64,000 nt of DNA. Origin: Paraflavitalea devenefica. GTDB lineage: Bacteria > Bacteroidota > Bacteroidia > Chitinophagales > Chitinophagaceae. Shown here one piece after another: positions 1 through 64,000 of the stretch (positions within the stretch are counted from its first letter, which is position 1; each line of letters opens with the position of its first letter). Position numbers and translations under genes: made by a program. The stretch is from contig NZ_JAARML010000004.1 in assembly GCF_011759375.1 (NCBI RefSeq), positions 186,001 to 250,000 of the forward strand, given 5' to 3'. A model generated the notes under the pieces. That model had not been told where the DNA came from. It did not search any database and worked only from the letters and a program-made list of their open reading frames with translations.

Positions 1-1184
1 TCGGTTACAATAGCCGGTGTAATGGGGTCCAGGTTGATGGCGGAAGACAAAGGGCCGCCAAACTCACTGTTGGTATTGCCCAGCCCGATGGATTTGTCAT
101 GGGCATAGCCAATATTCTCGCCAAACGTCAGCCATTTGGACAACTTATGGGTAGAGTTGATGCGAACGTTCAAACGTTTATACCGGGAAATATCCGTAGC
201 CACAATACCTTCCTGGTCCAGGTAACCGAGCGATAGATAAAAGGTCGACTTATCACTGCCGCCACTAAGGCTCAGCTCATGGTTATGCCTTTTGGCGCTG
301 TTGTTGAAAATAAGGTCCTGCCAATCGGTCCCTTTACCAAACGCTGAAGGATTGGCATAGGGCGCAGGCTTGCCTGCATTCACCGCCGCTTCATTACGCA
401 GGGTCGCATATTGGGTGGCATCCAGCAGGTCCAGCTTTTTGGCCGGCGCCGATACACCATAAAAACCATTGTAATTAACAACGAGCTTACCGGCCTTCCC
501 TTTTTTGGTAGTAATGAGGATAACACCTGCCGCAGCACGTGCTCCATAGATGGCCTGGGAAGCCGCATCTTTTAATACTTCAATAGACTCAATGTCGGAC
601 TGGTTCAGGTAACCGATGCCGCCATTGTCTACCACTACCCCATCAATCACCCACAGCGGATTATTATTATTGAGGGTGGTAATACCCCGCACCCGTACTG
701 TAGCAGCCGATCCGGGCTGGCCGCTGTTGGCTGCGATGGTCACCCCGGAAGCCCTGCCCTGTAGGGCATCTTCCACCCGGTTGATGGGCATATTCTCCAG
801 GTCGGAGGCCTTTACCCGGGAAATGGCGCCGGTGGTAACGCTTTTCTTCTGCGTACCGTAACCGATCACCACAATATCATCCAGGTCGGCGGCTTTGGGC
901 GCCAGGAGGATGGTAGCAGGTACCTTATCCGCAGCATATTCCTGCTCCGAGAAGCCAATATGCCTGAACACCAGCACCTCTCCTTTGGAGACGCTGATAC
1001 TAAACTGGCCATTAACATCTGTAAGTGTTCCGCGGGAAGTGCCTTTTACGGAGATGGAAGCGCCGGCAATGGGTGTGCCGTCTGTGGCGTTGATCTTACC
1101 GGACACCTGTTGTTGCTGTGCCCAGACGGTGGGCGAAAGTAACAGGCATAGGAGTAGCAATGCGCAAGCAATTGATTTAATCAT
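1..1184 (-). CDS. SusC/RagA-family TonB-linked outer membrane receptor, N-terminal part
   Basis: Outer-membrane nutrient-import receptor, cut by the window edge so that about 394 codons are visible. The start is the ATG at 1184-1182, followed by a signal peptide (MIKSIACALLLLCLLL...) ending near AQQQQ. Next come a carboxypeptidase-regulatory-like beta-sandwich (about residues 24-105), the VVIGYGTQ linker, and a plug domain with LQGRASGV, WVIDGVV and the IESIEVLKDAA...IYGARAA block typical of SusC. The beginning of the barrel follows. Unlike the other two SusC proteins here it has no STN domain, so direct signalling to a FecR/sigma pair is unlikely. It diverges from the membrane-bound LuxR-type regulator at 1398, the obvious candidate to control it (inference). 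Its SusD partner would lie outside the window. Substrate is unknown. Confidence 0.93.
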   Translation of the reverse strand, partial: MIKSIACALLLLCLLLSPTVWAQQQQVSGKINATDGTPIAGASISVKGTSRGTLTDVNGQFSISVSKGEVLVFRHIGFSEQEYAADKVPATILLAPKAADLDDIVVIGYGTQKKSVTTGAISRVKASDLENMPINRVEDALQGRASGVTIAANSGQPGSAATVRVRGITTLNNNNPLWVIDGVVVDNGGIGYLNQSDIESIEVLKDAASQAIYGARAAAGVILITTKKGKAGKLVVNYNGFYGVSAPAKKLDLLDATQYATLRNEAAVNAGKPAPYANPSAFGKGTDWQDLIFNNSAKRHNHELSLSGGSDKSTFYLSLGYLDQEGIVATDISRYKRLNVRINSTHKLSKWLTFGENIGYAHDKSIGLGNTNSEFGGPLSSAINLDPITPAIVT

Positions 1185-1203
1185 ACACAAGCAGTTTAAA
1201 GTC

Positions 1204-1246
1204 GGTGATAAGAAAATGAGTTCAATGCCCCCAAAGGGGTATCACC
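1204..1246 (-). promoter_or_regulatory. nested inverted repeat in the susC leader
   Basis: In the 213-bp gap between the divergent genes, GGTGATA (1204-1210) and TATCACC (1240-1246) are perfect complements. CCCC-AAA-GGGG (1229-1239) nests against the right arm. It lies 20-62 bp upstream of the susC start, so it could be a leader hairpin or an operator for the divergent regulator. No exact TAnnTTTG box was found for susC here. Function is inferred from position only. Confidence 0.3.
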
Positions 1247-1397
1247 AAATTACTCTCCACACTGCCTGAAAATCGCATACTGACCTACGTCATTACTACT
1301 ACAAAAAAATTTAAGCACCTGGTTATCAATATCTGCGTTTTACGCCACCCCTACTACATTACATTTTTCGCCTATTTTTACGGCAAACGACTGTTGC

Positions 1398-4316
1398 ATG
1401 AGATTGCTGCTATTACCTCTTTTTGCCTTGCTTTTTTACCAGGCGCCTGCTCAAAACACCATCGGTTTTCCGGACATCATTAATTATGGCAAAGAAAAAT
1501 ACCAGGGAGGCGGACAGAACTGGGACCTGGCCATTGATCACCGTGGCCTGCTGTATTTTGCCAATACAGAAGGGCTGCTCACCTTCGACGGACAATTCTG
1601 GCAGTTGTATCCTATTGCCAATCATACCCGCCTGCGTTCGGTGAAAGTAGATAAGCGGGGATATATCTATGCCGGGGCACAGGATGAATTTGGTTATTAT
1701 TTCCCCGATCAAACCGGCACACTCCGCTACCATTCCCTCAAGCACCTGTTGCCTTCCGGCCGCAAGGAAATAGCCGATGTATGGAATATTGAACTGTATG
1801 ACGGCGCCGTCTTCTACCGGGCCTATGACATGATCCTGGAATACCGGAACAACCGCATCAAAGTGCATACAGCGCCCAAAGAGTGGCGGAAAATGTATAA
1901 AACCAATAAAGGATTGTACGTGCAGGATATGCAGGAAGGATTGATGAAGTATGAACAGGGACGGTGGAAAACAGTATGCACCCACCCGGCCCTGCAGCAT
2001 ATGCTCATCACCGCCGTACTGGAAGATCAGCCCGGCACCCTGCTGATCACCACGCATAAAAACGGACTGTTTACCATTACAGGCAACCAGTTGACCCCAC
2101 GCAAAACAGAGGCCGACGGTATTTTTGCCGCCAGCCGTATCTATGATGCTATTTCCCTGGGCGGACAGGAAATAGCGGCAGGCACCACCTCCGACGGTTG
2201 TTACATTATCAATAAAACAAGCGGCAAGATCATCCAGCACTTCGGCATGGAAGAAGGTTTGCAGAATAACAATGTGCTGAAGCTCTTTGCCGATGAGCGG
2301 CAGAACATCTGGCTCGCACTGGACAATGGGATTGACTTCATCCGGTATAATACGTTCATTAAGCAGATCTATCCCGGCAAAAAGAACCTGCTCACCACCT
2401 ATGCAGCGCAGGTATTCGACAACCAGCTCTTCGTTGGCACTTCTGATGGTTTGTACAGTACACCGCTGTGCAGGAATACCGACTTCAGCTTTTCCAAAAA
2501 CCACTTCCGGCAGGTGAGTAACAGCAAGGGGCAGGTATGGAACCTTTCTGTGATCAATAATAGGCTGCTCATGGGCCATCATGAAGGCACTTTCCTGGTC
2601 AGCGGCAATATCGCTACCAAACTGACAACCGAAAAAGGATGCTGGCTGTATAAACCATTTAATACCTCCTCCTCTCCTTATAATGTACTGATCGGTGCTT
2701 ACAATGGCCTGTATGGTGTGCGGACGGGTCAGCAGGGATTTATGTCGCCTGTTCATTTTGATGGATTAAATGAGTCGCTCCGCTTCCTGGCTATAGACAA
2801 TGAGGATACCATCTGGGCATCGCATCCCTATCGTGGCGTGTATAAGATAACCTTGCCCAATGATGATGCTCTTCATTATACCTTATATACCGGTAAGCAT
2901 GGACTACCCTCCGATTACGACAACTTTGTTTTCCGCATCCGTAACCGCGTGGTAGTGGCTACCCGCAATGGTATTTACGAATACGATCCCGGTATTAACC
3001 GTTTTAAAAGATCGGCCTTGCTCTATTCCATCCTGGGCAATGTGGCGGTACAATTCCTGGCAGAAGATGCTAACGGCAATATCTGGTTTACCTCCAACCG
3101 CCGGCCGGGTATCATTGATTACCATAAACCTTCCGGCAACCAGCCCTATTCCATCATCTACTTTCCCGAACTGCAGCGGAAGATCGTGCCCGGCTTTGAA
3201 TTCATCTATCCTTATGATGAGGAGAATATTTTCCTGGCAGCAGAGAAAGGTTTGTACCATATCAATTACCGTAAATACATGCAGTCGGCCGCGGGGCCGG
3301 CCATTGCCATTGGCCGGATAAAAGCTACCGGCAAAACAGACAGCCTGCTCTTCGGTGGCTACTTTTCCAACGACAGTTCCTTATTATCGCATCAGTCCAG
3401 CGACCGGAAAGTGAGTCTGCCTCATGGCTTCAATGACTTTCATTTTGAATATGCGTCCCCGGCGTATGACCAGGGCAGTAATATTGAATACAGTTACCGG
3501 CTGAATGGCTTTAACACTACCTGGAGTGAGTGGACCGCCAAAACAGAAAAGGAATATACCAACCTTCCCTATGGCGATTACACTTTTGCCGTGAAAGCGC
3601 GCAATAACCTCGGCATAGAATCGGCCCCCATCCAATATAGTTTTACCATCCTGCCGGCTTTTTATCAAACCACCCTTGCCAAAGCCATCTACCTGTTGCT
3701 CTTTATCAGTTTGCTGTACCTGCTGTACAGAAGGCAAAAGCAAAAATTCATCCTGCAGCGGCAGAAATACCAGCAGCGGCAGGCACACCTCATCTCCCTG
3801 CACCAACTGGAACTGGAAAGGAATGAGAAGGAGCTGATCAAAGTGCAGAATGACAAGTTAGCCAGTGACGTAAACTTCAAGAACCGGGAGCTGGCCACCG
3901 TAACGATGCACCTCGTAGACCGTGGACGGGTACTGTCCAATATCAAGGAAGTACTCACCACCACCATTAAGAAGCTGGAGCCTGCGGTGGCGCAGGATCA
4001 TTTTAAGCGGGTGATGCGGTTGTTTGAAGAAGCGGAGAACAATGAAGAAGACTGGGAACATTTCTCCCGTCACTTCGACCAGGTGCACAGCAACTTCCTG
4101 GCGCGGGTGAAGAAGCACTTCCCCACCCTCACCACTACCGATCTGAAGTTATGTGCTTACCTGCACATTGACCTTACCTCCAAAGAGATCGCCCAGTTGC
4201 TCGGCATCTCCGTCCGCGGCGTAGAAACCAGCCGCTACCGCCTCCGCCGCAAACTCGGCATCCCCGGCGAGGTATCCTTAAATGCTTATTTGCTGGAGGT
4301 GATTGAGAAGGGGTAG
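1398..4316 (+). CDS. Membrane-spanning beta-propeller / Y_Y_Y / LuxR-type HTH regulator
   Basis: One-polypeptide transmembrane transcription regulator of 972 residues. It has a signal peptide (MRLLLLPLFALLFYQAPAQ) and a long periplasmic propeller region (about 25-680) with Reg_prop-like blades such as the DERQNIWLALDNGI and DANGNIWFTSN segments. A Y_Y_Y immunoglobulin-like domain follows (about 690-752, YSYRLNGFNTTWSEW ... LPYGDYTFAVKARN). Then come one membrane helix (about 757-776), a charged coiled coil (780-850) and a C-terminal LuxR/GerE-like helix-turn-helix (about 905-965, LTSKEIAQLLGISVRGVE). The ectodomain is like that of hybrid two-component regulators of polysaccharide loci, but histidine kinase, receiver and AraC domains are absent. 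The likely role is to sense a periplasmic ligand and act on the divergent susC locus at 1184. The target is inference. Confidence 0.9.
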   Translation: MRLLLLPLFALLFYQAPAQNTIGFPDIINYGKEKYQGGGQNWDLAIDHRGLLYFANTEGLLTFDGQFWQLYPIANHTRLRSVKVDKRGYIYAGAQDEFGYYFPDQTGTLRYHSLKHLLPSGRKEIADVWNIELYDGAVFYRAYDMILEYRNNRIKVHTAPKEWRKMYKTNKGLYVQDMQEGLMKYEQGRWKTVCTHPALQHMLITAVLEDQPGTLLITTHKNGLFTITGNQLTPRKTEADGIFAASRIYDAISLGGQEIAAGTTSDGCYIINKTSGKIIQHFGMEEGLQNNNVLKLFADERQNIWLALDNGIDFIRYNTFIKQIYPGKKNLLTTYAAQVFDNQLFVGTSDGLYSTPLCRNTDFSFSKNHFRQVSNSKGQVWNLSVINNRLLMGHHEGTFLVSGNIATKLTTEKGCWLYKPFNTSSSPYNVLIGAYNGLYGVRTGQQGFMSPVHFDGLNESLRFLAIDNEDTIWASHPYRGVYKITLPNDDALHYTLYTGKHGLPSDYDNFVFRIRNRVVVATRNGIYEYDPGINRFKRSALLYSILGNVAVQFLAEDANGNIWFTSNRRPGIIDYHKPSGNQPYSIIYFPELQRKIVPGFEFIYPYDEENIFLAAEKGLYHINYRKYMQSAAGPAIAIGRIKATGKTDSLLFGGYFSNDSSLLSHQSSDRKVSLPHGFNDFHFEYASPAYDQGSNIEYSYRLNGFNTTWSEWTAKTEKEYTNLPYGDYTFAVKARNNLGIESAPIQYSFTILPAFYQTTLAKAIYLLLFISLLYLLYRRQKQKFILQRQKYQQRQAHLISLHQLELERNEKELIKVQNDKLASDVNFKNRELATVTMHLVDRGRVLSNIKEVLTTTIKKLEPAVAQDHFKRVMRLFEEAENNEEDWEHFSRHFDQVHSNFLARVKKHFPTLTTTDLKLCAYLHIDLTSKEIAQLLGISVRGVETSRYRLRRKLGIPGEVSLNAYLLEVIEKG

Positions 4317-4332
4317 GATTTGCAACTGTACC

Positions 4333-4440
4333 GCTATGCGAGGCTTGCAGCCTCGCATTATTATTACATTGCTTTCAGCAATATCGTTGCCGAAGGCAAC
4401 AAAATAGGCCTTCGAGGCTGCAAGCCTCGAAGAGCGTAAG
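4333..4440. repeat. REP-like element, copy 1 (four consecutive hairpins)
   Basis: Four perfect hairpins in a row: GCGAGGCT-TGC-AGCCTCGC (4339-4357), TTGCT-TTC-AGCAA (4369-4381), GTTGCC-GAA-GGCAAC (4386-4400) and CTTCGAGGCT-GCA-AGCCTCGAAG (4410-4432). Each loop is three bases. Stems 1 and 4 share the core GAGGCT/AGCCTC. It starts about 17 bp after the stop of the regulator gene and about 100 bp before the RAYT gene. The same unit recurs at 5115 and 5710 in the same orientation. A 9-bp direct repeat GAGCGTAAG x2 follows the last stem (4432-4449). Confidence 0.9.
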
Positions 4441-4498
4441 GAGCGTAAGAACAAAATTCCGTTACCTAAAACAAGGCAAATACATAATAATATCATCA

Positions 4499-4506
4499 TA
4501 TATTTG
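4499..4506 (+). promoter_or_regulatory. candidate -7 box (TATATTTG) for the RAYT gene
   Basis: Exact match to the Bacteroidota -7 consensus TAnnTTTG, 27 bp before the RAYT start. No TTTG is present at the expected -33 position, so the promoter would be weak. Confidence 0.4.
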
Positions 4507-4533
4507 CTGCCATAACCAATATCTAACATTGCC

Positions 4534-5091
4534 ATGACTTATGAAAAAGCCGATGGGTATAAGATCCGTAACCAGACTGCCACCCATTTTCTAACATTCA
4601 CTACCATGGGCTGGATTGACATTTTCAGCCGCCAGCGCTACAGAGATATTATCATTAACAGCTTCCAGTATTGTCGTCAAAACAAAGGCCTGCGCATAGG
4701 TGCTTTTGTGATCATGTCTAACCATGTTCACACCATCTGGACGGCAGACAAGGCTAACTTGAGTGATGTTGTCAGGGACTTTAAAACATTTACCAGCAAA
4801 GCTATTACACAGAGTATAGCAGATGAACCGGAGAGCAGAAGAGAATGGCTGTTGTACATGTTTAAATTCTATGCTGCGCCAGTAGCCTCAAATGATTATT
4901 ATAAAATATGGACCAACAATAATCATCCGGAAGAAATACACAGTGGGGATTTTATGAGAGCCAAACTAAATTATACCCATAACAATCCTGTCCGTGCAGG
5001 TTTGGTAGCAGAACCACATGATTATCTGTATAGCAGTGCTCCCAATTACCAGGGTAAAAAAGGAGTTATGGAAATAGACTTCCTGTTTTAA
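4534..5091 (+). CDS. REP-associated tyrosine transposase (RAYT, Y1/HUH family)
   Basis: Single-strand DNA nuclease of the IS200/IS605-like Y1 family, 185 residues, a normal length for a RAYT. The HUH metal-binding motif is plain (MSNHVHTIW, His64 and His66). The C-terminal part carries the RAYT signature block YTHNNPVRAGLV followed by DYLYSSAPNY; the tyrosine in YTHNNP is the likely nucleophile. The gene is intact and flanked by two same-orientation REP-like elements (4333-4440 and 5115-5220), which is how RAYT genes are normally found. By analogy with known RAYTs the protein should bind and cut at these hairpins and spread them through the genome. That this protein made these repeats is inference from proximity. 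Confidence 0.92.
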   Translation: MTYEKADGYKIRNQTATHFLTFTTMGWIDIFSRQRYRDIIINSFQYCRQNKGLRIGAFVIMSNHVHTIWTADKANLSDVVRDFKTFTSKAITQSIADEPESRREWLLYMFKFYAAPVASNDYYKIWTNNNHPEEIHSGDFMRAKLNYTHNNPVRAGLVAEPHDYLYSSAPNYQGKKGVMEIDFLF

Positions 5092-5114
5092 GAAGCAGCG
5101 CTAATATTTGCGAC

Positions 5115-5220
5115 GCTATGCGAGGCTTGCAGCCTCGCATCATTATTACATTGCTTTCAGCAATACTGTTGCCGAAGGCAACAAAATAGGCCTTCGAGGC
5201 TACAAGCCTCGAAGAGCGAA
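5115..5220. repeat. REP-like element, copy 2
   Basis: Second copy of the four-hairpin unit, starting 24 bp after the RAYT stop. It is nearly identical to copy 1. The loop of hairpin 4 is ACA instead of GCA, with the stems intact, and the spacer reads CATTATTACA. The tail ends in GAGCGAAGCAGC. The lack of change in the stems suggests recent spread or selection for folding. Confidence 0.9.
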
Positions 5221-5251
5221 GCAGCAGAATTACCAATCATAAACCATTACA

Positions 5252-5467
5252 ATGAAGTTAATAATTGATCTTAACAAGATTCAAGGCAATGCAAAGAAAG
5301 AATGGTTAATCTGTACCCTGAAATTAATGAGTATAGACTTTCATACATCCACAAAGCCACAGACTCTTGATGAATACAATCAAGATATTGAAGCAGGAAA
5401 TATAGAAATAGAAAAAGAGAACTTTGTTACCGCGACCAACCTGAAAAAAGAAGCTGACAAGTGGTAG
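5252..5467 (+). CDS. Small antitoxin-like protein, no toxin partner visible
   Basis: 71-residue acidic protein (MKLIIDLNKIQGNAKKEW...). The C-terminal half (EYNQDIEAGNIEIEKENFVTATNLKKEADKW) resembles the tail of many small Bacteroidota antitoxins, where a (D/E)YN..I..AE segment precedes a final KxW. I recognise the style but cannot name the family with certainty. There is no adjacent toxin reading frame; the next open frame overlaps the stop and sits on terminator hairpins. The gene is framed by REP copies 2 and 3, so it may be a passenger or a leftover of a broken toxin-antitoxin pair (inference). Its stop codon lies inside the first stem of the downstream terminator. Confidence 0.6.
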   Translation: MKLIIDLNKIQGNAKKEWLICTLKLMSIDFHTSTKPQTLDEYNQDIEAGNIEIEKENFVTATNLKKEADKW

Positions 5468-5500
5468 CAACTCTTTCCAAAACGGAAAGAGTTGCTCTTT
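5466..5500 (+). terminator. intrinsic terminator of the small antitoxin-like gene
   Basis: Perfect 13-bp stem AGCAACTCTTTCC / GGAAAGAGTTGCT with loop AAAAC, followed by CTTTTAT. It overlaps the TAG stop codon at 5465-5467. Confidence 0.85.
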
Positions 5501-5532
5501 TATACTACATTGGCTGTAGATTTCGTCCTCTT

Positions 5533-5559
5533 CAGTATGTGCATCTATTGCACATACTG
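5533..5559. other. perfect hairpin (second of three in a row)
   Basis: CAGTATGTGCA / TGCACATACTG, 11 bp perfect with a 5-base loop TCTAT. There is no T-run after it on either strand, so it is not a simple terminator. Confidence 0.6.
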
Positions 5560-5619
5560 GTTCAGCAACAAGGAAGGTTCATTACAGCGTCTTACGAAGA
5601 AACATCACTACGGCTACTG

Positions 5620-5656
5620 AACTTGTGCAAAAAATGCACAAGTTGCCCCCTTTTTT
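5620..5656 (+). terminator. terminator-like hairpin (third of three in a row)
   Basis: AACTTGTGCA / TGCACAAGTT, 10 bp perfect with loop AAAAA, followed by GCCCCCTTTTTTG. It could be a second terminator or the 3' end of a small RNA made of hairpins 2 and 3. No gene was found in 5468-5696 apart from these hairpins. Confidence 0.55.
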
Positions 5657-5696
5657 GACTTTCAAGAATTAGTTGGCAGCTGATCTTTTACCAGCT

Positions 5697-6218
5697 TCAC
5701 ATGATTGAGGCTATGCGAGGCTTGCAGCCTCGCATCATTATTATATTGCTTTCAGCAATACCGTTGCCGAAGGCAACAAAATAGGCCTTCGAGGCTGCAA
5801 GCCTCGAAGAGCGAAGAAGCGAAGAGCGAAACACAGTAGGAACCTCCTTCTCCGCATCATGCCGTATAATAATACGGTCGTCAACAACAGTATAGGAAAA
5901 GGAATAAGGAGTCAATAGCTTTTTCAGTAATACGCCTACCGGCTCATTGTTGGCGGTGATGCTGACTTTGCTTTTATCCAGCGCCTGGCTGTTGACATAT
6001 ACAAAGGATATATCGGCCACATCGCTGATCTTGTTCAGGGCACTGCGTAAAGTAACATCTTTGAGTGCGATAGAGATCTTTTTGGCACTTACATCCTGTT
6101 GTACAGCACCAGATACCCTGAAGCCGGAGACCATACACAGAAAAGGAAGAATAAAAACGGATAATCTCGTCGTATCCAGGAATACATTTTTGCAAGCAAT
6201 GAGTTTATTTTTTTGCAT
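5697..6218 (-). pseudogene. STN-domain remnant of a SusC-type receptor, truncated by a REP element
   Basis: The start is ATG at 6218 (MQKNKLIACKNVF...), with a signal peptide and then an STN domain (about residues 45-125, KKISIALKDVTLRSALNKIS ... LLTPYSFSYTVVDDRIIIRH). This matches the STN of the SusC at 37217 closely (KKISIELKDVLLKEALDRIS ... LLTPYSLHYTVVDNRIIIRS). After about residue 130 the homology stops and the frame reads through REP copy 3 to a stop at 5697. The carboxypeptidase-like domain, plug and barrel are absent, and no remainder is found beyond the REP island. Full-length relatives exceed 1100 residues. It is most likely a dead receptor, but a secreted STN-only product cannot be excluded. 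Confidence 0.8.
5710..5830. repeat. REP-like element, copy 3, within an STN-domain gene remnant
   Basis: Third same-orientation copy of the four-hairpin unit (stem 1 at 5715-5733, stem 4 at 5787-5809) with a longer tail of GAAGAGC/GAAGAAGC units. On the minus strand the STN-domain reading frame at 6218 runs into this element and stays open for about 40 codons. The 3' end of that gene has therefore been replaced by the repeat. Confidence 0.88.
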
Positions 6219-6371
6219 AGAGTTTTGGGTTGATTGTTTTAAACGATAAAAAAGGGAGGGAAAGTAGACACAATCCCCCACGGACCTTAAAAACGGACAT
6301 AATCAGGGTACGCCTTATTACCTATCAAGTATGAGAGCAAAAAGTAAAAAGTAAGTGGCGGGCTCCGCAGT

Positions 6372-7388
6372 TCACCACACATTCTTCGGGCATCCATCAT
6401 AGAATTTGTTACCCAGCACAAAACCCACCATGATCTCATGGGTGCCTTTGGTAAAACTATTCAATCCCGAAATGGTATGATCATACGCATAGCCCACATT
6501 GAGCGTATTGGAAATATTCAGTCCCACCATACCGGCATAGCCATCCTCTGTCCGGTAACTGGCGCCGATCCACAACAGGTCGCGGTACTGTAATTTGGCA
6601 TTGATATCTACCTGGGGCGGTAATGGATTAATGTATTTCACCAGCACAGAAGGAATGAAGTTGAAGTCCTCCCCCACCAGGAAACGGTAACCGGCGGTGG
6701 CAAATATATGCGGCACAATACGCCCGTCTTCCTTCTTCACGGCATTATCAGCAAATACCACCTTCTGCGGTATGATCTGCTGGGCAGATAAACCAATAAA
6801 GTAATCAGCCGAATAGAGGTACAGACCAGCCATGAAATCAGGCCGCAGTTGATTGATCACGCCACTGTTGTAAACAGCCGGATCTACCGGTACCTGGAAT
6901 TGCAGCTTATCGGTATTTAAACTGATGTTCGAAATGCCTGCCCCGAAACCTGCCGCCAGGCTGGTACGCGGACTGATGCCAATATGATAAGCATAGGTGG
7001 CATAGGCAGAAAAATGGTTCAGTGGACCTGTACGGTCATTGATCACCTGCAGGCCAACACCGTGATGCGGTTCTGCCGCGGTATAGTTTTCCCAATAGGC
7101 CTGCCCCCGTGGGTTCTCGCCCGGCACGGCAAAGGAAGTGGCCGAAGTACGGTAGTCATCCTTGCCTATGGGTGTATGCAAGGTTAAATAAGTCGTAACG
7201 GGCGCATCCTGTATGCCAGCCCACTGGTGCCGGTGACTTATTTTAATATCCGTATAGTTCTCAATACCTGTAAGGGCAGGATTGATGATATACTGGTTCA
7301 GGATATACTGTGTGTAATGCGGCTTCTGCTGTGCGGAAACCGGTTTGTATAAGGATAGAGCCAACAACACGAATACTATCTTTCTCAT
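6372..7388 (-). CDS. PorP/SprF-family type IX secretion outer membrane protein
   Basis: Outer-membrane beta-barrel of the PorP/SprF family. It has a signal peptide (MRKIVFVLLALSLYKPVSAQ) and then the family start QQKPHYTQYILNQYIINPALTGIENYTDIKISHRHQWAGIQ. Alternating beta strands follow, to GTHEIMVGFVLGNKF near the end, about 338 residues, normal for the family. The ATG at 7388 is chosen over a GTG two codons upstream because it begins the signal peptide directly. PorP/SprF proteins are known to pair with T9SS type B cargo and tether or help export it. Here two copies sit downstream of two type B adhesins. It is the last intact gene of the co-directional block. Confidence 0.9.
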   Translation of the reverse strand: MRKIVFVLLALSLYKPVSAQQKPHYTQYILNQYIINPALTGIENYTDIKISHRHQWAGIQDAPVTTYLTLHTPIGKDDYRTSATSFAVPGENPRGQAYWENYTAAEPHHGVGLQVINDRTGPLNHFSAYATYAYHIGISPRTSLAAGFGAGISNISLNTDKLQFQVPVDPAVYNSGVINQLRPDFMAGLYLYSADYFIGLSAQQIIPQKVVFADNAVKKEDGRIVPHIFATAGYRFLVGEDFNFIPSVLVKYINPLPPQVDINAKLQYRDLLWIGASYRTEDGYAGMVGLNISNTLNVGYAYDHTISGLNSFTKGTHEIMVGFVLGNKFYDGCPKNVW

Positions 7389-7400
7389 ACGCACTATTTT

Positions 7401-7494
7401 TATTATTTATTATTCATTATTGATTATTGCTTGCATTGTATCATGCTATATTATTGGTTGCTGTGCTGCGGCCAATAATTAATAATCAATAATC
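7401..7494. repeat. 7-bp-period AT-rich repeat with complementary arms (locus A)
   Basis: The left arm has four heptads xATTATT (7401-7428, x = T, T, C, G). The right arm has three heptads AATAATT, AATAATC, AATAATC (7474-7494). ATTATTGATTATT (7416-7428) and AATAATCAATAAT (7481-7493) are perfect complements. It fills most of the gap between the PorE-like and PorP/SprF genes, and a sister element lies at 9512-9610. Confidence 0.8.
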
Positions 7495-7495
7495 G

Positions 7496-9499
7496 TTAAT
7501 TTTTTAACACCTTAAACTCTGTCCGCCTGTTCTGCTGCCTTCCTTCAGGGTTATCCTTGCCGTCCTCATGCTTATTAGGCGCCACAGGCATGGAAGCTCC
7601 GTAACCTTTGGACTGCAGGCGGTCCTTGTCAATTCCTTTACTGATCAGGTAAGCGACTACACTGGCGGCCCGCGCTTCGGACAGCTTCAGGTTATAGGCA
7701 TCTGAACCTTTATCATCGGTATGGGCGCCGATCTCAATCACCATGGCAGGATGATCATTCAACATGGACACCACTTTATCCAAAGCCGGATAAGAAACTT
7801 CTTTTAAGACCGACTTGTCAAAATCATAATACACATTGTCTATGACGATCACGGCTTCCACAGGAGGTGCCTCTTTAATGAGACACAAAGCAGGATTGAG
7901 CAGATTGTCAGCTTCTTCGTTGAGCGGAGCATTAAAATGCAAGGCACCGGTATCATAACCATGCAGGGTAGCGATCGCTTTCAACGGCTGGAATTCTTCC
8001 ATGGTAAAAGAATAGCTGCCATCGGCGCCGGTGGTTTTGGTAAATACTGTTGTATGGTTGATGGTATCCACAATTTGGATAACAGCGCCAGCCAGTGGCT
8101 CATTGTTATCACAGGTGACCACCAGCCCGTTTACCTGTTTCAATGGCTTGATCTTTCTGAGGCTGAACAATTCGAGGCAGCATTCAGCTGCACGGTCAGA
8201 GCTCAGGAATACATCTTCAAGGATATTCCGGGCGCTGCCACGGCTCACGAAATAGACATCGTCCTTTACAGAGTTGACCGGGTAACCAAAGTTCACCGGT
8301 GCGCCCAAACTGGCCAATGTGCCCTTGCTGTAAAAGAAATCATAACCACCCATGCCTATCCGGCCATTACCGGAAAAGACCAGTGTGCCGGAAGCAGCGT
8401 GATAATAAGGCGCCAGTTCATCATGGGCCGTATTGATCGCTTCACCCAGGTTAGTACTACTGACAGGCTTGCCTGTCGCATCCAACTCTGCATACCACAG
8501 ATCAAAACCACCATGACCACCGGGCTTATCGCTGGCATACAATAAATACTTTCCTCCTTCCATTACATAAGGCTGTTGCGCATTAAAGCCGGGTGTATTG
8601 ATCAGGCTGTCCAGCAATACCGGGCTGCTCCACCCATTGCCATTCCTGCTGCTGTGGTAAATGGCTGATTTCTTGACACCCTGCACAAGAGTCCAGCGGG
8701 TGATGAAGAGCGTATTCCCATCCGGTGTGATGCTTACCACCCCCTGGTGATAATCATTTGCCTGGGGCAGATCAGTTTTGGTAATAGTACCAATGGCACC
8801 TGCTGAATACAGCGCCTGGTAAAGGCGGTTGGTATATACCTGCTTTTTACCGCCTGCTGCACTATCAGCGCGGGTGGAAGTAAATAACAGGGTATTTTCA
8901 TTCAGCCAGGCCGGTGCATAATTGGCGCCTTTCGTATTCAGCGGCTCATCAGCTTTGGTAAGCGTATACAACTTCAGGTCCTTCTTAGCCAGTTGCTCCT
9001 GTACAAAACGAAGGCTTAATATTTCCTTGCGGGCAGCTTCACTATACGCATCATCTGTTTTATACATATCCAGGAAATGGGTGAAGGCCTTCTCTGATTC
9101 TTCATATTGCCCCAACGCCCGCAGGGAAGTAGCATAATGATACCCTGCCAGCGGGAAGGCGCTCTCCCCTTCCTCCAGTGCCTGTTTATAATAGCCGGCT
9201 GCTTTGGAAGGATAATTCAGCCGGCGGTAGCTTTCTGCCAGGTAGAACACTGCCTGCTGCCGGCTGCTCACTGCCACCTTTTTAGTCGTAACTGTTGTTT
9301 GTGCGGTATAGGGATTAAAGCCTTCTTTTTTAACAGCCGGTTTGGAAGTGTTCAGGTACTTCTCGTAATACTCCGCTGCAGAATTATAGTCAGCCTTTTT
9401 ATAATAGTTGTCCGCCGCCTTCAGATAGTCATAGGTAAACTGTGCTTTGGCAGCAATCATGCACAGAAGAACAGCAGATGTGAAATATATTTTTTTCAT
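7496..9499 (-). CDS. PorE-like OmpA-family protein (TPR, PD40 propeller, CRD, OmpA)
   Basis: Periplasmic/outer-membrane protein of about 667 residues with the domain order described for PorE of the type IX system. It has a signal peptide (MKKIYFTSAVLLCMIAAKAQ), TPR repeats (about 22-150, DYLKAADNYYKKADYNSAAEYYEKYL), and a PD40/WD40-like propeller (about 180-440, GGKYLLYASDKPGGHGGFDLW). A carboxypeptidase-regulatory-like domain (about 455-530) and a C-terminal OmpA domain (about 550-660, YYDFDKSVL ... HTDDKGSDAYNLKLSEARA) complete it. The Asp and Arg of the OmpA domain that normally hold diaminopimelate are present, so peptidoglycan anchoring is likely. ATG 9499 is preferred to a GTG two codons earlier. 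It is flanked by two PorP/SprF genes, which fits a cargo-specific T9SS attachment module. Confidence 0.88.
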   Translation of the reverse strand: MKKIYFTSAVLLCMIAAKAQFTYDYLKAADNYYKKADYNSAAEYYEKYLNTSKPAVKKEGFNPYTAQTTVTTKKVAVSSRQQAVFYLAESYRRLNYPSKAAGYYKQALEEGESAFPLAGYHYATSLRALGQYEESEKAFTHFLDMYKTDDAYSEAARKEILSLRFVQEQLAKKDLKLYTLTKADEPLNTKGANYAPAWLNENTLLFTSTRADSAAGGKKQVYTNRLYQALYSAGAIGTITKTDLPQANDYHQGVVSITPDGNTLFITRWTLVQGVKKSAIYHSSRNGNGWSSPVLLDSLINTPGFNAQQPYVMEGGKYLLYASDKPGGHGGFDLWYAELDATGKPVSSTNLGEAINTAHDELAPYYHAASGTLVFSGNGRIGMGGYDFFYSKGTLASLGAPVNFGYPVNSVKDDVYFVSRGSARNILEDVFLSSDRAAECCLELFSLRKIKPLKQVNGLVVTCDNNEPLAGAVIQIVDTINHTTVFTKTTGADGSYSFTMEEFQPLKAIATLHGYDTGALHFNAPLNEEADNLLNPALCLIKEAPPVEAVIVIDNVYYDFDKSVLKEVSYPALDKVVSMLNDHPAMVIEIGAHTDDKGSDAYNLKLSEARAASVVAYLISKGIDKDRLQSKGYGASMPVAPNKHEDGKDNPEGRQQNRRTEFKVLKN

Positions 9500-9511
9500 G
9501 GTCACTAATAT

Positions 9512-9610
9512 TATTATTAATTATTGATTACTAATTATTGCGTTATTGATTATTGCTGCGTAAAAAGCGATCGGCGCAGAGGAATAATCAATAATAAATA
9601 ATCAATAATC
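9512..9610. repeat. 7-bp-period AT-rich repeat with complementary arms (locus B)
   Basis: The left arm (9512-9554) is made of TATTATT, AATTATT, GATTACT, AATTATT, GCGTTATT and GATTATT, with one extra base. The right arm (9583-9610) is AATAATC, AATAATA, AATAATC, AATAATC. TTATTGATTATT (9543-9554) pairs perfectly with AATAATCAATAA (9583-9594), and GCTGCG/CGCAG adds to the stem. It uses the same heptamer family as locus A. Confidence 0.8.
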
Positions 9611-9611
9611 A

Positions 9612-10625
9612 CTATAACCTCGGACATACAAATTCCACTTCCGGTGTTTTTGCTGACCGTTTTCCGGTAAAGGACAGTGATATTTCAAAACTGTTGGAGC
9701 CACCGGCCATACGGCCCAGGTCGGACGTATTCACATCATAGCTCACTCCCAGCACCATATTTTTCCAGGTAAAGCCGGCATACGGCGATAAGGCATCTTT
9801 AAAACGGTAGTTAGCGCCCAGCATCACATTTACATCCAGTTCAGGAAATGCCTTTAACTGTGCATACGCGCCAACCATTTTTTCCTGGGCCTTTCCCTGG
9901 AACATATACAAAAGATTGGGTGTAAGGCTCAGCACATCCGTTAAGATCAGCCGCACACCGCCATGCATGGTATAGCGCACCGGGATACGTGCATTGCCGG
10001 TTTCACTGAACTTGTCATCGGGCCTGTTGATATGGGACACTGCAAAGCCACCGAAGATATTGGCCTTCTTACCGGGTTGTGCGTCGAAATAAAGAATACC
10101 GGCGCCTGCATCGAAGGAAACGGCCGATGTACGACTGAAGGATTCCATAGAGGTATTGCCGGGATTATAACCTGTTATAGGATTCCACTGATCGCCAAAA
10201 GTGAGCTTGGAAGGATTGAAACGCCGGCTAATGATGCCCAACTGCATACCCATCACAATGCGGTGCTGTTCATTGGCGCCAAACCGCACACCGGTATAAG
10301 CATAACTGCCATAAGCCGTGGTATAATTATAGCCGCCGTCGCCGGCTTTCTGATTCAGGATACTGGCGCCGAAATTAGAGTTCTTGCTGGTCGTAAACTC
10401 TGCCGACAGTCCCGGCGTGGAGAAAGGACTGCTGAGGTTTCCCCACTGCGTACGGTAAATACCTGATACCCGGTAATCGCCATCAAACGATCCGGTCAAA
10501 GCAGGATTCAGCCAGGCAGGATATACATAATACTGCGAAAAGTGAGGATCTGTCTGGGCGCTCATTTCATGGCCTGAACATACTGCTATCAGGAACAGCC
10601 ATAACATTTTTACAACACGTCTCAT
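9612..10625 (-). CDS. PorP/SprF-family type IX secretion outer membrane protein
   Basis: Second PorP/SprF barrel, about 337 residues. The open frame extends 49 codons upstream into the adhesin gene, but ATG 10625 (MRRVVKMLWLFLIAVC) gives a clean signal peptide ending at SAQ and avoids the overlap. After cleavage it reads TDPHFSQYYVYPAWLNPALTGSFDGDYRVSGIYRTQWGN, the family signature. It lies 35 bp after the stop of the PKD type B adhesin, so the two are probably co-translated partners. Family knowledge: PorP/SprF proteins serve adjacent CHU_C (type B) cargo. Confidence 0.92.
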   Translation of the reverse strand: MRRVVKMLWLFLIAVCSGHEMSAQTDPHFSQYYVYPAWLNPALTGSFDGDYRVSGIYRTQWGNLSSPFSTPGLSAEFTTSKNSNFGASILNQKAGDGGYNYTTAYGSYAYTGVRFGANEQHRIVMGMQLGIISRRFNPSKLTFGDQWNPITGYNPGNTSMESFSRTSAVSFDAGAGILYFDAQPGKKANIFGGFAVSHINRPDDKFSETGNARIPVRYTMHGGVRLILTDVLSLTPNLLYMFQGKAQEKMVGAYAQLKAFPELDVNVMLGANYRFKDALSPYAGFTWKNMVLGVSYDVNTSDLGRMAGGSNSFEISLSFTGKRSAKTPEVEFVCPRL

Positions 10626-10660
10626 ATCAGTTAAATTTTGGTATTGACATATATGGTTTA

Positions 10661-13600
10661 CTATCTCAAAATGGTTACCGGCCCTGTCATAGGCTGGAAT
10701 CCGTTCTTCAGATGAATGACATAATAATAGGTAGCTACCGGCAATGGTTTTCCGTTCATGGTCCCATTCCACGGATTGCTATAGCCACTGGCATAATGTA
10801 CCCGCTGCCCATACCGGTTAAATATTTCTACGGTGCAGCCTGGATAATCGGCCAGGTTCTCAATAAACCAGGTATCATTCACGCCATCACCATTGGGCGA
10901 GAAAGCATTGGGAACCTTAACAGGCCGCAGGATCTTTACCATTAGCTCATCCGTTGCCGTACAATTGCCTTCACCGGTAGCGGTTAAGCGGTAAGTACGG
11001 TCTTGCTGCGCCACCATGACAGGCCTCAAGGTGTTGGCATCTGAAAGATCAGTGGGCGGAGACCATTGGAAGCTCACTACTGTAGAGTCATTAACCTTGG
11101 GATTGAACCTGATCTGGGTACCCTGTGCCACCACAAATGGACCTCCCGCATCAATAACCGGTTGCAGGTATACGGTAGCTTCATGGGTAACCGGATCAGA
11201 AGCGCATCCCGCTTCATTGGTTACCTGCAGCTTCACGGCATATTTACCCGGCAGTGCATATTCATAACGGGGGTTGCGGCTGGTGGCCACACGGCCATCA
11301 CCAAACTCCCAGCTCCATCCCCTCACGGTACTGTTGGGCGCCGTGCTCAGATCGGTAAACCGGTGCTCATCACCCTGACACAGGGCTGCCGGTTCTATAC
11401 GGAAGTCCGCTACCGGTTTATTCAGGAACTTATCGGGTGTAAGCAGTTTGGCAGCCGCATCGGTACAACCATACACAGATATGGCCGTCAGGTTTACATT
11501 GTAAGTGTTACTGACTGCATACGTATGTTCGGGGTGAGTAGTTGATCCTGTACCACCATCGCCGAAGGTCCATTGATAATTCAAGGCCGCATTATCAGCA
11601 ATCGTGGTAAGGTTATTGAAGGTAGCTGTACCGCCGGGCACACATATTCCTGCAGGCAACTCAAAGTCGGCCACGGGTAAAGCATGTACCGCTACAGGAA
11701 GTGTAGCATTACCAGTACAACCATTGTTGCTGGTGGCGGTCAGCTTAACAGTATAGGTATTGTGGGCCGCCCATGACCTGGTGAAGGTATTCCCATTGGC
11801 GTAAGAAGCCGTATTGCCATCTCCAAAATCCCAGTCCCAGGTGGTAATACTTCCGGTGGGAATGGTAGAGTTATCATCAATGGTGGCTGCCTGGTTAAGA
11901 CAGATATCACTGGTTGCTGTAAATACTACATTGGGCTTGGGATGCACCACCATGGTATTCGGATAAGTTGCCGTACATCCACCGGTAGAAGTAAAGGTAT
12001 ACGTAATGGCATGTGTACCGGGGCCTGCTAATGCAGGGGTGAAGCCACCGGCGGCAGTGGTGCCCGGACCGCTGTATATGCCCGTACCGGTAACACCATT
12101 GGTAACGCTGGCTGTAGCGACGGAAATGATACCCGGTGCATTTTCACAGATAGCTGCGAGTGCGAAATAAGCCAGTTGAGGCGTAACCCCCAGGGTTGCC
12201 ACAACAGTGGTATCGTCTGTACAGCCGTTGGAGGATGTAGCAATAAGCGCAATATTGTAGGTACCATAGTCAGCATAATTATGTGTTGGGTTTTGTAAGG
12301 TGGAGGTATTGTTGCCCGGCGTAGAATTCGGATCGCCAAAATTCCAGGTATAACCTGTGATGGTTTCACCGGCAGAAGGGGTTGATATATTGGTAAACTG
12401 CGCCAGTCCATTCACCGGCAGACAAACGGCTGGCAACGTAAACTCAGCTTTGGGTTTGGCCATTACCACCATACTGTTGCTGGAATCTACCACCACACAA
12501 CCACCGGCAGAAGTAAACGTATAATAGATCTTATGCGTGCCGGCGCCGGCTATGGAAGGACTGAAATTGCCGGCAGCATCAGTGCCTTTACCGCTGTACA
12601 CACCGGTTCCGCCGACCCCGTTGGTAACACTGGCCGTAGCGATGGAAACAGTGCCGGTGGTGCTTTCACATACAGGCGGCAATGGCGGATAGGTTAACTG
12701 CGGCCGCACATTAAAGGCAGCCGGTACAGTAACGGTTTTGGTACAACCTTTGGCAGTAGTAGCGCTAAAGGTGATAGTATAAGTACCATAGCTGGTATAA
12801 GTATGCGCAGGATGCTGCAGGGTGGAAGTATTGGGGTTGGACGCCGTGGCATTGGGATCCCCAAAATTCCAAGCCCAGGTAGTGATAGGTTGCCCATCCG
12901 GCGTAGAGGATGTATCGGTAAACTGCGCCACGTCATTTGCAGGCAAACATCCCAGTGGGTAGGTAAAACCGGTATTGGGTTTGGCCAGTATGGTAATCAC
13001 CTTCCTGATGGTATCGCCGGAACAATTACCGGCACCGGGTACAGAAGCCAGGTGCTTCACGGTGTAGGTGCCGTAGTCAGGATAATTGATGGTTTGTGGC
13101 GTATTGGAAGTAACCGTTGCCGTATTCCCATTACCGAAATCCCAATACCAGGAGGTAACGCCGGCAGTAGTAGATGTATCTGTGAAGGTGATACTTCCTC
13201 CTTCGCAGATAGAATCCTGTGCAGCTACAATGCTGGCATTCGCTATAATACCGGCCAGTGTAATGGGTTTCGTAGTATCGCCCACACAACCCTCGGGGGT
13301 AATTACTTTCAGGTAAATATTATGGGGGCCTGTACTTTGAAAATAATGACGGGGGTTTTGCACACTGTCTGTACCGCCATCAGGATAGATCCAGCGCCAG
13401 CGGTCAATGGTATAACCATTACCGGAAGTATTTAAGGCCGCAAAGATCACCGTATCCAGCCGGCAGCCACCCTGTGTAAACGTGAAATCAGCCGTAGGTT
13501 TTGTCTTTACGATAATCTCCAGCGAAAACTCTTCTGTACGGGTACAAATATCCACCGTGGGTGATGTAGCGATCAAAGGCAGGTAATGAGTACCGGCCTG

Positions 13601-15379
13601 GATGAATGTATATGGCTGCGGAAGTGTATACTTGTAATACCTGAAGCCATTGATGTCAACAGAATCCACCGGCATTGGACTATTGTCCGTTACATCTGCA
13701 TTGGGTGTTACCACAGCAGCGCCCAGGCTGCTGAGCTTCCATTCCAGTTTAGTAGGTTTATAGGCTATCAGTGCAGATATCTCCACCGGTGTTTTGGTAC
13801 AGGTAAAAACATTCGACTTCCTGGTACTGTCGTATACATTATGGATATCACTCACGCCATTCAGGTTGAGGATATTGGTGCCCGCATTGAAGGCATAGCT
13901 CTCTGCGCTACCCAATCCATAGGTAATGGCATTAAATCCCGAATCGCACTGAACGATACATTGCGCCTGCGCCGACGGCCAACCTTTGACCACCACGGTA
14001 TACCCGGGATAGGAATGTGCATAGGTATGACTGAATACCGATGAATTATCAATCCTGAGTGATGATAGTCCCCCATTGGGTACAATCAGGGTAAGGAAGT
14101 TGGAGTAAATGACCTCTTTGTTGTTCCTGAAAAATCCTACCCGCTTACTCGCCTGCTCGGTAGGACTCAGGATCACCATTTCAGGATCGCCATCTGTACC
14201 CGGACCGGGATTACAGCCGCCGCCACCACCGCCGATAAACTGCGCCACCATGACCGGTTTATCGGAAGTGATATAATCAGCCGTGCTGCTGGAGAATTTA
14301 TAATACTTATTATTAATGAGCCCTGTAAGTTGTGTACCGTTTACTTTAACCACTGTAGTAGGATCTTTCACTACCACTTTGTATACGCTGGTTTGGAACA
14401 GGCTGGCATACAAATTGGCGGAACCACCCGATTTCGAGAAAGGCGCCGTGAGGTATAACATACCCCATGCCTGCTCAGGAAACAATTGCTGCATGTCATT
14501 ATCCCTGCCGGGACTGTTGCCGCAGGGAGTTGTTTCTCCGCCTGTGCGGCTGCTGCCGCCAAAAACAGCAATGGGATGACATAGTCCGTCGGGACCGGCA
14601 ATTGATTTTACGGTGGTGCCGGTCAATTCAGGACCATTGCCGGTGGCACAGTCGGCCTGACCTACCAACTGGTATATCTCTCCTTTGTTCATGACCACTT
14701 CAAATGGAACATTCGCCGGCTTGCCCGCACGCGAAGGCGCCGAGGGGGTTATACGCACTCTTGTATTGTTGTCTTTTGCTACCACGTACATCCAGGAATA
14801 AGACTGGCTGGCATCGCCCTGCTCACTATTCACAGAGGTATAGGAATAACCCCAGGTATGCACCGGCATCAACATGGTAGCTCCTGATGAAACACTACCG
14901 TAAATATGTGCGTATGCCACAATGGGCACATTACTGACAATGTGAATACCTCTTTTCTGGAAGAGCCCCTCCCCTCCGGTACCACCGGGCGGTGGTTTGG
15001 TAAACAACCGGGCGTCATAAGCAGGATCACTGCCACTGTTTACTGCATCAGTAGCTCCTTTGGGAAGGTTTTCTGTAGCGATAACCGTATTGGCCGGTAT
15101 ATTATAGGTTCTTGTCCATTGAGGAGGAAATGGGGCGCCGCCGTTATCGATCGTTACGGTAACCACCGCAGCTTGCTCTGCACTGAGGTATAACACCATA
15201 TTCATCGTGTTACCACCATCTCCCGAACCACCGCAGGGAGGTTCCATATATTGGTGATGGCCATAACCTACCCAGAACTCTTTACCCCTGTTGCTGAAAG
15301 GCTGGGCGCTGGCTATAAAGGGAACAATGCTCCCTAGCAATATGGCTAATACCCTGTTCATATTTTTACATCTACTCAT
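10661..15379 (-). CDS. Large PKD-repeat adhesin with IgGFc-like N-domain and type B sorting tail
   Basis: Secreted surface protein of 1572 residues. It has a signal peptide (ATG 15379, or more simply ATG 15361 giving MNRVLAILLGSIVPFIASAQ). The N-terminal region (about 30-430) starts SNRGKEFWVGYGHH and contains VLYLSAEQAAVVTV and HIVSNVPIVAYAHIYGS. It is like the IgGFc-binding-protein N-terminal domain and is clearly homologous to a block in the giant adhesin at 20760-19400. Seven PKD domains follow, with the core (W)xFGDG or FGDPN. It ends in a CHU_C gliding-motility-associated/type B tail (VPNAFSPNGDGVNDTW ... NRYGQRV). Export by T9SS and tethering through the adjacent PorP/SprF is expected. 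The ligand is unknown, and IgG binding should not be assumed. Confidence 0.9.
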   Translation of the reverse strand: MSRCKNMNRVLAILLGSIVPFIASAQPFSNRGKEFWVGYGHHQYMEPPCGGSGDGGNTMNMVLYLSAEQAAVVTVTIDNGGAPFPPQWTRTYNIPANTVIATENLPKGATDAVNSGSDPAYDARLFTKPPPGGTGGEGLFQKRGIHIVSNVPIVAYAHIYGSVSSGATMLMPVHTWGYSYTSVNSEQGDASQSYSWMYVVAKDNNTRVRITPSAPSRAGKPANVPFEVVMNKGEIYQLVGQADCATGNGPELTGTTVKSIAGPDGLCHPIAVFGGSSRTGGETTPCGNSPGRDNDMQQLFPEQAWGMLYLTAPFSKSGGSANLYASLFQTSVYKVVVKDPTTVVKVNGTQLTGLINNKYYKFSSSTADYITSDKPVMVAQFIGGGGGGCNPGPGTDGDPEMVILSPTEQASKRVGFFRNNKEVIYSNFLTLIVPNGGLSSLRIDNSSVFSHTYAHSYPGYTVVVKGWPSAQAQCIVQCDSGFNAITYGLGSAESYAFNAGTNILNLNGVSDIHNVYDSTRKSNVFTCTKTPVEISALIAYKPTKLEWKLSSLGAAVVTPNADVTDNSPMPVDSVDINGFRYYKYTLPQPYTFIQAGTHYLPLIATSPTVDICTRTEEFSLEIIVKTKPTADFTFTQGGCRLDTVIFAALNTSGNGYTIDRWRWIYPDGGTDSVQNPRHYFQSTGPHNIYLKVITPEGCVGDTTKPITLAGIIANASIVAAQDSICEGGSITFTDTSTTAGVTSWYWDFGNGNTATVTSNTPQTINYPDYGTYTVKHLASVPGAGNCSGDTIRKVITILAKPNTGFTYPLGCLPANDVAQFTDTSSTPDGQPITTWAWNFGDPNATASNPNTSTLQHPAHTYTSYGTYTITFSATTAKGCTKTVTVPAAFNVRPQLTYPPLPPVCESTTGTVSIATASVTNGVGGTGVYSGKGTDAAGNFSPSIAGAGTHKIYYTFTSAGGCVVVDSSNSMVVMAKPKAEFTLPAVCLPVNGLAQFTNISTPSAGETITGYTWNFGDPNSTPGNNTSTLQNPTHNYADYGTYNIALIATSSNGCTDDTTVVATLGVTPQLAYFALAAICENAPGIISVATASVTNGVTGTGIYSGPGTTAAGGFTPALAGPGTHAITYTFTSTGGCTATYPNTMVVHPKPNVVFTATSDICLNQAATIDDNSTIPTGSITTWDWDFGDGNTASYANGNTFTRSWAAHNTYTVKLTATSNNGCTGNATLPVAVHALPVADFELPAGICVPGGTATFNNLTTIADNAALNYQWTFGDGGTGSTTHPEHTYAVSNTYNVNLTAISVYGCTDAAAKLLTPDKFLNKPVADFRIEPAALCQGDEHRFTDLSTAPNSTVRGWSWEFGDGRVATSRNPRYEYALPGKYAVKLQVTNEAGCASDPVTHEATVYLQPVIDAGGPFVVAQGTQIRFNPKVNDSTVVSFQWSPPTDLSDANTLRPVMVAQQDRTYRLTATGEGNCTATDELMVKILRPVKVPNAFSPNGDGVNDTWFIENLADYPGCTVEIFNRYGQRVHYASGYSNPWNGTMNGKPLPVATYYYVIHLKNGFQPMTGPVTILR

Positions 15380-15400
15380 AGGATTAGCGTTTTAGGATCA

Positions 15401-17461
15401 TTATTGCTTAATGATCAATTTATTTTCCCATGTACCGTCTTTGTATTTTATCATTAACAGATAGGTGCCTTTCTGCAATTCCGTCAATGGAATAGTGGCC
15501 CTTACACCCGTTGCGCTGAATGATCTTATTTTTCTTCCGTCTATGCCTGTTACCTCAAGCTGTATGATATTTTTGGGTGCTAACACATTTACCACCGATG
15601 CAGCGGGATTGGGATATAACAGCAAAGTGTTCTTTGCAATGTCACTGCTTGTTTTACTACTCACCGAACCGGCCCTTGCGTATACAGCATTGCATTCATA
15701 CAGGAAAGGAGAAATGGTAGCCTGTCTCATACGTTCACATCCATATTGACTCCCCACAGTTCTCACCGTAGCCGTGAATGAGCCGGAAAGAGAGGCAGGA
15801 TCGAATTCGATGTTGGGATTGGTGGGCGAAGGCTGCTTATACCGGAAGCCACCTGGTGCATTGCTCATGTCCCATACATATTGTGTTGAAGGAATGGTAT
15901 AATAGGAACTGATCAGCGTGGTTATCCAGCCGGAAGGCGAAGAAATGGTGGCGCAGGCAGTACCATTCATGATCGCTTGTGGCTTTAGTGTTATAAACAG
16001 GCTTTTTGTTTCATTTAAAATGGTATTGGTGAGCCTTATTTCAAAAGTAGTAGGAGCATTGAACCCGACAAATCCGATCACCGGATTATAGTCCTGCAAA
16101 GTATTATTGGGAACCGGTGCAACAATCGTTGTATTACCCGAAATGGTAGGCACCAATTGATGGTCCCTGTATATTTCCCAGATATTTCCATGTGGCTGAT
16201 TTGAGCTCAAATCAAAAGCTATATTACCTTCATCGGTGAAACGGCAAGCGCTGAAGACATTGTACAAACTACAGGAAGCAGATGATAAGAAATCTGTCGT
16301 TAGCTTTCCTGGGCTAAAAATATTGATACCATCAGGGTGTACGTCGTATGTTGCAGTAGCCCTTGCCATTTGCAGTCTGCCTGTATTCAATGGAGTTAAA
16401 TCAATCGATGCCGTTATCGTTGGGTTATTGTCGCTACACCCATTGTTCGATGAGCCTGGAGAAGGCGGAACGGTCATACTTGCAGTATAAATTCCTGGCC
16501 GGCCTCCAGGAACATTTATCTTACTTCCCTGCCCAAGAACATTTCCATATGGATCCCTCCACGTATATATGGCATTGATAATTCCGCATTTTACCGATAA
16601 GGTTACATCACAATCATTGGGATCATCCAGCTCAGTGGTTATGGCAAAATCACTGGCTGCCTTCAATTCAGGATATGCAAATGCTATAGCAGAAATATAG
16701 GTATCGGGATTAAAATTGTTGGGAAATGTTTGAAATGGACGGTACCCTACTGAAGGATAAATGAGTATCATATCATAATCATCATTGGGTGTAAACCCTA
16801 CTGCATACTGCTCCCAGGAAGTATGGGCAATATAATTTAAACAAACTACCTGCTGGGAATTGGCAGGAATATTCGGCAGCTCGTAATCATTACGAAATGT
16901 AGCAGGTGCATCTTCGCAGTGCATTAAAATAATATTCAACTGGTCCATCGGCCCGGTTTCCCATCCTCCAAATCCGAGAAAATCGGCCTTCTGCAACAGG
17001 AAGCTCAATGTGTAATAATTTCCGGGCGTCACTTGGGGGATTTTCTGCGCAATGCCTTCGCCGCCTATTTCCTGCCGCACATAATTGGCCCTTGCTATCA
17101 TCCATGCAAAATTGGCATTAGGCACCCCGGTGGGGTTAACTGTTGAAGTCCATGGCGGGTTAACATCAGGCGTTCCGTGAGAAGGAAGCCAGGAAGCCAC
17201 ATCCCCATCAAAAATAGTATAACAGGTACTACAGTTTGCTCCGGACGGAATAGAGAAAGTGTTATTGGAACTATGATTACAGGAGTTCGCGGCAACCGGC
17301 GTGCAATCTATTGTTGAACGCAGGTTCGCTGTTCCGGCATTCGCATTCTTCCTGCCGATAATTTTTGACAGTCCGGTAGTATCTTTCTTTTGGGCCAGAC
17401 AGTTGTCCGTTATACTGATTGTAAGGATCACAAAAAGTAATCGTAAGCAGTTTTTTCTCAT
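15401..17461 (-). CDS. Secreted protein with type A (Por_Secre_tail) T9SS sorting domain
   Basis: 686-residue exoprotein with a signal peptide (MRKNCLRLLFVILTISITDNCLAQ) and a Cys-rich N-terminal region (about 50-250). That region includes a jelly-roll-like stretch (YYTLSFLLQKADFLGFGGWE). Several unassigned beta-rich segments with paired Cys follow. It ends in a type A sorting tail (about 612-686, LLLYPNPAASVVNVL ... KGTYLLMIKYKDG). Type A cargo is usually cleaved by the PorU sortase and attached to A-LPS or released. It sits between the two type B adhesins and may be a structural partner. I do not recognise a catalytic domain. Confidence 0.85.
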   Translation of the reverse strand: MRKNCLRLLFVILTISITDNCLAQKKDTTGLSKIIGRKNANAGTANLRSTIDCTPVAANSCNHSSNNTFSIPSGANCSTCYTIFDGDVASWLPSHGTPDVNPPWTSTVNPTGVPNANFAWMIARANYVRQEIGGEGIAQKIPQVTPGNYYTLSFLLQKADFLGFGGWETGPMDQLNIILMHCEDAPATFRNDYELPNIPANSQQVVCLNYIAHTSWEQYAVGFTPNDDYDMILIYPSVGYRPFQTFPNNFNPDTYISAIAFAYPELKAASDFAITTELDDPNDCDVTLSVKCGIINAIYTWRDPYGNVLGQGSKINVPGGRPGIYTASMTVPPSPGSSNNGCSDNNPTITASIDLTPLNTGRLQMARATATYDVHPDGINIFSPGKLTTDFLSSASCSLYNVFSACRFTDEGNIAFDLSSNQPHGNIWEIYRDHQLVPTISGNTTIVAPVPNNTLQDYNPVIGFVGFNAPTTFEIRLTNTILNETKSLFITLKPQAIMNGTACATISSPSGWITTLISSYYTIPSTQYVWDMSNAPGGFRYKQPSPTNPNIEFDPASLSGSFTATVRTVGSQYGCERMRQATISPFLYECNAVYARAGSVSSKTSSDIAKNTLLLYPNPAASVVNVLAPKNIIQLEVTGIDGRKIRSFSATGVRATIPLTELQKGTYLLMIKYKDGTWENKLIIKQ

Positions 17462-17507
17462 ACTAATCCTTTTGGTGTTATGGTTAACTTATTCATCAAA
17501 TAAACCA

Positions 17508-17539
17508 CCGGGGATCATAGGAAATATATGATCACCCGG
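17508..17539 (-). terminator. hairpin after the giant adhesin gene
   Basis: CCGGG + GATCATA pairs with TATGATC + (A) + CCCGG, 12 bp with one bulged A. On the minus strand it is followed by GGTTTATTTGATG, which is only moderately T-rich. It lies 11 bp after the giant gene's stop and may attenuate rather than end transcription. Confidence 0.4.
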
Positions 17540-17549
17540 CAGTCTTATT

Positions 17550-20500
17550 CTAGCGGATCAGATTGATTGATCCTTTTCTATTGATAACCGTCCCATCTGT
17601 TAAAATCATTTTGCATACATACATATACACCCCTGATGGTTGTATCCTGCCCTTATAAGCACCATCCCATGCTACGGATTGATTCCTTGATTCAAAGATC
17701 TTTTCGCCCCACTGATTGAATACCATAAACTGCATTTCCTTGATCTTGTAGCTGTACACTTTCAATACATCATTGAGACCATCGCCATTGGGCGTAAATG
17801 AATTGGGAATGTAAATACCATCAGGCAGCACCTGTTGTGATAAGGGATTCGATACAGCCTCTTTACAACCTATTGCTTTCACCAGGAGGGTAATGGTTTG
17901 TAAGGGTTGCAAACCACCTACCGTATGGGTGAGGCCTGTAGCGCCCGATGTGGGTGTAGTCCAGGTATTGCCACCATCGAGTGAAACCTCGTAGCCGGAT
18001 GCGCCCTGTACGGCATTCCACTTAAACCGCACGAGATCGGTAGCCACAGAGTCGGCGGTAACAATGGGTGCTATTGGTACCGGTGTAGCAGTCACCATCA
18101 CTTTTGTCCTTCCGGAACTACAGCCTCCGGCAGAGGTTTGTTGTACATAGTAGGTAGCATTGGTGGTAACGTTGGTCGCTACGAAACTGGTGCCGGTTGC
18201 AATGGCCGTTCCACCTGTTGGAACATCATACCAGGTGTAGGTTGTTCCTGCCACCGGCGATTGTATGGTAAACGTTGCATCAAAGCCCGTACAGACCGTT
18301 AACGAATCATCTACCACCTGCACATCGGCATTGGTACAGGCATTTAACGGGGTCGACAGGCTATTCTGGCAGTTTAAAGCACCCACCGCCTGTACAACGA
18401 TGCTTACGGATTGTAAGAGGTTTAAACCTGTAATGGTATGCGTGGTACCTGTTGGACCTGAACTGGGTATAGTGAACGGATCATTATTGACAGAAACAGT
18501 ATAGGAAACAGCTCCCGGTACGGGCACCCAGTTAAAGGTAATGGAGCTGATACCGGACGCTCCTACTGTTACAATAGGTTGGGGCAGTAAGGATGCCGCT
18601 GATACCACCACCCGCTTACGATCAGTGCTGGCACAGCCTGCTGCCGATACACCTTCCACATAATAAACCGCCGTTGCTGTAACATTACTTACCGCTAAGG
18701 TGTCGCCTGTGTATATAGCCGAACCACCTGTTTGTGAAGTATACCAGTTATAAGTACTGCCAGGCTCGGGATTTTGAATAACAAATGCTGTATCACCACC
18801 CGGACATACATTTAAAGAATCGGCTGCCAGGTTCACCACAGGTCTTGGATTTACCAGAACGGTATCCTGGTTGCTTCCGATACAACCATCGGGTGTAGTA
18901 GCCTGCAGTTTTACAATAAAGGTATCTGCCGCATTGTAATTATAGCTGGCATGCTGGCCGGTGGCAGTGGTATTATCATGGAATGTCCATTTCCATTCGT
19001 CAATAACAATACCATTATCTGTCATATTTTTACCGGTAAACTGCGCCACATCATTTACACAACCGGAGTAATTGACCGTGAAGGTTGGTTTTGGCTGCGG
19101 CACCACCTGTACATAGAGGATATCCCGGCCGGTATGATCACAGGACTCAATATCAGGATGCTCATAAATAATCTCAACACCATATACACCAGGTCCGGCA
19201 AAAACATAATCCTGCCGTACCGGGAATACATAATAGCGGGTTCCATTCTTCACCACAGAATCGGTGGGGACAGGGTTGATAAACGTGCTGTCTGCATTGG
19301 GCAAAAGACCTGCCACCCTGCTAAACTTCCAGGTAAGTGACAATGGTTTCACCGGCAGGTAGGCAGTGAACCGGAATGGCGCACCATCACAGGTAAACTC
19401 ATTCCTGTTGCTTGTTGAGTCTAATGTATTCTTAATATCACCCAACGCATGCAGTGTTTTCACCAGCGTTCCGGCATTATAACCGTAGCTTTCCACGCTT
19501 CCCAGGCCATAGGTGATCGCGGTAAAGGCGGAATCGCATGTTACCCTTACCTGTTGCTTGGCCGAAGTCCAGCGTTTTACCACTACCGTATAATTCACAT
19601 TCAGTAAACCATTCTGCGGATGCGGATAGGTATAATCCGGCGTTACAGGCGTAGTACCGGCGATCATTGACAGAGAGCCTACTCCGTTGGTTGGAACAAT
19701 AAGGGTCAAATAGTTGATGGTAATGGATTCCTCATCATTACGGTAGAAAGCGACCTTATCAATCCCCTGCTCAATAGGACTTAAGTAGATCATTTCCGGA
19801 TCACCCACATCTCCGGTTACACAGGCGCCGGTCAGGTACTGCGCTACCATGATGGGCTTATCTGCTTCAATATAATCGGCTGTGGAACTAACATACTGGT
19901 AATAAAAATTATTCGTAAGCCCGGTTAATACTACGCCATTCTTCTTCACCACCGTGGTGGGGTCCTTCACCGCTACACGGAAAATATTGGGTTGCAAACC
20001 ACTGGCATTGGAACTGGTAGAAGATGGAGCTGTAAGGTATCTTTTGCCCCAGGCTGTTGACGGGAAGTTTTGCTGCATATTAAAATCACCGCCGCCTGCA
20101 CCACTGGTAGGACAGTCAATATAGGTACGGCTGGAGCCGCTGAAGGAAGCAATTGGGAAACATTTACCCTGATCATTGGGTATTGATTTAATAATGCTGC
20201 CACTAAGCTCGGCAGTAGTAGAGCTGGATATTACCTGGAACACCTGTCCTTTCATTAAGGTAACGGTGTAGGGCGTTCCCGGCGTCATACCTGCATTTTG
20301 CAGAGGCACACCCGGTACACTGGTAATTTCTACTTTAGTGCTATCATTATCAGCCACTACATAGAAATAAGAATAGCCGCCTGTTCCCCAGCTTTGGGTA
20401 ATGCCTAGCATTCTATACTCATATCCCCATACGCCCACTGGCATCAGCATGCTGGCGCCCGAAGAGGTGCTACCAATAACATGCGCATACGCTACTATGG

Positions 20501-23500
20501 GTACATCGCTCACAATACTAATACCCCGGTCAGATTTTCCTGGTGTATTCAGGTAAGCGCTCATCACACCGGCCTTGGGCAGGTATTCTGTTGCCGTGAC
20601 TGAATTGGCAGGCACAAAATAATTACGCACCCAGTTGGTTCCATTGATCCTCACCTGTACATTGGCAGCCTCCTGTGCACTCAGGTACAATACCATTTGT
20701 TGCGTTGTACCCGCATTGAGCTCGTTGATGGGATAAGCCACCCAGAACCTTCTGCCCCTATTGGAACTGTCTTTATCAGGCAGCACAGGTGGTGCATAGG
20801 GATTTACAAGGCCCGTGAATTTATCCAGGAAATTGACGCCTGACTGGGTGATCGTTTTCTTAAGCACATCAGTCCGGCTGTTGAAGCCTACTACCCAGAA
20901 ATTGGAAGCCGTGGTTTTACCCAACCCGAGCATGTGCTGATCAGGGATAGACCCCTGCCAGGGATCAAGGTAAAACAGCTTCATATCATAATCATAATTA
21001 CCCCCGCCGGCAATATCCACCTTGGTATAGAAATACATAGAGTCGGTGCCGGCTACAAGACCGGCAGGTACAACACCGGAGAACCTCCTGGCTTCCACAG
21101 CAGTGGAGGGAGCAGTTGGCCCCCAGGTGATTTTCATCACCGTATCTGTTCCGTACATAAATGTTTGTAACTGTCCTGCCACGGGAACAGCCGGTGTGGC
21201 AGTAAGTACGGTGGGTAATGCGGTGGGATAGAATTCATAAGCCCCCAGGTCGGGTACACCAGCCGTTAAAGTGGTGGGCCTTGTATTATTGTTAAAATCA
21301 TAATTATTACCTGCGATCTGTACACCGCGGCCATGCATGGCCCATACATCGGGGTTGCCCAATGCTGGCTGCAGATCGGTATTGCTCACAAAGGCAGGCG
21401 CATACACAATGGAATTTACATCCCAGTACGAAGCGTTCTTCCAGTCGGCCAGGGTAGCAAAAGTACCTGCGGGACTACCCCTTTGCGCCAGAACGCTGCC
21501 TGTTGTATACAACATGTTATAATCACTCAGGTAAGAAGATTCGGTATTGGTCACAAACAATGCCTTACCGCCTCCTTTATGGGAGAAGATATTATTGCGT
21601 ACCTGGAAGCTGCTGGTAGCTGAAGTCACGAAATAGGCCGCAAAGTTGTTGGTGGCGGAAGTGGCGTCGCTGTTTACGGTATTATTGAAATAATTGGCCG
21701 CATTGAAATTGTCGTGGTACAATCCATACGAGCTGGCCCCGCTTGTGTTGATCGAGATAACATTGTTCACGACATTAACGCCTGGTGAACTGGCCAGGTG
21801 CAAGCCATACAGGATGCCCCGGTTGTTTACAGCAGTTATTTTATTGTTGGTCACTTTACCCGGCGCTGCAAGCGCGGTATCGCTGTTTCTCACAGAAATA
21901 CCATAGACCGTAGTGGAAATATTGTTGATGGTTACCTTGTTGCCGGTAATTGTATAGGAAGAATCGCAATCAGTAGCAAACAGGCCATAGGCTACGGTAT
22001 TGGCCGTATCGGTCAGCGCAATGGTATTATTGCTCAGCCTGATCCTTTTGGCCGTAGCAGCATAAATACCATACTGGAAAGCACCGTTGACGGTATTGTT
22101 GTCTATTACGTGATCGGCCGTGAGGTTAACGCCTGTGCCCGTACCAGCCAGGTAGATACCGCTTGAACCGTTGCTGATATGATTGCCGCTGATAACATGG
22201 TTGCGGCCCTTCATGTTGTTGGCATAAATACCCACCACATTATTGGTGGCAGTGGTGGCTGCGGGCGCTACAATGTTACAGTTCACAATGCTATCATAAG
22301 AAGCGGTGTTGGCCAGCTCCACTACCCTTCCGTTAGCCACATCGGTACCGGTGATGGCAAGGTTTTTAAAGATGAAATATTTGGTGCTGTCTAATTTGAG
22401 CGTATAGTTGGCTGCAGCAGTGCCGGCATGAGTGAGGTTTACATCACTGGCAATGCCACTGGCACTCCGGAAGGTCACCGTATTGATGGCTGAAGTATTG
22501 GGAATATATGGTATTAAGATCTGCTCATTATAGGTACCGGAGGCCACGTCAAATATTACAGGCCCTGTAATACCACACAGCAGGGCACTTACCGCACTTT
22601 GGAAAGTGGGGAAGTTTTTGGGTCCTGCTGGTCCGCCGATTGTATAAATACCCGTCAGCAATACCGTATTCAAGGTCACCTGTGTCGTACTGGTATAAGT
22701 AGTAACGCCATTGCAGGTTACTGCTGCCCGGTACAATGTGCTGGTAGTAGTTACCGTATGGAATTCAGGGAAGTATTGAACCGGGCTGATCGAATCCCAG
22801 GTTACTCCATTATCGCCGGAAGAGAACCACTGGAAGGTGATGGACCCCAGCGGTGAATGTCCTGTTACATTCAGCACAATGGGTGCCTCCAGGCAAATAC
22901 CGGAAGCAGGCGTTACTGAAGCAGCACCGGCCACAGGCGGATTGGCGCATGGCTGTGGTGCGAATTCATAAGCGCCCATATCGGGCGTAGTGGCATGACG
23001 GGTCACATCCAGGATATCTGTAGCAATACCCACAGGCATACCCTTATTATCAATAGCCGCCAGTTGGGGTTTCAGGTCACCTGCATCCGGGGCTGTATAC
23101 AGCGGGTTAAGCTCAAAAGAACTGGAATCCTCGTTGGTGGCTGTTATCCAGTTGGCCAATGTTGGCTGGTTGGCGGAATAGTAACCTATATAAGCATTGG
23201 TGCCAGATACGTAGAAGTCATTGTGATCAGAGAGCACGTTGCTGGCCGTTGTATTCAGGTAGATAGCATGTTTAGTACCGGTACCTCCACGGGTAACAGA
23301 TACCGTATTGTTCATGAACTGAATGCCACTGGCCGAAGTTGTTTGATAGAAGCCGGCGCTGGCCGAAGTAGTGGTACTGGTATCGTTATCTATAGAAATG
23401 GAATTGTGGTAATACAACACGTTATTGGAACCTGTGTTGTGCAAGGGGTAAATAACACCTTTGCCGTCCAGTGCATAGAACAGGTTATTGCTCACGGTAT

Positions 23501-26500
23501 CCTCATTGCCCGAAGAAGCATCCACCGAGTTATGGGCTATACCATAGAGCCCGGCTGTAGCGGCAGGCGACCCGCCGAAGAACCTGGTAAACCTGTTTTT
23601 GGAAATGCTTAGTTTAAAGCTGGGCGCGCTGGTGAGGTAAATACCATAGACATTGGAGGCTGACCCGGTACGGGTTGGCCGCGTAAAGGTATTCCCTTCA
23701 ATCAGCGTATTGATGGTACCTGCAGCATATAAACCATAGGCATAGAACTCTTGGATGGTATTGTTAGTGAACGTATTGCCCTTGATATAACTGGCAGTAG
23801 TTGTACTTCCTGCCAGCGTTACGCCATAGTAACCACCAATAATCGTATTGCGGTCGAAAAGATTAGCATCACATAAAGTATTGCCGGTTGCAGTGGGACT
23901 GCCGGCATTGGCGCTGATTGCCACAGCGGCAAAATCGGTGCTGGTAGCCGTAGTAGAAGCAATGACCGTACACCTGCGGAATATATTGGAGTCGGCATTG
24001 TTGATCAATTGTACACCATATCCGAAAGTAGCACCGCCACTGGCATCAATGATCAGGCTGTCGAAAATGATGTGATCGGCGCCGCTTAGTTTGATCACGG
24101 CTTTTTCATTGGCATCGGTGGCATTGAAAGTAATGGTATTGCCGTTGCCATTGAAGGTAATAGTATTGACAGTAGAAACGCCGGCAATGCTGTCGAGCCT
24201 GAGCTGTTCATTATAGGGACCTGTACCAGTTACGACATTAAAGACAACTGCTCCGCCAATACCACAACTCATAGCCGCTTTGGCATCAGCAAAGGAGTTG
24301 AAGTTACCAAAAGCATTACCAGGTACATAATTCGTAACTGTATCCTTGCTGATGGTATAGGTACCGGAAGGCAAGGCAGGGTTCACCACCAGTTTTACCG
24401 TATCACTGTATACCACAGAGCTACCGCAGGCAATGGCTGCCCGCAGGTACAAGGTAGTCATGGCTGTAATAGCAGTATCCGGCGTAAGTTTGGGTGCTCC
24501 GATGGAATTGAACGGCAGCGCCAGGGAACTGGTAGACTGCCACTGGAAGGTTTGGGCCGAACCGAAAGCACCGATGTTCAGGTTCAGGTAAACAGGATTA
24601 TACTGGCAAATCGTATCCGGATTTACACTGGTGTATCCATTGACAGGCGGTGTGCTGCAAGGTGGCGGTGTAAACTCGTAGGCGCCAATATCCGGCGTGG
24701 AGGCATTCCGGGGTAAATGCAGGATATCATCCGGAATACCTATCCCTAATCCTTTATTGTCTATACCTGCATTGCCGGGTGCATAATTTTCGGCACTTCT
24801 GTTCACAAAAGCCGGGATGGCTGTTACAGAAAACAGGTCCCGGGCAGGAGAAGCTGAAACGGCAGCCCTCCAATTAATAATATTCAGGTAGCTGGCATTG
24901 CTGTAATAGCCAATATAGTTGTTACCGCCGGTTGCATTGATATAATAATCATTGTTATCAGCAAAAGGCAGGTTACCGTTCAGGTAGATACAATGTTTAT
25001 CACCTGTTCCGCCCCTTGTTATGGAAATAAGGTTATTGTAGAAAGCCAGGCCGGTAGTAGTGCCGGTATTGTAGAATCCCCTGGTAGTGGCTGTAGACGT
25101 GGAAGTATCATCATCCAGCGAAACAGTATTGTGCAGGTAATAGATATGATTAGAGCCTGTATTGGCTATTCCATACACGGCGCCATTGCCATTTACATCG
25201 TAGATAAGGTTGTTGCTCACCGTATCTACATCAGCCACATCTGCATCAGAGTTATTAAAGTTGATACCGTAGAAATCAGCCGTGCTGGCAGGCGCCCCGC
25301 CAAACGGGTTCTTGATACGGTTCTTGGAAACCTTACAGGCCGTATTGTCCTGTGTAGTAAAGAAAATACCGGTAAAGCTACCTACGTCTGCACGGCTGGG
25401 CCTGCTGAAGGTATTGAGTTCTATTAAGGTTTTATAGCTGCCGGCTACATAGATGCCGTACCGGTAAAACTCTTTCACATCGTTTTTAGTGAAACTATTG
25501 CGTCCGTTACCGCCACCATTATAGGTAGCTACGAGTGTAATACCATAATAACCACCAACAATGGTATTGCCGGAGAAAATATTATCATCGCTCAACACCG
25601 TGCCTGTTGCTACAGGGCCAGCATCACTGCCATTGATAACAATACCCGCAAAATTCTCCGTAGTGGAAGTAAGTGAACTGTTAATGATACAGTTCCTAAC
25701 GATGTTGGAATCTGTATTGCTCATCAGTTGCACACCATAGCCATAAGTGCCTGTATTGGCATTGATGACCAGGCTATCGAATATGATATGTCTTGTTCCT
25801 CTTAATTTGATAATGGCCCGTTCATTGGAATTGGCTGTAGCAAACCCAATGGCCGCTACCCCATTACCTTGGAAGGTAACCGTATTAACAGCGGAAGCGC
25901 CGGGTATGGGGTTCATGATCAGTTGCTCATTATAGGGATCATTGTTTACACCTGTCTTTACTGTAAAGAGTACGGGACCATTGATACCACACCTGATGAA
26001 ATTATAGGCATCATTGAAGGAGTTGAAGTTCAGACCGCCTGTCGGGAAGTGATTGTCAATGGTATAAAACAGGCCGCTCACCGGTGTGGGAGATATTACC
26101 TGTACGGCAGCAGAAGTATCGGACAAACCAGACAAGCTACAGGTAGCAATGATACGATACCAGGTAGTACCGATCTGCGTAGTGGTCACAGACAGGCCGG
26201 TATCAGCAGCGCTGGTATTAGACCAGTTGGTATTATCGGTAGAACGTTGCCATTGGTAGGTAAGGCCATTACCGGTAGATATACCTGTTACGCTTACTTT
26301 GAACGGTTCTGTACATACGGTAGTAGCTGAACTGACCGCTGTGCCACCTTCTGGCTTACCGCTGCAATCGGCCCAGTCAATCACCACTATGTTATCCAAC
26401 CCAATATCGGTAGTACTGGAAGCATCCACCGCTTCAAAACGAAGCACGGTGGTAGCAGAAGCCGAGGTAAAGAAAATAGCTTTGGTCTTCCAGGTGGCAA

Positions 26501-29500
26501 TGGTCCGTACACTGTCTAATCGTATAAAGGAAGTACCGCCATTGGTTGACAGGTAAACAGACAGGCTGTCATTACCTGATGTGTTGATATAATCAAACGT
26601 CAACCGTTTGAGCGCAGAAGCAGTATTGGCATTAATATACAGGTCGAGTTGTGACTTGGTGGTATTGACAGCGCTGTAGGAATGGAAACGGGCAGAATGA
26701 GCGCCATCGGAAGCAACAGGCGTATAACCACCTAAGGTTAGATTGGTCCACCCTGCTGAAGCGCCCTCATCATCCCTGCGCCAGGCATTATTGCCGGAAA
26801 TGAGATTATTACGCCAGTAATTATTGGGCACGTCCTTCACACCACAAACACTTGTCCACGTTTCAAAACTTTCTGTATAAGGAAGCGTAGCATAAGCCGG
26901 CGCAGTAAAGGTTATAAGTACTGAATCCGAAAAACTGCTGTTACCGGAACAGATGATCTGGCGCCTGAACCAGGTATTGGCGCTAATGCCTGCAGCGTTA
27001 TAAGTAGCGCCGGTGCCATTGGTGGTGATATTATCCCAGGTAGTTCCATTGGTAGATTTCTGCCATTGATAGGTTAACCCGGCTGCAAAGGTGGCGCCGT
27101 TCACGCTGAGCGTAAAAGGCGTGGTGGCATTACAAACGCTGGTAAGCGTAGAAACCGTCACACCACCAACAGGCGTACCGCTACAGTTGGGGAAATCAAC
27201 CAGCTTGATATTATCCAGGCCAATATCGGTAGTTCCAAAATCGGATGTGGCTTCAAACCTTACCACTGTAGTAGCGGATGAGGAATTGAAGAAGACAGTC
27301 TTGGTTCTCCATACGGTAGTCGCACGCGAACTGTCTACCCGCACAAAACTGGTGCCGCCATTGGTAGATATGTAAATGACCAGGCTATCACTGCCGGAAG
27401 TATTGATGTAGTCGAAGGTCAGCGCCTTAGTGGGAGCAGCCGTAGCACAATTCACAAAAAGATCAAACCGTCCTTTGGTGCCGTTGCTGGCATTGTAGGA
27501 ATGGAAGCGTGCGGAATAGGTTCCCGCAGAACTTTCAGGTGTATAAGTGCCCAAAGTAGGGCCAGCCCACGCTCCCGATACACCATCATCATTCCTGCGC
27601 CAGGAGTTATTGCCGGTGGCCGGCGCGTTGCGCCAGAAGTTATTGGGTATATCCCGCGTATCGCACATATTGATCCAACTGCTTTCAAAGCTTTCCGTGA
27701 AAGGTAATGCTGTATAGGCCGGCGGCGTCAGGGTAACAAATACAACCGAGGAAATGCTGCTGCTGCCGGAACAGGTGATGATCCTGCGATACCAAGTATT
27801 GGCAGCAATGCCTGTGGGGGCATAAGTAGCCCCGGTAGCATTGGTAATATTTGCCCAGGCGCCGGAAGCCTGGGTGCTGTCCTGCCATTGATAAGTCAAT
27901 GCCCCGGCAAAAGTGCCGCCATTCACACTGAGTGTAAAAGGAGTAGTAGGACTGCAAACACTGGCCAAAGAAGAAACAGCCGTACCGCCAACTGGTGTAC
28001 CGCTACAATTGGGGAAATCAGCCAGTTTAACATTATCCAGGCCAATATCGTTGCCAAATGAATTGGTAGGGGTAGCCTCAAAACGCACGATCGTAGTAGC
28101 GGACGAGGAATTGAAGAACAAAGTTTTCGTTCTCCATACAGTAGTAGCACGCGCACTATCTATCCGTGTAAAGGTGGCGCCTCCATTGGTAGATACATAC
28201 ACGATCAGGCTGTCATTGCCTGATGCATTAATATAATCAAAGGTCAGTATTTTGGTAATGGCGGGCGTATTACAATTCACAAAAAACTCCAGCCGCCCAT
28301 TTGTTCCACTGGCATTATAGGAGTGGAAGCGGGCGGAATAGGTTCCTGCTGAACTTTCCGGGGTATAAGCTCCAAATTCAGATGACCAGTTGGCGGAAAT
28401 ACCATCATCATTCCTGCGCCAGGAAGAATTGCCGGTAGCCGGTGTATTGCGCCAGAAATTATTGGGTACGTCTTTGGTGTTACAGGCGTTGATCCAGGTA
28501 TTTTCAAAGCTTTCCGTAAAAGGCAGTGTAGCATACGCAGGTGGTGCCACTGTAACAAGTGCAACAGCAGAAAAACTGCTGTTACCGGCACAGGTAGTTC
28601 TTCTCCGGTACCAGGTGTTAACCCCTATGCCTGTAGATGAATAAAGATATCCCGTAGCACCCGGGATATTGGTCCAGGCGCCGGAGGCCTGGGTGCTGTC
28701 CTGCCACTGAAAGGTTAAACCGGTAGCTGAAGTAGCCCCGGTTACATTTACTGTAAAGGGTATGGTAGGGCTGCATACGCTTGCCAAAGAGGCAACAGCC
28801 GTACCGCCAACCGGTGTACCTGTACAGGCAGAAGCGATCGTCCAGCTAAAAGCGATATTGGGCCTGTTCGTAGTAGTATTGGTAATTGAAGAAGTCTCGG
28901 TACTACCACACAGGTTGCCTGAATTATCAAGGGCTATAGAATGTGATCCGTTGAAAGACAATCCTGTTGTCCAGGGAACAGTCACATTCTGGGTATAGTG
29001 TATCACGCCATCATTGGTATTGGTGGGAAGACCATTACAGATCTCTATGACAATATTCTCTGCGCCATTCCAATAATAAGGAATAGCGAAGTTGAAGGTA
29101 TTGATACCGAGAGTGGGCGTATAATCAATGGGACCAAAAACAGTATTGGAGATATTTTCCCAGCCGGTGGCTGATGTGTTTAAAGTACCCACCACAGTAC
29201 CGCCGATCTTGATGGTAAGCTCCTGGATTTCTCCTCCAAAAGTGTTGAGGTTGGTAACATCGAATTTAATGGCATTGATATTACCAGCCGTCATACCAGC
29301 GGCGTTTAACTCCGACGCCAGGTAGAGGAACTGGGCGCGCCCACCCTCAAACCAGTCCTGCAGGGGAGCCGGATAATTGGTCCCGGTATTGCCGGCAGTC
29401 CCTGTACCAATATTAATATCAGTCTGGGCATGCAGCCGTATGGCTGAGCATACGATCAATAACAGCAACAACAGTCTTCCGCGAAAAGCAGTTATGGAAA

Positions 29501-29510
29501 ATTTTCTCAT
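17550..29510 (-). CDS. Giant (~3986-residue) type B T9SS surface adhesin
   Basis: The start is ATG 29510 (MRKFSITAFRGRLLLLLLIVC...LHAQ). Upstream ATGs in frame would run into the previous gene and lack a signal peptide. Domains in order: a unique beta-rich N-domain (about 28-225); three ~274-residue modules, each an Ig-like segment (C[ST]GTPVGG...WYRR) plus a jelly roll (FTESFE...DIGLDN), with a partial fourth (about 227-1150); three ~570-residue right-handed beta-helix modules (about 1150-2760); and an IgGFc-like block (about 2917-3370, RRFWVAYP, VLYLSAQEAANVQV, IVSDVPIVAYAHV). A PKD domain, two Ig-like/Fn3 pairs and a CHU_C type B tail (PNSFTPNGDGLNDV ... NQWGEKIFES) complete it. It is comparable to SprB-type gliding or surface adhesins. 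Its PorP/SprF partners lie about 7-11 kb downstream. Ligand is unknown. Confidence 0.93.
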   Translation of the reverse strand: MRKFSITAFRGRLLLLLLIVCSAIRLHAQTDINIGTGTAGNTGTNYPAPLQDWFEGGRAQFLYLASELNAAGMTAGNINAIKFDVTNLNTFGGEIQELTIKIGGTVVGTLNTSATGWENISNTVFGPIDYTPTLGINTFNFAIPYYWNGAENIVIEICNGLPTNTNDGVIHYTQNVTVPWTTGLSFNGSHSIALDNSGNLCGSTETSSITNTTTNRPNIAFSWTIASACTGTPVGGTAVASLASVCSPTIPFTVNVTGATSATGLTFQWQDSTQASGAWTNIPGATGYLYSSTGIGVNTWYRRRTTCAGNSSFSAVALVTVAPPAYATLPFTESFENTWINACNTKDVPNNFWRNTPATGNSSWRRNDDGISANWSSEFGAYTPESSAGTYSARFHSYNASGTNGRLEFFVNCNTPAITKILTFDYINASGNDSLIVYVSTNGGATFTRIDSARATTVWRTKTLFFNSSSATTIVRFEATPTNSFGNDIGLDNVKLADFPNCSGTPVGGTAVSSLASVCSPTTPFTLSVNGGTFAGALTYQWQDSTQASGAWANITNATGATYAPTGIAANTWYRRIITCSGSSSISSVVFVTLTPPAYTALPFTESFESSWINMCDTRDIPNNFWRNAPATGNNSWRRNDDGVSGAWAGPTLGTYTPESSAGTYSARFHSYNASNGTKGRFDLFVNCATAAPTKALTFDYINTSGSDSLVIYISTNGGTSFVRVDSSRATTVWRTKTVFFNSSSATTVVRFEATSDFGTTDIGLDNIKLVDFPNCSGTPVGGVTVSTLTSVCNATTPFTLSVNGATFAAGLTYQWQKSTNGTTWDNITTNGTGATYNAAGISANTWFRRQIICSGNSSFSDSVLITFTAPAYATLPYTESFETWTSVCGVKDVPNNYWRNNLISGNNAWRRDDEGASAGWTNLTLGGYTPVASDGAHSARFHSYSAVNTTKSQLDLYINANTASALKRLTFDYINTSGNDSLSVYLSTNGGTSFIRLDSVRTIATWKTKAIFFTSASATTVLRFEAVDASSTTDIGLDNIVVIDWADCSGKPEGGTAVSSATTVCTEPFKVSVTGISTGNGLTYQWQRSTDNTNWSNTSAADTGLSVTTTQIGTTWYRIIATCSLSGLSDTSAAVQVISPTPVSGLFYTIDNHFPTGGLNFNSFNDAYNFIRCGINGPVLFTVKTGVNNDPYNEQLIMNPIPGASAVNTVTFQGNGVAAIGFATANSNERAIIKLRGTRHIIFDSLVINANTGTYGYGVQLMSNTDSNIVRNCIINSSLTSTTENFAGIVINGSDAGPVATGTVLSDDNIFSGNTIVGGYYGITLVATYNGGGNGRNSFTKNDVKEFYRYGIYVAGSYKTLIELNTFSRPSRADVGSFTGIFFTTQDNTACKVSKNRIKNPFGGAPASTADFYGINFNNSDADVADVDTVSNNLIYDVNGNGAVYGIANTGSNHIYYLHNTVSLDDDTSTSTATTRGFYNTGTTTGLAFYNNLISITRGGTGDKHCIYLNGNLPFADNNDYYINATGGNNYIGYYSNASYLNIINWRAAVSASPARDLFSVTAIPAFVNRSAENYAPGNAGIDNKGLGIGIPDDILHLPRNASTPDIGAYEFTPPPCSTPPVNGYTSVNPDTICQYNPVYLNLNIGAFGSAQTFQWQSTSSLALPFNSIGAPKLTPDTAITAMTTLYLRAAIACGSSVVYSDTVKLVVNPALPSGTYTISKDTVTNYVPGNAFGNFNSFADAKAAMSCGIGGAVVFNVVTGTGPYNEQLRLDSIAGVSTVNTITFNGNGNTITFNATDANEKAVIKLSGADHIIFDSLIIDASGGATFGYGVQLINNADSNIFRRCTVIASTTATSTDFAAVAISANAGSPTATGNTLCDANLFDRNTIIGGYYGVTLAGSTTTASYIKGNTFTNNTIQEFYAYGLYAAGTINTLIEGNTFTRPTRTGSASNVYGIYLTSAPSFKLSISKNRFTRFFGGSPAATAGLYGIAHNSVDASSGNEDTVSNNLFYALDGKGVIYPLHNTGSNNVLYYHNSISIDNDTSTTTSASAGFYQTTSASGIQFMNNTVSVTRGGTGTKHAIYLNTTASNVLSDHNDFYVSGTNAYIGYYSANQPTLANWITATNEDSSSFELNPLYTAPDAGDLKPQLAAIDNKGMPVGIATDILDVTRHATTPDMGAYEFAPQPCANPPVAGAASVTPASGICLEAPIVLNVTGHSPLGSITFQWFSSGDNGVTWDSISPVQYFPEFHTVTTTSTLYRAAVTCNGVTTYTSTTQVTLNTVLLTGIYTIGGPAGPKNFPTFQSAVSALLCGITGPVIFDVASGTYNEQILIPYIPNTSAINTVTFRSASGIASDVNLTHAGTAAANYTLKLDSTKYFIFKNLAITGTDVANGRVVELANTASYDSIVNCNIVAPAATTATNNVVGIYANNMKGRNHVISGNHISNGSSGIYLAGTGTGVNLTADHVIDNNTVNGAFQYGIYAATAKRIRLSNNTIALTDTANTVAYGLFATDCDSSYTITGNKVTINNISTTVYGISVRNSDTALAAPGKVTNNKITAVNNRGILYGLHLASSPGVNVVNNVISINTSGASSYGLYHDNFNAANYFNNTVNSDATSATNNFAAYFVTSATSSFQVRNNIFSHKGGGKALFVTNTESSYLSDYNMLYTTGSVLAQRGSPAGTFATLADWKNASYWDVNSIVYAPAFVSNTDLQPALGNPDVWAMHGRGVQIAGNNYDFNNNTRPTTLTAGVPDLGAYEFYPTALPTVLTATPAVPVAGQLQTFMYGTDTVMKITWGPTAPSTAVEARRFSGVVPAGLVAGTDSMYFYTKVDIAGGGNYDYDMKLFYLDPWQGSIPDQHMLGLGKTTASNFWVVGFNSRTDVLKKTITQSGVNFLDKFTGLVNPYAPPVLPDKDSSNRGRRFWVAYPINELNAGTTQQMVLYLSAQEAANVQVRINGTNWVRNYFVPANSVTATEYLPKAGVMSAYLNTPGKSDRGISIVSDVPIVAYAHVIGSTSSGASMLMPVGVWGYEYRMLGITQSWGTGGYSYFYVVADNDSTKVEITSVPGVPLQNAGMTPGTPYTVTLMKGQVFQVISSSTTAELSGSIIKSIPNDQGKCFPIASFSGSSRTYIDCPTSGAGGGDFNMQQNFPSTAWGKRYLTAPSSTSSNASGLQPNIFRVAVKDPTTVVKKNGVVLTGLTNNFYYQYVSSTADYIEADKPIMVAQYLTGACVTGDVGDPEMIYLSPIEQGIDKVAFYRNDEESITINYLTLIVPTNGVGSLSMIAGTTPVTPDYTYPHPQNGLLNVNYTVVVKRWTSAKQQVRVTCDSAFTAITYGLGSVESYGYNAGTLVKTLHALGDIKNTLDSTSNRNEFTCDGAPFRFTAYLPVKPLSLTWKFSRVAGLLPNADSTFINPVPTDSVVKNGTRYYVFPVRQDYVFAGPGVYGVEIIYEHPDIESCDHTGRDILYVQVVPQPKPTFTVNYSGCVNDVAQFTGKNMTDNGIVIDEWKWTFHDNTTATGQHASYNYNAADTFIVKLQATTPDGCIGSNQDTVLVNPRPVVNLAADSLNVCPGGDTAFVIQNPEPGSTYNWYTSQTGGSAIYTGDTLAVSNVTATAVYYVEGVSAAGCASTDRKRVVVSAASLLPQPIVTVGASGISSITFNWVPVPGAVSYTVSVNNDPFTIPSSGPTGTTHTITGLNLLQSVSIVVQAVGALNCQNSLSTPLNACTNADVQVVDDSLTVCTGFDATFTIQSPVAGTTYTWYDVPTGGTAIATGTSFVATNVTTNATYYVQQTSAGGCSSGRTKVMVTATPVPIAPIVTADSVATDLVRFKWNAVQGASGYEVSLDGGNTWTTPTSGATGLTHTVGGLQPLQTITLLVKAIGCKEAVSNPLSQQVLPDGIYIPNSFTPNGDGLNDVLKVYSYKIKEMQFMVFNQWGEKIFESRNQSVAWDGAYKGRIQPSGVYMYVCKMILTDGTVINRKGSINLIR
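21230..26060 (-). repeat. three tandem ~1.7-kb beta-helix modules inside the giant gene
   Basis: A recognisable module end (the YEF + Cys-rich junction) recurs at about 24671, 22961 and 21229, a period of about 1710 bp (570 codons). Each module carries right-handed beta-helix repeats (SNIVRNCIIN, DSNIFRRCTVI style) and ends in a (P)DIGAYEF motif. They share a framework but have diverged more than the 822-bp modules. Confidence 0.75.
26350..28830 (-). repeat. three tandem 822-bp Ig/jelly-roll modules inside the giant gene
   Basis: The same DNA landmarks, such as the GTACCGCTACA(A/G)TTGGGGAAATCA stretch, recur 822 bp apart (for example 27091 versus 27913), giving 274-codon modules with high nucleotide identity by eye. 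This points to recent unequal duplication or gene conversion. Confidence 0.8.
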
Positions 29511-29592
29511 GTAGCTATTGTTTTGGCAATGATTATATGAATACACATGCTTGCGCATGTTTTTTATTTTCATAAGACACAGATAGGCACTC

Positions 29593-30909
29593 CTAATCCA
29601 ACGCCTGCCACTTGATCCAGGAGCGTGCATCCCTGGCACACACCATATCATAAGTAGAAGGACTGGTTTGTATAAAGTAATACCCTTCAGCCTGCGTATA
29701 TTCAGTCCCAACACTGCTCATGATGGAGATACTGCCGCTGGAAGGCGCTGCACCATAAGTACCCAGCAGGCTGAAGATGATGCGCCCATCGGGTGTAAAC
29801 ACCGGAGGCCGGAAGGCCGGTCCATAGGCAGCCAAAGCATTATTATTCACATAGGCAATACCGCCAAAGTCATAAGTAACACCGCCGCTTGTGCCAAACC
29901 GCGGGTAATACATCGTATAGTAATAGTTGGGAATGCTGAAAATGTTGAGGGCGTCCAGCTTCTTGCTTTTGGTAAAGCCCGTAACAGAGATCCAGTACGT
30001 ACCCTCTAAGATAGCCGACTGCCTCCACCGGGTGGGCGCTGTAAGGTCTACTACGATAGGAGCAATAGCGGATGAGATAGATGCCGGTGCTCCATTTACC
30101 TGCAACCATAACTTATTATCAACACTGTCCCAATTCATGTGGGTAAATCCGGTAATCATCCCCGAACCTGTATTGAAAGGAGTAGTCAATTCTACACCGC
30201 TGGGGCTATAGGTAAAAAGAGTGGTAAATCCATGCCTGCTTCCGCTGCCGGAATAGGTGTAAAAAGTAATGCGGCGGCTGAGGGGATCAACATTCAGATC
30301 AAACTGCTGTCCACCTACCTCAAGCCGGGTAAAATAAGTAAGGAACTTACCCACATGTTGCAATGTCAAAGATTTTGCCCATGATTGGTTTTCCCATGCT
30401 GTCCGCTCAGCCCGTGTTGCTTTCTGCAAAATGAGTTTGGAACCATTAAACCTTCCTGTCATTTTAATACTGTCGGCAGTGACTGTATCAATAGCGAACT
30501 CAAAGTCATAATAAAGCCCGCCACCATAATCTCCCCCGTTCACAGAACCATCCGGGTCAGACAATAAATGCAGGTAAGAATAGGTATCGAAAATAAGGCA
30601 GGGTTGCTGCAACGCTTTCAGCCGGTAACTGCTCTGCCCTGTTACACTGGCAGAGGTAGTATCAAAATCGGCCTGCATAAATACCCGGTTGGAATCATTG
30701 AAGCGGAAGTAATAATGATAAGTAGCACCATTGGCTGGAACAATGGTGGCCTTCCAGCCGTCGGCTGCAGCCAAAAGGGCAGCCTGGTATTTATCGAGTG
30801 TTTCATTGATCCGCTCATCGGGCGATTTATCAAAAACCGGATCATCATCTTTGCTGCAGGATGATAGCCCAACCACTATGAACAGGAGATATAATAAATT
30901 ATTTTTCAT
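29593..30909 (-). CDS. DUF4302-like surface lipoprotein
   Basis: About 438 residues. ATG 30909 (MKNNLLYLLFIVVGLSSC) is preferred to a GTG four codons earlier. The lipobox LSSC is followed by SKDDDP, an acidic lipoprotein export signal that in Bacteroidota directs proteins to the cell surface. The opening (ERINETLDKYQAALLAAADGWKATIVP) and the central FNGSKLILQKA block look like DUF4302. Members of that family are often encoded beside SusC, SusD and the TonB-associated zinc metallohydrolase, exactly as here. It is probably an accessory substrate-binding component of the uptake complex (inference). Confidence 0.8.
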   Translation of the reverse strand: MKNNLLYLLFIVVGLSSCSKDDDPVFDKSPDERINETLDKYQAALLAAADGWKATIVPANGATYHYYFRFNDSNRVFMQADFDTTSASVTGQSSYRLKALQQPCLIFDTYSYLHLLSDPDGSVNGGDYGGGLYYDFEFAIDTVTADSIKMTGRFNGSKLILQKATRAERTAWENQSWAKSLTLQHVGKFLTYFTRLEVGGQQFDLNVDPLSRRITFYTYSGSGSRHGFTTLFTYSPSGVELTTPFNTGSGMITGFTHMNWDSVDNKLWLQVNGAPASISSAIAPIVVDLTAPTRWRQSAILEGTYWISVTGFTKSKKLDALNIFSIPNYYYTMYYPRFGTSGGVTYDFGGIAYVNNNALAAYGPAFRPPVFTPDGRIIFSLLGTYGAAPSSGSISIMSSVGTEYTQAEGYYFIQTSPSTYDMVCARDARSWIKWQALD

Positions 30910-30945
30910 TCTTCTTATCACTTTATTAAATAAGGATTCCGGTTA

Positions 30946-32028
30946 TTATCGGATCAAACTTTCAACAGAAGCCCTTGTACGCGTCTGCAGGCTATAAAAA
31001 TCAATACCCCATACGTCTTTAAAATAGGTCACCGCGATTGCCTCTTTTTGCCGTAACCGGCTTTTGGCATCGGCCTGTGTGGTGCCATTGATGCTGGTGC
31101 CTGCAGGAATGCTGTTCACGATCCTGTCAAAGCCTGCTTTGCCTTCTACCAGCATCATGGCAATCATTTCCACAAAATCCTCGTCAGGAGCCGACATGGC
31201 ATAATTTGTCACAAAACCATCTCTACGTGCCGCAGCATCGGACATATTGGTCCAATTGGCGGTGTACAACCCTGTTGTGATCCTTTTAAAATCCTGGGTA
31301 TACATAATATTCTGGTGGAGAATATGGCCAAACTCATGTTCAATGGTGTGGAACATCATTTTTATATTGGCAGAATCAGCAGGTTGATAGCTGGGCATTG
31401 CCTTAGTCCTGAAATCATTCAATACATACAACACTACCTTACGTCCGCCTTCTGCGGTTCCCAGTGTTATGGTCCCATCCGTATTATAGCTGGCGCTGCC
31501 TGCCAATACAAAAAACTTAGGACAGTATTTCTTGATGAAAAGCTCCCCTGCTTCCGCCACATAGTTATCGATCCACACTTTTTTTACTGCTTCCATGACC
31601 GGAATGATCTTTTCCTCCTTAGGGGGCACCAATGTTTTATTCAGTTCCAGTTCAAACTGGTCCCACTTGTACTTAACAGCAATATTGTAGGGCTTTGTGA
31701 GGTTATCATAGATCCAGTAATCTATGGGGCCTTTCACCCAGGTATCCCCTCCCAGTCCGGGTATTTCATCAATATTATTCAGATCATCTTCCTTTTTGCA
31801 GGCTGTTATCACAGAAATGCAGGCAAGGAGTAAGAATACACGCCTGCTGTATCTTAACACATAAACACGTATTTTCCTCAGCATGCTTTTCACCGGATGC
31901 AACCAGCCTGCTGTATCGTCATTCTCTATATTATCCCAAAAAGCAGCCTCATGACGCCTGTATGCAGCATCATTCCGGAGTGCACCGGCCCTTACAGAGA
32001 TCGGGATTATTTTAGCCTGCTGTTCCAT
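30946..32028 (-). CDS. SusCD-associated zinc metallohydrolase lipoprotein
   Basis: Putative zinc-binding metallopeptidase of 360 residues. The zincin motif HEFGH lies in FHTIEHEFGHILHQN. A third ligand is probably the Glu in the DEDFVEMIAMM segment downstream. The lipobox (VITAC) is followed by KKEDD, a surface-export type signal. This matches the substrate-import-associated zinc metallohydrolase lipoprotein family found next to SusC/SusD. Two starts are possible. ATG 32028 leaves a 36-bp gap to susD but puts about 75 residues before the lipid cysteine. ATG 31884 (MLRKIRVYVLRYSRRVFLLLACISV) gives a usual signal peptide. The long form is reported, but the short form is biochemically more usual. 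It probably trims the ligand before import. Confidence 0.85.
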   Translation of the reverse strand: MEQQAKIIPISVRAGALRNDAAYRRHEAAFWDNIENDDTAGWLHPVKSMLRKIRVYVLRYSRRVFLLLACISVITACKKEDDLNNIDEIPGLGGDTWVKGPIDYWIYDNLTKPYNIAVKYKWDQFELELNKTLVPPKEEKIIPVMEAVKKVWIDNYVAEAGELFIKKYCPKFFVLAGSASYNTDGTITLGTAEGGRKVVLYVLNDFRTKAMPSYQPADSANIKMMFHTIEHEFGHILHQNIMYTQDFKRITTGLYTANWTNMSDAAARRDGFVTNYAMSAPDEDFVEMIAMMLVEGKAGFDRIVNSIPAGTSINGTTQADAKSRLRQKEAIAVTYFKDVWGIDFYSLQTRTRASVESLIR

Positions 32029-32064
32029 ATCATTGTTCGTTTACTTTTTGTAATTGCTTTCGTT

Positions 32065-33534
32065 TTAACGTGGGTTCAGGTCCAGACCGGAGAGCTTGGC
32101 CGATTCCGGGATCTGGAATACCCTGCGCTTATCATCAGGTTCCAATGTGAATGACTCACCTTTCCACACACTGTGCTTCACCGGCAGCTTATGCCGCAAC
32201 AGATCGAACCAGCGCATGCCTTCCTGTACAAACTCGGCCCTTTTAAAATCAAGTACGCAAGCCACTACACCCGCCTGTGTACCGGAAGCGCCATAAAAAT
32301 TCTGGATGCGGTAAGCCGTGAGGGTGTGGGATGAAGCATTATAATTGGCAATACGGGTGGAAGCATACGCATTCAGGTCATCAACAGCCTCTGTTATCTT
32401 ATTCAGTTGTGCATTGGCCTCCGCCCTGTTAAACAATGCTTCCTCGGCAGTAAACAAAGGCACCATTACATAAGGATACCCTATCTCTGCATTGACAGAT
32501 ATCCTTACAAAATATTCATTCACTTTTGGCAACACATAGTTATTGGTGCCTCCCTCATAGAGCTGATAATTAAATGCCCAGGTGCCGCCTGTTACATTGC
32601 GGCCTAATATCACATCCGACAGGCTATCGTTCAAGCCATACCGTGTACGGTAATAAGTACGCGCCCATAAAGAACTGGTCTCTGCCAGCAGCAGGTTGGC
32701 AGGCTCCGTAGTTTTGGCATACCGCGCCCACAGTTCATTATAGGTGATTGTTCTGTAAGTAGTATTCCAAGGCCGCAGCAAGGGAGTGATATTATTACCC
32801 GGGAATACCAGGTTGGTATGTTCTACCACCTTTGCATAATCTTTCTTAAACAGGTAGAAGCGCGAAGCAAACACGTTCGCCGCTACTTTGGTAAAATGAT
32901 AACGCGGTACCGAATACAGTTTATCATTGATCAGCGGTAACCCTTGTGTCAGGTCCTTCTCGATCATCTTATATACGTAGCTGACCGTTTTACGCTCATA
33001 GTCTTTGAACACAACATTCTCCGGCTTGGTTACATAAGGAATTCCGGGATCGCTATCAGCAGTAGACAGATCATACGCTTTTGAAAAGAAAGTGACCAGC
33101 ATGAAATGGGCATAAGCCCTTGCCACCAGGGCCTCTCCCTTTTGTGCCGTATAATTCTCCGGATCGGGCGCTTGTAAACAGGCTTCCAATGCCTGATTAG
33201 CTGCAGCAATGGCCGCATAGCAGGCATTCCAGTAAAACTCCGGCGAGTCCTGCTGGTTATAAGTAACATCCCTGAAAAAGAAAAGATCTGTATTGGTCTG
33301 GTCCACGCCGCCAATCCCTTTATCGGCCACATTATCCGATATTGATTCACAAAATGCCATATAGTTGGCCTGCGGATAAGCAGTAGCCAACAACTGGGAT
33401 ACACTTTCGGGACTGGTTAAGGACGCTCTGTTATCCGGTGGATGGTCCAGGAACTTATTACAACCGGATAATATCAGCCCCAGGCAGGATGTTATTAATA
33501 TGTTTCTTACGGTTCTCATGCGTTTATAGTACAT
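32065..33534 (-). CDS. SusD/RagB-family outer membrane lipoprotein
   Basis: Surface ligand-binding lid of the SusCD importer, 489 residues. The signal peptide ends in the lipobox LSGC (NKFLDHPPDN). The TPR-like SusD fold is supported by YWNACYAAIAAANQALEAC, EALVARAYAHFMLV and the C-terminal block FKRAEFVQEGMRWFDLLRHKLP. ATG 33534 starts directly after the susC stop; ATG 33519 is an alternative closer to the signal peptide. Translation is probably coupled to susC. Substrate cannot be told from sequence. The neighbouring metallohydrolase hints at a peptide or glycopeptide rather than a plain polysaccharide (inference). Confidence 0.93.
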   Translation of the reverse strand: MYYKRMRTVRNILITSCLGLILSGCNKFLDHPPDNRASLTSPESVSQLLATAYPQANYMAFCESISDNVADKGIGGVDQTNTDLFFFRDVTYNQQDSPEFYWNACYAAIAAANQALEACLQAPDPENYTAQKGEALVARAYAHFMLVTFFSKAYDLSTADSDPGIPYVTKPENVVFKDYERKTVSYVYKMIEKDLTQGLPLINDKLYSVPRYHFTKVAANVFASRFYLFKKDYAKVVEHTNLVFPGNNITPLLRPWNTTYRTITYNELWARYAKTTEPANLLLAETSSLWARTYYRTRYGLNDSLSDVILGRNVTGGTWAFNYQLYEGGTNNYVLPKVNEYFVRISVNAEIGYPYVMVPLFTAEEALFNRAEANAQLNKITEAVDDLNAYASTRIANYNASSHTLTAYRIQNFYGASGTQAGVVACVLDFKRAEFVQEGMRWFDLLRHKLPVKHSVWKGESFTLEPDDKRRVFQIPESAKLSGLDLNPR

Positions 33535-33536
33535 TT

Positions 33537-36500
33537 TTACAGGCCTGCTTTTATGGATAGTGTCAATTGCTTCTGAACAGGTTGCGCCACCCCGCCTGAA
33601 TTAAAGAACTCAGGGTCCTGTCCTTTCAGTTTTTTATCAGAATAGATCAGCCAGGGATTGGTGGCTACCAGTGTAAAAGAAAGATTGGTCAATCCTGCTT
33701 TTTTGATCAAAGCCCCTCCTGCATTCCAGGTCAGCGAAGCGGTCTTCAGCCGTATAAAATCGCCCCTTGCCACCCGCTCTGTTGAATAATTATAATTGTT
33801 ATAGGGATAGGCGCCACTGGCACTAATGTAGTTGGCGGTGAATGCATCGAGGATAGAAGGTACATTGGTAACCTTTTCTTCGCCAGGCATGATCCACCGG
33901 TCATAGAACTCTTTGGGCATGGCATCCAGGTCGGAATAGGTAGTTTTGAAAGCAGGATACAACCTGATCTTATTACCGGCCTGGTAAGTAATGAAGATGT
34001 TTAAAGAAAATGCGTTATAGGTGAAAGTGTTGGAAAACCCGCCGGACATGGTAGGGTCAACAGGACCTTCATATACCAGGTATTTTGTTTCTTCATCCTG
34101 CAGGTACACATCTGCACTGCTTTTACCAGCCTGGTTAATAAACAATGGTATGCCGGTATGTGGATCTAACCCTTCATACTGAATAGAAAATAGCCCGCGC
34201 ACCGGATAACCTTCCTTGGCACCGCCTTCTGCTACCACCAGGCTGAAAATATTGGGTATGTTTTTGACATTGGTGATCTTGGTAGTATTATAACCAAACG
34301 TGAAGTTGGATTTCCAGCTCCAGTTTCTGGCATTGAGCACGGTACCACCCACCAATACTTCAATACCACTTGATTTCATATCGGCATAGTTGGCTGCTTT
34401 GTATGCTTCACCGCCGATACCGGAGGTTTTGATAAGACTGATGAGGTCAAAACTTTCCCGCTGGTACGCATCCACACTTACGTTCAACCGCTTATTGAAG
34501 AAACCGGCATCTATACCCAGGTTGGTAGTATATAGCTTTTCCCAGGTAAGTTCAGAGTTCTCCAGGTTGGCCAATTGTATCACGGACTCTACTTCTGTGA
34601 GATAAGGACGTTTGGTATTAATATTCTTTAGTACAATATTGGAATTGGTAGCAGGCCCCATACTCGCTGTAAGGCCGTAGGCGCCTCTTACCGTGAGGTA
34701 ATCCATCCACCGTACATCCTGCATAAAAGACTCACGGTCCACATTCCAGGAACCAGCTACACTCCACGTAGGCAGCCAGCGGGCCGTGCTTGACTGACCC
34801 AGCCGGTTAGATCCATCATAGCGCACGTTGCCGGTGACATTATACTTCGAATCATAAGAGTAAGAAGCCGAACCATAGAACGCAACAAAACGGTCATAGT
34901 CCTTACTCATTCCATAATAAGGGAAATTGTTCTCTATCGTTTGTTTCAGGATGCGGTAGTCGACAAAGGGAACGCCGCCATTGTCGTATTGATATCCATA
35001 GCCGGTACTGGAAAACTGTTGCCTGTCGGCATATTTCATTTGCTGACCACCAAATATGCTGACATTATGAACCCCTGCAAATGTTTTGCTATAATTAAGG
35101 CTGTTCCTGAAATCAAAGTTCAGCAACTGATCTTCTGCACGGTTATAGAAACCGCCAAAAGGCAATACCACTACTTTTTCTGCTTCGGGATTATCAGGGT
35201 CCTGGTATAAGAATTTATTTAACCGGCGGACGGTGGAAGTGCTGGCAGCACGGTATGCCTCGGCCATATTGGCGTTCTCCGTGATCTGGTGCTCACGGGA
35301 AGATTTTACAAAACGTACAGCGCCGACAAACTCATAACGCAGATTCCTGGTGAGCTTATACCCCAGATCGGCCTGTAACCGCAGGTCAATTACATTGAGG
35401 TCAATATAATTGTTCTTTAACTCATTGATGATATTAAAGGGAGCAAAATTGCGGCGGAAATACTCCAGGTTACCGTCTTCATCATAAGCTGTTAAAGTAC
35501 GGCTGGTATTCAGTGCATAGCTGAAAGGGTTGATATCGAAATCACGGTCAAACTTCCCTTCTACCGGGTTGCTATTGCGCGCCAGGGCGCCGGGCGCTCT
35601 TTGCTGCCTCATAGAACCCACTACTGCAAAACCAGCAGTCAGCTTATCATTAAACTTGTAATTGTTACGGTAGTTCAGGGTATAGCGCCTTACCTTGTCG
35701 GCAATGGTCCATCCGTTATCACCATAAAAGCTGGTGGAAAAATAAGATTGCAACTTATCAGTACCCGAAGAAATACTCAGGGAATGCTCCTGCATAAAAT
35801 TATTCCGGAACAACAGGTCGAACCAATCTGTGTTGGCCTTTGCGTATCGCTCTAAAAAGGCGGCTTTGGCTTCCGGCGTATTTTCGAGTGGGAAATTGCC
35901 ATTATCATCAGCATGCAGCATTTCGTACATCTTACCATATACACCATTATCAGTTCTGTCCAGGATATTAGGCGTTAATGCTCCTTTACGCTCCAGTTCT
36001 GCCAGCACAGACATTTGCTGGGCAGAGTTCATGATATTATAGTCGGCGTAAACGGGCTTAAACTGGGTGCTTAAATTACCGGTATAATTGATAGAAGTTC
36101 TGCCAGCGCGGCCTTTTTTGGTGGTGATCACTACTACCCCATTCATGGCTCTGGCGCCGTACATGGCTGTTGCAGCAGCATCTTTCAATATATCGAACGA
36201 TTCAATATCATTGGCATTCAGGCCCGCTACTGCCGAGCCAAGCAAGGTAGCAGGATCGCCGCTTGACAACTGGTCGTTGGAAATATTGACGATATCTTCC
36301 AGCACTACACCATCCACCACCCATAAGGGTTTATTATCGCCATTAATAGAAGTAGCCCCCCTTACACGCACTTTGGGAGCTGTTCCAAAAGTACCGGATA
36401 CATTTTGTACAGTTACCCCTGCCGCCCGGCCTTCCAGCATCCGGCTCACATCTGTAGTACCATCCATTCTTACATCATCGGCCTTCAAACGCACTGCTGC

Positions 36501-37217
36501 TCCTCCAAATCTTTTCTTATCTACCTGCTGAAACCCAGTAACCACCACTTCCTGTAAGTTGGTGGCTTCCTCTTTTAATTGTATGCGCAGCGGCTTATTT
36601 TTAAAATGGCTAAGCTTTATTTCTTCTGTGCGATAGCCGGTTACACTAACCACCAGTATCGCATCATCGTTGATGTTCTTTAATTCAAATTCGCCTTTAT
36701 CATTGGTAGCCACTCCTCTCGGAGAGCCTTTGACCGTAACCGACACACCAGCCAGCGGCAACCCTTTTTCAGAGGTTACCACACCCGACACATCTTTATT
36801 AACAGACGCCTCAACCGGTGCTGCTACCATTGGTACCGGCTTCGCCGGTTTACCAGACCGTATAATGATACGGTTGTCAACGACAGTATAATGTAATGAA
36901 TAGGGCGTAAGCAATCTTTTCAATACATCGCCCACTTTCTGGTTACGGGCTACAATGCTCACTTTATTTTCATCCAGGGTGCTGTTGCTTACATATACAA
37001 AAGAAACCTCCGCCAGGTTACTGATCCTGTCAAGCGCCTCCTTCAATAACACATCTTTCAGTTCAATAGATATTTTTTTATCCAGTGCATTTTGTGCACT
37101 TACCCCTGAAGCCTTCAGATTGGCCATGGTGCAAAAAAGAATAGAAAGAACAAGCAGGGATGACTTCATAATGCTTCCGGTTAAACAGGCATCAACGAAA
37201 GGTATTTTAAATCGCAT
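33537..37217 (-). CDS. SusC/RagA TonB-linked receptor with STN signalling domain
   Basis: About 1226 residues. ATG 37217 (MRFKIPFVDACLTGSIMKSSLLV...) is chosen because the earlier in-frame ATG lies in the leader with no signal peptide. Domains: STN (about 45-115, KKISIELKDVLLKEALDRIS), carboxypeptidase-regulatory-like (about 135-215), plug (about 225-375 with MLEGRAAGVTVQ, WVVDGVVLED, FDILKDAAATAMYGARAMNG), then a beta-barrel to the C-terminal LTLSIKAGL. The STN domain is the part that contacts FecR-type anti-sigma factors, so this receptor probably signals its ligand to the FecR (40587) and sigma factor (38334) upstream. SusD follows within 3 bp of the stop. Confidence 0.95.
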   Translation of the reverse strand: MRFKIPFVDACLTGSIMKSSLLVLSILFCTMANLKASGVSAQNALDKKISIELKDVLLKEALDRISNLAEVSFVYVSNSTLDENKVSIVARNQKVGDVLKRLLTPYSLHYTVVDNRIIIRSGKPAKPVPMVAAPVEASVNKDVSGVVTSEKGLPLAGVSVTVKGSPRGVATNDKGEFELKNINDDAILVVSVTGYRTEEIKLSHFKNKPLRIQLKEEATNLQEVVVTGFQQVDKKRFGGAAVRLKADDVRMDGTTDVSRMLEGRAAGVTVQNVSGTFGTAPKVRVRGATSINGDNKPLWVVDGVVLEDIVNISNDQLSSGDPATLLGSAVAGLNANDIESFDILKDAAATAMYGARAMNGVVVITTKKGRAGRTSINYTGNLSTQFKPVYADYNIMNSAQQMSVLAELERKGALTPNILDRTDNGVYGKMYEMLHADDNGNFPLENTPEAKAAFLERYAKANTDWFDLLFRNNFMQEHSLSISSGTDKLQSYFSTSFYGDNGWTIADKVRRYTLNYRNNYKFNDKLTAGFAVVGSMRQQRAPGALARNSNPVEGKFDRDFDINPFSYALNTSRTLTAYDEDGNLEYFRRNFAPFNIINELKNNYIDLNVIDLRLQADLGYKLTRNLRYEFVGAVRFVKSSREHQITENANMAEAYRAASTSTVRRLNKFLYQDPDNPEAEKVVVLPFGGFYNRAEDQLLNFDFRNSLNYSKTFAGVHNVSIFGGQQMKYADRQQFSSTGYGYQYDNGGVPFVDYRILKQTIENNFPYYGMSKDYDRFVAFYGSASYSYDSKYNVTGNVRYDGSNRLGQSSTARWLPTWSVAGSWNVDRESFMQDVRWMDYLTVRGAYGLTASMGPATNSNIVLKNINTKRPYLTEVESVIQLANLENSELTWEKLYTTNLGIDAGFFNKRLNVSVDAYQRESFDLISLIKTSGIGGEAYKAANYADMKSSGIEVLVGGTVLNARNWSWKSNFTFGYNTTKITNVKNIPNIFSLVVAEGGAKEGYPVRGLFSIQYEGLDPHTGIPLFINQAGKSSADVYLQDEETKYLVYEGPVDPTMSGGFSNTFTYNAFSLNIFITYQAGNKIRLYPAFKTTYSDLDAMPKEFYDRWIMPGEEKVTNVPSILDAFTANYISASGAYPYNNYNYSTERVARGDFIRLKTASLTWNAGGALIKKAGLTNLSFTLVATNPWLIYSDKKLKGQDPEFFNSGGVAQPVQKQLTLSIKAGL

Positions 37218-37755
37218 AGGGTTTATCTTGGTGGGTGATCCGGGCAATAAGCCGCCATGCCGGTAACTTACCGGCGCTGCCATGAGCGGTTGCCACATTC
37301 TAGTAAAAGGCTGATAGATTGATTATCGGGGCCCGGAGAATAAAGACATTCTAACCGGGATGAAAATGCCGGAGGTATCTTCTCATACAGTGACTTTTGG
37401 TTAACGCCTGATCAATTTATTCACAAAACAGGCTGCATTAATGGCGGGCCATTAAATGCAGACGGGTGGTTTCTTTCAATAGGAGCCATGATGATGGCCA
37501 GGACATTTTCTAATGCTTGCAACGTGACGGGATAAGAAATAAGTTACTCAACCATGCCCCCGTTATCATTCTACCGGGTAGCTATTCTAAATACAACGAC
37601 CCTTAAAAATCGGGGGGTAACCTGCAGCGCTTTTTTTTGGAATGCCCATATTTACTTATTCATTATATACAGGAGGCGCACTTACAGGCAAAAAATTAAA
37701 ACGCCTGCCGGATGGTTCAGGCAGGCGGATGAATATGGGTGCTGACTGGTTCCTG
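37218..37755 (-). promoter_or_regulatory. 538-bp susC leader region with palindromes
   Basis: No gene is supported here. It holds the sigma-gene terminator (37690-37727), a hairpin TGCATTAATGG / CCATTAAATGCA (37434-37460, one bulge), and a perfect palindrome GCCGGTAA-C-TTACCGGC (37259-37275) 42 bp before the susC ATG. No exact TAnnTTTG was found, which is expected if the promoter is read by the ECF sigma factor encoded just upstream (inference). Confidence 0.5.
37690..37727 (-). terminator. intrinsic terminator of the ECF sigma gene
   Basis: CGCCTGCC (37702-37709) pairs with GGCAGGCG (37720-37727). Read on the minus strand it is followed by TTTTAATTTTTTG. It lies 28 bp after the sigma gene stop and separates its transcript from susC. 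Confidence 0.8.
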
Positions 37756-38334
37756 TCAATCATTGAGCAATGCAACAAAAAAAGCGATATAGATATGTGC
37801 TTTTTTACGTATGTAATCATTCAGGTTTACCATGGCCGCCTGCAGGTGTTCTTTCACTGTATTGCGGGAGATCTTTAATTCGCCGGCAGCCTCTTCATAG
37901 GTTTTTCCTTCCAGTTTGCACAGTGTCACTACTTTACGCTTCTGCGGGGACAATTGTTGAATGGCGCTTTCCAGAAGCTGGTATTGCTCTTCATACCGGA
38001 TGATCCCGGCCGGCATGCCGCTGTCCGGCTCTATAGCAGCCAGCTTCTTTTGCAGTGTTTGTTCCCTCAGCCTTTTACGCGTATGGTTCACTGACAGGTT
38101 GAAGCTGATCACAAAAAGCCAGCCCGCTACCGATTGTTCAGTCTTAATAGTGTGTCTTTTTTCCCAGAGTTTAATGAATACCTCCTGCAGAATATCTTCG
38201 GCCGCTATTGCGTCTTTGGTGAATTTGAGGATGTTACGGTAAACTACTTCGTGGTATTGCCAGTATAAAGCATCAAAGGCGCCTACATCGTGCTGCTGTA
38301 GCCGCGCTATAAGTTCAGCGTTAGAGTTACTCAT
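37756..38334 (-). CDS. ECF RNA polymerase sigma factor (FecI-like, Bacteroidota type)
   Basis: 192-residue sigma-70 family factor. Region 2 (about 25-92) carries FTKDAIAAEDILQEVFIKLWEKR. Region 4 (about 120-175) carries LSPQKRKVVTLCKLEGKTYEEAAGELKISRNTVKEHLQ, the promoter -35 reading helix-turn-helix. A hydrophobic tail (AHIYIAFFVALL) ends the protein, as in many Bacteroidota FecI-like factors. It would activate the susC operon at 37217 once released by FecR. The order is odd: FecR lies two genes upstream rather than directly downstream. A 20-bp-spaced direct repeat lies about 110-140 bp upstream of the start. Confidence 0.93.
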   Translation of the reverse strand: MSNSNAELIARLQQHDVGAFDALYWQYHEVVYRNILKFTKDAIAAEDILQEVFIKLWEKRHTIKTEQSVAGWLFVISFNLSVNHTRKRLREQTLQKKLAAIEPDSGMPAGIIRYEEQYQLLESAIQQLSPQKRKVVTLCKLEGKTYEEAAGELKISRNTVKEHLQAAMVNLNDYIRKKAHIYIAFFVALLND

Positions 38335-38445
38335 GCGTCAGTTTGGGTTTACTTACGTTACGTTTTCATGTTACACCTGCTATGATCCCGGTAGACATCA
38401 GAAAGGAATGTGCCTGGATACTAATTCATATAGCAACAAAAAACA

Positions 38446-38476
38446 GTTGAGATAACGTCTGGACTGTTGAGATAAC
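38446..38476. promoter_or_regulatory. two direct repeats GTTGAGATAAC, 20 bp apart
   Basis: GTTGAGATAAC occurs at 38446-38456 and again at 38466-38476, with ACxGTTGAGATAAC matching in both. Exact 20-bp spacing puts the two sites on one face of the helix, as for a dimeric regulator. It lies 112-142 bp before the sigma gene start. Confidence 0.5.
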
Positions 38477-38733
38477 TTAATTCTTATCAAATTCCCGGAA
38501 AGAATAGCAATATAATTATATTTTTTTTATTTTTCTATGCAGGGCATACGATTTAATTAAAATTCGTTACACAGCGTCTTTACTATCCTGTACCTGCATG
38601 CCCATCCCGCTTACACAGAACCACTCCACCACCCTACCGGCACAAAACCGCACGCTTCCTTCGGAAAATACGCTCTCCCCAACGTACCTATGCCCGTAAG
38701 CCGGGGCAGGCCTGGCCGGACCGGCTATACAGG

Positions 38734-38766
38734 CAAAGAAAAAGCTGTCCCGGACAAGGACAGCTT
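38734..38766 (-). terminator. intrinsic terminator of the collagen-like lipoprotein gene
   Basis: AAGCTGTCC (38742-38750) pairs with GGACAGCTT (38758-38766). On the minus strand it is followed by TTTCTTTG. It lies about 55 bp after the stop of the 39400 gene. Confidence 0.8.
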
Positions 38767-38818
38767 CACGGACGAACGCGGACATAAATGCTCTATTTTC
38801 CAGGGATATTGTTCATGG

Positions 38819-39400
38819 CTAATCTTTCAGCTCCAGGTATGCCTTTACCTGCTCATAATTGTTCCAGTCAATGGCACTGCGTGCGCCCACACCACCCGGC
38901 GCCAGCACATAACGGTATTGCCATTGTTTTACACCTGATGTATTGGTATAAGTAGAGGCATTATCGGTAGCATACAGGTTAATCTTGCCTGCTGTAAAAT
39001 ACAGGTTCAGGTTTAATAAGCCGGTCAGGGCAAAGAGGTCGGTTACCGGTAAAGGGAAAACCGCCGGCTGCGTAGGCGTGCCTGCATTCACATATACCTT
39101 AATGATACCGGATGTCAGTATCGCATTATCAATTTTTGGTGCGGCGATCTCAGCCTCCCAGGCCAGGGTATCGCCGGTGGTTGAACTGACGGCAGGGGTA
39201 TAAGCAACGTCGAGCCAGCCTGAATAAATAACATTGGCGCTACCCGCCTCTCCTTTATCCCCTTTGTCGCCTTTACTTCCTGCCGGGCCGGCAGGACCTT
39301 CTTCCCCTTGCGGACCAGCATCGCCCTTTTTACAGGCAGTGAACAACAGGCCTACGGATAATACAAAAACAGCAAAATGCTTTAAAGTACAGTGTTTCAT
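38819..39400 (-). CDS. Collagen-like-repeat lipoprotein
   Basis: 193 residues. A signal peptide with lipobox (LLFTAC) leads straight into a short collagen-type Gly-X-Y tract (about residues 26-53, GDAGPQGEEGPAGPAG then SKGDKGDKGEAG), about nine triplets. A beta-rich globular domain of about 130 residues follows (VIYSGWLDVAYTPAVSS ... WQYRYVLAPGGV). Bacteroidota have many small lipoproteins of this form; the globular part is of unknown function. It is inserted between the FecR gene and the sigma gene, with its own terminator and a plausible promoter. It may be a surface spacer protein unrelated to the uptake system, or an extra regulator input. Neither can be decided from sequence. Confidence 0.85.
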   Translation of the reverse strand: MKHCTLKHFAVFVLSVGLLFTACKKGDAGPQGEEGPAGPAGSKGDKGDKGEAGSANVIYSGWLDVAYTPAVSSTTGDTLAWEAEIAAPKIDNAILTSGIIKVYVNAGTPTQPAVFPLPVTDLFALTGLLNLNLYFTAGKINLYATDNASTYTNTSGVKQWQYRYVLAPGGVGARSAIDWNNYEQVKAYLELKD

Positions 39401-39431
39401 GTTTTACTATTTAGGTGTTGAGTTTTTTATA

Positions 39432-39470
39432 ACAAATACTATATACAGCAGGCTTTACCGCAGACAAAAG
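39432..39470 (-). promoter_or_regulatory. candidate promoter of the collagen-like lipoprotein gene
   Basis: On the minus strand TTTTG is followed after 19 bases by TATAGTATTTG, close to the Bacteroidota TTTG-N19-TAnnTTTG pattern but with one extra base in the -7 box. It lies about 30-70 bp before the start codon. Confidence 0.35.
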
Positions 39471-39567
39471 ATTGCCTGTTAGCAGACCTGACTATTCCTG
39501 CTACTACAATGAGTAATTTTTGTTGAATGATATGATCTCCCGTCGTGGTGTAAACTGACTCTATCCC

Positions 39568-40587
39568 TTAGTGACAAGCGCCACCGGTAATGATATATCT
39601 GTTGGCTAAGCTATCTTTTTTGACTTTTGCATTTAATGTTACTGTTACAAACCGCAATGCCTTTTCCAATTCGTCGCTGGTATAAAAACTACCATAGAAA
39701 ATGCAATGCTTAACGTTGCCATTCAAAACGATGGAGGTATTATAAAACCGTTCCATGTCTTTTACCACTGTCGCCATCGCCACACCATCATAAATGAATT
39801 TACCGTTGTGCCTCCGTTCATAGAACAGGGCCTCTTCTGCCGCTTCTCTTTTTTCCAACTGGCCGGTAGCTTTATTGTACACAACGCTTTGGTTAACGGT
39901 CACTTCTATTTCGCCTGATCCTTTTCCCTGCGCTGCAGTCTGTACTTTTACACGGCCTGTTACCACTACTACCTGTGCTTCCTGCGCACCATAGGCCCGC
40001 ACTGAAAAAGAAGTCCCCAGCACCGTGGTATGTATAAAGCGCGTATGAATAACAAAAGGGTGTTCCGGGTTCTTTGTCACTTCAAAGAATGCTTCCCCAT
40101 CCAGCTTTACCACTCTTTCTTTCCCCTCAAAGGTTGCAGGATATTCCAACGTGCTACCCGGCTCCAGCGCTACTGCAGAGCCGTCGGGCAATTGCACCTT
40201 TTTCCGTTCCCGGGTCCCTGCTGCTACCTGCAGCATTTCTACCGGGTTGAAGAAGCTGTTCAGGTTGTCCTTAAAAAAATATACAGTACCTGCTATCAGG
40301 ACAATTAAAGCAGCCGCAGCAATTTTTGAGCGGTACCAACGCACCACGCGGGTATGTACTGCCGGTGGTGTTTGTATCTGCTGGTGTATTTTATCCAATA
40401 TATTTTCCGACAGTTTCCTGTCCAGTATATTCTTCACCGCATGGATATCTGTATTGAATTCTTCTGCAGCCACGGCCTCCAGTTCAGAAAGATCATTGGC
40501 ATCCAGGTACCGAAGCATCCATTTTTTCTCTTCCTGCGTCCAATCTTTTGCGTTCAATAAGTATTTCAGATATTCCTTTGTATTCAC
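39568..40587 (-). CDS. FecR-family anti-sigma factor / signal transducer
   Basis: Inner-membrane protein of about 339 residues. GTG 40587 (VNTKEYLKYLLNAKDWTQEEKKWML) is chosen. The upstream ATG would add 24 residues of hydrophobic sequence unlike FecR N-termini and overlap the likely promoter. It has a cytoplasmic N-terminal part (1-100), one membrane helix (about 108-124, IAAAALIVLIAGTVYFF), a periplasmic FecR domain (about 140-235, VQLPDGSAVALEPGSTLEYP, GEAFFEVTKNPEHPFVIHT, VLGTSFSVRAY) and a C-terminal STN-contacting domain (about 265-335). It holds the ECF sigma factor and frees it when the STN receptor signals. Its likely partners are the sigma gene at 38334 and the SusC at 37217. The gene order FecR, lipoprotein, sigma is unusual. 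Confidence 0.92.
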   Translation of the reverse strand: MNTKEYLKYLLNAKDWTQEEKKWMLRYLDANDLSELEAVAAEEFNTDIHAVKNILDRKLSENILDKIHQQIQTPPAVHTRVVRWYRSKIAAAALIVLIAGTVYFFKDNLNSFFNPVEMLQVAAGTRERKKVQLPDGSAVALEPGSTLEYPATFEGKERVVKLDGEAFFEVTKNPEHPFVIHTRFIHTTVLGTSFSVRAYGAQEAQVVVVTGRVKVQTAAQGKGSGEIEVTVNQSVVYNKATGQLEKREAAEEALFYERRHNGKFIYDGVAMATVVKDMERFYNTSIVLNGNVKHCIFYGSFYTSDELEKALRFVTVTLNAKVKKDSLANRYIITGGACH

Positions 40588-40951
40588 AAAACGGGGGTAT
40601 TTATTATAAAATACAATCAATCCAAAAGAGACAAAAGAGATAAGGGTGGTTATCAACAACTATTCTTTTTACCGGGATAGTTTAATTAAATACAATAAAC
40701 TATCGCAAAAGGAGGGTAGCGTGCTTAAGTTTTTTTTAAAACAGTGCACTTTTAGCAAAGTAAAAATAAAAAACCAATCCAGCTACAACCGAAAATACCC
40801 AATAACCCTTTGTTTACCGCTTATTAATTAAGTATTTCTATTAATTATAGGGTTCCTGTCCTACGGTAGCAGCCGTTATACCACAGCTCCTTATTGATAA
40901 TTATCAAATCATTATCTATTATTTATACAACAAAAGGGCCAAAGTAGCCAA

Positions 40952-40987
40952 ATAGGTTTTATCTATCAACCAATAGAAAACGATGAT
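40952..40987 (+). promoter_or_regulatory. OxyR-type operator of ahpCD
   Basis: ATAGGTTTTATCTAT (40952-40966) matches every fixed base of the OxyR half-operator ATAGnTnnnAnCTAT. After six bases a second ATAG begins (40973-40976), and its right half is degenerate (TGAT). The site ends about 22 bp before the ahpC -7 box, where OxyR normally sits to activate. The -33 element of this promoter is poor, which fits activator dependence. Confidence 0.6.
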
Positions 40988-41009
40988 CAGGCTCTATCAG
41001 TCCATGCCT

Positions 41010-41017
41010 TACATTTG
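41010..41017 (+). promoter_or_regulatory. -7 box (TACATTTG) of the ahpC promoter
   Basis: Exact TAnnTTTG, about 88 bp before the ahpC start. There is no TTTG at -33. Confidence 0.55.
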
Positions 41018-41104
41018 CACCACTTTACAGCTACACGATTAGCCTGCCTGCGAAAAGTCTTATCCCCATTTTATTTATTGGTATATAAAATAAGCATAAT
41101 TAAT

Positions 41105-41668
41105 ATGTCCAACAGAGTATTGTCAATTGGCAGCCCGTTCCCTGCCTTCAAAAAGAAAGCAGTAGTATCTATCGAAAAAGGAAAAGAGTTTACAGAATTA
41201 ACCAATGAAAGCGCCAACGGACAATGGACCGTCATGTTCTGGTGGCCAAAGGATTTTACCTTTGTATGTCCTACAGAGATCGCTGAATTCAACAAGAAAC
41301 ACAGCGAATTTACAGATCGCGACACCGTGCTGATCGGCGCCTCTACCGACTCAGAGTTTGTACATGCTGCCTGGAGAAGGGATCATGCCGACCTGCGCGA
41401 CCTGAAGTTCCCCATGCTGGCCGACACATCCAAATCACTGGCAGAAGAGCTGGGTATCCTGGACAATGAAGAAAAGATCGCTTACCGCGCTACTTTCATT
41501 ATTGACCCGCAGGGTATCGTTCGCTGGGTAAGTGTTTATGACCTCAACGTAGGCCGCAGCGTACAGGAAGTACTTCGTGTACTGGATGCCTTACAAACAG
41601 ATGAATTATGCCCCTGCAACTGGAATAAAGGACAGGAAACCCTGACCGCCCAGTTGAACATGAACTAA
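41105..41668 (+). CDS. ahpC: Alkyl hydroperoxide reductase C (peroxiredoxin)
   Basis: Cytosolic 2-Cys peroxiredoxin of 187 residues that reduces H2O2, organic hydroperoxides and peroxynitrite. ATG 41105 (MSNRVLSIGSPFP) is chosen because the 30 codons before it contain the promoter. The peroxidatic Cys55 lies in WWPKDFTFVCPTE and the resolving cysteines in DELCPCNW (Cys169, Cys171). The CxCNW tail and the FWWPKDF block are of the actinobacterial-type AhpC that is recycled by AhpD rather than AhpF. The next gene is ahpD, which supports this. An OxyR-type site lies upstream. Confidence 0.96.
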   Translation: MSNRVLSIGSPFPAFKKKAVVSIEKGKEFTELTNESANGQWTVMFWWPKDFTFVCPTEIAEFNKKHSEFTDRDTVLIGASTDSEFVHAAWRRDHADLRDLKFPMLADTSKSLAEELGILDNEEKIAYRATFIIDPQGIVRWVSVYDLNVGRSVQEVLRVLDALQTDELCPCNWNKGQETLTAQLNMN

Positions 41669-41670
41669 AA

Positions 41671-41737
41671 TCCGAGGTCTGAAGGCTGAAGTCAGATACC
41701 GGACTTCAGACCTCAGACTTCAGACTTCAGACTTCAA
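41671..41737. repeat. 7-bp-period repeat with complementary arms between ahpC and ahpD (locus C)
   Basis: The left arm is TCCGAGG, TCTGAAG, GCTGAAG, TCAGATA (41671-41698). The right arm is ACTTCAG, ACCTCAG, ACTTCAG, ACTTCAG, ACTTCAA (41703-41737). The arms are complementary (CTGAAGTC with GACTTCAG), so the transcript can fold between the two coding regions. Confidence 0.8.
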
Positions 41738-41746
41738 ATTATTACT

Positions 41747-42346
41747 ATGAGCATTACCGCTACTATACAGAACGAAACATTTCAGAACCTCGTCAACGAC
41801 CTGAACATCCCGCATTACGTTCCGGGTGCCAATGCACAGGCATTGCTGAATGTAAATGCCCGCTTTATTAAGGACCTTAAGATCAATACCGGCAATGTAT
41901 TGAACAACAGCCAACACCTTAACCGTAAGGAAGCCCTGTTGCTCGCTTTGGCCGTTGCCGTGAATGAAAAGTATGAGCTGCTGAAGGAAAGCTTTACCAG
42001 CCTGGCCAGGGAAGCCGGCGCTACAGAAGAAGAGATAGCAGAAGTAGTGGCCTGTACTTCGTTGATGAATACCAACAATGTATTCTACCGTTTCCGCCAT
42101 TTCATGAACAAGGAGTCTTACAATAACCAGCCCGCCGGCATCAAAATGAGCATTATGATGAACCCGGTACTGGGTAAGGAATTCTTTGAACTGCTCAGCC
42201 TGGTGGTATCCTCCATCAATGGTTGCGAAATGTGCGTTACCTCACACGAGCAATCCGTAATACAACACGGCAGCAGTGAATCACGTGTTTTTGAAGCCGT
42301 GAAGCTGGGTGCTGTGATCAAAGGACTGATCAGCGTATTGGCATAA
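41747..42346 (+). CDS. ahpD: AhpD-like alkylhydroperoxidase (carboxymuconolactone decarboxylase family)
   Basis: 199-residue CMD-fold protein. The redox centre GCEMCVTSHE shows the CxxC pair and the His four residues after the second Cys that form the AhpD active site. The N-terminal half (KEALLLALAVAVNEKYELLKESFTSLAREAGATEEEIAEVVA) is the usual helical CMD unit. AhpD passes electrons to AhpC, and the two genes are 78 bp apart on one strand, so a shared peroxide-inducible transcript is likely. Length is slightly above the classical family (about 175). Confidence 0.92.
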   Translation: MSITATIQNETFQNLVNDLNIPHYVPGANAQALLNVNARFIKDLKINTGNVLNNSQHLNRKEALLLALAVAVNEKYELLKESFTSLAREAGATEEEIAEVVACTSLMNTNNVFYRFRHFMNKESYNNQPAGIKMSIMMNPVLGKEFFELLSLVVSSINGCEMCVTSHEQSVIQHGSSESRVFEAVKLGAVIKGLISVLA

Positions 42347-42369
42347 TCCCTCCTGCGTATAGAACCCGT

Positions 42370-42396
42370 AAAAAGGCGCTCACCCGGCGCCTTTTT
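42370..42396. terminator. bidirectional terminator between ahpD and the FG-GAP gene
   Basis: AAAAAGGCGC (42370-42379) pairs with GCGCCTTTTT (42387-42396), loop TCACCCG. T-runs on both strands let it end both convergent transcripts. Confidence 0.88.
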
Positions 42397-42425
42397 CATT
42401 TATAAGGCCGGTTTTCGGTAAAAGC

Positions 42426-42466
42426 TATAGAGCTCTTATAGAGCTGCTATAGAGCAGTTATAGAGC
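42426..42466. repeat. four 11-bp-period direct repeats TATAGAGC
   Basis: TATAGAGC at 42426, 42437, 42448 and 42459, exactly 11 bp apart, with variable three-base spacers TCT, TGC and AGT. It lies between the ahpD terminator and the stop of the convergent gene at 42479. Confidence 0.75.
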
Positions 42467-42478
42467 TTATATAGTGGG

Positions 42479-45400
42479 TTACTTCCGGAGATCATCCGGT
42501 GGAGATCCGGAGGCGATCCGTAGGGTAAGGTAGGTAGCCGCAGGTTTCCCCCCTGTACTGAACACTTTCAGTACGTCGTTATTTACGCCGGCCACCACTA
42601 CCCTGTCTCCGTTTTTCATTTTCACCACTGCCAGGTCTTTTACATCCCCGTTGAGTATAAAACCACTGGCAGCCGGTGGTACCGCTTTGAACTGCTTGTT
42701 CTTTTGCCCGCGCAGGTAACATCCCCAGGAAGCATCATACCGGCCTGTCATCACCTCCGCCTGGTATTCATTGCCTGCCAGCAACAGATCAAGGGTACCA
42801 TCCCCGTCAATATCGTCGCAGATGATCGCATTAACAGGAGCAAACTGCGCCTCTGCCGGCAGGTAACGCTTTACAAATTTTCCATTGCCGATGTTTTCCA
42901 GCCAGCAACTGGCAGTTTCATCACACACCAGTTGTAGCAGGCTGTCTTTTGCTTTACCCGGAAAGATGGCCGCAAAGGAAGCCTGTGCATAATCCCTATG
43001 ATAGAGAAACTGCTTTTTGATAGCAGGTACCTGGTCGGCAAACTGCCTGCGGTTAATGGCCGGGAAAGACGCCCGCTTACCCTTGTTGTCTTTGAAGTAA
43101 TAAAAAGGTATCGGATCAATACTGCCATTGCCGTCCATATCTTTAGCATATAGGTGCATGGGTTCTTCCTTACTTACGCGGAAATCACAATTCAGCCCCA
43201 TATTGCCGGCCACCAGGTCGGTATCTCCATCGCCGTCCACGTCAGCGGCTGCCAGGCTTCGCCACATGCCTTCCATCTGTTGTAAACCGGTAGCCTGAGT
43301 GACCTCCTGCAAACGTCCCCTGTTATTCTTAAAGAAACGTACAGGCATCCATTCGCCGGCTATTATCAGGTCGGTTTGCTGATCATTATCTATATCTGTC
43401 CACACAGCACCGGTGATCATCCCCGGTTGCTGCAGGGCAGCACAAACAGTAGCTGTTACATCACTGAATGAACCTTTGTTGTTGTGCAGTACAAAGCTTT
43501 TGGGCGATAAGGGATATTGCCGGGATACACGGCCACCAATAAACAGGTCGGGTAAGCCATCATGATCATAGTCACCGGCACTTATACAGCCGGCTATGGT
43601 ACGTACATGAGCAGGAATAGCAGACGGGCTCACCTTAAAATTCCCCTTGCCATCATTCACATATAATGCAGGTTGGTTATACACCGACGTTTCTTCAAAG
43701 CGTACATCACCGGTACCGGTCAACAGGTCCTGGTCGCCATCTGCATCGGCATCAAAGAACAGGCAATCCAGGTCTTCCTGCATCTTCACACTATCTGTAA
43801 GGGCCCGTGAAGCAAAAGTGCCGTTGGCCTGCTGGATAAAGAGCCTGCCGGAGAAGTTAAAAGCGCCTCCCACGAAGAAATCGGCAAGGCCATCTTTGTT
43901 TACATCGGCTGTCGTAATAAAAGGACCTAACTGCGAATATTTTTGCGGCAGTAAACGTTGGCTGGCAAAATCATTGTAAATGCCTTCTGTGTGCTTATAA
44001 GCAATATGGGTAGCCAGCGAAGCCTCTTCAAAAACCGGCATAGGCTCCACCGGATGTGCCCCTGGCGCCTGCGCATTTTTTACAAATAGTGTCAGTGAAG
44101 TATCGGCCGGGACATTTCTCAACACCTGCCTTTTTTCATTTGGCCATATCACTTCAATGGAGTCTATGCTAACTATCGAAGGCTTCTGGCTACTGGATGC
44201 TGAATGCTGGATTCTTGCTGACTCTTTTCCCAATCCAAAAAACAATCGCTGATCTACTGAGGAGAAGTATCCCCTCACGGGGTTCTGTTCCTGCATTTGT
44301 ACCTGCCCCTGGCTATGCAACAATACTTTGGCGCCAAAGCCATGCGGGTTGGTACTATCCCCTCTCAATACAATCCCCAGGTAGTGGGCATTAACAGGCC
44401 TGCCAGGTTGAATGGTATTGTTGATAAACACAAAGGCTGCTTTATTGATGTTATTCACTACCATGTCGAGATCGCCGTCATTGTCGAGGTCGGCCCACGC
44501 GGCCCCGTTAGACATGGAAGGTTCATCAATGCCCGCCTGGGCAGAAGCATCTGTAAACGTATAATTTCGGTTATTGAGGTAAAGGTAGTTGGGGAGGTTA
44601 ATATGGTTCAGCGAAGCCAGTTTCGCATTGATGAGCTGGCGCTGTTCCTGCGGACTTCTCTTATTGGCAAATACGGTAGAACTGAACTCTATAAAATCGG
44701 CATTGATAAAATCCCGGCCAATGCCATTGGTGATATGCATGTCTTTCCACCCGTCATTGTCAAAGTCGGCCATCAGTACACTCCAGCTCCAGTCGGTAGT
44801 AGCGATCCCCGCCATTTGACCTATCTCACTAAAGAACGGTATACTGGTATCACCAGCCTTGTAGCAGCCATTATTCAGTTGGAGCATGTTGCGCATAAAA
44901 CCCGGCTCATACCCCGCCGCCCGTTCGGCCTGGTAGCGTTCATAGTTCATAAAAGAGAAAGTGGTCTTACGCCGCTGATTGGTTTCCGGCATCATATCCA
45001 GTGTTACCAGGTCGGGCAGGCCATCATTATTGATATCGGCCGCATCAGATCCCATACTGGAATAACTCTGGTGATGCATACTGCGGGCAACAACATTGGT
45101 AAAGGTACCGTCATGGTTATTGAGCCATAGGATATCATCCGACAGGAAATCATTGGCCACATAGATATCCGGCCACTGATCATGGTTAAAATCGCTGACA
45201 GAAACGCCCAGTCCATACCCATCATCTTTGATACCAGCCGCCAGCGTAACATCCGTAAATACCGGATGGGTACCTCCTGCAGGTATACCGTCATTCCTGT
45301 ATAGCTTATCATTGGCCGGAGAATGGCCGGTACGGTTACGGGGATAGATCGTATTGGCATTCGGGCCGTTCAGCAGGTAATTGGCCAGGTACATATCCAG

Positions 45401-45940
45401 GTCGCCATCCCGGTCATAGTCGGTAAAAACAGCCTGCGTGGAATAGCTGGTATCGGCCAGTCCATATTCCGCAGCCGATTCTGTAAAATGCCCGTTGCGT
45501 TGGTTAATGAACAGCAGGTTGGCGGCACGTTGTGAAAGGTTTTTGCCGAACACCGATACATAAATATCATCGTAACCATCATTGTTGATATCCACTACGC
45601 TCACACCGGTAGCCCATACCTGCGTATGCAGCCCGGCCTGTTCTGTAATATCTTCAAAATGATGATTTCCTTTATTGATATAGAGGCGGCAGCTTACCTG
45701 GTTGCCGGTAAAGAAAATATCGGGCAACCCGTCTTTATTAAAATCACCAATACCTACCCCACCTCCCATATAGCCAAATTCATTGATGAAGGATTGGGAG
45801 GAATCGTTCTCCTGCAGATCGTTGCTGAAATGAATACCGGTTTCCGATGCCGGCAACTGCGTGAAGAGGGCAGGCGTTTTTTCCTGCCTGCAGGCAAGAG
45901 CTGTTAATAACAGGATGTACAAGCAAGGAATTCTTAACAT
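42479..45940 (-). CDS. FG-GAP/VCBS-repeat lipoprotein with ASPIC_UnbV domain
   Basis: About 1153 residues. ATG 45940 (MLRIPCLYILLLTALAC) gives a signal peptide with lipobox; the open frame upstream overlaps the susD terminator. There are many FG-GAP/VCBS calcium-binding blade motifs (GDFNKDGLPDIFF, DYDRDGDLDMYL, DLDNDGDLDMVV, DINNDGLPDL). An ASPIC_UnbV segment lies mid-protein (about 575-640, GDSTNPHGFGAKVLLHSQG ... FFGLGKES), with further repeats after it. It is predicted to form beta-propellers on the outer surface. Such genes commonly follow a susCD pair in Chitinophagia and Cytophagia and are thought to be accessory binding proteins. No catalytic motif is recognised. Confidence 0.9.
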   Translation of the reverse strand: MLRIPCLYILLLTALACRQEKTPALFTQLPASETGIHFSNDLQENDSSQSFINEFGYMGGGVGIGDFNKDGLPDIFFTGNQVSCRLYINKGNHHFEDITEQAGLHTQVWATGVSVVDINNDGYDDIYVSVFGKNLSQRAANLLFINQRNGHFTESAAEYGLADTSYSTQAVFTDYDRDGDLDMYLANYLLNGPNANTIYPRNRTGHSPANDKLYRNDGIPAGGTHPVFTDVTLAAGIKDDGYGLGVSVSDFNHDQWPDIYVANDFLSDDILWLNNHDGTFTNVVARSMHHQSYSSMGSDAADINNDGLPDLVTLDMMPETNQRRKTTFSFMNYERYQAERAAGYEPGFMRNMLQLNNGCYKAGDTSIPFFSEIGQMAGIATTDWSWSVLMADFDNDGWKDMHITNGIGRDFINADFIEFSSTVFANKRSPQEQRQLINAKLASLNHINLPNYLYLNNRNYTFTDASAQAGIDEPSMSNGAAWADLDNDGDLDMVVNNINKAAFVFINNTIQPGRPVNAHYLGIVLRGDSTNPHGFGAKVLLHSQGQVQMQEQNPVRGYFSSVDQRLFFGLGKESARIQHSASSSQKPSIVSIDSIEVIWPNEKRQVLRNVPADTSLTLFVKNAQAPGAHPVEPMPVFEEASLATHIAYKHTEGIYNDFASQRLLPQKYSQLGPFITTADVNKDGLADFFVGGAFNFSGRLFIQQANGTFASRALTDSVKMQEDLDCLFFDADADGDQDLLTGTGDVRFEETSVYNQPALYVNDGKGNFKVSPSAIPAHVRTIAGCISAGDYDHDGLPDLFIGGRVSRQYPLSPKSFVLHNNKGSFSDVTATVCAALQQPGMITGAVWTDIDNDQQTDLIIAGEWMPVRFFKNNRGRLQEVTQATGLQQMEGMWRSLAAADVDGDGDTDLVAGNMGLNCDFRVSKEEPMHLYAKDMDGNGSIDPIPFYYFKDNKGKRASFPAINRRQFADQVPAIKKQFLYHRDYAQASFAAIFPGKAKDSLLQLVCDETASCWLENIGNGKFVKRYLPAEAQFAPVNAIICDDIDGDGTLDLLLAGNEYQAEVMTGRYDASWGCYLRGQKNKQFKAVPPAASGFILNGDVKDLAVVKMKNGDRVVVAGVNNDVLKVFSTGGKPAATYLTLRIASGSPPDDLRK

Positions 45941-45956
45941 AGGTGGTCTTTTTCTT

Positions 45957-45990
45957 AAAAAACCAGGGGCTACTATTACATAACCCCTGG
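45957..45990 (-). terminator. terminator-like hairpin between susD and the FG-GAP gene
   Basis: CCAGGGG (45963-45969) pairs with CCCCTGG (45984-45990). On the minus strand it is followed by TTTTTTAAG. It may partly end the susCD transcript before the lipoprotein gene. Confidence 0.65.
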
Positions 45991-46031
45991 TAATGAATGC
46001 AAAATAAAGGCTCCCCGTTATCAATGAATAC

Positions 46032-47594
46032 TCAATAGCCTGCATTTTGTTTGTCAATGCCACCGGCCGCCAGTTTCGGATTATTGTCTATTTCCGCCTG
46101 CGGTATCGGCAGGAACTCATCCCTTGCTTTGTAGTAAGAGATGGGGTCGGTAGTAAAGTATCCTTTCTTCCGCCAGCGCAGGATGTCACGATTGCGTATT
46201 TCCTCACCGCCCAGCTCCACTGTTTTCTCGTGAATAATGGCCCTGGCGATCTGTGTTTTGTTGCCGGTAGGATACTGTGTTGTAGGATAATGCGGCATCG
46301 CCACACTGGCCCGGTCGCGCACCTGGTTCAGGTAACCGATAGCCCCGGCAGGATTGTCCAGCTCATTCTCACATTCGGCCAGCATCAGTAACACTTCCGC
46401 ATAACGGATGATGCGTTGATTAATGCCGCCGGGGTGGAAGCCATTGTTATCCTTATAGATGAGCATAAACTTACGCCAGCTTATTTTTTTGGTAACGCCA
46501 TTCACCACCGAAGAATTACCATTCTGCTCAGCATCTGTCAGCGTATTCGCATTGTTATTGTATTTGTCGCCGGTCTGGTACACCGACATGGCAAAGCGGG
46601 GATCTGTTTTAGCAGCGCCGGTAGCGGTATTCTCAAACTCATTCAGGAATTTGTTGGAAGGGATCAGGTTGCGCCAGGCAATGGGAGAATATTCCTGGTT
46701 GCGTACGGTACTCTGGGGCTGCGCATTGGGTTGGTCATCGCCTGTATAGCCCCAGTTGAAGTTATTATCACCCCGGTCGAAGAACACGGCTTCAAAGATA
46801 GACTCACTGTTAAACTCATGTTCTTCATCAAAATTATCGAGGTAATTATCCCGCAGGCTATAGATGCTGTTACCAGGATTTACTGCCAGTAAAGCCGTTT
46901 TCGCATTGGCATAATCTCCCTTCTGCATGTAAGCCCTGCCCAGCACTGCATTCGCAGCTCCCCTGGTAGCCCGCCCGTTATCGGTAGTAGTGGCCGGAAG
47001 GCCGGCGGCGGCATCTTTCAGGTCCTGGAATATCTGTGTGTATACAGCATCTGCAGCGGCCCTTGGCTGAAACTGATCAGGAGCAGTTACCTGTTTTATA
47101 TATAAGGGAACAGGGCCCCATTGGGATACCAGCTCAAAGTAAGCCCATCCACGGAAAAATTTTGCTTCGGCCACACAACGGTCGCGTAAGGCCGCATTAT
47201 CCGTTACGTTAGGACCATTGTCAATGACCGTATTGGCCCGGTGAATAACTGTATACAGCCCGTTCCATACATTATTCATCACTGCATTGGAGGCCACTGT
47301 AGCGCCATTCAGGAGCTGTGCCCTGGGCAATTCCAGTTGACCGCCTCCGGCCGACACATCGTCACTGCGTGTATCATGCAGGAAAAACCATTCCCGGCCT
47401 ATTAATGCAGCAGAGTGGAAAATGGAATAGATAGCATTAGTACCCCCCAATAGCTCTGTACTATTCTTAAAATAAGTATCTACTGTAGGGGAATTCGGGT
47501 TGCTTTTATCGAGTTCTCTGTTACAGGCAACCACCACGATCGCTGTAATGATACAGGCCAGGGTCGTTACTTTATATACAAGAGCATATTTCAT
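46032..47594 (-). CDS. SusD/RagB-family outer membrane lipoprotein
   Basis: 520 residues with signal peptide and lipobox VVVAC (NRELDKSNPNSP). SusD landmarks are VMNNVWNGLYTVIHRANTVID, CVAEAKFFRGWAYFELVSQWGPVPLY, QRIIRYAEVLLMLAECENEL and the C-terminal EKTVELGGEEIRNRDILRWRKKGY. It partners the SusC 49 bp upstream. Good family match in all parts; substrate unknown. Confidence 0.95.
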   Translation of the reverse strand: MKYALVYKVTTLACIITAIVVVACNRELDKSNPNSPTVDTYFKNSTELLGGTNAIYSIFHSAALIGREWFFLHDTRSDDVSAGGGQLELPRAQLLNGATVASNAVMNNVWNGLYTVIHRANTVIDNGPNVTDNAALRDRCVAEAKFFRGWAYFELVSQWGPVPLYIKQVTAPDQFQPRAAADAVYTQIFQDLKDAAAGLPATTTDNGRATRGAANAVLGRAYMQKGDYANAKTALLAVNPGNSIYSLRDNYLDNFDEEHEFNSESIFEAVFFDRGDNNFNWGYTGDDQPNAQPQSTVRNQEYSPIAWRNLIPSNKFLNEFENTATGAAKTDPRFAMSVYQTGDKYNNNANTLTDAEQNGNSSVVNGVTKKISWRKFMLIYKDNNGFHPGGINQRIIRYAEVLLMLAECENELDNPAGAIGYLNQVRDRASVAMPHYPTTQYPTGNKTQIARAIIHEKTVELGGEEIRNRDILRWRKKGYFTTDPISYYKARDEFLPIPQAEIDNNPKLAAGGIDKQNAGY

Positions 47595-47643
47595 ATGAAG
47601 CTTTTTTTGAAATACTGTATTATTTTAAGTTTTCTATTACCGT

Positions 47644-50600
47644 CTAAAATCCGACCTGCACGCCAAACTGGAATGACCTGGCTGCCGGGTACTGACCATA
47701 ATCAATACCATTGGTCAGCGTGGTATTCTTGGACCCAATCTCCGGGTCCCATCCATCATAACCGGTAATGGTCAGCAGATTCTGGGATGAAATATATACC
47801 CTGAAACTGCTGATAGCGCCTTTGGTAACAGACTGTAGTACACTGTTGGGAATAGTATATCCTACAATGATGTTCTTCAGGCGCAGGTAAGAGCCGTCTT
47901 CTATCCAGCGGTTGGAAGGCCGTACATTCTGGTTGGGGTCGCCGCTCACAGCACGGGGTATATTGGTATTGGTATTGGAAGGTGTCCATGCCCTCAGCAC
48001 AGCCGTACCGGAACCAAATAAACGGGCCATCCCTTCACTGATAATGCGGGCAGCATTGAAAATCTTGTTGCCCTGTACGCCCTGCAGGAAAAGGGAGGCA
48101 TCGAAGTTCTTGTATTTCGCGCCATAATTAAGTGCATAGGAAAACTTAGGCAGGTAACTGCCAAGGAACGTACGGTCGGCATCGGTAATCTTTTCATCGC
48201 CGTCAAGGTCTGCAAACTTCAGGTCGCCGGGAGCGGTGCCCGGAGCCTGTGTGGGGTTCTTGGTAACCTCATCGGCTGTTTGGAAAATGCCGGTCACTAT
48301 ATATCCGTAATACGATTGTATGGCCTGTCCTGCCTTTGTACGGGTAATAGCTGTACCACCACCAAAGTCCTGGTCGCCCCCCTGATCAATAGTCGCTGTT
48401 TCCGTATTCAGGCTAAGTACTTTATTCCGTATAAAGCTGATGTTACCGGTGATGTTCCAGGTAAATTCACCCTGTGTCTGGTTATACCCTGCCTGGAATT
48501 CCAGTCCATTATTTCTCATGGAAGCAACGTTGGCCAGTACCCCTACCCCATTAAAGCCAAAGGAAGGCGGTGTAGGTACATTCAGGATCAGGTTATCGGT
48601 TTTGCGGGTAAAATATTCGGCCGATAAAGTGATCCTGTTATTCAGTAATCCCAGGTCAAGGCCAATATTCAGTTGTTTGGTCTTTTCCCATTCGAGGTCG
48701 GCATTGCCCAGGGCATTGTAATAAGAGGCATTACCGGTGGAGTTCACGTTATTGAATGGATAGGTGGCCCCATTGGCAAATACGGTTACCTGCCAGGGAT
48801 AGTCATTATTCAGGGCGGCCACTGCATTCAGACCTGTAACACCATAACCCGCCCGTACTTTTAACTCAGAAATATAAGGAGCCGTACGCATGAACTGTTC
48901 CTGGTCTATCCGCCATCCCACAGAGGCGGAGGGGAAATTGGCATATTTCTTACCCGGCGCCCACAGGGATAATCCATCCCGGCGGATAGCTGCGCTTAGC
49001 AGGTACTTACCGGCATATTCATAATTCACCCGGCCTACCATGGATTGCAGGAAGTTTTCACTGCGCGTGGAAACATAGCTCACATTGGTGGCGCCCCGCA
49101 ATACTTCAATAGCATTGCTGTTCTGGTTACCGAAAGCGTTCTCTGTAGAACTCTTGGTACTCTGTACTTCAAATACGCCTACCGCATTGATATGGTGCTC
49201 ACCAAAGGTTTTATCGAAAGTCAGCTGTTCTGTAAATAAGGTGGTAGTAGAGGAGTTGCGCATATCCCGGATAGTGGCTACAGCCGCATTACGCCCCTTG
49301 TCGTTGAAGATGGGACTAAACTGGTGCTGGAACAGGTTCACATAATCTACCCCGAAGGTAGAGCGGAATTTAAGCCAGGAAGTAAAGTTGATCTCCAGGA
49401 AAGCCGTACCCAGCACTTTCACTGTTTTATTGGTAGCATCGCCCAGCAGTTCCGCATCTTCTATGGGATTCGTGGGATCCGCACCGTCAACACTGTTTTC
49501 CGCGTTGCGGTATCCGCCCAAGGTGGTGGGATCATATACCGGCAGGTAAGGCAGGTTGCGGATAACATTTACCAGGCGGGTCCTGTTACCGGATGTATTG
49601 TCATAACGTTGTTGGGAGTAAGAAATGAACAGGTTCTCACCAAAGGTGAATACTTTACTAATGGCATGGTCGGAATTGATGCGGAAGTTGCCCCGTTCAT
49701 AATTCACGCCCCGTGCAATACCATCCTGCTTAAAGTAACCGGCAGAAGCAAAGAAGCGGGAAACATTGTTACCGCCGCCCAAAGAGAGGTCATGCTGGGT
49801 AATAATACCGTTTTTAAAATAAGCATCCTGCCAGTCAGTATTCGTTTGCGCATAGGTTTGGGTAGTACCGTCATAAATAGGTTGGTTAAAGTTGGCTGCT
49901 TCTAGCCGGGGTGGTCTGCCGATACCGGCCGCTCCATTCAATGCCCGTTCATATTCCAGGTATTGAGCGGTATTCAGCAGGTCTATTTGTTTCCAGGCAC
50001 TTTGGGTACCTATATACGAGTCCAGGTTAACACGTAGCTTGCCATCCCGTCTGCCCTTTTTGGTGGTGATGAGGATGACGCCATTGGTAGCCCTGGAGCC
50101 ATAGATAGCAGCAGCGCTGGCATCTTTCAATACTTCTACCGATTCAATGTCCCGGCTGTTGAAGTTGCTGAGGTTGCCGGTAGGGAAACCATCAATCACA
50201 TACAACGGATCAGAAGCAAAGCTGATGGAACTGATACCCCTGATGCGCACAATAGGCGTAGTGCCCGGTTCACCATTGTTGGTGACCGTAAGCCCTGCCA
50301 CACGTCCCTGCAGGGCAGATTCCACACTGGCCACCGGCAGTTCGGCAATGGTTTTACCGCTTACAGAAGCAATGGCCCCTGTTAAAGAGCTGCGACGCTG
50401 TGTACCATAACCCACAATGATCACCTCATTCATATTGATCATTTCGGCTTGCAGCGTTACAGCCACCTCATTCTCCTGCCCTACTACCACGGAAAAGGAC
50501 TTGTAACCCACCATAGAAAACAGGAGCGTCTCCCCTACGTCTGCATTGATAGAAAAAGTACCCTCCAAATTGGTAGAGGTACCCTTGGCAGTCCCTTTTA

Positions 50601-51102
50601 CAACTACCGAAACCCCGGGCAATCCTTCCCCTTTCTCATTGGTTACTTTTCCCGTTATTATTTTAAAAGGTATTTCATGGGTAGCCTCCGGTCTATCCAT
50701 GGATCCTTCCTCATAAAAAGCAATGTTTACACCCACACCATCGCCCTTACGCATCAGCACCACCTGGGTGCCGGATACCTGGTAACAAATATTCAGGGGC
50801 TGGAGTAATCCATCCAGCACCTCGCCCAGGCGGCGGTCACGGGCTACAACAGATACTTTTTGACGGGTTGGAATACGCTGGGCGCTGTAGACGAACTTGA
50901 TCCCGGCGAGCTTACTGATCTCACCCAGGACAATTTTTACTTCCTTCTGCTCGGCAATAAGATTGATCTTTTTGTCCAATACCTCCTGCCCGTTGGTGGG
51001 GTTGGCATATATGACTACCTGGAGTGTGGTAATCATCAATAATGGCAGCAGTCCTATTCTCATAAACCCGTAAATTAACTGGTAAACGAGCTGTTTTTTC
51101 AT
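47644..51102 (-). CDS. SusC/RagA TonB-linked receptor with STN signalling domain
   Basis: 1152 residues from ATG 51102. Signal peptide, STN domain (about 43-112, KKINLIAEQKEVKIVLGEIS), carboxypeptidase-regulatory-like domain (about 148-225, GKVTNEKGEGLPGVSVVVKG), the linker VIIVGYGTQRRSS, a plug with LQGRVAGLTVTNNGEPG, VIDGFPTG and VEVLKDASAAAIYGSRATNG, then the barrel to AARSFQFGVQVGF. The STN domain matches the upstream sigma/FecR pair, forming the classic order sigma, FecR, SusC, SusD. The ligand-responsive circuit is established for this family; the ligand is unknown. Confidence 0.96.
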   Translation of the reverse strand: MKKQLVYQLIYGFMRIGLLPLLMITTLQVVIYANPTNGQEVLDKKINLIAEQKEVKIVLGEISKLAGIKFVYSAQRIPTRQKVSVVARDRRLGEVLDGLLQPLNICYQVSGTQVVLMRKGDGVGVNIAFYEEGSMDRPEATHEIPFKIITGKVTNEKGEGLPGVSVVVKGTAKGTSTNLEGTFSINADVGETLLFSMVGYKSFSVVVGQENEVAVTLQAEMINMNEVIIVGYGTQRRSSLTGAIASVSGKTIAELPVASVESALQGRVAGLTVTNNGEPGTTPIVRIRGISSISFASDPLYVIDGFPTGNLSNFNSRDIESVEVLKDASAAAIYGSRATNGVILITTKKGRRDGKLRVNLDSYIGTQSAWKQIDLLNTAQYLEYERALNGAAGIGRPPRLEAANFNQPIYDGTTQTYAQTNTDWQDAYFKNGIITQHDLSLGGGNNVSRFFASAGYFKQDGIARGVNYERGNFRINSDHAISKVFTFGENLFISYSQQRYDNTSGNRTRLVNVIRNLPYLPVYDPTTLGGYRNAENSVDGADPTNPIEDAELLGDATNKTVKVLGTAFLEINFTSWLKFRSTFGVDYVNLFQHQFSPIFNDKGRNAAVATIRDMRNSSTTTLFTEQLTFDKTFGEHHINAVGVFEVQSTKSSTENAFGNQNSNAIEVLRGATNVSYVSTRSENFLQSMVGRVNYEYAGKYLLSAAIRRDGLSLWAPGKKYANFPSASVGWRIDQEQFMRTAPYISELKVRAGYGVTGLNAVAALNNDYPWQVTVFANGATYPFNNVNSTGNASYYNALGNADLEWEKTKQLNIGLDLGLLNNRITLSAEYFTRKTDNLILNVPTPPSFGFNGVGVLANVASMRNNGLEFQAGYNQTQGEFTWNITGNISFIRNKVLSLNTETATIDQGGDQDFGGGTAITRTKAGQAIQSYYGYIVTGIFQTADEVTKNPTQAPGTAPGDLKFADLDGDEKITDADRTFLGSYLPKFSYALNYGAKYKNFDASLFLQGVQGNKIFNAARIISEGMARLFGSGTAVLRAWTPSNTNTNIPRAVSGDPNQNVRPSNRWIEDGSYLRLKNIIVGYTIPNSVLQSVTKGAISSFRVYISSQNLLTITGYDGWDPEIGSKNTTLTNGIDYGQYPAARSFQFGVQVGF

Positions 51103-51228
51103 ATTTTTGCAGTGTTTGGTTAAAGCAAATCGGTTTAATCAAAACAGGTCCCCGCACGCATTCAGTGGCTGTGGGGCTAAGAATCGGGGCTGATATTGTT
51201 CGCAGCAATACCGGCCCTTTTTATTTTG

Positions 51229-51256
51229 AGCTATTAGCTGTTAGCCTTTAGCTGTT
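51229..51256. repeat. 7-bp-period repeat between fecR and susC (locus D)
   Basis: AGCTATT, AGCTGTT, AGCCTTT, AGCTGTT: four heptads without a break, in the 165-bp gap. No complementary arm was found nearby. Confidence 0.7.
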
Positions 51257-51267
51257 AGTGTAAACAT

Positions 51268-52377
51268 CTATTGACATCCATTGGATTGGATCACCACCTG
51301 TCCGTCAATCACTTCATACGAAGCGCCGATGGCGCTGCATATCAGGTCCAGCTTGTGGTAAAAAGTTTCGTTCCTCAGATCGGCCGTCACCGTACATTTC
51401 TCAAACAGCTCACTATCGTACACAATACTGATGCCATAGGCCTTACTCAGTTCATTGAATACACCGATAAGACCGGCTTCCTCATATTCCATCTTCTGCT
51501 CCTTAACGCGGGGTATTATCAGCAGCGGATCATCCAGCAATACTTTCTGGAATTTCTGCGCTGTTTTTTCATACACCAGCTGCTGGTTGGGCGTTAAGAT
51601 CACCTCGCCGGGTTTATGATCAGTAGCACTGCGGCGGGTATTGGTAACGGCCTGTGAATACACAGTGACCTTACCGGTACGCACAATAACCTGTATGGTA
51701 GTATCTTTTTCAAAGGAGCGTACGGTAAAGCTGGTGCCCAATACTTTGGTCACGATCTCATTGGCAAATACCCGGAAAGGGCGGTCAGGGTTTTTGGTTA
51801 CTTCAAAGAACGCTTCACCCGACAAATACACATCACGGGTAGCCGAGCTGTCGAAGTGATTGGCATACCCTACCCGGCTTCCCGGCGCCAGGGAAATGGC
51901 ACTTCCATCAGGCAATGCTATAGTAATGGGTTTATCAGAGGTATTTACATTCTCTATGAGCTGACGGGAGGCTGTCATTTTTTCCCAGGTAAAGGATGCT
52001 GCGGCAGTGCCCCTGCCGGAGAAAAAATACAAGCCACCTGTTACACAAGCCACTAACACGGCAGCCGCTACTGTATACCAGGTACGCCACTTTACCCGGT
52101 TTACGGTTCTCACCGGGGCTTCTGCAGGTTGCTGACGGATGGTTTGCAATAAGCGCGCTGTTTCCTGCTCTATTTCCGGCTCCGTAAGCACCGGCGGGGC
52201 GATGTATACAGATTCCAGTATGCTCCGCGCCTCCGCTACCAGCAGGTGTTTATCAGGATTCCTGGTAAGCCAGGCATGCCAGGCAGCTTCATCTTCCGGA
52301 CGCCGTTCATACACCCAGCGTATAAAGTCCTCATCCATAACGAAGTCCGTAATATCGAACAAGCGATAATCTTTCAT
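51268..52377 (-). CDS. FecR-family anti-sigma factor / signal transducer
   Basis: 369 residues. The N-terminal cytoplasmic part (1-105) contains EDFIRWVYERRPEDEAAWHAWLTRNPDK. A membrane helix follows (about 107-124, WYTVAAAVLVACVTGGLYFF). The periplasmic FecR domain (about 150-255) has IALPDGSAISLAPGSRVGYA, GEAFFEVTKNPDRPF and VLGTSFTVRSF. The C-terminal STN-contacting domain (about 300-369) ends ASYEVIDGQVVIQSNGCQ. It sits between its sigma factor (75 bp upstream) and the STN-bearing SusC. All parts expected for function are present. Confidence 0.95.
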   Translation of the reverse strand: MKDYRLFDITDFVMDEDFIRWVYERRPEDEAAWHAWLTRNPDKHLLVAEARSILESVYIAPPVLTEPEIEQETARLLQTIRQQPAEAPVRTVNRVKWRTWYTVAAAVLVACVTGGLYFFSGRGTAAASFTWEKMTASRQLIENVNTSDKPITIALPDGSAISLAPGSRVGYANHFDSSATRDVYLSGEAFFEVTKNPDRPFRVFANEIVTKVLGTSFTVRSFEKDTTIQVIVRTGKVTVYSQAVTNTRRSATDHKPGEVILTPNQQLVYEKTAQKFQKVLLDDPLLIIPRVKEQKMEYEEAGLIGVFNELSKAYGISIVYDSELFEKCTVTADLRNETFYHKLDLICSAIGASYEVIDGQVVIQSNGCQ

Positions 52378-52451
52378 GCCTGGAGGTTGTTGTAATAAGA
52401 AGTTCCGCGGATGGAGAAAATCTACTGGGAAAATGGAAAGTTTTTTTGGAA

Positions 52452-53027
52452 CTATTTCGTCAGGTACTCTGCGTGCCAGAGGCCATGCAGCTTTTGTAAG
52501 GCTTCGTGTAAGAGGTTGTATACTGATTGGCGGCTGATGTTCATGAGATCAGCGATCTGTCCATGGTCAAGACGTTGATAGAATTTCAGGTAGATGACCT
52601 CATGCTGCCGTTTGGAGAGTTGCTGCAGGATGTTACGGAGAGCCGCCGCCTTTTCCTCGGATACCTGTTTTTCAATGATGAAACGCTCCACGGAAAACTC
52701 CTGGTAGAAATCATAGCTCTCCTGCCCGTCAAGGGTATCCGTCTTATACACTTTCCGGTGCAACGATTTGAGTACCTTATTTTTAGCGGCCCGTAGAAGA
52801 TAGTACCTCAGAGAAAGTATGGGTGCGGCAGTGTCCCTTCGCTGCCAGAGGCTGATAAAGACTTCCTGTATGCAATCCTTGATCAGTCCCTCATCTTTTG
52901 TAAAGCGGGAAGCGTAGCTATACAGGTCTGTATAGTACTTCTTCATCAGCGCGGCAAGAGCCTGCTCGTCGCTGCATTGCAAACGTTGCAGCCAGTCTTG
53001 GTCTGCTTGTGCATCATTCTCAGACAT
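52452..53027 (-). CDS. ECF RNA polymerase sigma factor (FecI-like)
   Basis: About 191 residues. ATG 53027 (MSENDAQADQDWLQRL) is preferred to a TTG two codons earlier. Region 2 has FTKDEGLIKDCIQEVFISLWQRRD and region 4 has LSKRQHEVIYLKFYQRLDHGQIADLMNISRQSVYNLLHEA. First gene of the sigma/FecR/SusC/SusD/FG-GAP locus. No exact TAnnTTTG was found upstream, so its own promoter is not assigned. Confidence 0.94.
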   Translation of the reverse strand: MSENDAQADQDWLQRLQCSDEQALAALMKKYYTDLYSYASRFTKDEGLIKDCIQEVFISLWQRRDTAAPILSLRYYLLRAAKNKVLKSLHRKVYKTDTLDGQESYDFYQEFSVERFIIEKQVSEEKAAALRNILQQLSKRQHEVIYLKFYQRLDHGQIADLMNISRQSVYNLLHEALQKLHGLWHAEYLTK

Positions 53028-53267
53028 TAGCAATCACCTGGTTAGTGAGGACGTGGTATACAATATTAACACATAAACCATATACGAAATCCAGTCTATA
53101 GAATAACACTTATCAACTGCTGTTGCAAAAACAAGTTTTGTATGTCTGGCAGACAAGCAGTCTTTCATTAGGAAGCACGGTTTATTATATAATGACATTC
53201 GCATCCGGGCGCCTGCTCGACACATGTTAAAAAAACACCGATAAATGCTAAAAATGTATCAGTAGAA

Positions 53268-53349
53268 GGCGAGTGGCGAGTAGTAAATGGCGAGTGGACG
53301 TTTGCTTCGCTGGTCAAAGGCCCACTTGCCACTCGCCACTTACCACTAG
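53268..53349. repeat. 7-bp-period repeat with complementary arms (locus E)
   Basis: The left arm is GGCGAGT, GGCGAGT, AGTAAAT, GGCGAGT (53268-53295). The right arm is CCACTTG, CCACTCG, CCACTTA, CCACTAG (53322-53349). TGGCGAGTGG (53288-53297) is the exact complement of CCACTCGCCA (53329-53338). Confidence 0.8.
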
Positions 53350-53361
53350 CTTTTCTAACAA

Positions 53362-53402
53362 CAAAAAAGGGTGAACTGCCATTGGAAGGCGATCCACCCT
53401 TT
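53362..53402 (-). terminator. intrinsic terminator of the arginine decarboxylase gene
   Basis: AAAGGGTG (53366-53373) pairs with CACCCTTT (53395-53402), with an inner GCC/GGC stem. On the minus strand TTTTTTGTTG follows. It starts 20 bp after the stop codon. Confidence 0.8.
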
Positions 53403-53421
53403 GTATTGAAAACGTTTGATT

Positions 53422-54822
53422 CTATTTTACATAGCCCAGGATCTTGAGCATGCTTTGAGCAGTTTGCTCTTTGGCATAGACCCAATCCACCAGCTTACCA
53501 TTTTTATCGTGTCCCACGATAACGTGTTTGGGCGAAGGGATGAGGCAGTGCTTGATACCGCCGTAGCCGCTGATCTGGTCCTGGTAGGCGCCGGTATGGA
53601 AGAACCCTAAATACAAAGGTTCTCCGTTATTTATTTTGGGCAGGAACACTTCATTAACGTGCTCTTCAGAATCGTAATAATCGTGGCTGTCGCAGGTTAT
53701 ACCGCCCAGCACTACCCGCTGGTATTCCTGGTCCCATTTATTAATAGGCAGCATGAGGAACTTCTCTCCGATACCCCAGGTATCCGGTAGCGTGGTGATA
53801 AAAGAAGAATCGATCATATACCAGGTTTCCCGGTCATTCTGCATCTTCTGGCCAATCACACTGTAAATATGCGCCATGCTCTCTCCTACCGTATAACTGC
53901 CAAACTCTGTAAAGATGTGCGGCATCGGTACGTTGTTCTTCTTACAGGCTTTCTTGATATTGCCAATGATCTCGTTGATCATGAACTGGTAATCATATTC
54001 AAAGCCCAGGGAATGCTTGATAGGGAAACCACCGCCGATATTGATGGAGTCCAGTTCGGGGCAGATCTTCTTCAGTTGGCAGTACAGGTTGATGACTTTA
54101 TTGAGCTCACTCCAGTAGTAGATATCATCTTTAATACCCTTGTTGAGGAAGATGTGGAGCATCTTTAACTGGAACCGGTCTTCATTGCCTTCAATCTTGT
54201 CTACATAGAACTCCAGTACGTCCCTGGCACGGAAACCCAGGCGGGAAGTATAGAACGGGAAAGTAGGTTCTTCTTCTGCAGCTATCCGTATACCCAGTTT
54301 GAAAGGTACCTTAACCGACTTTTTATATTGTTGCAGCTCATCCTTATTATCCAGGATGGGTACTACATTCTTAAACCCTGTATTCAATAAGCTGGCTATA
54401 CGGCTGGTATAGGTCTTTTGCTTATAACCATTACAGATGATGAACGTGTCCTTGTTGATCTTTTTCTTCTCATACAGCTTCTTAATGATCTCTATGTCGT
54501 AAGCGTAAGAGGTTTCCAGGTGAATATCGTGCTTCAGGGCTTCTTCCACCACGAACGAGAAATGAGAACTCTTGGTACAATAACAATAATTGTACTCTCC
54601 CTCGTACCGGTGCTTTTTGATGGCATTGGCAAACATCTTCTTGGCCTTTCTGATCTGCATGCCGATCTTGGGCAGGTAGGTCAGCTTCATGGGCGTACCA
54701 TACTTATCAATGAGCCCCTTCACATCAAGACCATTAAAAAAAAGATTGTTGTCTTTTGTTTCAAACCCTTCCTGTGGAAAGTTAAAGGTTTGCGTCACCA
54801 GGTCGGTGTACGAGTTGTTCAT
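53422..54822 (-). CDS. speA: Arginine decarboxylase, Bacteroidota type (PLP, alanine-racemase fold)
   Basis: 466 residues from ATG 54822. PLP-dependent fold III decarboxylase of the arginine/ornithine/diaminopimelate group. The Schiff-base lysine is in YCYCTKSSHFSFV, the phosphate-binding glycines in SINIGGGFPIKHS, and the C-terminal catalytic region has CDSHDYYDSEEHV and HTGAYQDQISGYGG. Related proteins in Bacteroidota are annotated as biosynthetic arginine decarboxylase and make agmatine for polyamine synthesis. It is shorter than the enterobacterial SpeA (about 630). Specificity for arginine over another basic substrate rests on family resemblance. It has its own promoter and terminator and looks like a single-gene unit. 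Confidence 0.85.
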   Translation of the reverse strand: MNNSYTDLVTQTFNFPQEGFETKDNNLFFNGLDVKGLIDKYGTPMKLTYLPKIGMQIRKAKKMFANAIKKHRYEGEYNYCYCTKSSHFSFVVEEALKHDIHLETSYAYDIEIIKKLYEKKKINKDTFIICNGYKQKTYTSRIASLLNTGFKNVVPILDNKDELQQYKKSVKVPFKLGIRIAAEEEPTFPFYTSRLGFRARDVLEFYVDKIEGNEDRFQLKMLHIFLNKGIKDDIYYWSELNKVINLYCQLKKICPELDSINIGGGFPIKHSLGFEYDYQFMINEIIGNIKKACKKNNVPMPHIFTEFGSYTVGESMAHIYSVIGQKMQNDRETWYMIDSSFITTLPDTWGIGEKFLMLPINKWDQEYQRVVLGGITCDSHDYYDSEEHVNEVFLPKINNGEPLYLGFFHTGAYQDQISGYGGIKHCLIPSPKHVIVGHDKNGKLVDWVYAKEQTAQSMLKILGYVK

Positions 54823-54892
54823 GAACTGATTCTGGCTGATGGCAGTGAATTTAAAAAGTTAGCAAAAAAACACACCGTTCAAAAAAAGTATA

Positions 54893-54922
54893 CAAAAGTA
54901 ATAGTTTGACTGATTTTACAAA
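54893..54922 (-). promoter_or_regulatory. promoter of the arginine decarboxylase gene
   Basis: On the minus strand TTTG (54922-54919), 18 bases, then TACTTTTG (54900-54893). This is a near-perfect Bacteroidota housekeeping promoter and the best in the window, about 70 bp before the start codon. Confidence 0.75.
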
Positions 54923-54963
54923 CAAAAACATTACCGGTTTGGAAGTTGGGACCTCGAACAGCC

Positions 54964-54997
54964 AAAAAAAAGCCGGGTGTTGTTGAACACCCGGCTT
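54964..54997 (-). terminator. intrinsic terminator of rpmI-rplT
   Basis: AAGCCGGGTGTT (54970-54981) pairs perfectly with AACACCCGGCTT (54986-54997), loop GTTG. On the minus strand a run of seven T follows. It lies 26 bp after the rplT stop. Confidence 0.92.
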
Positions 54998-55022
54998 GTA
55001 TGTTACGTAAACGTTAAGCGGC

Positions 55023-55367
55023 TTATTTTACAGAAGCAACCAACAGCTTGAAGGTCTCCGGCTCATTCATGGCCAGATCGGCCAGTACTTTACGGTCGAG
55101 GGTGATCCCTTTCTCGTTCAGCTTGTGAATGAAAACAGAGTAAGTAAGGCCTTCCGGACGAACGGCGGCGTTGATACGGGCGATCCACAGTGCGCGGTAT
55201 TCCCTTTTCTTCAGCTTACGGCCTACATATCTGTATTGCAGACCTTTTTCCAATACGTTTTTGGCAACGGTATATACGTTTTTACGTTTGCCATAAAAGC
55301 CCTTGGCTTGTTTTAAAATCCTTTTGCGGCGTGCCCTGCTTGCTACAGCATTTACTGAACGTGGCAT
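55023..55367 (-). CDS. rplT: 50S ribosomal protein L20
   Basis: 114 residues, the usual length. The canonical start [33 protein letters not shown], the central [27 protein letters not shown] and the end [18 protein letters not shown] are plain. L20 binds 23S rRNA early in large-subunit assembly. It is 48 bp downstream of rpmI, and the two form an operon. Confidence 0.99.
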
Positions 55368-55415
55368 ATCTTAATAAGTTTGAAGTTAAAGTTGATAGTT
55401 TAAACGGCCGGGTTC

Positions 55416-55613
55416 CTATTTCAGCCTCAGGAGACGTTTTACGAAATCCAGGTTGGCTTTGTGCACGATACCATCTTTACCCAGGGCACGTTTACGCTTG
55501 TTGGACTTTTTGGTCAGAATGTGGCGTTTGAAAGACTTCTGGTGAGTGATTTTACCGGTGCCGGTTACTTTGAACCTTTTCTTGGCACTGGAGTTTGTTT
55601 TAACTTTAGGCAT
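55416..55613 (-). CDS. rpmI: 50S ribosomal protein L35
   Basis: 65 residues, very basic. [44 protein letters not shown] and a final KRLLRLK are typical of L35. Usually infC precedes rpmI; here the next 270 bp upstream are non-coding and then a plus-strand gene begins, so infC is elsewhere. The promoter box lies about 119 bp upstream. Confidence 0.98.
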
Positions 55614-55731
55614 TTTTACACCTTTAATTGTTACACCCTGCTGGCGCCCCCGATCCTCCGGGGAACTTTTTGGGCCTTGTGGGCAATATAGCTTCTACTC
55701 TCTCAAAAGAATAAAAACTGAAAATGGAGCG

Positions 55732-55739
55732 CAAAGGTA
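55732..55739 (-). promoter_or_regulatory. -7 box (TACCTTTG) of the rpmI-rplT promoter
   Basis: Exact TAnnTTTG on the minus strand followed by C; the -33 box is weak. It leaves a leader of about 110 bases with a CCCCGGAGGATCGGGG hairpin (about 55651-55666), which could hold the L20 autoregulatory site (inference). Confidence 0.5.
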
Positions 55740-55885
55740 CGGAAAGATGTGCTCTTAAAGAAGGAAAACAGGCAAAACTACCCAACTTTTCCCTATTTAT
55801 TGATTCTCAGCCCTGAAGCCTCCTACTTTGAGACTTCTGGAATATATTGAAACCCTTATCTTTAACCCTCATATTTCCTGCACAC

Positions 55886-58800
55886 ATGAAAAATACACTG
55901 CGGTTCCTTGCTTTTGCTATTCTCCTGCTCCATCTGTTTAGTTGTAACAAAACCCGCTCCGGCAAACCCCGGATCCTGGTTTTCTCCAAAACCACCGGTT
56001 ACCGGCATGCTTCCATCCCCCAGGGCGTTACTGCCATTATGAAACTGGGCCAGGAAAATGGTTTTGAGGTAGACACGACTGAAGATGCTGATCTTTTTAC
56101 GGAAGACTCCCTGGCCAAGTATGCTGCTGTGGTGTTCCTCCATACCACCGGCGACCTGCTGAACCAATACCAGGAAGCCGATTTTGAACGCTATATCCAG
56201 TCTGGCGGCGGCTACGCAGGCATCCATGCTGCTGCCGACGCGGAGTACGACTGGGGCTGGTATGGCCGGCTGACCGGCGCTTATTTTGAGAGCCATCCCG
56301 AACAACAGGTGGCTAAGCTGCTGGTAAAAGACTCCACGAATATTGCCACCAAACACCTCCCCCACGTATGGGAAAGGAAAGATGAGTGGTACAATTTCAA
56401 AAACCTGAACCCTGATGTGCATGTACTGCTCACGATAGATGAAAAGAGCTACCAGGGTGGTAAAAACGGCGATCATCATCCCATGGCCTGGTACCATGAC
56501 TTTGATGGCGGCCGCTCTTTTTATACCGAACTGGGCCATACAGACGAGTCCTTCGTGGAAGAGAATTTCCTCAAGCATCTCCTGGGCGGTATTCAATATG
56601 CCATCGGCAAGAATTATAAGCTGGATTACTCCAAAGCCAAATCACTCCGCACCCCGGATGAAGACCGGTTTACCAAAACGGTACTGGCGCAGGGTGAGTT
56701 CTTTGAGCCCACCGAAATGACCATCCTCCCCAACCTGGATATATTGATTGCCCAACGGCGCGGCGAACTGATGCTGTATAAGAACAAGGATTCTGGTTCC
56801 CATATAAAACAGGTTGGGTTCCTCAATGTATACCACAAGGCTGAGGTGCCTAATGTGAATGCCGAAGAAGGCTTCATGGGCTTACAGGCGGACCCTAATT
56901 TTGAAAAGAACCACTATATCTACGTATTCTATAGTCCCAAAGACACATCGGTCAACCGTCTCTCCCGTTTCAAATTTGAAAATGATACGCTCGATATGAA
57001 GTCGGAGCACATCATTCTCCAGTTCTATTCCCAACGGAATATATGCTGCCATACCGGCGGCTCTATCGCATTCGGACGGGAAGGCAATGAACTGTTCGTA
57101 TCTACCGGCGACAACTCTACTCCCTTTGATGAGCCCAAACAGCCCTACGTGAATCATGGGTTTGGCCCATTGGACGATCGCGCCGGACATGAGCAATACG
57201 ATGCCCGCCGCTCTTCCTCCAATACCAACGACCTGCGGGGCAAGATCCTGCGGATAAAGCTGAAAGAAGACGGCTCGTATGAAATACCGGAAGGCAACCT
57301 GTTTGCCAAAGGAACGCCCAACACCAAACCGGAGATCTATGTAATGGGCAACCGCAACCCTTACCGGATATCCGTAGACAAGAAAAATAATTACCTGTAC
57401 TGGGGAGAAGTAGGTCCGGATGCCAATAACGACAGCCTGGACACACGCGGTCCCCGTGGTTATGATGAAGTGAACCAAGCCCGCAAAGCCGGTTATTTCG
57501 GCTGGCCATTGTTTGTAGGCAATAATTACCCTTACAGGGCTTATGATTATGCCACCGGCAGTTCCGGACAGCCTTATGATCCTGCCAAACCGGTGAATAA
57601 TTCACGCAATAATACCGGTCTCCAGGAACTGCCGCCTGCTCAGCCTGCCTTTATCTGGTATCCTTATGGCAACTCCAAAGATTTTCCACAGGTAGGCACC
57701 GGCGGCCGTAATGCGATGGCAGGCCCTGCTTATTATACAGACATGTTCCCGGAAGCTACCCGCCTGCCTGCGTATTATGACAATAAGGTATTTGTGTATG
57801 ACTGGATACGCGGATGGATAAAGGCCGTAACGCTGAAACCCAATGGCGACTTTGATAAGATGGAACCTTTCATGGAGCATACGAAGCTCAACTCGATGAT
57901 CGATTTTGAGGTAGGCCCCGATGGCCGGTTGTATATGCTGGAATATGGTACCGGCTGGTTCAGCAAGAATGCTGATGCCGGCATTTCGCGTGTTGATTAC
58001 AATGGCGGCAACAGGGCGCCTAAGATAGACAGCCTGCAGGTAAATAAAGTATCCGGCGCGCTGCCTTTGGCACTTACCGCTACCGTGAAAGCGACAGACC
58101 CGGAGAAAGATAAGCTGATCTATACCTGGCATATCGGCGACTCTACAAAAGAAACGACTGAGCCGAAGCTGGAATATACGATCACTAAACCCGGTGACTA
58201 TGCTGTTTCAGTAGAAGTAAGTGATGACAAGCAGGCAACTGCCAAAAGCAGCGTGGAGAATGTGTATGCCGGCAATGAAGCCCCTTCAGTAAGTATCACC
58301 CTGCCGGGCAACAAGAGCTTCTATTTCCCCGGCAAACCTATACAGTATAGTGTTACCATTGCAGACAAGGATGATACTGCCCAGGCAAAAGACCTGAGTA
58401 ACCTGATCGTTTCGGCCGACTACGTGGAAGGCAGCGACCGGGCGGGCGCCTCCCAGGGACACCAGGTGCTTACAGAAGCTACGATGGGCAAGAACCTGAT
58501 GTTATCGCTGGATTGTAAAACCTGTCACAAGACAGATGAGAAGTCGATCGGTCCTTCTTTCCTGGATGTAGCCAAACGGTATGAAAAAGACCCCAACGCG
58601 GTGTCTTACCTGGTAGACAAGATCATTAAAGGTGGCGGAGGCGTATGGGGCGAAGTGGCGATGGCTGCGCATCCCAATCTGAAGGAAGCCGACGCCCGCC
58701 AGATCGTTACCTGGATACAGTCGCTCACGGCTACGACACAAAACAAAAAGTCCCTGCCTGCTACCGGCACTGTACAGCCTACACTGGGCAAACCGGAAAA

Positions 58801-59308
58801 AGATAATGGCGTTTTGTACCTCTCTGCCAGCTATACCGACAAAGGAGGTAATAATATCAAGCCGCTCTCGGGTAATGATGTGGTGACCCTGCGCAGTCCC
58901 AAAGTCACTTTCCGGCGAGTAAAGAAGATGGATAAGTACACGGGAGAAAATATGAATGGCACGCGCCTGATGATCGCGCCCAAAGCAGCAGGCTGGTTTG
59001 TATTGGAAAATATTGACCTTACCGGCATTACCGGCGCCACCCTCCAGTTGGTGTGGTCAAAGCCCGCTCAATCGGGTTACAGTTTTGAGCTGCGTCTTGA
59101 CGCACCCGACGGCCAGCAACTGGGCTCCTTCACCTTGCCCGGCGGCGGACAGGCAGCCAATGAGAAAACACCATTTATCAGCAAAGCCCTGACCTCCCCC
59201 TTTGCAGCAGTAACAGATGGTAAAAAGCATAACCTGTACATTGTAAGCAAACCAACCGATGCCGCTGAGCCCAACCAGGTAGCTGTGCAGTGGATACAGT
59301 TTAAATAA
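55886..59308 (+). CDS. Multidomain lipoprotein: ThuA, sorbosone-dehydrogenase-like propeller, PKD, cytochrome c, C-terminal CBM-like
   Basis: About 1140 residues. ATG 55886 (MKNTLRFLAFAILLLHLFSC) gives a lipoprotein signal; the earlier ATG lacks one. Domains: ThuA-like (about 25-245, ILVFSKTTGYRHASIPQG ... GYAGIHAAADAEYDW); a PQQ-type glucose/sorbosone dehydrogenase propeller (about 265-695, EGFMGLQADPNFEKNHYIYVFY, GSIAFGREGNELFVSTGDN, LRGKILRI); PKD (about 710-795); a cytochrome c domain with one haem site CKTCH (about 870-960); and a C-terminal beta-sandwich (about 1005-1140) like a carbohydrate-binding module. This fusion is seen in several Bacteroidota as a putative glycoside-oxidising or trehalose-utilisation protein. 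The haem suggests that electrons from sugar oxidation pass to a carrier. Substrate is not known. Confidence 0.9.
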   Translation: MKNTLRFLAFAILLLHLFSCNKTRSGKPRILVFSKTTGYRHASIPQGVTAIMKLGQENGFEVDTTEDADLFTEDSLAKYAAVVFLHTTGDLLNQYQEADFERYIQSGGGYAGIHAAADAEYDWGWYGRLTGAYFESHPEQQVAKLLVKDSTNIATKHLPHVWERKDEWYNFKNLNPDVHVLLTIDEKSYQGGKNGDHHPMAWYHDFDGGRSFYTELGHTDESFVEENFLKHLLGGIQYAIGKNYKLDYSKAKSLRTPDEDRFTKTVLAQGEFFEPTEMTILPNLDILIAQRRGELMLYKNKDSGSHIKQVGFLNVYHKAEVPNVNAEEGFMGLQADPNFEKNHYIYVFYSPKDTSVNRLSRFKFENDTLDMKSEHIILQFYSQRNICCHTGGSIAFGREGNELFVSTGDNSTPFDEPKQPYVNHGFGPLDDRAGHEQYDARRSSSNTNDLRGKILRIKLKEDGSYEIPEGNLFAKGTPNTKPEIYVMGNRNPYRISVDKKNNYLYWGEVGPDANNDSLDTRGPRGYDEVNQARKAGYFGWPLFVGNNYPYRAYDYATGSSGQPYDPAKPVNNSRNNTGLQELPPAQPAFIWYPYGNSKDFPQVGTGGRNAMAGPAYYTDMFPEATRLPAYYDNKVFVYDWIRGWIKAVTLKPNGDFDKMEPFMEHTKLNSMIDFEVGPDGRLYMLEYGTGWFSKNADAGISRVDYNGGNRAPKIDSLQVNKVSGALPLALTATVKATDPEKDKLIYTWHIGDSTKETTEPKLEYTITKPGDYAVSVEVSDDKQATAKSSVENVYAGNEAPSVSITLPGNKSFYFPGKPIQYSVTIADKDDTAQAKDLSNLIVSADYVEGSDRAGASQGHQVLTEATMGKNLMLSLDCKTCHKTDEKSIGPSFLDVAKRYEKDPNAVSYLVDKIIKGGGGVWGEVAMAAHPNLKEADARQIVTWIQSLTATTQNKKSLPATGTVQPTLGKPEKDNGVLYLSASYTDKGGNNIKPLSGNDVVTLRSPKVTFRRVKKMDKYTGENMNGTRLMIAPKAAGWFVLENIDLTGITGATLQLVWSKPAQSGYSFELRLDAPDGQQLGSFTLPGGGQAANEKTPFISKALTSPFAAVTDGKKHNLYIVSKPTDAAEPNQVAVQWIQFK

Positions 59309-59312
59309 TTTC

Positions 59313-59340
59313 GGGTTTAGGGTTTAGGGTTCCGGGTTGC
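59313..59340. repeat. 7-bp-period repeat (locus F)
   Basis: GGGTTTA, GGGTTTA, GGGTTCC, GGGTTGC, unbroken, five bases after the stop of the ThuA protein. It looks telomere-like, but it is internal, short and one of several heptad arrays in this window. Confidence 0.7.
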
Positions 59341-59370
59341 TCCGCGGTTCTAACTTTCTAACTAAAATAC

Positions 59371-59407
59371 AAGCGGCTGTCTCTTTTGGGAGACAGCCGC
59401 TTTTTTG
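59371..59407. terminator. terminator between convergent genes
   Basis: GCGGCTGTCTC (59373-59383) pairs with GAGACAGCCGC (59390-59400), followed by TTTTTTG on the plus strand. It ends the ThuA-protein transcript and may also serve the convergent beta-helix gene. Confidence 0.9.
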
Positions 59408-59435
59408 CAAGGACACCCGTAGTATCTCTTGTTGT

Positions 59436-62400
59436 TTATTGTTTCAATAGCCGGATGGTCTTGCCATTGACCAGCACCAGGTAAGTACCGGCTGAAAAGC
59501 CGCTGATGTCTATATCGGTAATGCCTGCCTGTATAGCTTGCGTTTTTACCAATTGTCCGGCCAGGCTGTACATACTTACCGTACCCGGGTTGTTGACACT
59601 GATCGTAATATGGCCCTTTGCAGGATTGGGATAGATCAATATGACTTCTACTTCTACCGACTGGGACAAGATGACAATACGGCTATGTTCATGCCTGCCA
59701 TCCATATCCGTCATTCTCAAACGATAGTACGCCCGTTGTTGAGACTGCGGCAAGTTATAGGTGTAATAACTATTGCTTCCTTTGGCTGCCACTGTGGCTA
59801 CTGCCTGGTAGCTGATGCCATCCGTACTTTTTTCTACCGTAAAGTATTGGAAGTTCACTTCGTCGGCTGTATGCCATTGCAGGTAGGCCATCCCCTCCTG
59901 CAGTTTACCCGTAAACGATACCAGTTTTACGGGCAGGGCGGCCGATACCCATTCCAATGCGCCTATATCAATGCGTGCTCCGAAAATACGCATATTGCCA
60001 TAGCTGTCGGTACGCGGCAGGCCAAGGCCGGTAGTATCGGGTATACCTGCATCTATGATGGCGCTGGTTGCTTTCATGCGCATCCCATCGTCGCTGGTAC
60101 CCCATAAGCCATCTGCGCCGGCAGGATCGGCACTATTTACAAAGGGATCGGTAGTGCTTTGTATGTTACCAGTACCGGTTATGAGGTCTTGCGTATAGTT
60201 ATAAGAAAACAAAGGGACAGATGATCCGTAAACATAGCTGTCATTGCTGGTGGGGGCGGTATTATTCCAGCATATGGTGTTAATGATCTTCGTGTTGGAA
60301 GAGAAATGTGCTAATGCCCCACCAGCATTATTGGCCTGGTTGCCTGCAATGGTACAATTGATCAGCGCCACCGCACTGTTGTATTCATTGCATACGGCAC
60401 CGCCCTCGTAGGCTATATTGCCGATGAAGGAACAGTTGCGCAGCACGGTGGACGAGTTACCGTTATTAACAGCACCTCCCCTACTACCCTTATTGCCTAT
60501 GAAAATGCAGTTATTGACCGTAGGAGAAGAATTATAATTATACATACCTCCTCCCTCTGAATGATAATCTCCTCCTGTAATGATAAAGCCATCCAATACA
60601 GCAGCGGCTGTTAAATTATTACCCCAGTTCTCGATCACCTTGTAGTGGTTGCCTTTCAAAATACTGTTGTGCCCGGCTGCCAGGTTGCGTTGGGCAAGGC
60701 TGGTTTCTGTTCCGGCAAGGCCTCCATACATTTTCACGCCTTCCACCATCCTGAATGGAGTACCGATCGCAGGCTGATAGGTACCTGTTGCCACCCATAT
60801 TTGTTTGATGGTATTATTCTGGCGCGCGGCTTGCAGGGCAATAGAAAGATCAGTCAAAGACGCATTCCAGCTTCTGCCATCATCGGTGGCAACACTGCTC
60901 CGGCCGGCGTTTACATATAACACACCCTGCACATCGGCTGTATAATCAAATGTTTCATAGACGCCGGCATCTATAGCGGCGCCGTAGATACGGGGAATGC
61001 CGAGGATATCAACAAGGGGCAATCCCAGTCCTGCAGTATCTGTTGTTCCTGCATTGATGGCGGTGCTTCCTGCTAACAGGCGCAGGCCATCATCGGTGGT
61101 TCTCCAGGTACCATCTGCTCCGGCCGGACTGGCACTGTTTACAAAGGGATTAGTGGCGCCTGTTATATTGCCGGCGAAAGAAGTTTGTGTATAACAATGC
61201 GTGATGGTATTGCCATCAGTGTTCATGATATTGATGTCGGCGCCTGCCGGCGCCGTATTATTCCAGAACACACAATTGGTAACTTTTGCTGCGGAGCCTG
61301 AGAGATGCAGGGCTCCTCCCATGGCGGTGGCAGCATTACCGGAAAAGGTGCAATTGGTAATGACGGGACTGGAACCGTCATTTTGTATGGCAGCTCCATA
61401 ACCACCTGTGTTGTTGGCAAAAATACAGTTACGGATAACAGGATTACTTCCGCCATTGTACATACCGCCCCCAAAGTACATATCGTTGCCGGTGAATATA
61501 CAGTTGCTCACAGTAGGCGACGAGGGGTGATTGCTCATTCCTCCGCCGGTTATGATAAAGCCGTCGAGCAAGGAGGCCATTGTGAGGTTGCTGGTATTGT
61601 CAATGACGCGGTTGGTGTTCCCTTTCAGAATGCTCTGTTGCAGTGCTGCCAGATTGCGTTGCGATAAAGCAGTTTCTGTAGCTGCAAAACCGCCGTATAT
61701 TTTCAATCCTTCCACCATGCTGAAGGAAGTTCCGGCAAGGGGTTGATAGGTTCCTTTGGCTATCCAAAGTTGCTTGATGGCACTATTCTGACGCGCAGCC
61801 AACAGGGCCGCCGGCAGATCGGCCGTTGCGGTGCTCCAGCTTTTACCGTCTGCCACTGTGCTGTTGACCTTACTGCTGTCAATATAGATGATACCAGCCG
61901 CATCGGGATCGGGAATGGTATACTCATAAGCGCCCATATCGATGGCAATACCGCTTACCCGCGCTTTCTCCCTGATATCATTCGCTGGCAAACCAAGACC
62001 TGCTATGCTGGGCGTGCCTCCATTGATAGCTGTACTGACCACCAGTAAACTCAACCCATCATCTGCCGTTTGCCAAATGCCGTCTGCACCGGCAGGACTG
62101 ACAGCATTGGAAAATGGATTGCCTGCGCCTTGTATATTACCAGCGCCGGCAAAAGCGTTTTGTGTATAACAATAAGTGATGGAATTGCCATCGGTGCTCA
62201 TGATATTGATGTCGGCACCTGCCGGCGCCGTATTGTTCCAGAACACGCAGTTGGTGACTTTTGCTGCGGAGCCTGAAAGGTGCAGGGCCCCTCCCATAGC
62301 GGTGGCGTTATTGCCTGCAAAGGTGCAATTGGTAATGACGGGGCTGGAACCGTCATTTTGTATGGCAGCTCCATAGCCGCCTGTGTTGTTGGCAAAAATA

Positions 62401-63992
62401 CAGTTACGGATAACAGGACTGCTCCCGCCATTGTACATACCGCCCCCAAAGTACATATCGTTGCCGGTGAATATACAGTTGCTGATGGTAGGCGACGAGG
62501 CGTTATTGCTCATTCCTCCACCGGTTATGATAAAGCCGTCGAGCAAGGAGGCCGTTGTGAGGGAATTGCTGCCGTTGTCAATAACGCGGCTATTGTTGCC
62601 TTTTAATATACTGTTCTTTTGCGCGGCCAGGTTACGCTGGGCCAGGGCCGTTTCCGTTCCGGCGAAGCCACCGACTATTTTCTTTCCCTCCACCATGCTG
62701 AAAGATTGGCCGCTCAGCGGCTGGTAGGTTCCTTTTGCTACCCATAGTTGTTGTACCGCCGGGTTGATGCGGGCTGCATACAAGGCGAGGGAGAGATCGG
62801 CGGTTGCGGTGCTCCAGCTTTTGCCATTTGCGATGGTGGTGTTTACCTGGCTGCTGTCGATATACACGATACCACCGGCATCCGGTTCGGGTAGGGGAAA
62901 TTCATACGCACCAATATCAATCGTTCCGGCTGTTATACGTGTAAAATCCAACAAGTCTTTTTCCGGCAATAACCAGGACGAAATGTTTGTTGTTGAACCG
63001 GCATTAACGGCTGTACTTCCTATGGCCAGTCTGAGGCCGTCGTCGGAAGTTCCCGCTATGCCATCTGAACCAGCCGGATTGTCACTGTCCGCAAATGGAT
63101 TATTGCTGCTCACGATGCAATTGGTTCCACCAATATTGGTGGAGGAATAACAGTTTTCGACGAAGTTCCAGTCATCATTGTTGTAGTTGAATATATCCTG
63201 CGATACCCCCTGGCTTTCATTTTGCCAGAATATACAGTTGATGATCGTGCCAAGGGACTCTTCGCAGTACAAGGCCCCGCCATTGACAGTACTGGTATTC
63301 TTAAGAAATGTACAGTTGTAAATACGGGGTTCCGCATAGTTGTCATTGTATAAGGCCCCGCCCTCAGCGGCGGAATTACTGCTGAAAACGCAATTGACGA
63401 GACTATACATAGCCCCCGCCGTACTATAGACAGCACCCCCATTAAGACCGGTATTGCTGTTGAAAATACAATTCCGGATCACCCCGGAGGAGTTGTCCAT
63501 GTTAATAGCTCCTCCATTATACGAAGCGCCGCCTCCTGCTGTAAGGGTAAAGCCATCCAGCTCGGTAGAATTATCCAGGTTCTTACCCGTGTTGTTAATA
63601 ATACTCCTGTTGTTGCCTTTTAATATGCTTTTATTGATCGTTGAAAGAATACGCTGTGCCAGGCTGGTTTCTGTACCGGCAAAACCGCCATATATTTTCA
63701 CTCCATTCTTCATCACATAAGAAGTATTGGAAGCGGGTTGGTAGGTACCCTTCATGACGAACAGACTATCGCCGGAAGTGCAGGCATTGATCGCGGTCTG
63801 CAAATTGGTATAGGCGTTGGCCCAACTGGTGCCATTGTTTGCACCGGAACCGGTGGGTTTTACATATCTTTTTGTTTGTGCCTGTCCTGCAAGGTTAATA
63901 CCGCAGCATAAAAGAATCAGGAATAGTATTCGCGCCTGGGTTGTAGTGCGCCTGCCTGCAGATGCCTGGCGCATTAGGGTGTAGGGAGTCAT
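59436..63992 (-). CDS. Repeated beta-helix exoprotein with type A T9SS sorting domain
   Basis: 1518 residues from ATG 63992; ATG 63974 (MRQASAGRRTTTQARILFLIL) is an alternative. The frame stays open to the window edge, but a signal peptide ending at AGQAQ supports a start here. It has four ~325-residue modules, each beginning with a (S/N)GKSWSTA-type segment and IWVAKGTYQP, MVEGxKIxGGFAGTETxLAQRNL. Right-handed beta-helix rungs follow (SNCIFTGNDMYFGGGMYNGGS, TNCTFAGNNATAMGGALHLSGS), ending in a DIGAYE motif. The C-terminal type A tail reads LIYPNPAKGHITISV ... GTYLVLVNGK. It resembles choice-of-anchor/polymorphic outer-membrane-protein-like surface proteins. No polysaccharide lyase catalytic residues are evident, so an adhesive or structural role is as likely as an enzymatic one. 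Confidence 0.92.
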   Translation of the reverse strand: MTPYTLMRQASAGRRTTTQARILFLILLCCGINLAGQAQTKRYVKPTGSGANNGTSWANAYTNLQTAINACTSGDSLFVMKGTYQPASNTSYVMKNGVKIYGGFAGTETSLAQRILSTINKSILKGNNRSIINNTGKNLDNSTELDGFTLTAGGGASYNGGAINMDNSSGVIRNCIFNSNTGLNGGAVYSTAGAMYSLVNCVFSSNSAAEGGALYNDNYAEPRIYNCTFLKNTSTVNGGALYCEESLGTIINCIFWQNESQGVSQDIFNYNNDDWNFVENCYSSTNIGGTNCIVSSNNPFADSDNPAGSDGIAGTSDDGLRLAIGSTAVNAGSTTNISSWLLPEKDLLDFTRITAGTIDIGAYEFPLPEPDAGGIVYIDSSQVNTTIANGKSWSTATADLSLALYAARINPAVQQLWVAKGTYQPLSGQSFSMVEGKKIVGGFAGTETALAQRNLAAQKNSILKGNNSRVIDNGSNSLTTASLLDGFIITGGGMSNNASSPTISNCIFTGNDMYFGGGMYNGGSSPVIRNCIFANNTGGYGAAIQNDGSSPVITNCTFAGNNATAMGGALHLSGSAAKVTNCVFWNNTAPAGADINIMSTDGNSITYCYTQNAFAGAGNIQGAGNPFSNAVSPAGADGIWQTADDGLSLLVVSTAINGGTPSIAGLGLPANDIREKARVSGIAIDMGAYEYTIPDPDAAGIIYIDSSKVNSTVADGKSWSTATADLPAALLAARQNSAIKQLWIAKGTYQPLAGTSFSMVEGLKIYGGFAATETALSQRNLAALQQSILKGNTNRVIDNTSNLTMASLLDGFIITGGGMSNHPSSPTVSNCIFTGNDMYFGGGMYNGGSNPVIRNCIFANNTGGYGAAIQNDGSSPVITNCTFSGNAATAMGGALHLSGSAAKVTNCVFWNNTAPAGADINIMNTDGNTITHCYTQTSFAGNITGATNPFVNSASPAGADGTWRTTDDGLRLLAGSTAINAGTTDTAGLGLPLVDILGIPRIYGAAIDAGVYETFDYTADVQGVLYVNAGRSSVATDDGRSWNASLTDLSIALQAARQNNTIKQIWVATGTYQPAIGTPFRMVEGVKMYGGLAGTETSLAQRNLAAGHNSILKGNHYKVIENWGNNLTAAAVLDGFIITGGDYHSEGGGMYNYNSSPTVNNCIFIGNKGSRGGAVNNGNSSTVLRNCSFIGNIAYEGGAVCNEYNSAVALINCTIAGNQANNAGGALAHFSSNTKIINTICWNNTAPTSNDSYVYGSSVPLFSYNYTQDLITGTGNIQSTTDPFVNSADPAGADGLWGTSDDGMRMKATSAIIDAGIPDTTGLGLPRTDSYGNMRIFGARIDIGALEWVSAALPVKLVSFTGKLQEGMAYLQWHTADEVNFQYFTVEKSTDGISYQAVATVAAKGSNSYYTYNLPQSQQRAYYRLRMTDMDGRHEHSRIVILSQSVEVEVILIYPNPAKGHITISVNNPGTVSMYSLAGQLVKTQAIQAGITDIDISGFSAGTYLVLVNGKTIRLLKQ
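61201..62735 (-). repeat. near-identical 975-bp repeats inside the beta-helix gene
   Basis: The stretch from about 61201 recurs from about 62176, 975 bp (325 codons) apart, with near-identity over roughly 350 bp in the middle of each copy. A more diverged copy starts near 60240. This suggests recent in-frame duplication or ongoing gene conversion. Confidence 0.85.
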
Positions 63993-64000
63993 AAGTGGCG

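Follow-up and report, generated by a model that had tools for sequence, protein, structure and literature searches.

The window, a stretch of 64,000 nucleotides, carries tandem heptads at all seven intergenic places where the initial annotation had put them, most of them imperfect. Two hairpins, each with two arms of AATAATC/GATTATT heptads, lie on the minus strand, one (7395-7494) directly behind the stop codon of an OmpA-like gene (7496-9505) and the other (9509-9611) directly behind that of a PorP/SprF gene (9612-10772). A CTGAAGT/ACTTCAG hairpin on the plus strand (41671-41737) occupies most of the gap behind an AhpC/TSA gene ending at 41668. The GGCGAGT/CCACTCG hairpin on the minus strand (53266-53349) is located 72 bp behind the stop codon of a decarboxylase gene and holds the anchor motif CGAAGCAAACG (53299-53309, minus strand) inside its loop; a terminator-like stem was seen by eye between this stop codon and the hairpin. 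Two further arrays have a single arm: AGCTGTT (51229-51258, minus strand), 9 bp behind the stop codon of a FecR gene (51268-52377), and GGGTTTA (59309-59338, plus strand), which begins at the stop codon of a gene ending at 59308. The last place is a weak AAAAAGT pair (6339-6354, minus strand), 17 bp behind the stop codon of another PorP/SprF gene (6372-7394). A stop codon lies at most 17 bp away in six of these seven places, a regularity absent from the initial annotation.

Four of the six arrays had been expected to fold, and the predicted RNA folds of the four two-armed arrays are indeed far better than those of shuffles (z-scores of -4.0, -6.0, -4.7, and -6.0 in order of position). The two single-arm arrays (z of 0.65 for AGCTGTT and 0.15 for GGGTTTA) and the weak pair (z of -1.0) fold no better than shuffles. 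No described class could be named for the repeats at the outset, and a search of the window against Rfam at the gathering threshold returned 0 family matches.

The 27 gaps of the window (5.1 kb) contain six lag-7 and six lag-14 stretches, for which 50 dinucleotide shuffles give 0.02 each; there are none at lags 4-6, 8-10, 12, and 13 and one each at lags 3 and 11. The wider sample comprised 1.25 Mb, 14% of the 8.73-Mb genome (Paraflavitalea-like, Chitinophagaceae); gaps shorter than 25 or longer than 3000 bp, gaps at sequence ends, G/C-count ties, and arm pairs below the score limits were left out of the counts. Here 56 intergenic matches were identified at lag 7 against 1.0 expected (0-2 per shuffle in 20 further shuffles), and 2, 3, 12, and 5 at lags 5, 6, 8, and 9. 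The excess over these four lags, on which the initial annotation had staked its proposal, is thus present in the 1.25 Mb read; the 7-base spacing is real, and the suggested process tied to 7-bp units is supported. Most matches are intergenic: the 0.13 Mb of gaps contain 56 and the 1.12 Mb of called coding sequence 11. Arrays are found in 72 of 692 gaps, about one in ten. One 50-kb stretch of E. coli, a small control of 22 gaps, held no array at lags 4-22. The period is not always 7, as had been stated: period 8 (12 matches) and period 11 (25 matches) also occur in the 1.25 Mb, octamer arrays are found in relatives, some with complementary arms, and the period-11 arrays form a separate class that is over-represented in divergent gaps. 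The claim that arrays change from locus to locus is upheld. The 86 arrays of this genome have 40 consensus heptamers, the 31 of its closest sister (G003) have 17, and the 202 of a larger set have 113. No single heptamer dominates in either of the two genomes, and chaining at one mismatch merges the consensus heptamers into seven groups in each.

The arrays are unevenly distributed among gap types. Of the tandem gaps, 50 of 465 contain an array, compared with 17 of 91 convergent gaps and 5 of 136 divergent ones (p = 0.0027), and with G003 added the rarity in divergent gaps becomes 7 of 174 against 89 of 733 others (p = 0.0009); among 80 loci of the wider family the avoidance is marginal (p = 0.065). 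The median distance to the stop codon in tandem gaps is 11 bp. Tandem arrays are nearer to the stop than to the start codon in 38 of 50 cases (25 of 34 outside one gene cluster), and 15 of 17 convergent arrays lie within 9 bp of a stop codon; the corresponding tandem count is only 12 of 20 in G003, and the family loci give 24 of 39 for tandem arrays and 9 of 19 for convergent ones. Of the 72 array gaps, 17 fall in a single stretch (C4, 345-430 kb) made up largely of similar genes in tandem, so the array counts are not independent. REP/BIME elements, the RAYT-associated palindromes, likewise lie in tandem or convergent gaps rather than divergent ones. The arrays here share this preference, marginally so in the wider family, and also resemble REP/BIME in being extragenic hairpins at gene ends with a patchy occurrence among relatives. 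The position could also be read in another way: the arrays may be ordinary heptanucleotide simple repeats, neutral products of a polymerase whose slippage prefers 7-nt steps, which lie behind stop codons because coding and promoter DNA is intolerant of them. The rarity in divergent gaps and the 40 heptamers among 86 arrays are consistent with this explanation.

Simple repeats do not predict complementary arms, whereas a complementary partner scoring at least 14 accompanies 28 of the 72 longest arrays, against 14 of 216 mismatched controls; the other 44 have no clear partner arm. Nor do they predict the polarity of the arms. The 5' arm has more G than C in 42 of 48 untied pairs out of 52 (p = 1e-7), and in 31 of 37 outside clusters, with only a weak bias in the wider family (18:13). 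A general strand polarity of stems was considered as a reason for this excess of G and rejected, because terminator-like stems in this genome do not share the bias (16:26). The arrays resemble intrinsic terminators in placing a stem behind the stop codon. They differ in this polarity and in that some gaps, judged by eye in the window, carry a separate terminator-like stem beside the array; stems are predicted for four of the six window arrays, and T runs, judged by eye, are inconsistent. A strict scan detected a separate terminator-like stem in 4 of the 66 gaps with arrays and in 47 of the 490 other gaps, no clear difference, and the idea that the arrays replace terminators was set aside.

A common sequence element precedes some of the arrays. 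The 12-mer anchor TCGAAGCAAACG has 39 copies, and 41 anchor sites were read, 30 of these 39 and 11 in G003. A lag-7 array follows the anchor in 23 of the 41 sites and precedes it in 4, with 0-1 arrays after it at lags 5, 6, and 8-11, and the following arrays show at least nine different heptamers. Only a minority of arrays have the exact motif; exact CGAAGCAA occurs in 10 of 72 array gaps and 10 of 620 other gaps. Furthermore, heptamers recur at unlinked loci, and such loci share identical blocks of at least three units. Eleven unlinked pairs of array gaps share identical stretches of about 22-34 nt, ten of them heptad blocks (about 22-29 nt) and one a REP-like block, and the order of units is above permutation within the genus (mean z of 0.25-0.45) but not between genera (0.06). 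The loops proper are mostly unshared, with an unlinked match in 2 of 12. With flanks included, matches elsewhere were found for 36 of 125 non-array pieces, compared with 11 of 150 control pieces; judged by eye, most of the matching pieces are second arms that had been missed, or other repeats. The original description of the arrays as unshared sequence is correct in that heptamers vary by locus, and fails for the anchor, the recurrent heptamers, and the identical blocks. The argument drawn from it against one spreading element is weakened by these same recurrences, with one anchor before many heptamers and 11 unlinked pairs. Neither the fixed anchor nor the identical blocks would be expected of simple repeats.

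Orthologous gaps of sister species, a comparison suggested in the initial annotation, revealed arrays gained or lost and heptamers exchanged. Among 67 syntenic gaps shared with G003, three carry arrays in both genomes, nine in this genome only, and seven in G003 only; the heptamers differ in all three shared cases, and hairpin position coincides no more often than by chance (3 against 1.8 expected, p = 0.25). At the gap 41669-41746, inspection by eye found some stem in four sister species, of the heptad type in two and replaced by a plain stem in the other two, one of these with a clear T run. The FecR gap of G002 was seen by eye to hold a same-family, two-arm form below the detection threshold, and no such array was found in the decarboxylase gap of G001, G002, G003, or G004. 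Across the genus, two species have arrays in 51 of 431 gaps sampled, two others lack them in all 164 (p = 4e-8), and a fifth has them in 3 of 60. The arrays look fast-changing, with heptamers that differ even between sister species. The two samples lacking arrays again speak against simple repeats, which we consider possible but unlikely overall.

Patchiness within the genus, gaps that hold an array in one sister species and none in another, and the recurrence of heptamers and anchor would fit miniature mobile elements of one family, whose inverted ends consist of heptads and whose movement depends on a transposase acting in trans. Against such a family stand the mostly unshared loops and the decarboxylase gap, where no target-site duplication was recognised by eye. 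Y1 transposase genes are present in all five species, including those with array-free samples, and 12 Y1_Tnp loci from the five genomes, each examined over 3.2-3.3 kb, show an array at four and an anchor at three, never as paired flanks. A RAYT/Y1 transposase was accordingly rejected as the mover, no RAYT link being found at these loci, and we regard mobile elements as an improbable explanation.

The internal structure of the arrays bears on how they arise. Unit identity is 0.776 at a distance of 7, 0.801 at 14, 0.727 at 21, and 0.696 at 28. Slippage, one of the processes originally proposed, is favoured by this fall along the array, which simple repeats would equally show; the maximum at 14 does not follow from plain one-unit slippage. 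Hairpin-templated copying, another of these proposals, is not supported by the 52 arm pairs (51 with a z-score), in which permuted units pair as well as the real order (mean z of 0.08), and the same permutation leaves selection for exact pairing between arms unsupported. Two of the seven columns take most of the variation (0.74 in 141 arrays, 0.61 in simulation), as would happen if a protein or RNA that reads every seventh base preserved a 5-nt core, with selection maintaining the period. Duplication of variant units would concentrate variants likewise, and the 113 consensus heptamers among 202 arrays, the different heptamers at orthologous gaps, and the octamer arrays of the same build make such a reader scarcely credible.

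The heptamer repeats of Calothrix, named STRR, are among several bacterial counterparts. The literature reports three heptamers in Calothrix, a range of heptamers in Microcystis, where 8 of 24 mapped TAACTGA sets lie between stop codons, and other heptamers in gaps of Gramella and Elizabethkingia. Also described are TAACTGA repeats in Beggiatoaceae, cyanobacteria, and five Bacteroidetes (PMC4679880), and GGGAATC repeats in Xanthomonas and GGGGA(T/C)T in Nostoc (PMC4692102). Heptanucleotides are reported to lead the 5-11-nt repeats of most bacterial genomes, an excess explained there by polymerase contact (PMC4679880, PMC4692102); both the excess and the slippage idea for it are already published, and they favour the simple-repeat explanation. 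The known repeats resemble ours in their 7-nt tandem units, largely intergenic location, and variation of length and sequence between relatives, and inverted pairs were noted in Xanthomonas. In Beggiatoaceae, by contrast, one heptamer dominates and lies before start codons, whereas here 40 heptamers among 86 arrays lie mostly behind stop codons, with a G-rich first arm, a common anchor, and heptamer exchange in sister gaps. Stop anchoring with polarity, the anchor, and heptamer exchange were not found in the literature searched. GTAG REPs often supply the stop codon (PMC3733652). REP/BIME differ from the arrays in having a conserved palindrome of 20-40 nt, in place of which the arms here are 7-nt arrays differing by locus, with loops matched in 2 of 12.

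Collectively, the arrays have the appearance of REP-like repeats, and they do not amount to proof of a new machine. We tentatively lean towards REP-like 3'-end hairpin elements whose arms grow by slippage and which are partly dispersed by copying within the genus. Its observed basis is the near-stop position, the rarity in divergent gaps, the G-rich first arm, the strict 7-nt unit (8 in some relatives), the anchor common to arrays of different heptads, and the other heptamers or missing arrays at sister gaps. Such an element would comprise about 3-5 heptads arrayed shortly after the stop codon. In a portion of the elements a loop, at times bearing a CGAAGCAA/TTGCTTCG motif, and a complementary array come next, which would allow the transcript to end in a stem. 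The units may be made by slippage-type tandem duplication in steps of 7-8 nt, and short blocks may be copied between loci of one genome. Since each unit of one arm would pair roughly with each of the other, the stems would tolerate slippage, and arrays could therefore grow, shrink, and change while the stem stays. By analogy with other 3'-end hairpins, the putative effect may be to protect or delimit the mRNA end, or the hairpin may merely be tolerated. A bolder proposal, in which a dedicated, lineage-specific process writes hairpins of 7- or 8-nt words at gene 3' ends, G-rich arm first and beside a fixed anchor, and rewrites the words over short evolutionary times, with some species of the genus lacking the factor, appears quite improbable to us.

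The literature consulted has approached the abundance of 7-nt repeats in bacteria mostly by way of single heptamers. In this genus one genome contains many heptamers, some sister species are array-rich and others array-free in the sample, and orthologous gaps carry different words, so that slippage, copying, and selection on 3'-end stems could be separated by resequencing and RNA mapping.

The 7-base periodicity of the window, whose source is an 8.73-Mb genome in 21 contigs, extends beyond it. The seven places listed in the initial annotation were inspected directly in sequence, and periods were counted in a 1.25-Mb sample of the genome (contig C4, 1-450000, and contig C2, 1-800000; 14% of the total), with gene ends from a home-made hexamer-model caller and an array match defined as a stretch within a gap where, at a given lag, 12 or more of 14 consecutive positions agree. 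Across 692 gaps (132.5 kb), lags 7, 14 and 21 gave counts of 56, 42 and 22, lags 11, 22 and 33 gave 25, 18 and 13, lag 8 gave 12, and the remaining lags within 2-40 gave 0-7. Shuffled gaps yielded about 1 or less, and 0-2 in 20 extra shuffles at lag 7, bearing out the expected excess of this lag in the sampled part of the genome; the called coding DNA of the sample (1.12 Mb) gave 11 at lag 7. For 80 loci from Chitinophagaceae and its close relatives (gaps totalling 212 kb, defined by the same gene model, which possibly fits poorly there), lags 7, 14 and 21 gave 67, 54 and 46, and lags 8, 16 and 24 gave 40, 27 and 18. The octamer arrays of these loci include two-arm forms. In other Chitinophagaceae or Bacteroidetes, loci L104 (4079-4291), L143 (7421-7512) and L150 (982-1248) carry octamer arrays with complementary arms, built as heptad hairpins but with a unit of 8. 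Niastella soli has an unusually long, near-perfect run of CTTCTGC heptads, 138 nt in length (L115, 9537-10000).

The period-11 arrays were treated as a class apart from the heptad arrays. They are commoner in divergent gaps (10/136 versus 11/556 elsewhere), and by eye they often show a constant core plus about four free bases. One lies at 42424-42474 of the window (TATAGAGC plus three free bases), and 11-mer arrays with other words recur; these may be regulator-binding arrays.

The heptad arrays are positioned relative to stop codons. They occupy 50/465 tandem, 17/91 convergent and 5/136 divergent gaps (p 0.0027). Tandem arrays lie a median of 11 bp from the stop codon and 54.5 bp from the next start, 38 of the 50 being nearer the stop. 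The stretch C4 345-430 kb, for the most part a run of similar tandem genes, alone holds 17 of the 72 array gaps; without it, 25/34 tandem arrays are nearer the stop (median 17.5 bp). Fifteen of the 17 convergent arrays start within 9 bp of the nearer stop, which is partly expected because convergent gaps are often short. In some cases the stop codon is itself part of the array. Six of the seven places in the window lie within 17 bp of a stop, the exception being 53266-53349, at 72 bp. The closest sister genome, G003, agrees in context (23/177 versus 2/38 divergent), with its three convergent arrays 2-6 bp from the stop and a weaker tandem preference (12/20 nearer the stop). The family loci gave 58/851 versus 6/190 divergent (p 0.065), 24/39 tandem arrays nearer the stop and 9/19 convergent arrays within 9 bp.

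A partner arm (at most 110 bp away, complementarity score at least 14, G-U allowed) was found for 28 of the 72 longest arrays, against 14/216 when matched to other gaps; within the same limits, the other 44 lacked a clear partner. Among 52 arm pairs (27 from the source genome, 7 from G003, 18 from family loci), G outnumbers C in the 5' arm of 42 of the 48 untied pairs, and of 31/37 outside the gene clusters. In array-free gaps, the ratio of G>C to C>G in the 5' arm is 16:26 for stems with a T run and 57:52 for stems without one. Array-free stems have no G-rich-first bias, and arm polarity is therefore no genome-wide stem rule. The polarity recurs in single arrays within 40 nt of a stop, which, read in gene sense, gave G>C to C>G ratios of 41:12 in the source genome, 12:0 in G003 and 18:13 in the family. 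The suggestion that one arm is copied from the other through the hairpin found no support, as permuted units pair equally well (51 z-scores, mean 0.08, 57% above 0). The arms have a core word in common and no copied sequence between them.

A short fixed motif, the anchor TCGAAGCAAACG, occurs 39 times without mismatch in the source genome, and its reversed control not at all. The 14-mer TA + TCGAAGCAAACG has 20 copies there and 34 in G003; among 145 other family genomes, a set excluding the three remaining sisters, it occurs once each in 10 and is absent from 135. At 41 distinct anchor sites (the 30 of 39 listed as loci, plus 11 from G003), a lag-7 array follows at 23 and precedes at 4. Lags 5, 6, 8, 9, 10 and 11 after the anchor gave 0, 0, 0, 0, 1 and 0, and lag 5 before it gave 6. 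By reading, the arrays after the anchor comprise at least nine heptamers. The exact 8-mer CGAAGCAA occurs in 10/72 array gaps versus 10/620 other gaps. In G003 the anchor often forms the end of a longer repeat, seen as variants of GTCATTTCGAACG...GAGAAATCTGCTATCGAAGCAAACG (loci L224, L226, L232 and L238).

The claim that loci share no sequence held in part. The heptamers are many: 202 arrays (source genome, G003 and family) gave 32 consensus heptamers seen at least twice and 81 seen once, and the source genome alone gave 40 in 86 arrays. Against it stand the anchor copies and 11 unlinked gap pairs with identical stretches of at least 22 nt; ten of these stretches are heptad blocks of up to about 29 nt, and the longest, about 34 nt, is a REP-like stem. 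Unit-variant order exceeds permutation within the genus (mean z 0.25, 0.31 and 0.45 for 139, 94 and 44 pairs, which are not mutually independent), and not in the remaining 210 pairs (mean z 0.06). Only 2/12 loops proper matched elsewhere; loops with flanks matched in 36/125 pieces versus 11/150 control pieces, by eye chiefly missed second arms or other repeats.

A separate region of the window, 4338-5796, has a REPtron-like layout. On either side of a RAYT-like Y1 transposase gene (4534-5091) stands a palindromic block of about 100 bp, with starts near 4338 and 5120; the two blocks are nearly identical, and a third lies near 5715, inside ORF 5697-6281.

A decarboxylase beside one array served for a search among relatives. 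Its best matches in named genomes, in a list that may omit records close to the window's own, were Paraflavitalea sp. CAU 1676 (G004, 96%), Niastella MAG BIN41 (G002, 96%) and P. pollutisoli (G001, 94%), with other matches at 95%; these three and G003 (one contig, 98%) complete a five-genome genus set. Several sister-gap comparisons were made by eye. Among 67 syntenic gaps shared with G003, from 130 reciprocal best pairs of median 80% identity, 3 hold arrays in both species, 9 in the source genome alone and 7 in G003 alone. The heptamers differ in each of the three shared gaps, a number of gaps not above chance (1.8 expected, p 0.25). A fourth exchange, at C4 351043, was recognized by eye, the G003 side being below threshold. 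Gap 41669-41746 holds a CTGAAGT hairpin in the source genome, a GTGAAAC/GTGAGAA hairpin in G003, a CTGAAGT-like hairpin below threshold in G002 and plain GAGGTGAG stems in G004 and G001. AGCTATT-type arrays in gap 51103-51267 of both the source genome and G002 (there below threshold) count against pure turnover. Arrays occupy 26/216 gaps in the source genome, 25/215 in G003 and 3/60 in G002, and none of the sampled gaps in G001 (0/88) or G004 (0/76), from samples of 450, 400, 100, 160 and 135 kb, respectively; the first two differ in density from the last two at p 4e-8.

PMC4679880 gives heptanucleotides, from a survey cited there, as the commonest 5-11-nt repeat class in most genomes, with slippage as the idea for their abundance, and describes various heptamers in Microcystis as well as TAACTGA repeats from five Bacteroidetes; PMC4060949 places repeats of 4-11 nt at normal or weakly over-represented levels across phyla. 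PMC4692102 and PMC3733652 were also drawn on. A search largely without subscription journals found no published description of stop-codon anchoring, arm polarity, anchor and heptamer exchange together. In 141 arrays, variants gather in two columns (0.74 versus 0.61 simulated), with 449 transitions and 444 transversions. Unit identity in 56 arrays of at least 35 nt is 0.776 at distance 7, 0.801 at 14, 0.727 at 21 and 0.696 at 28, a figure weakened by phase-changing arrays; identity falling with distance suits local duplication, with some steps of two units.
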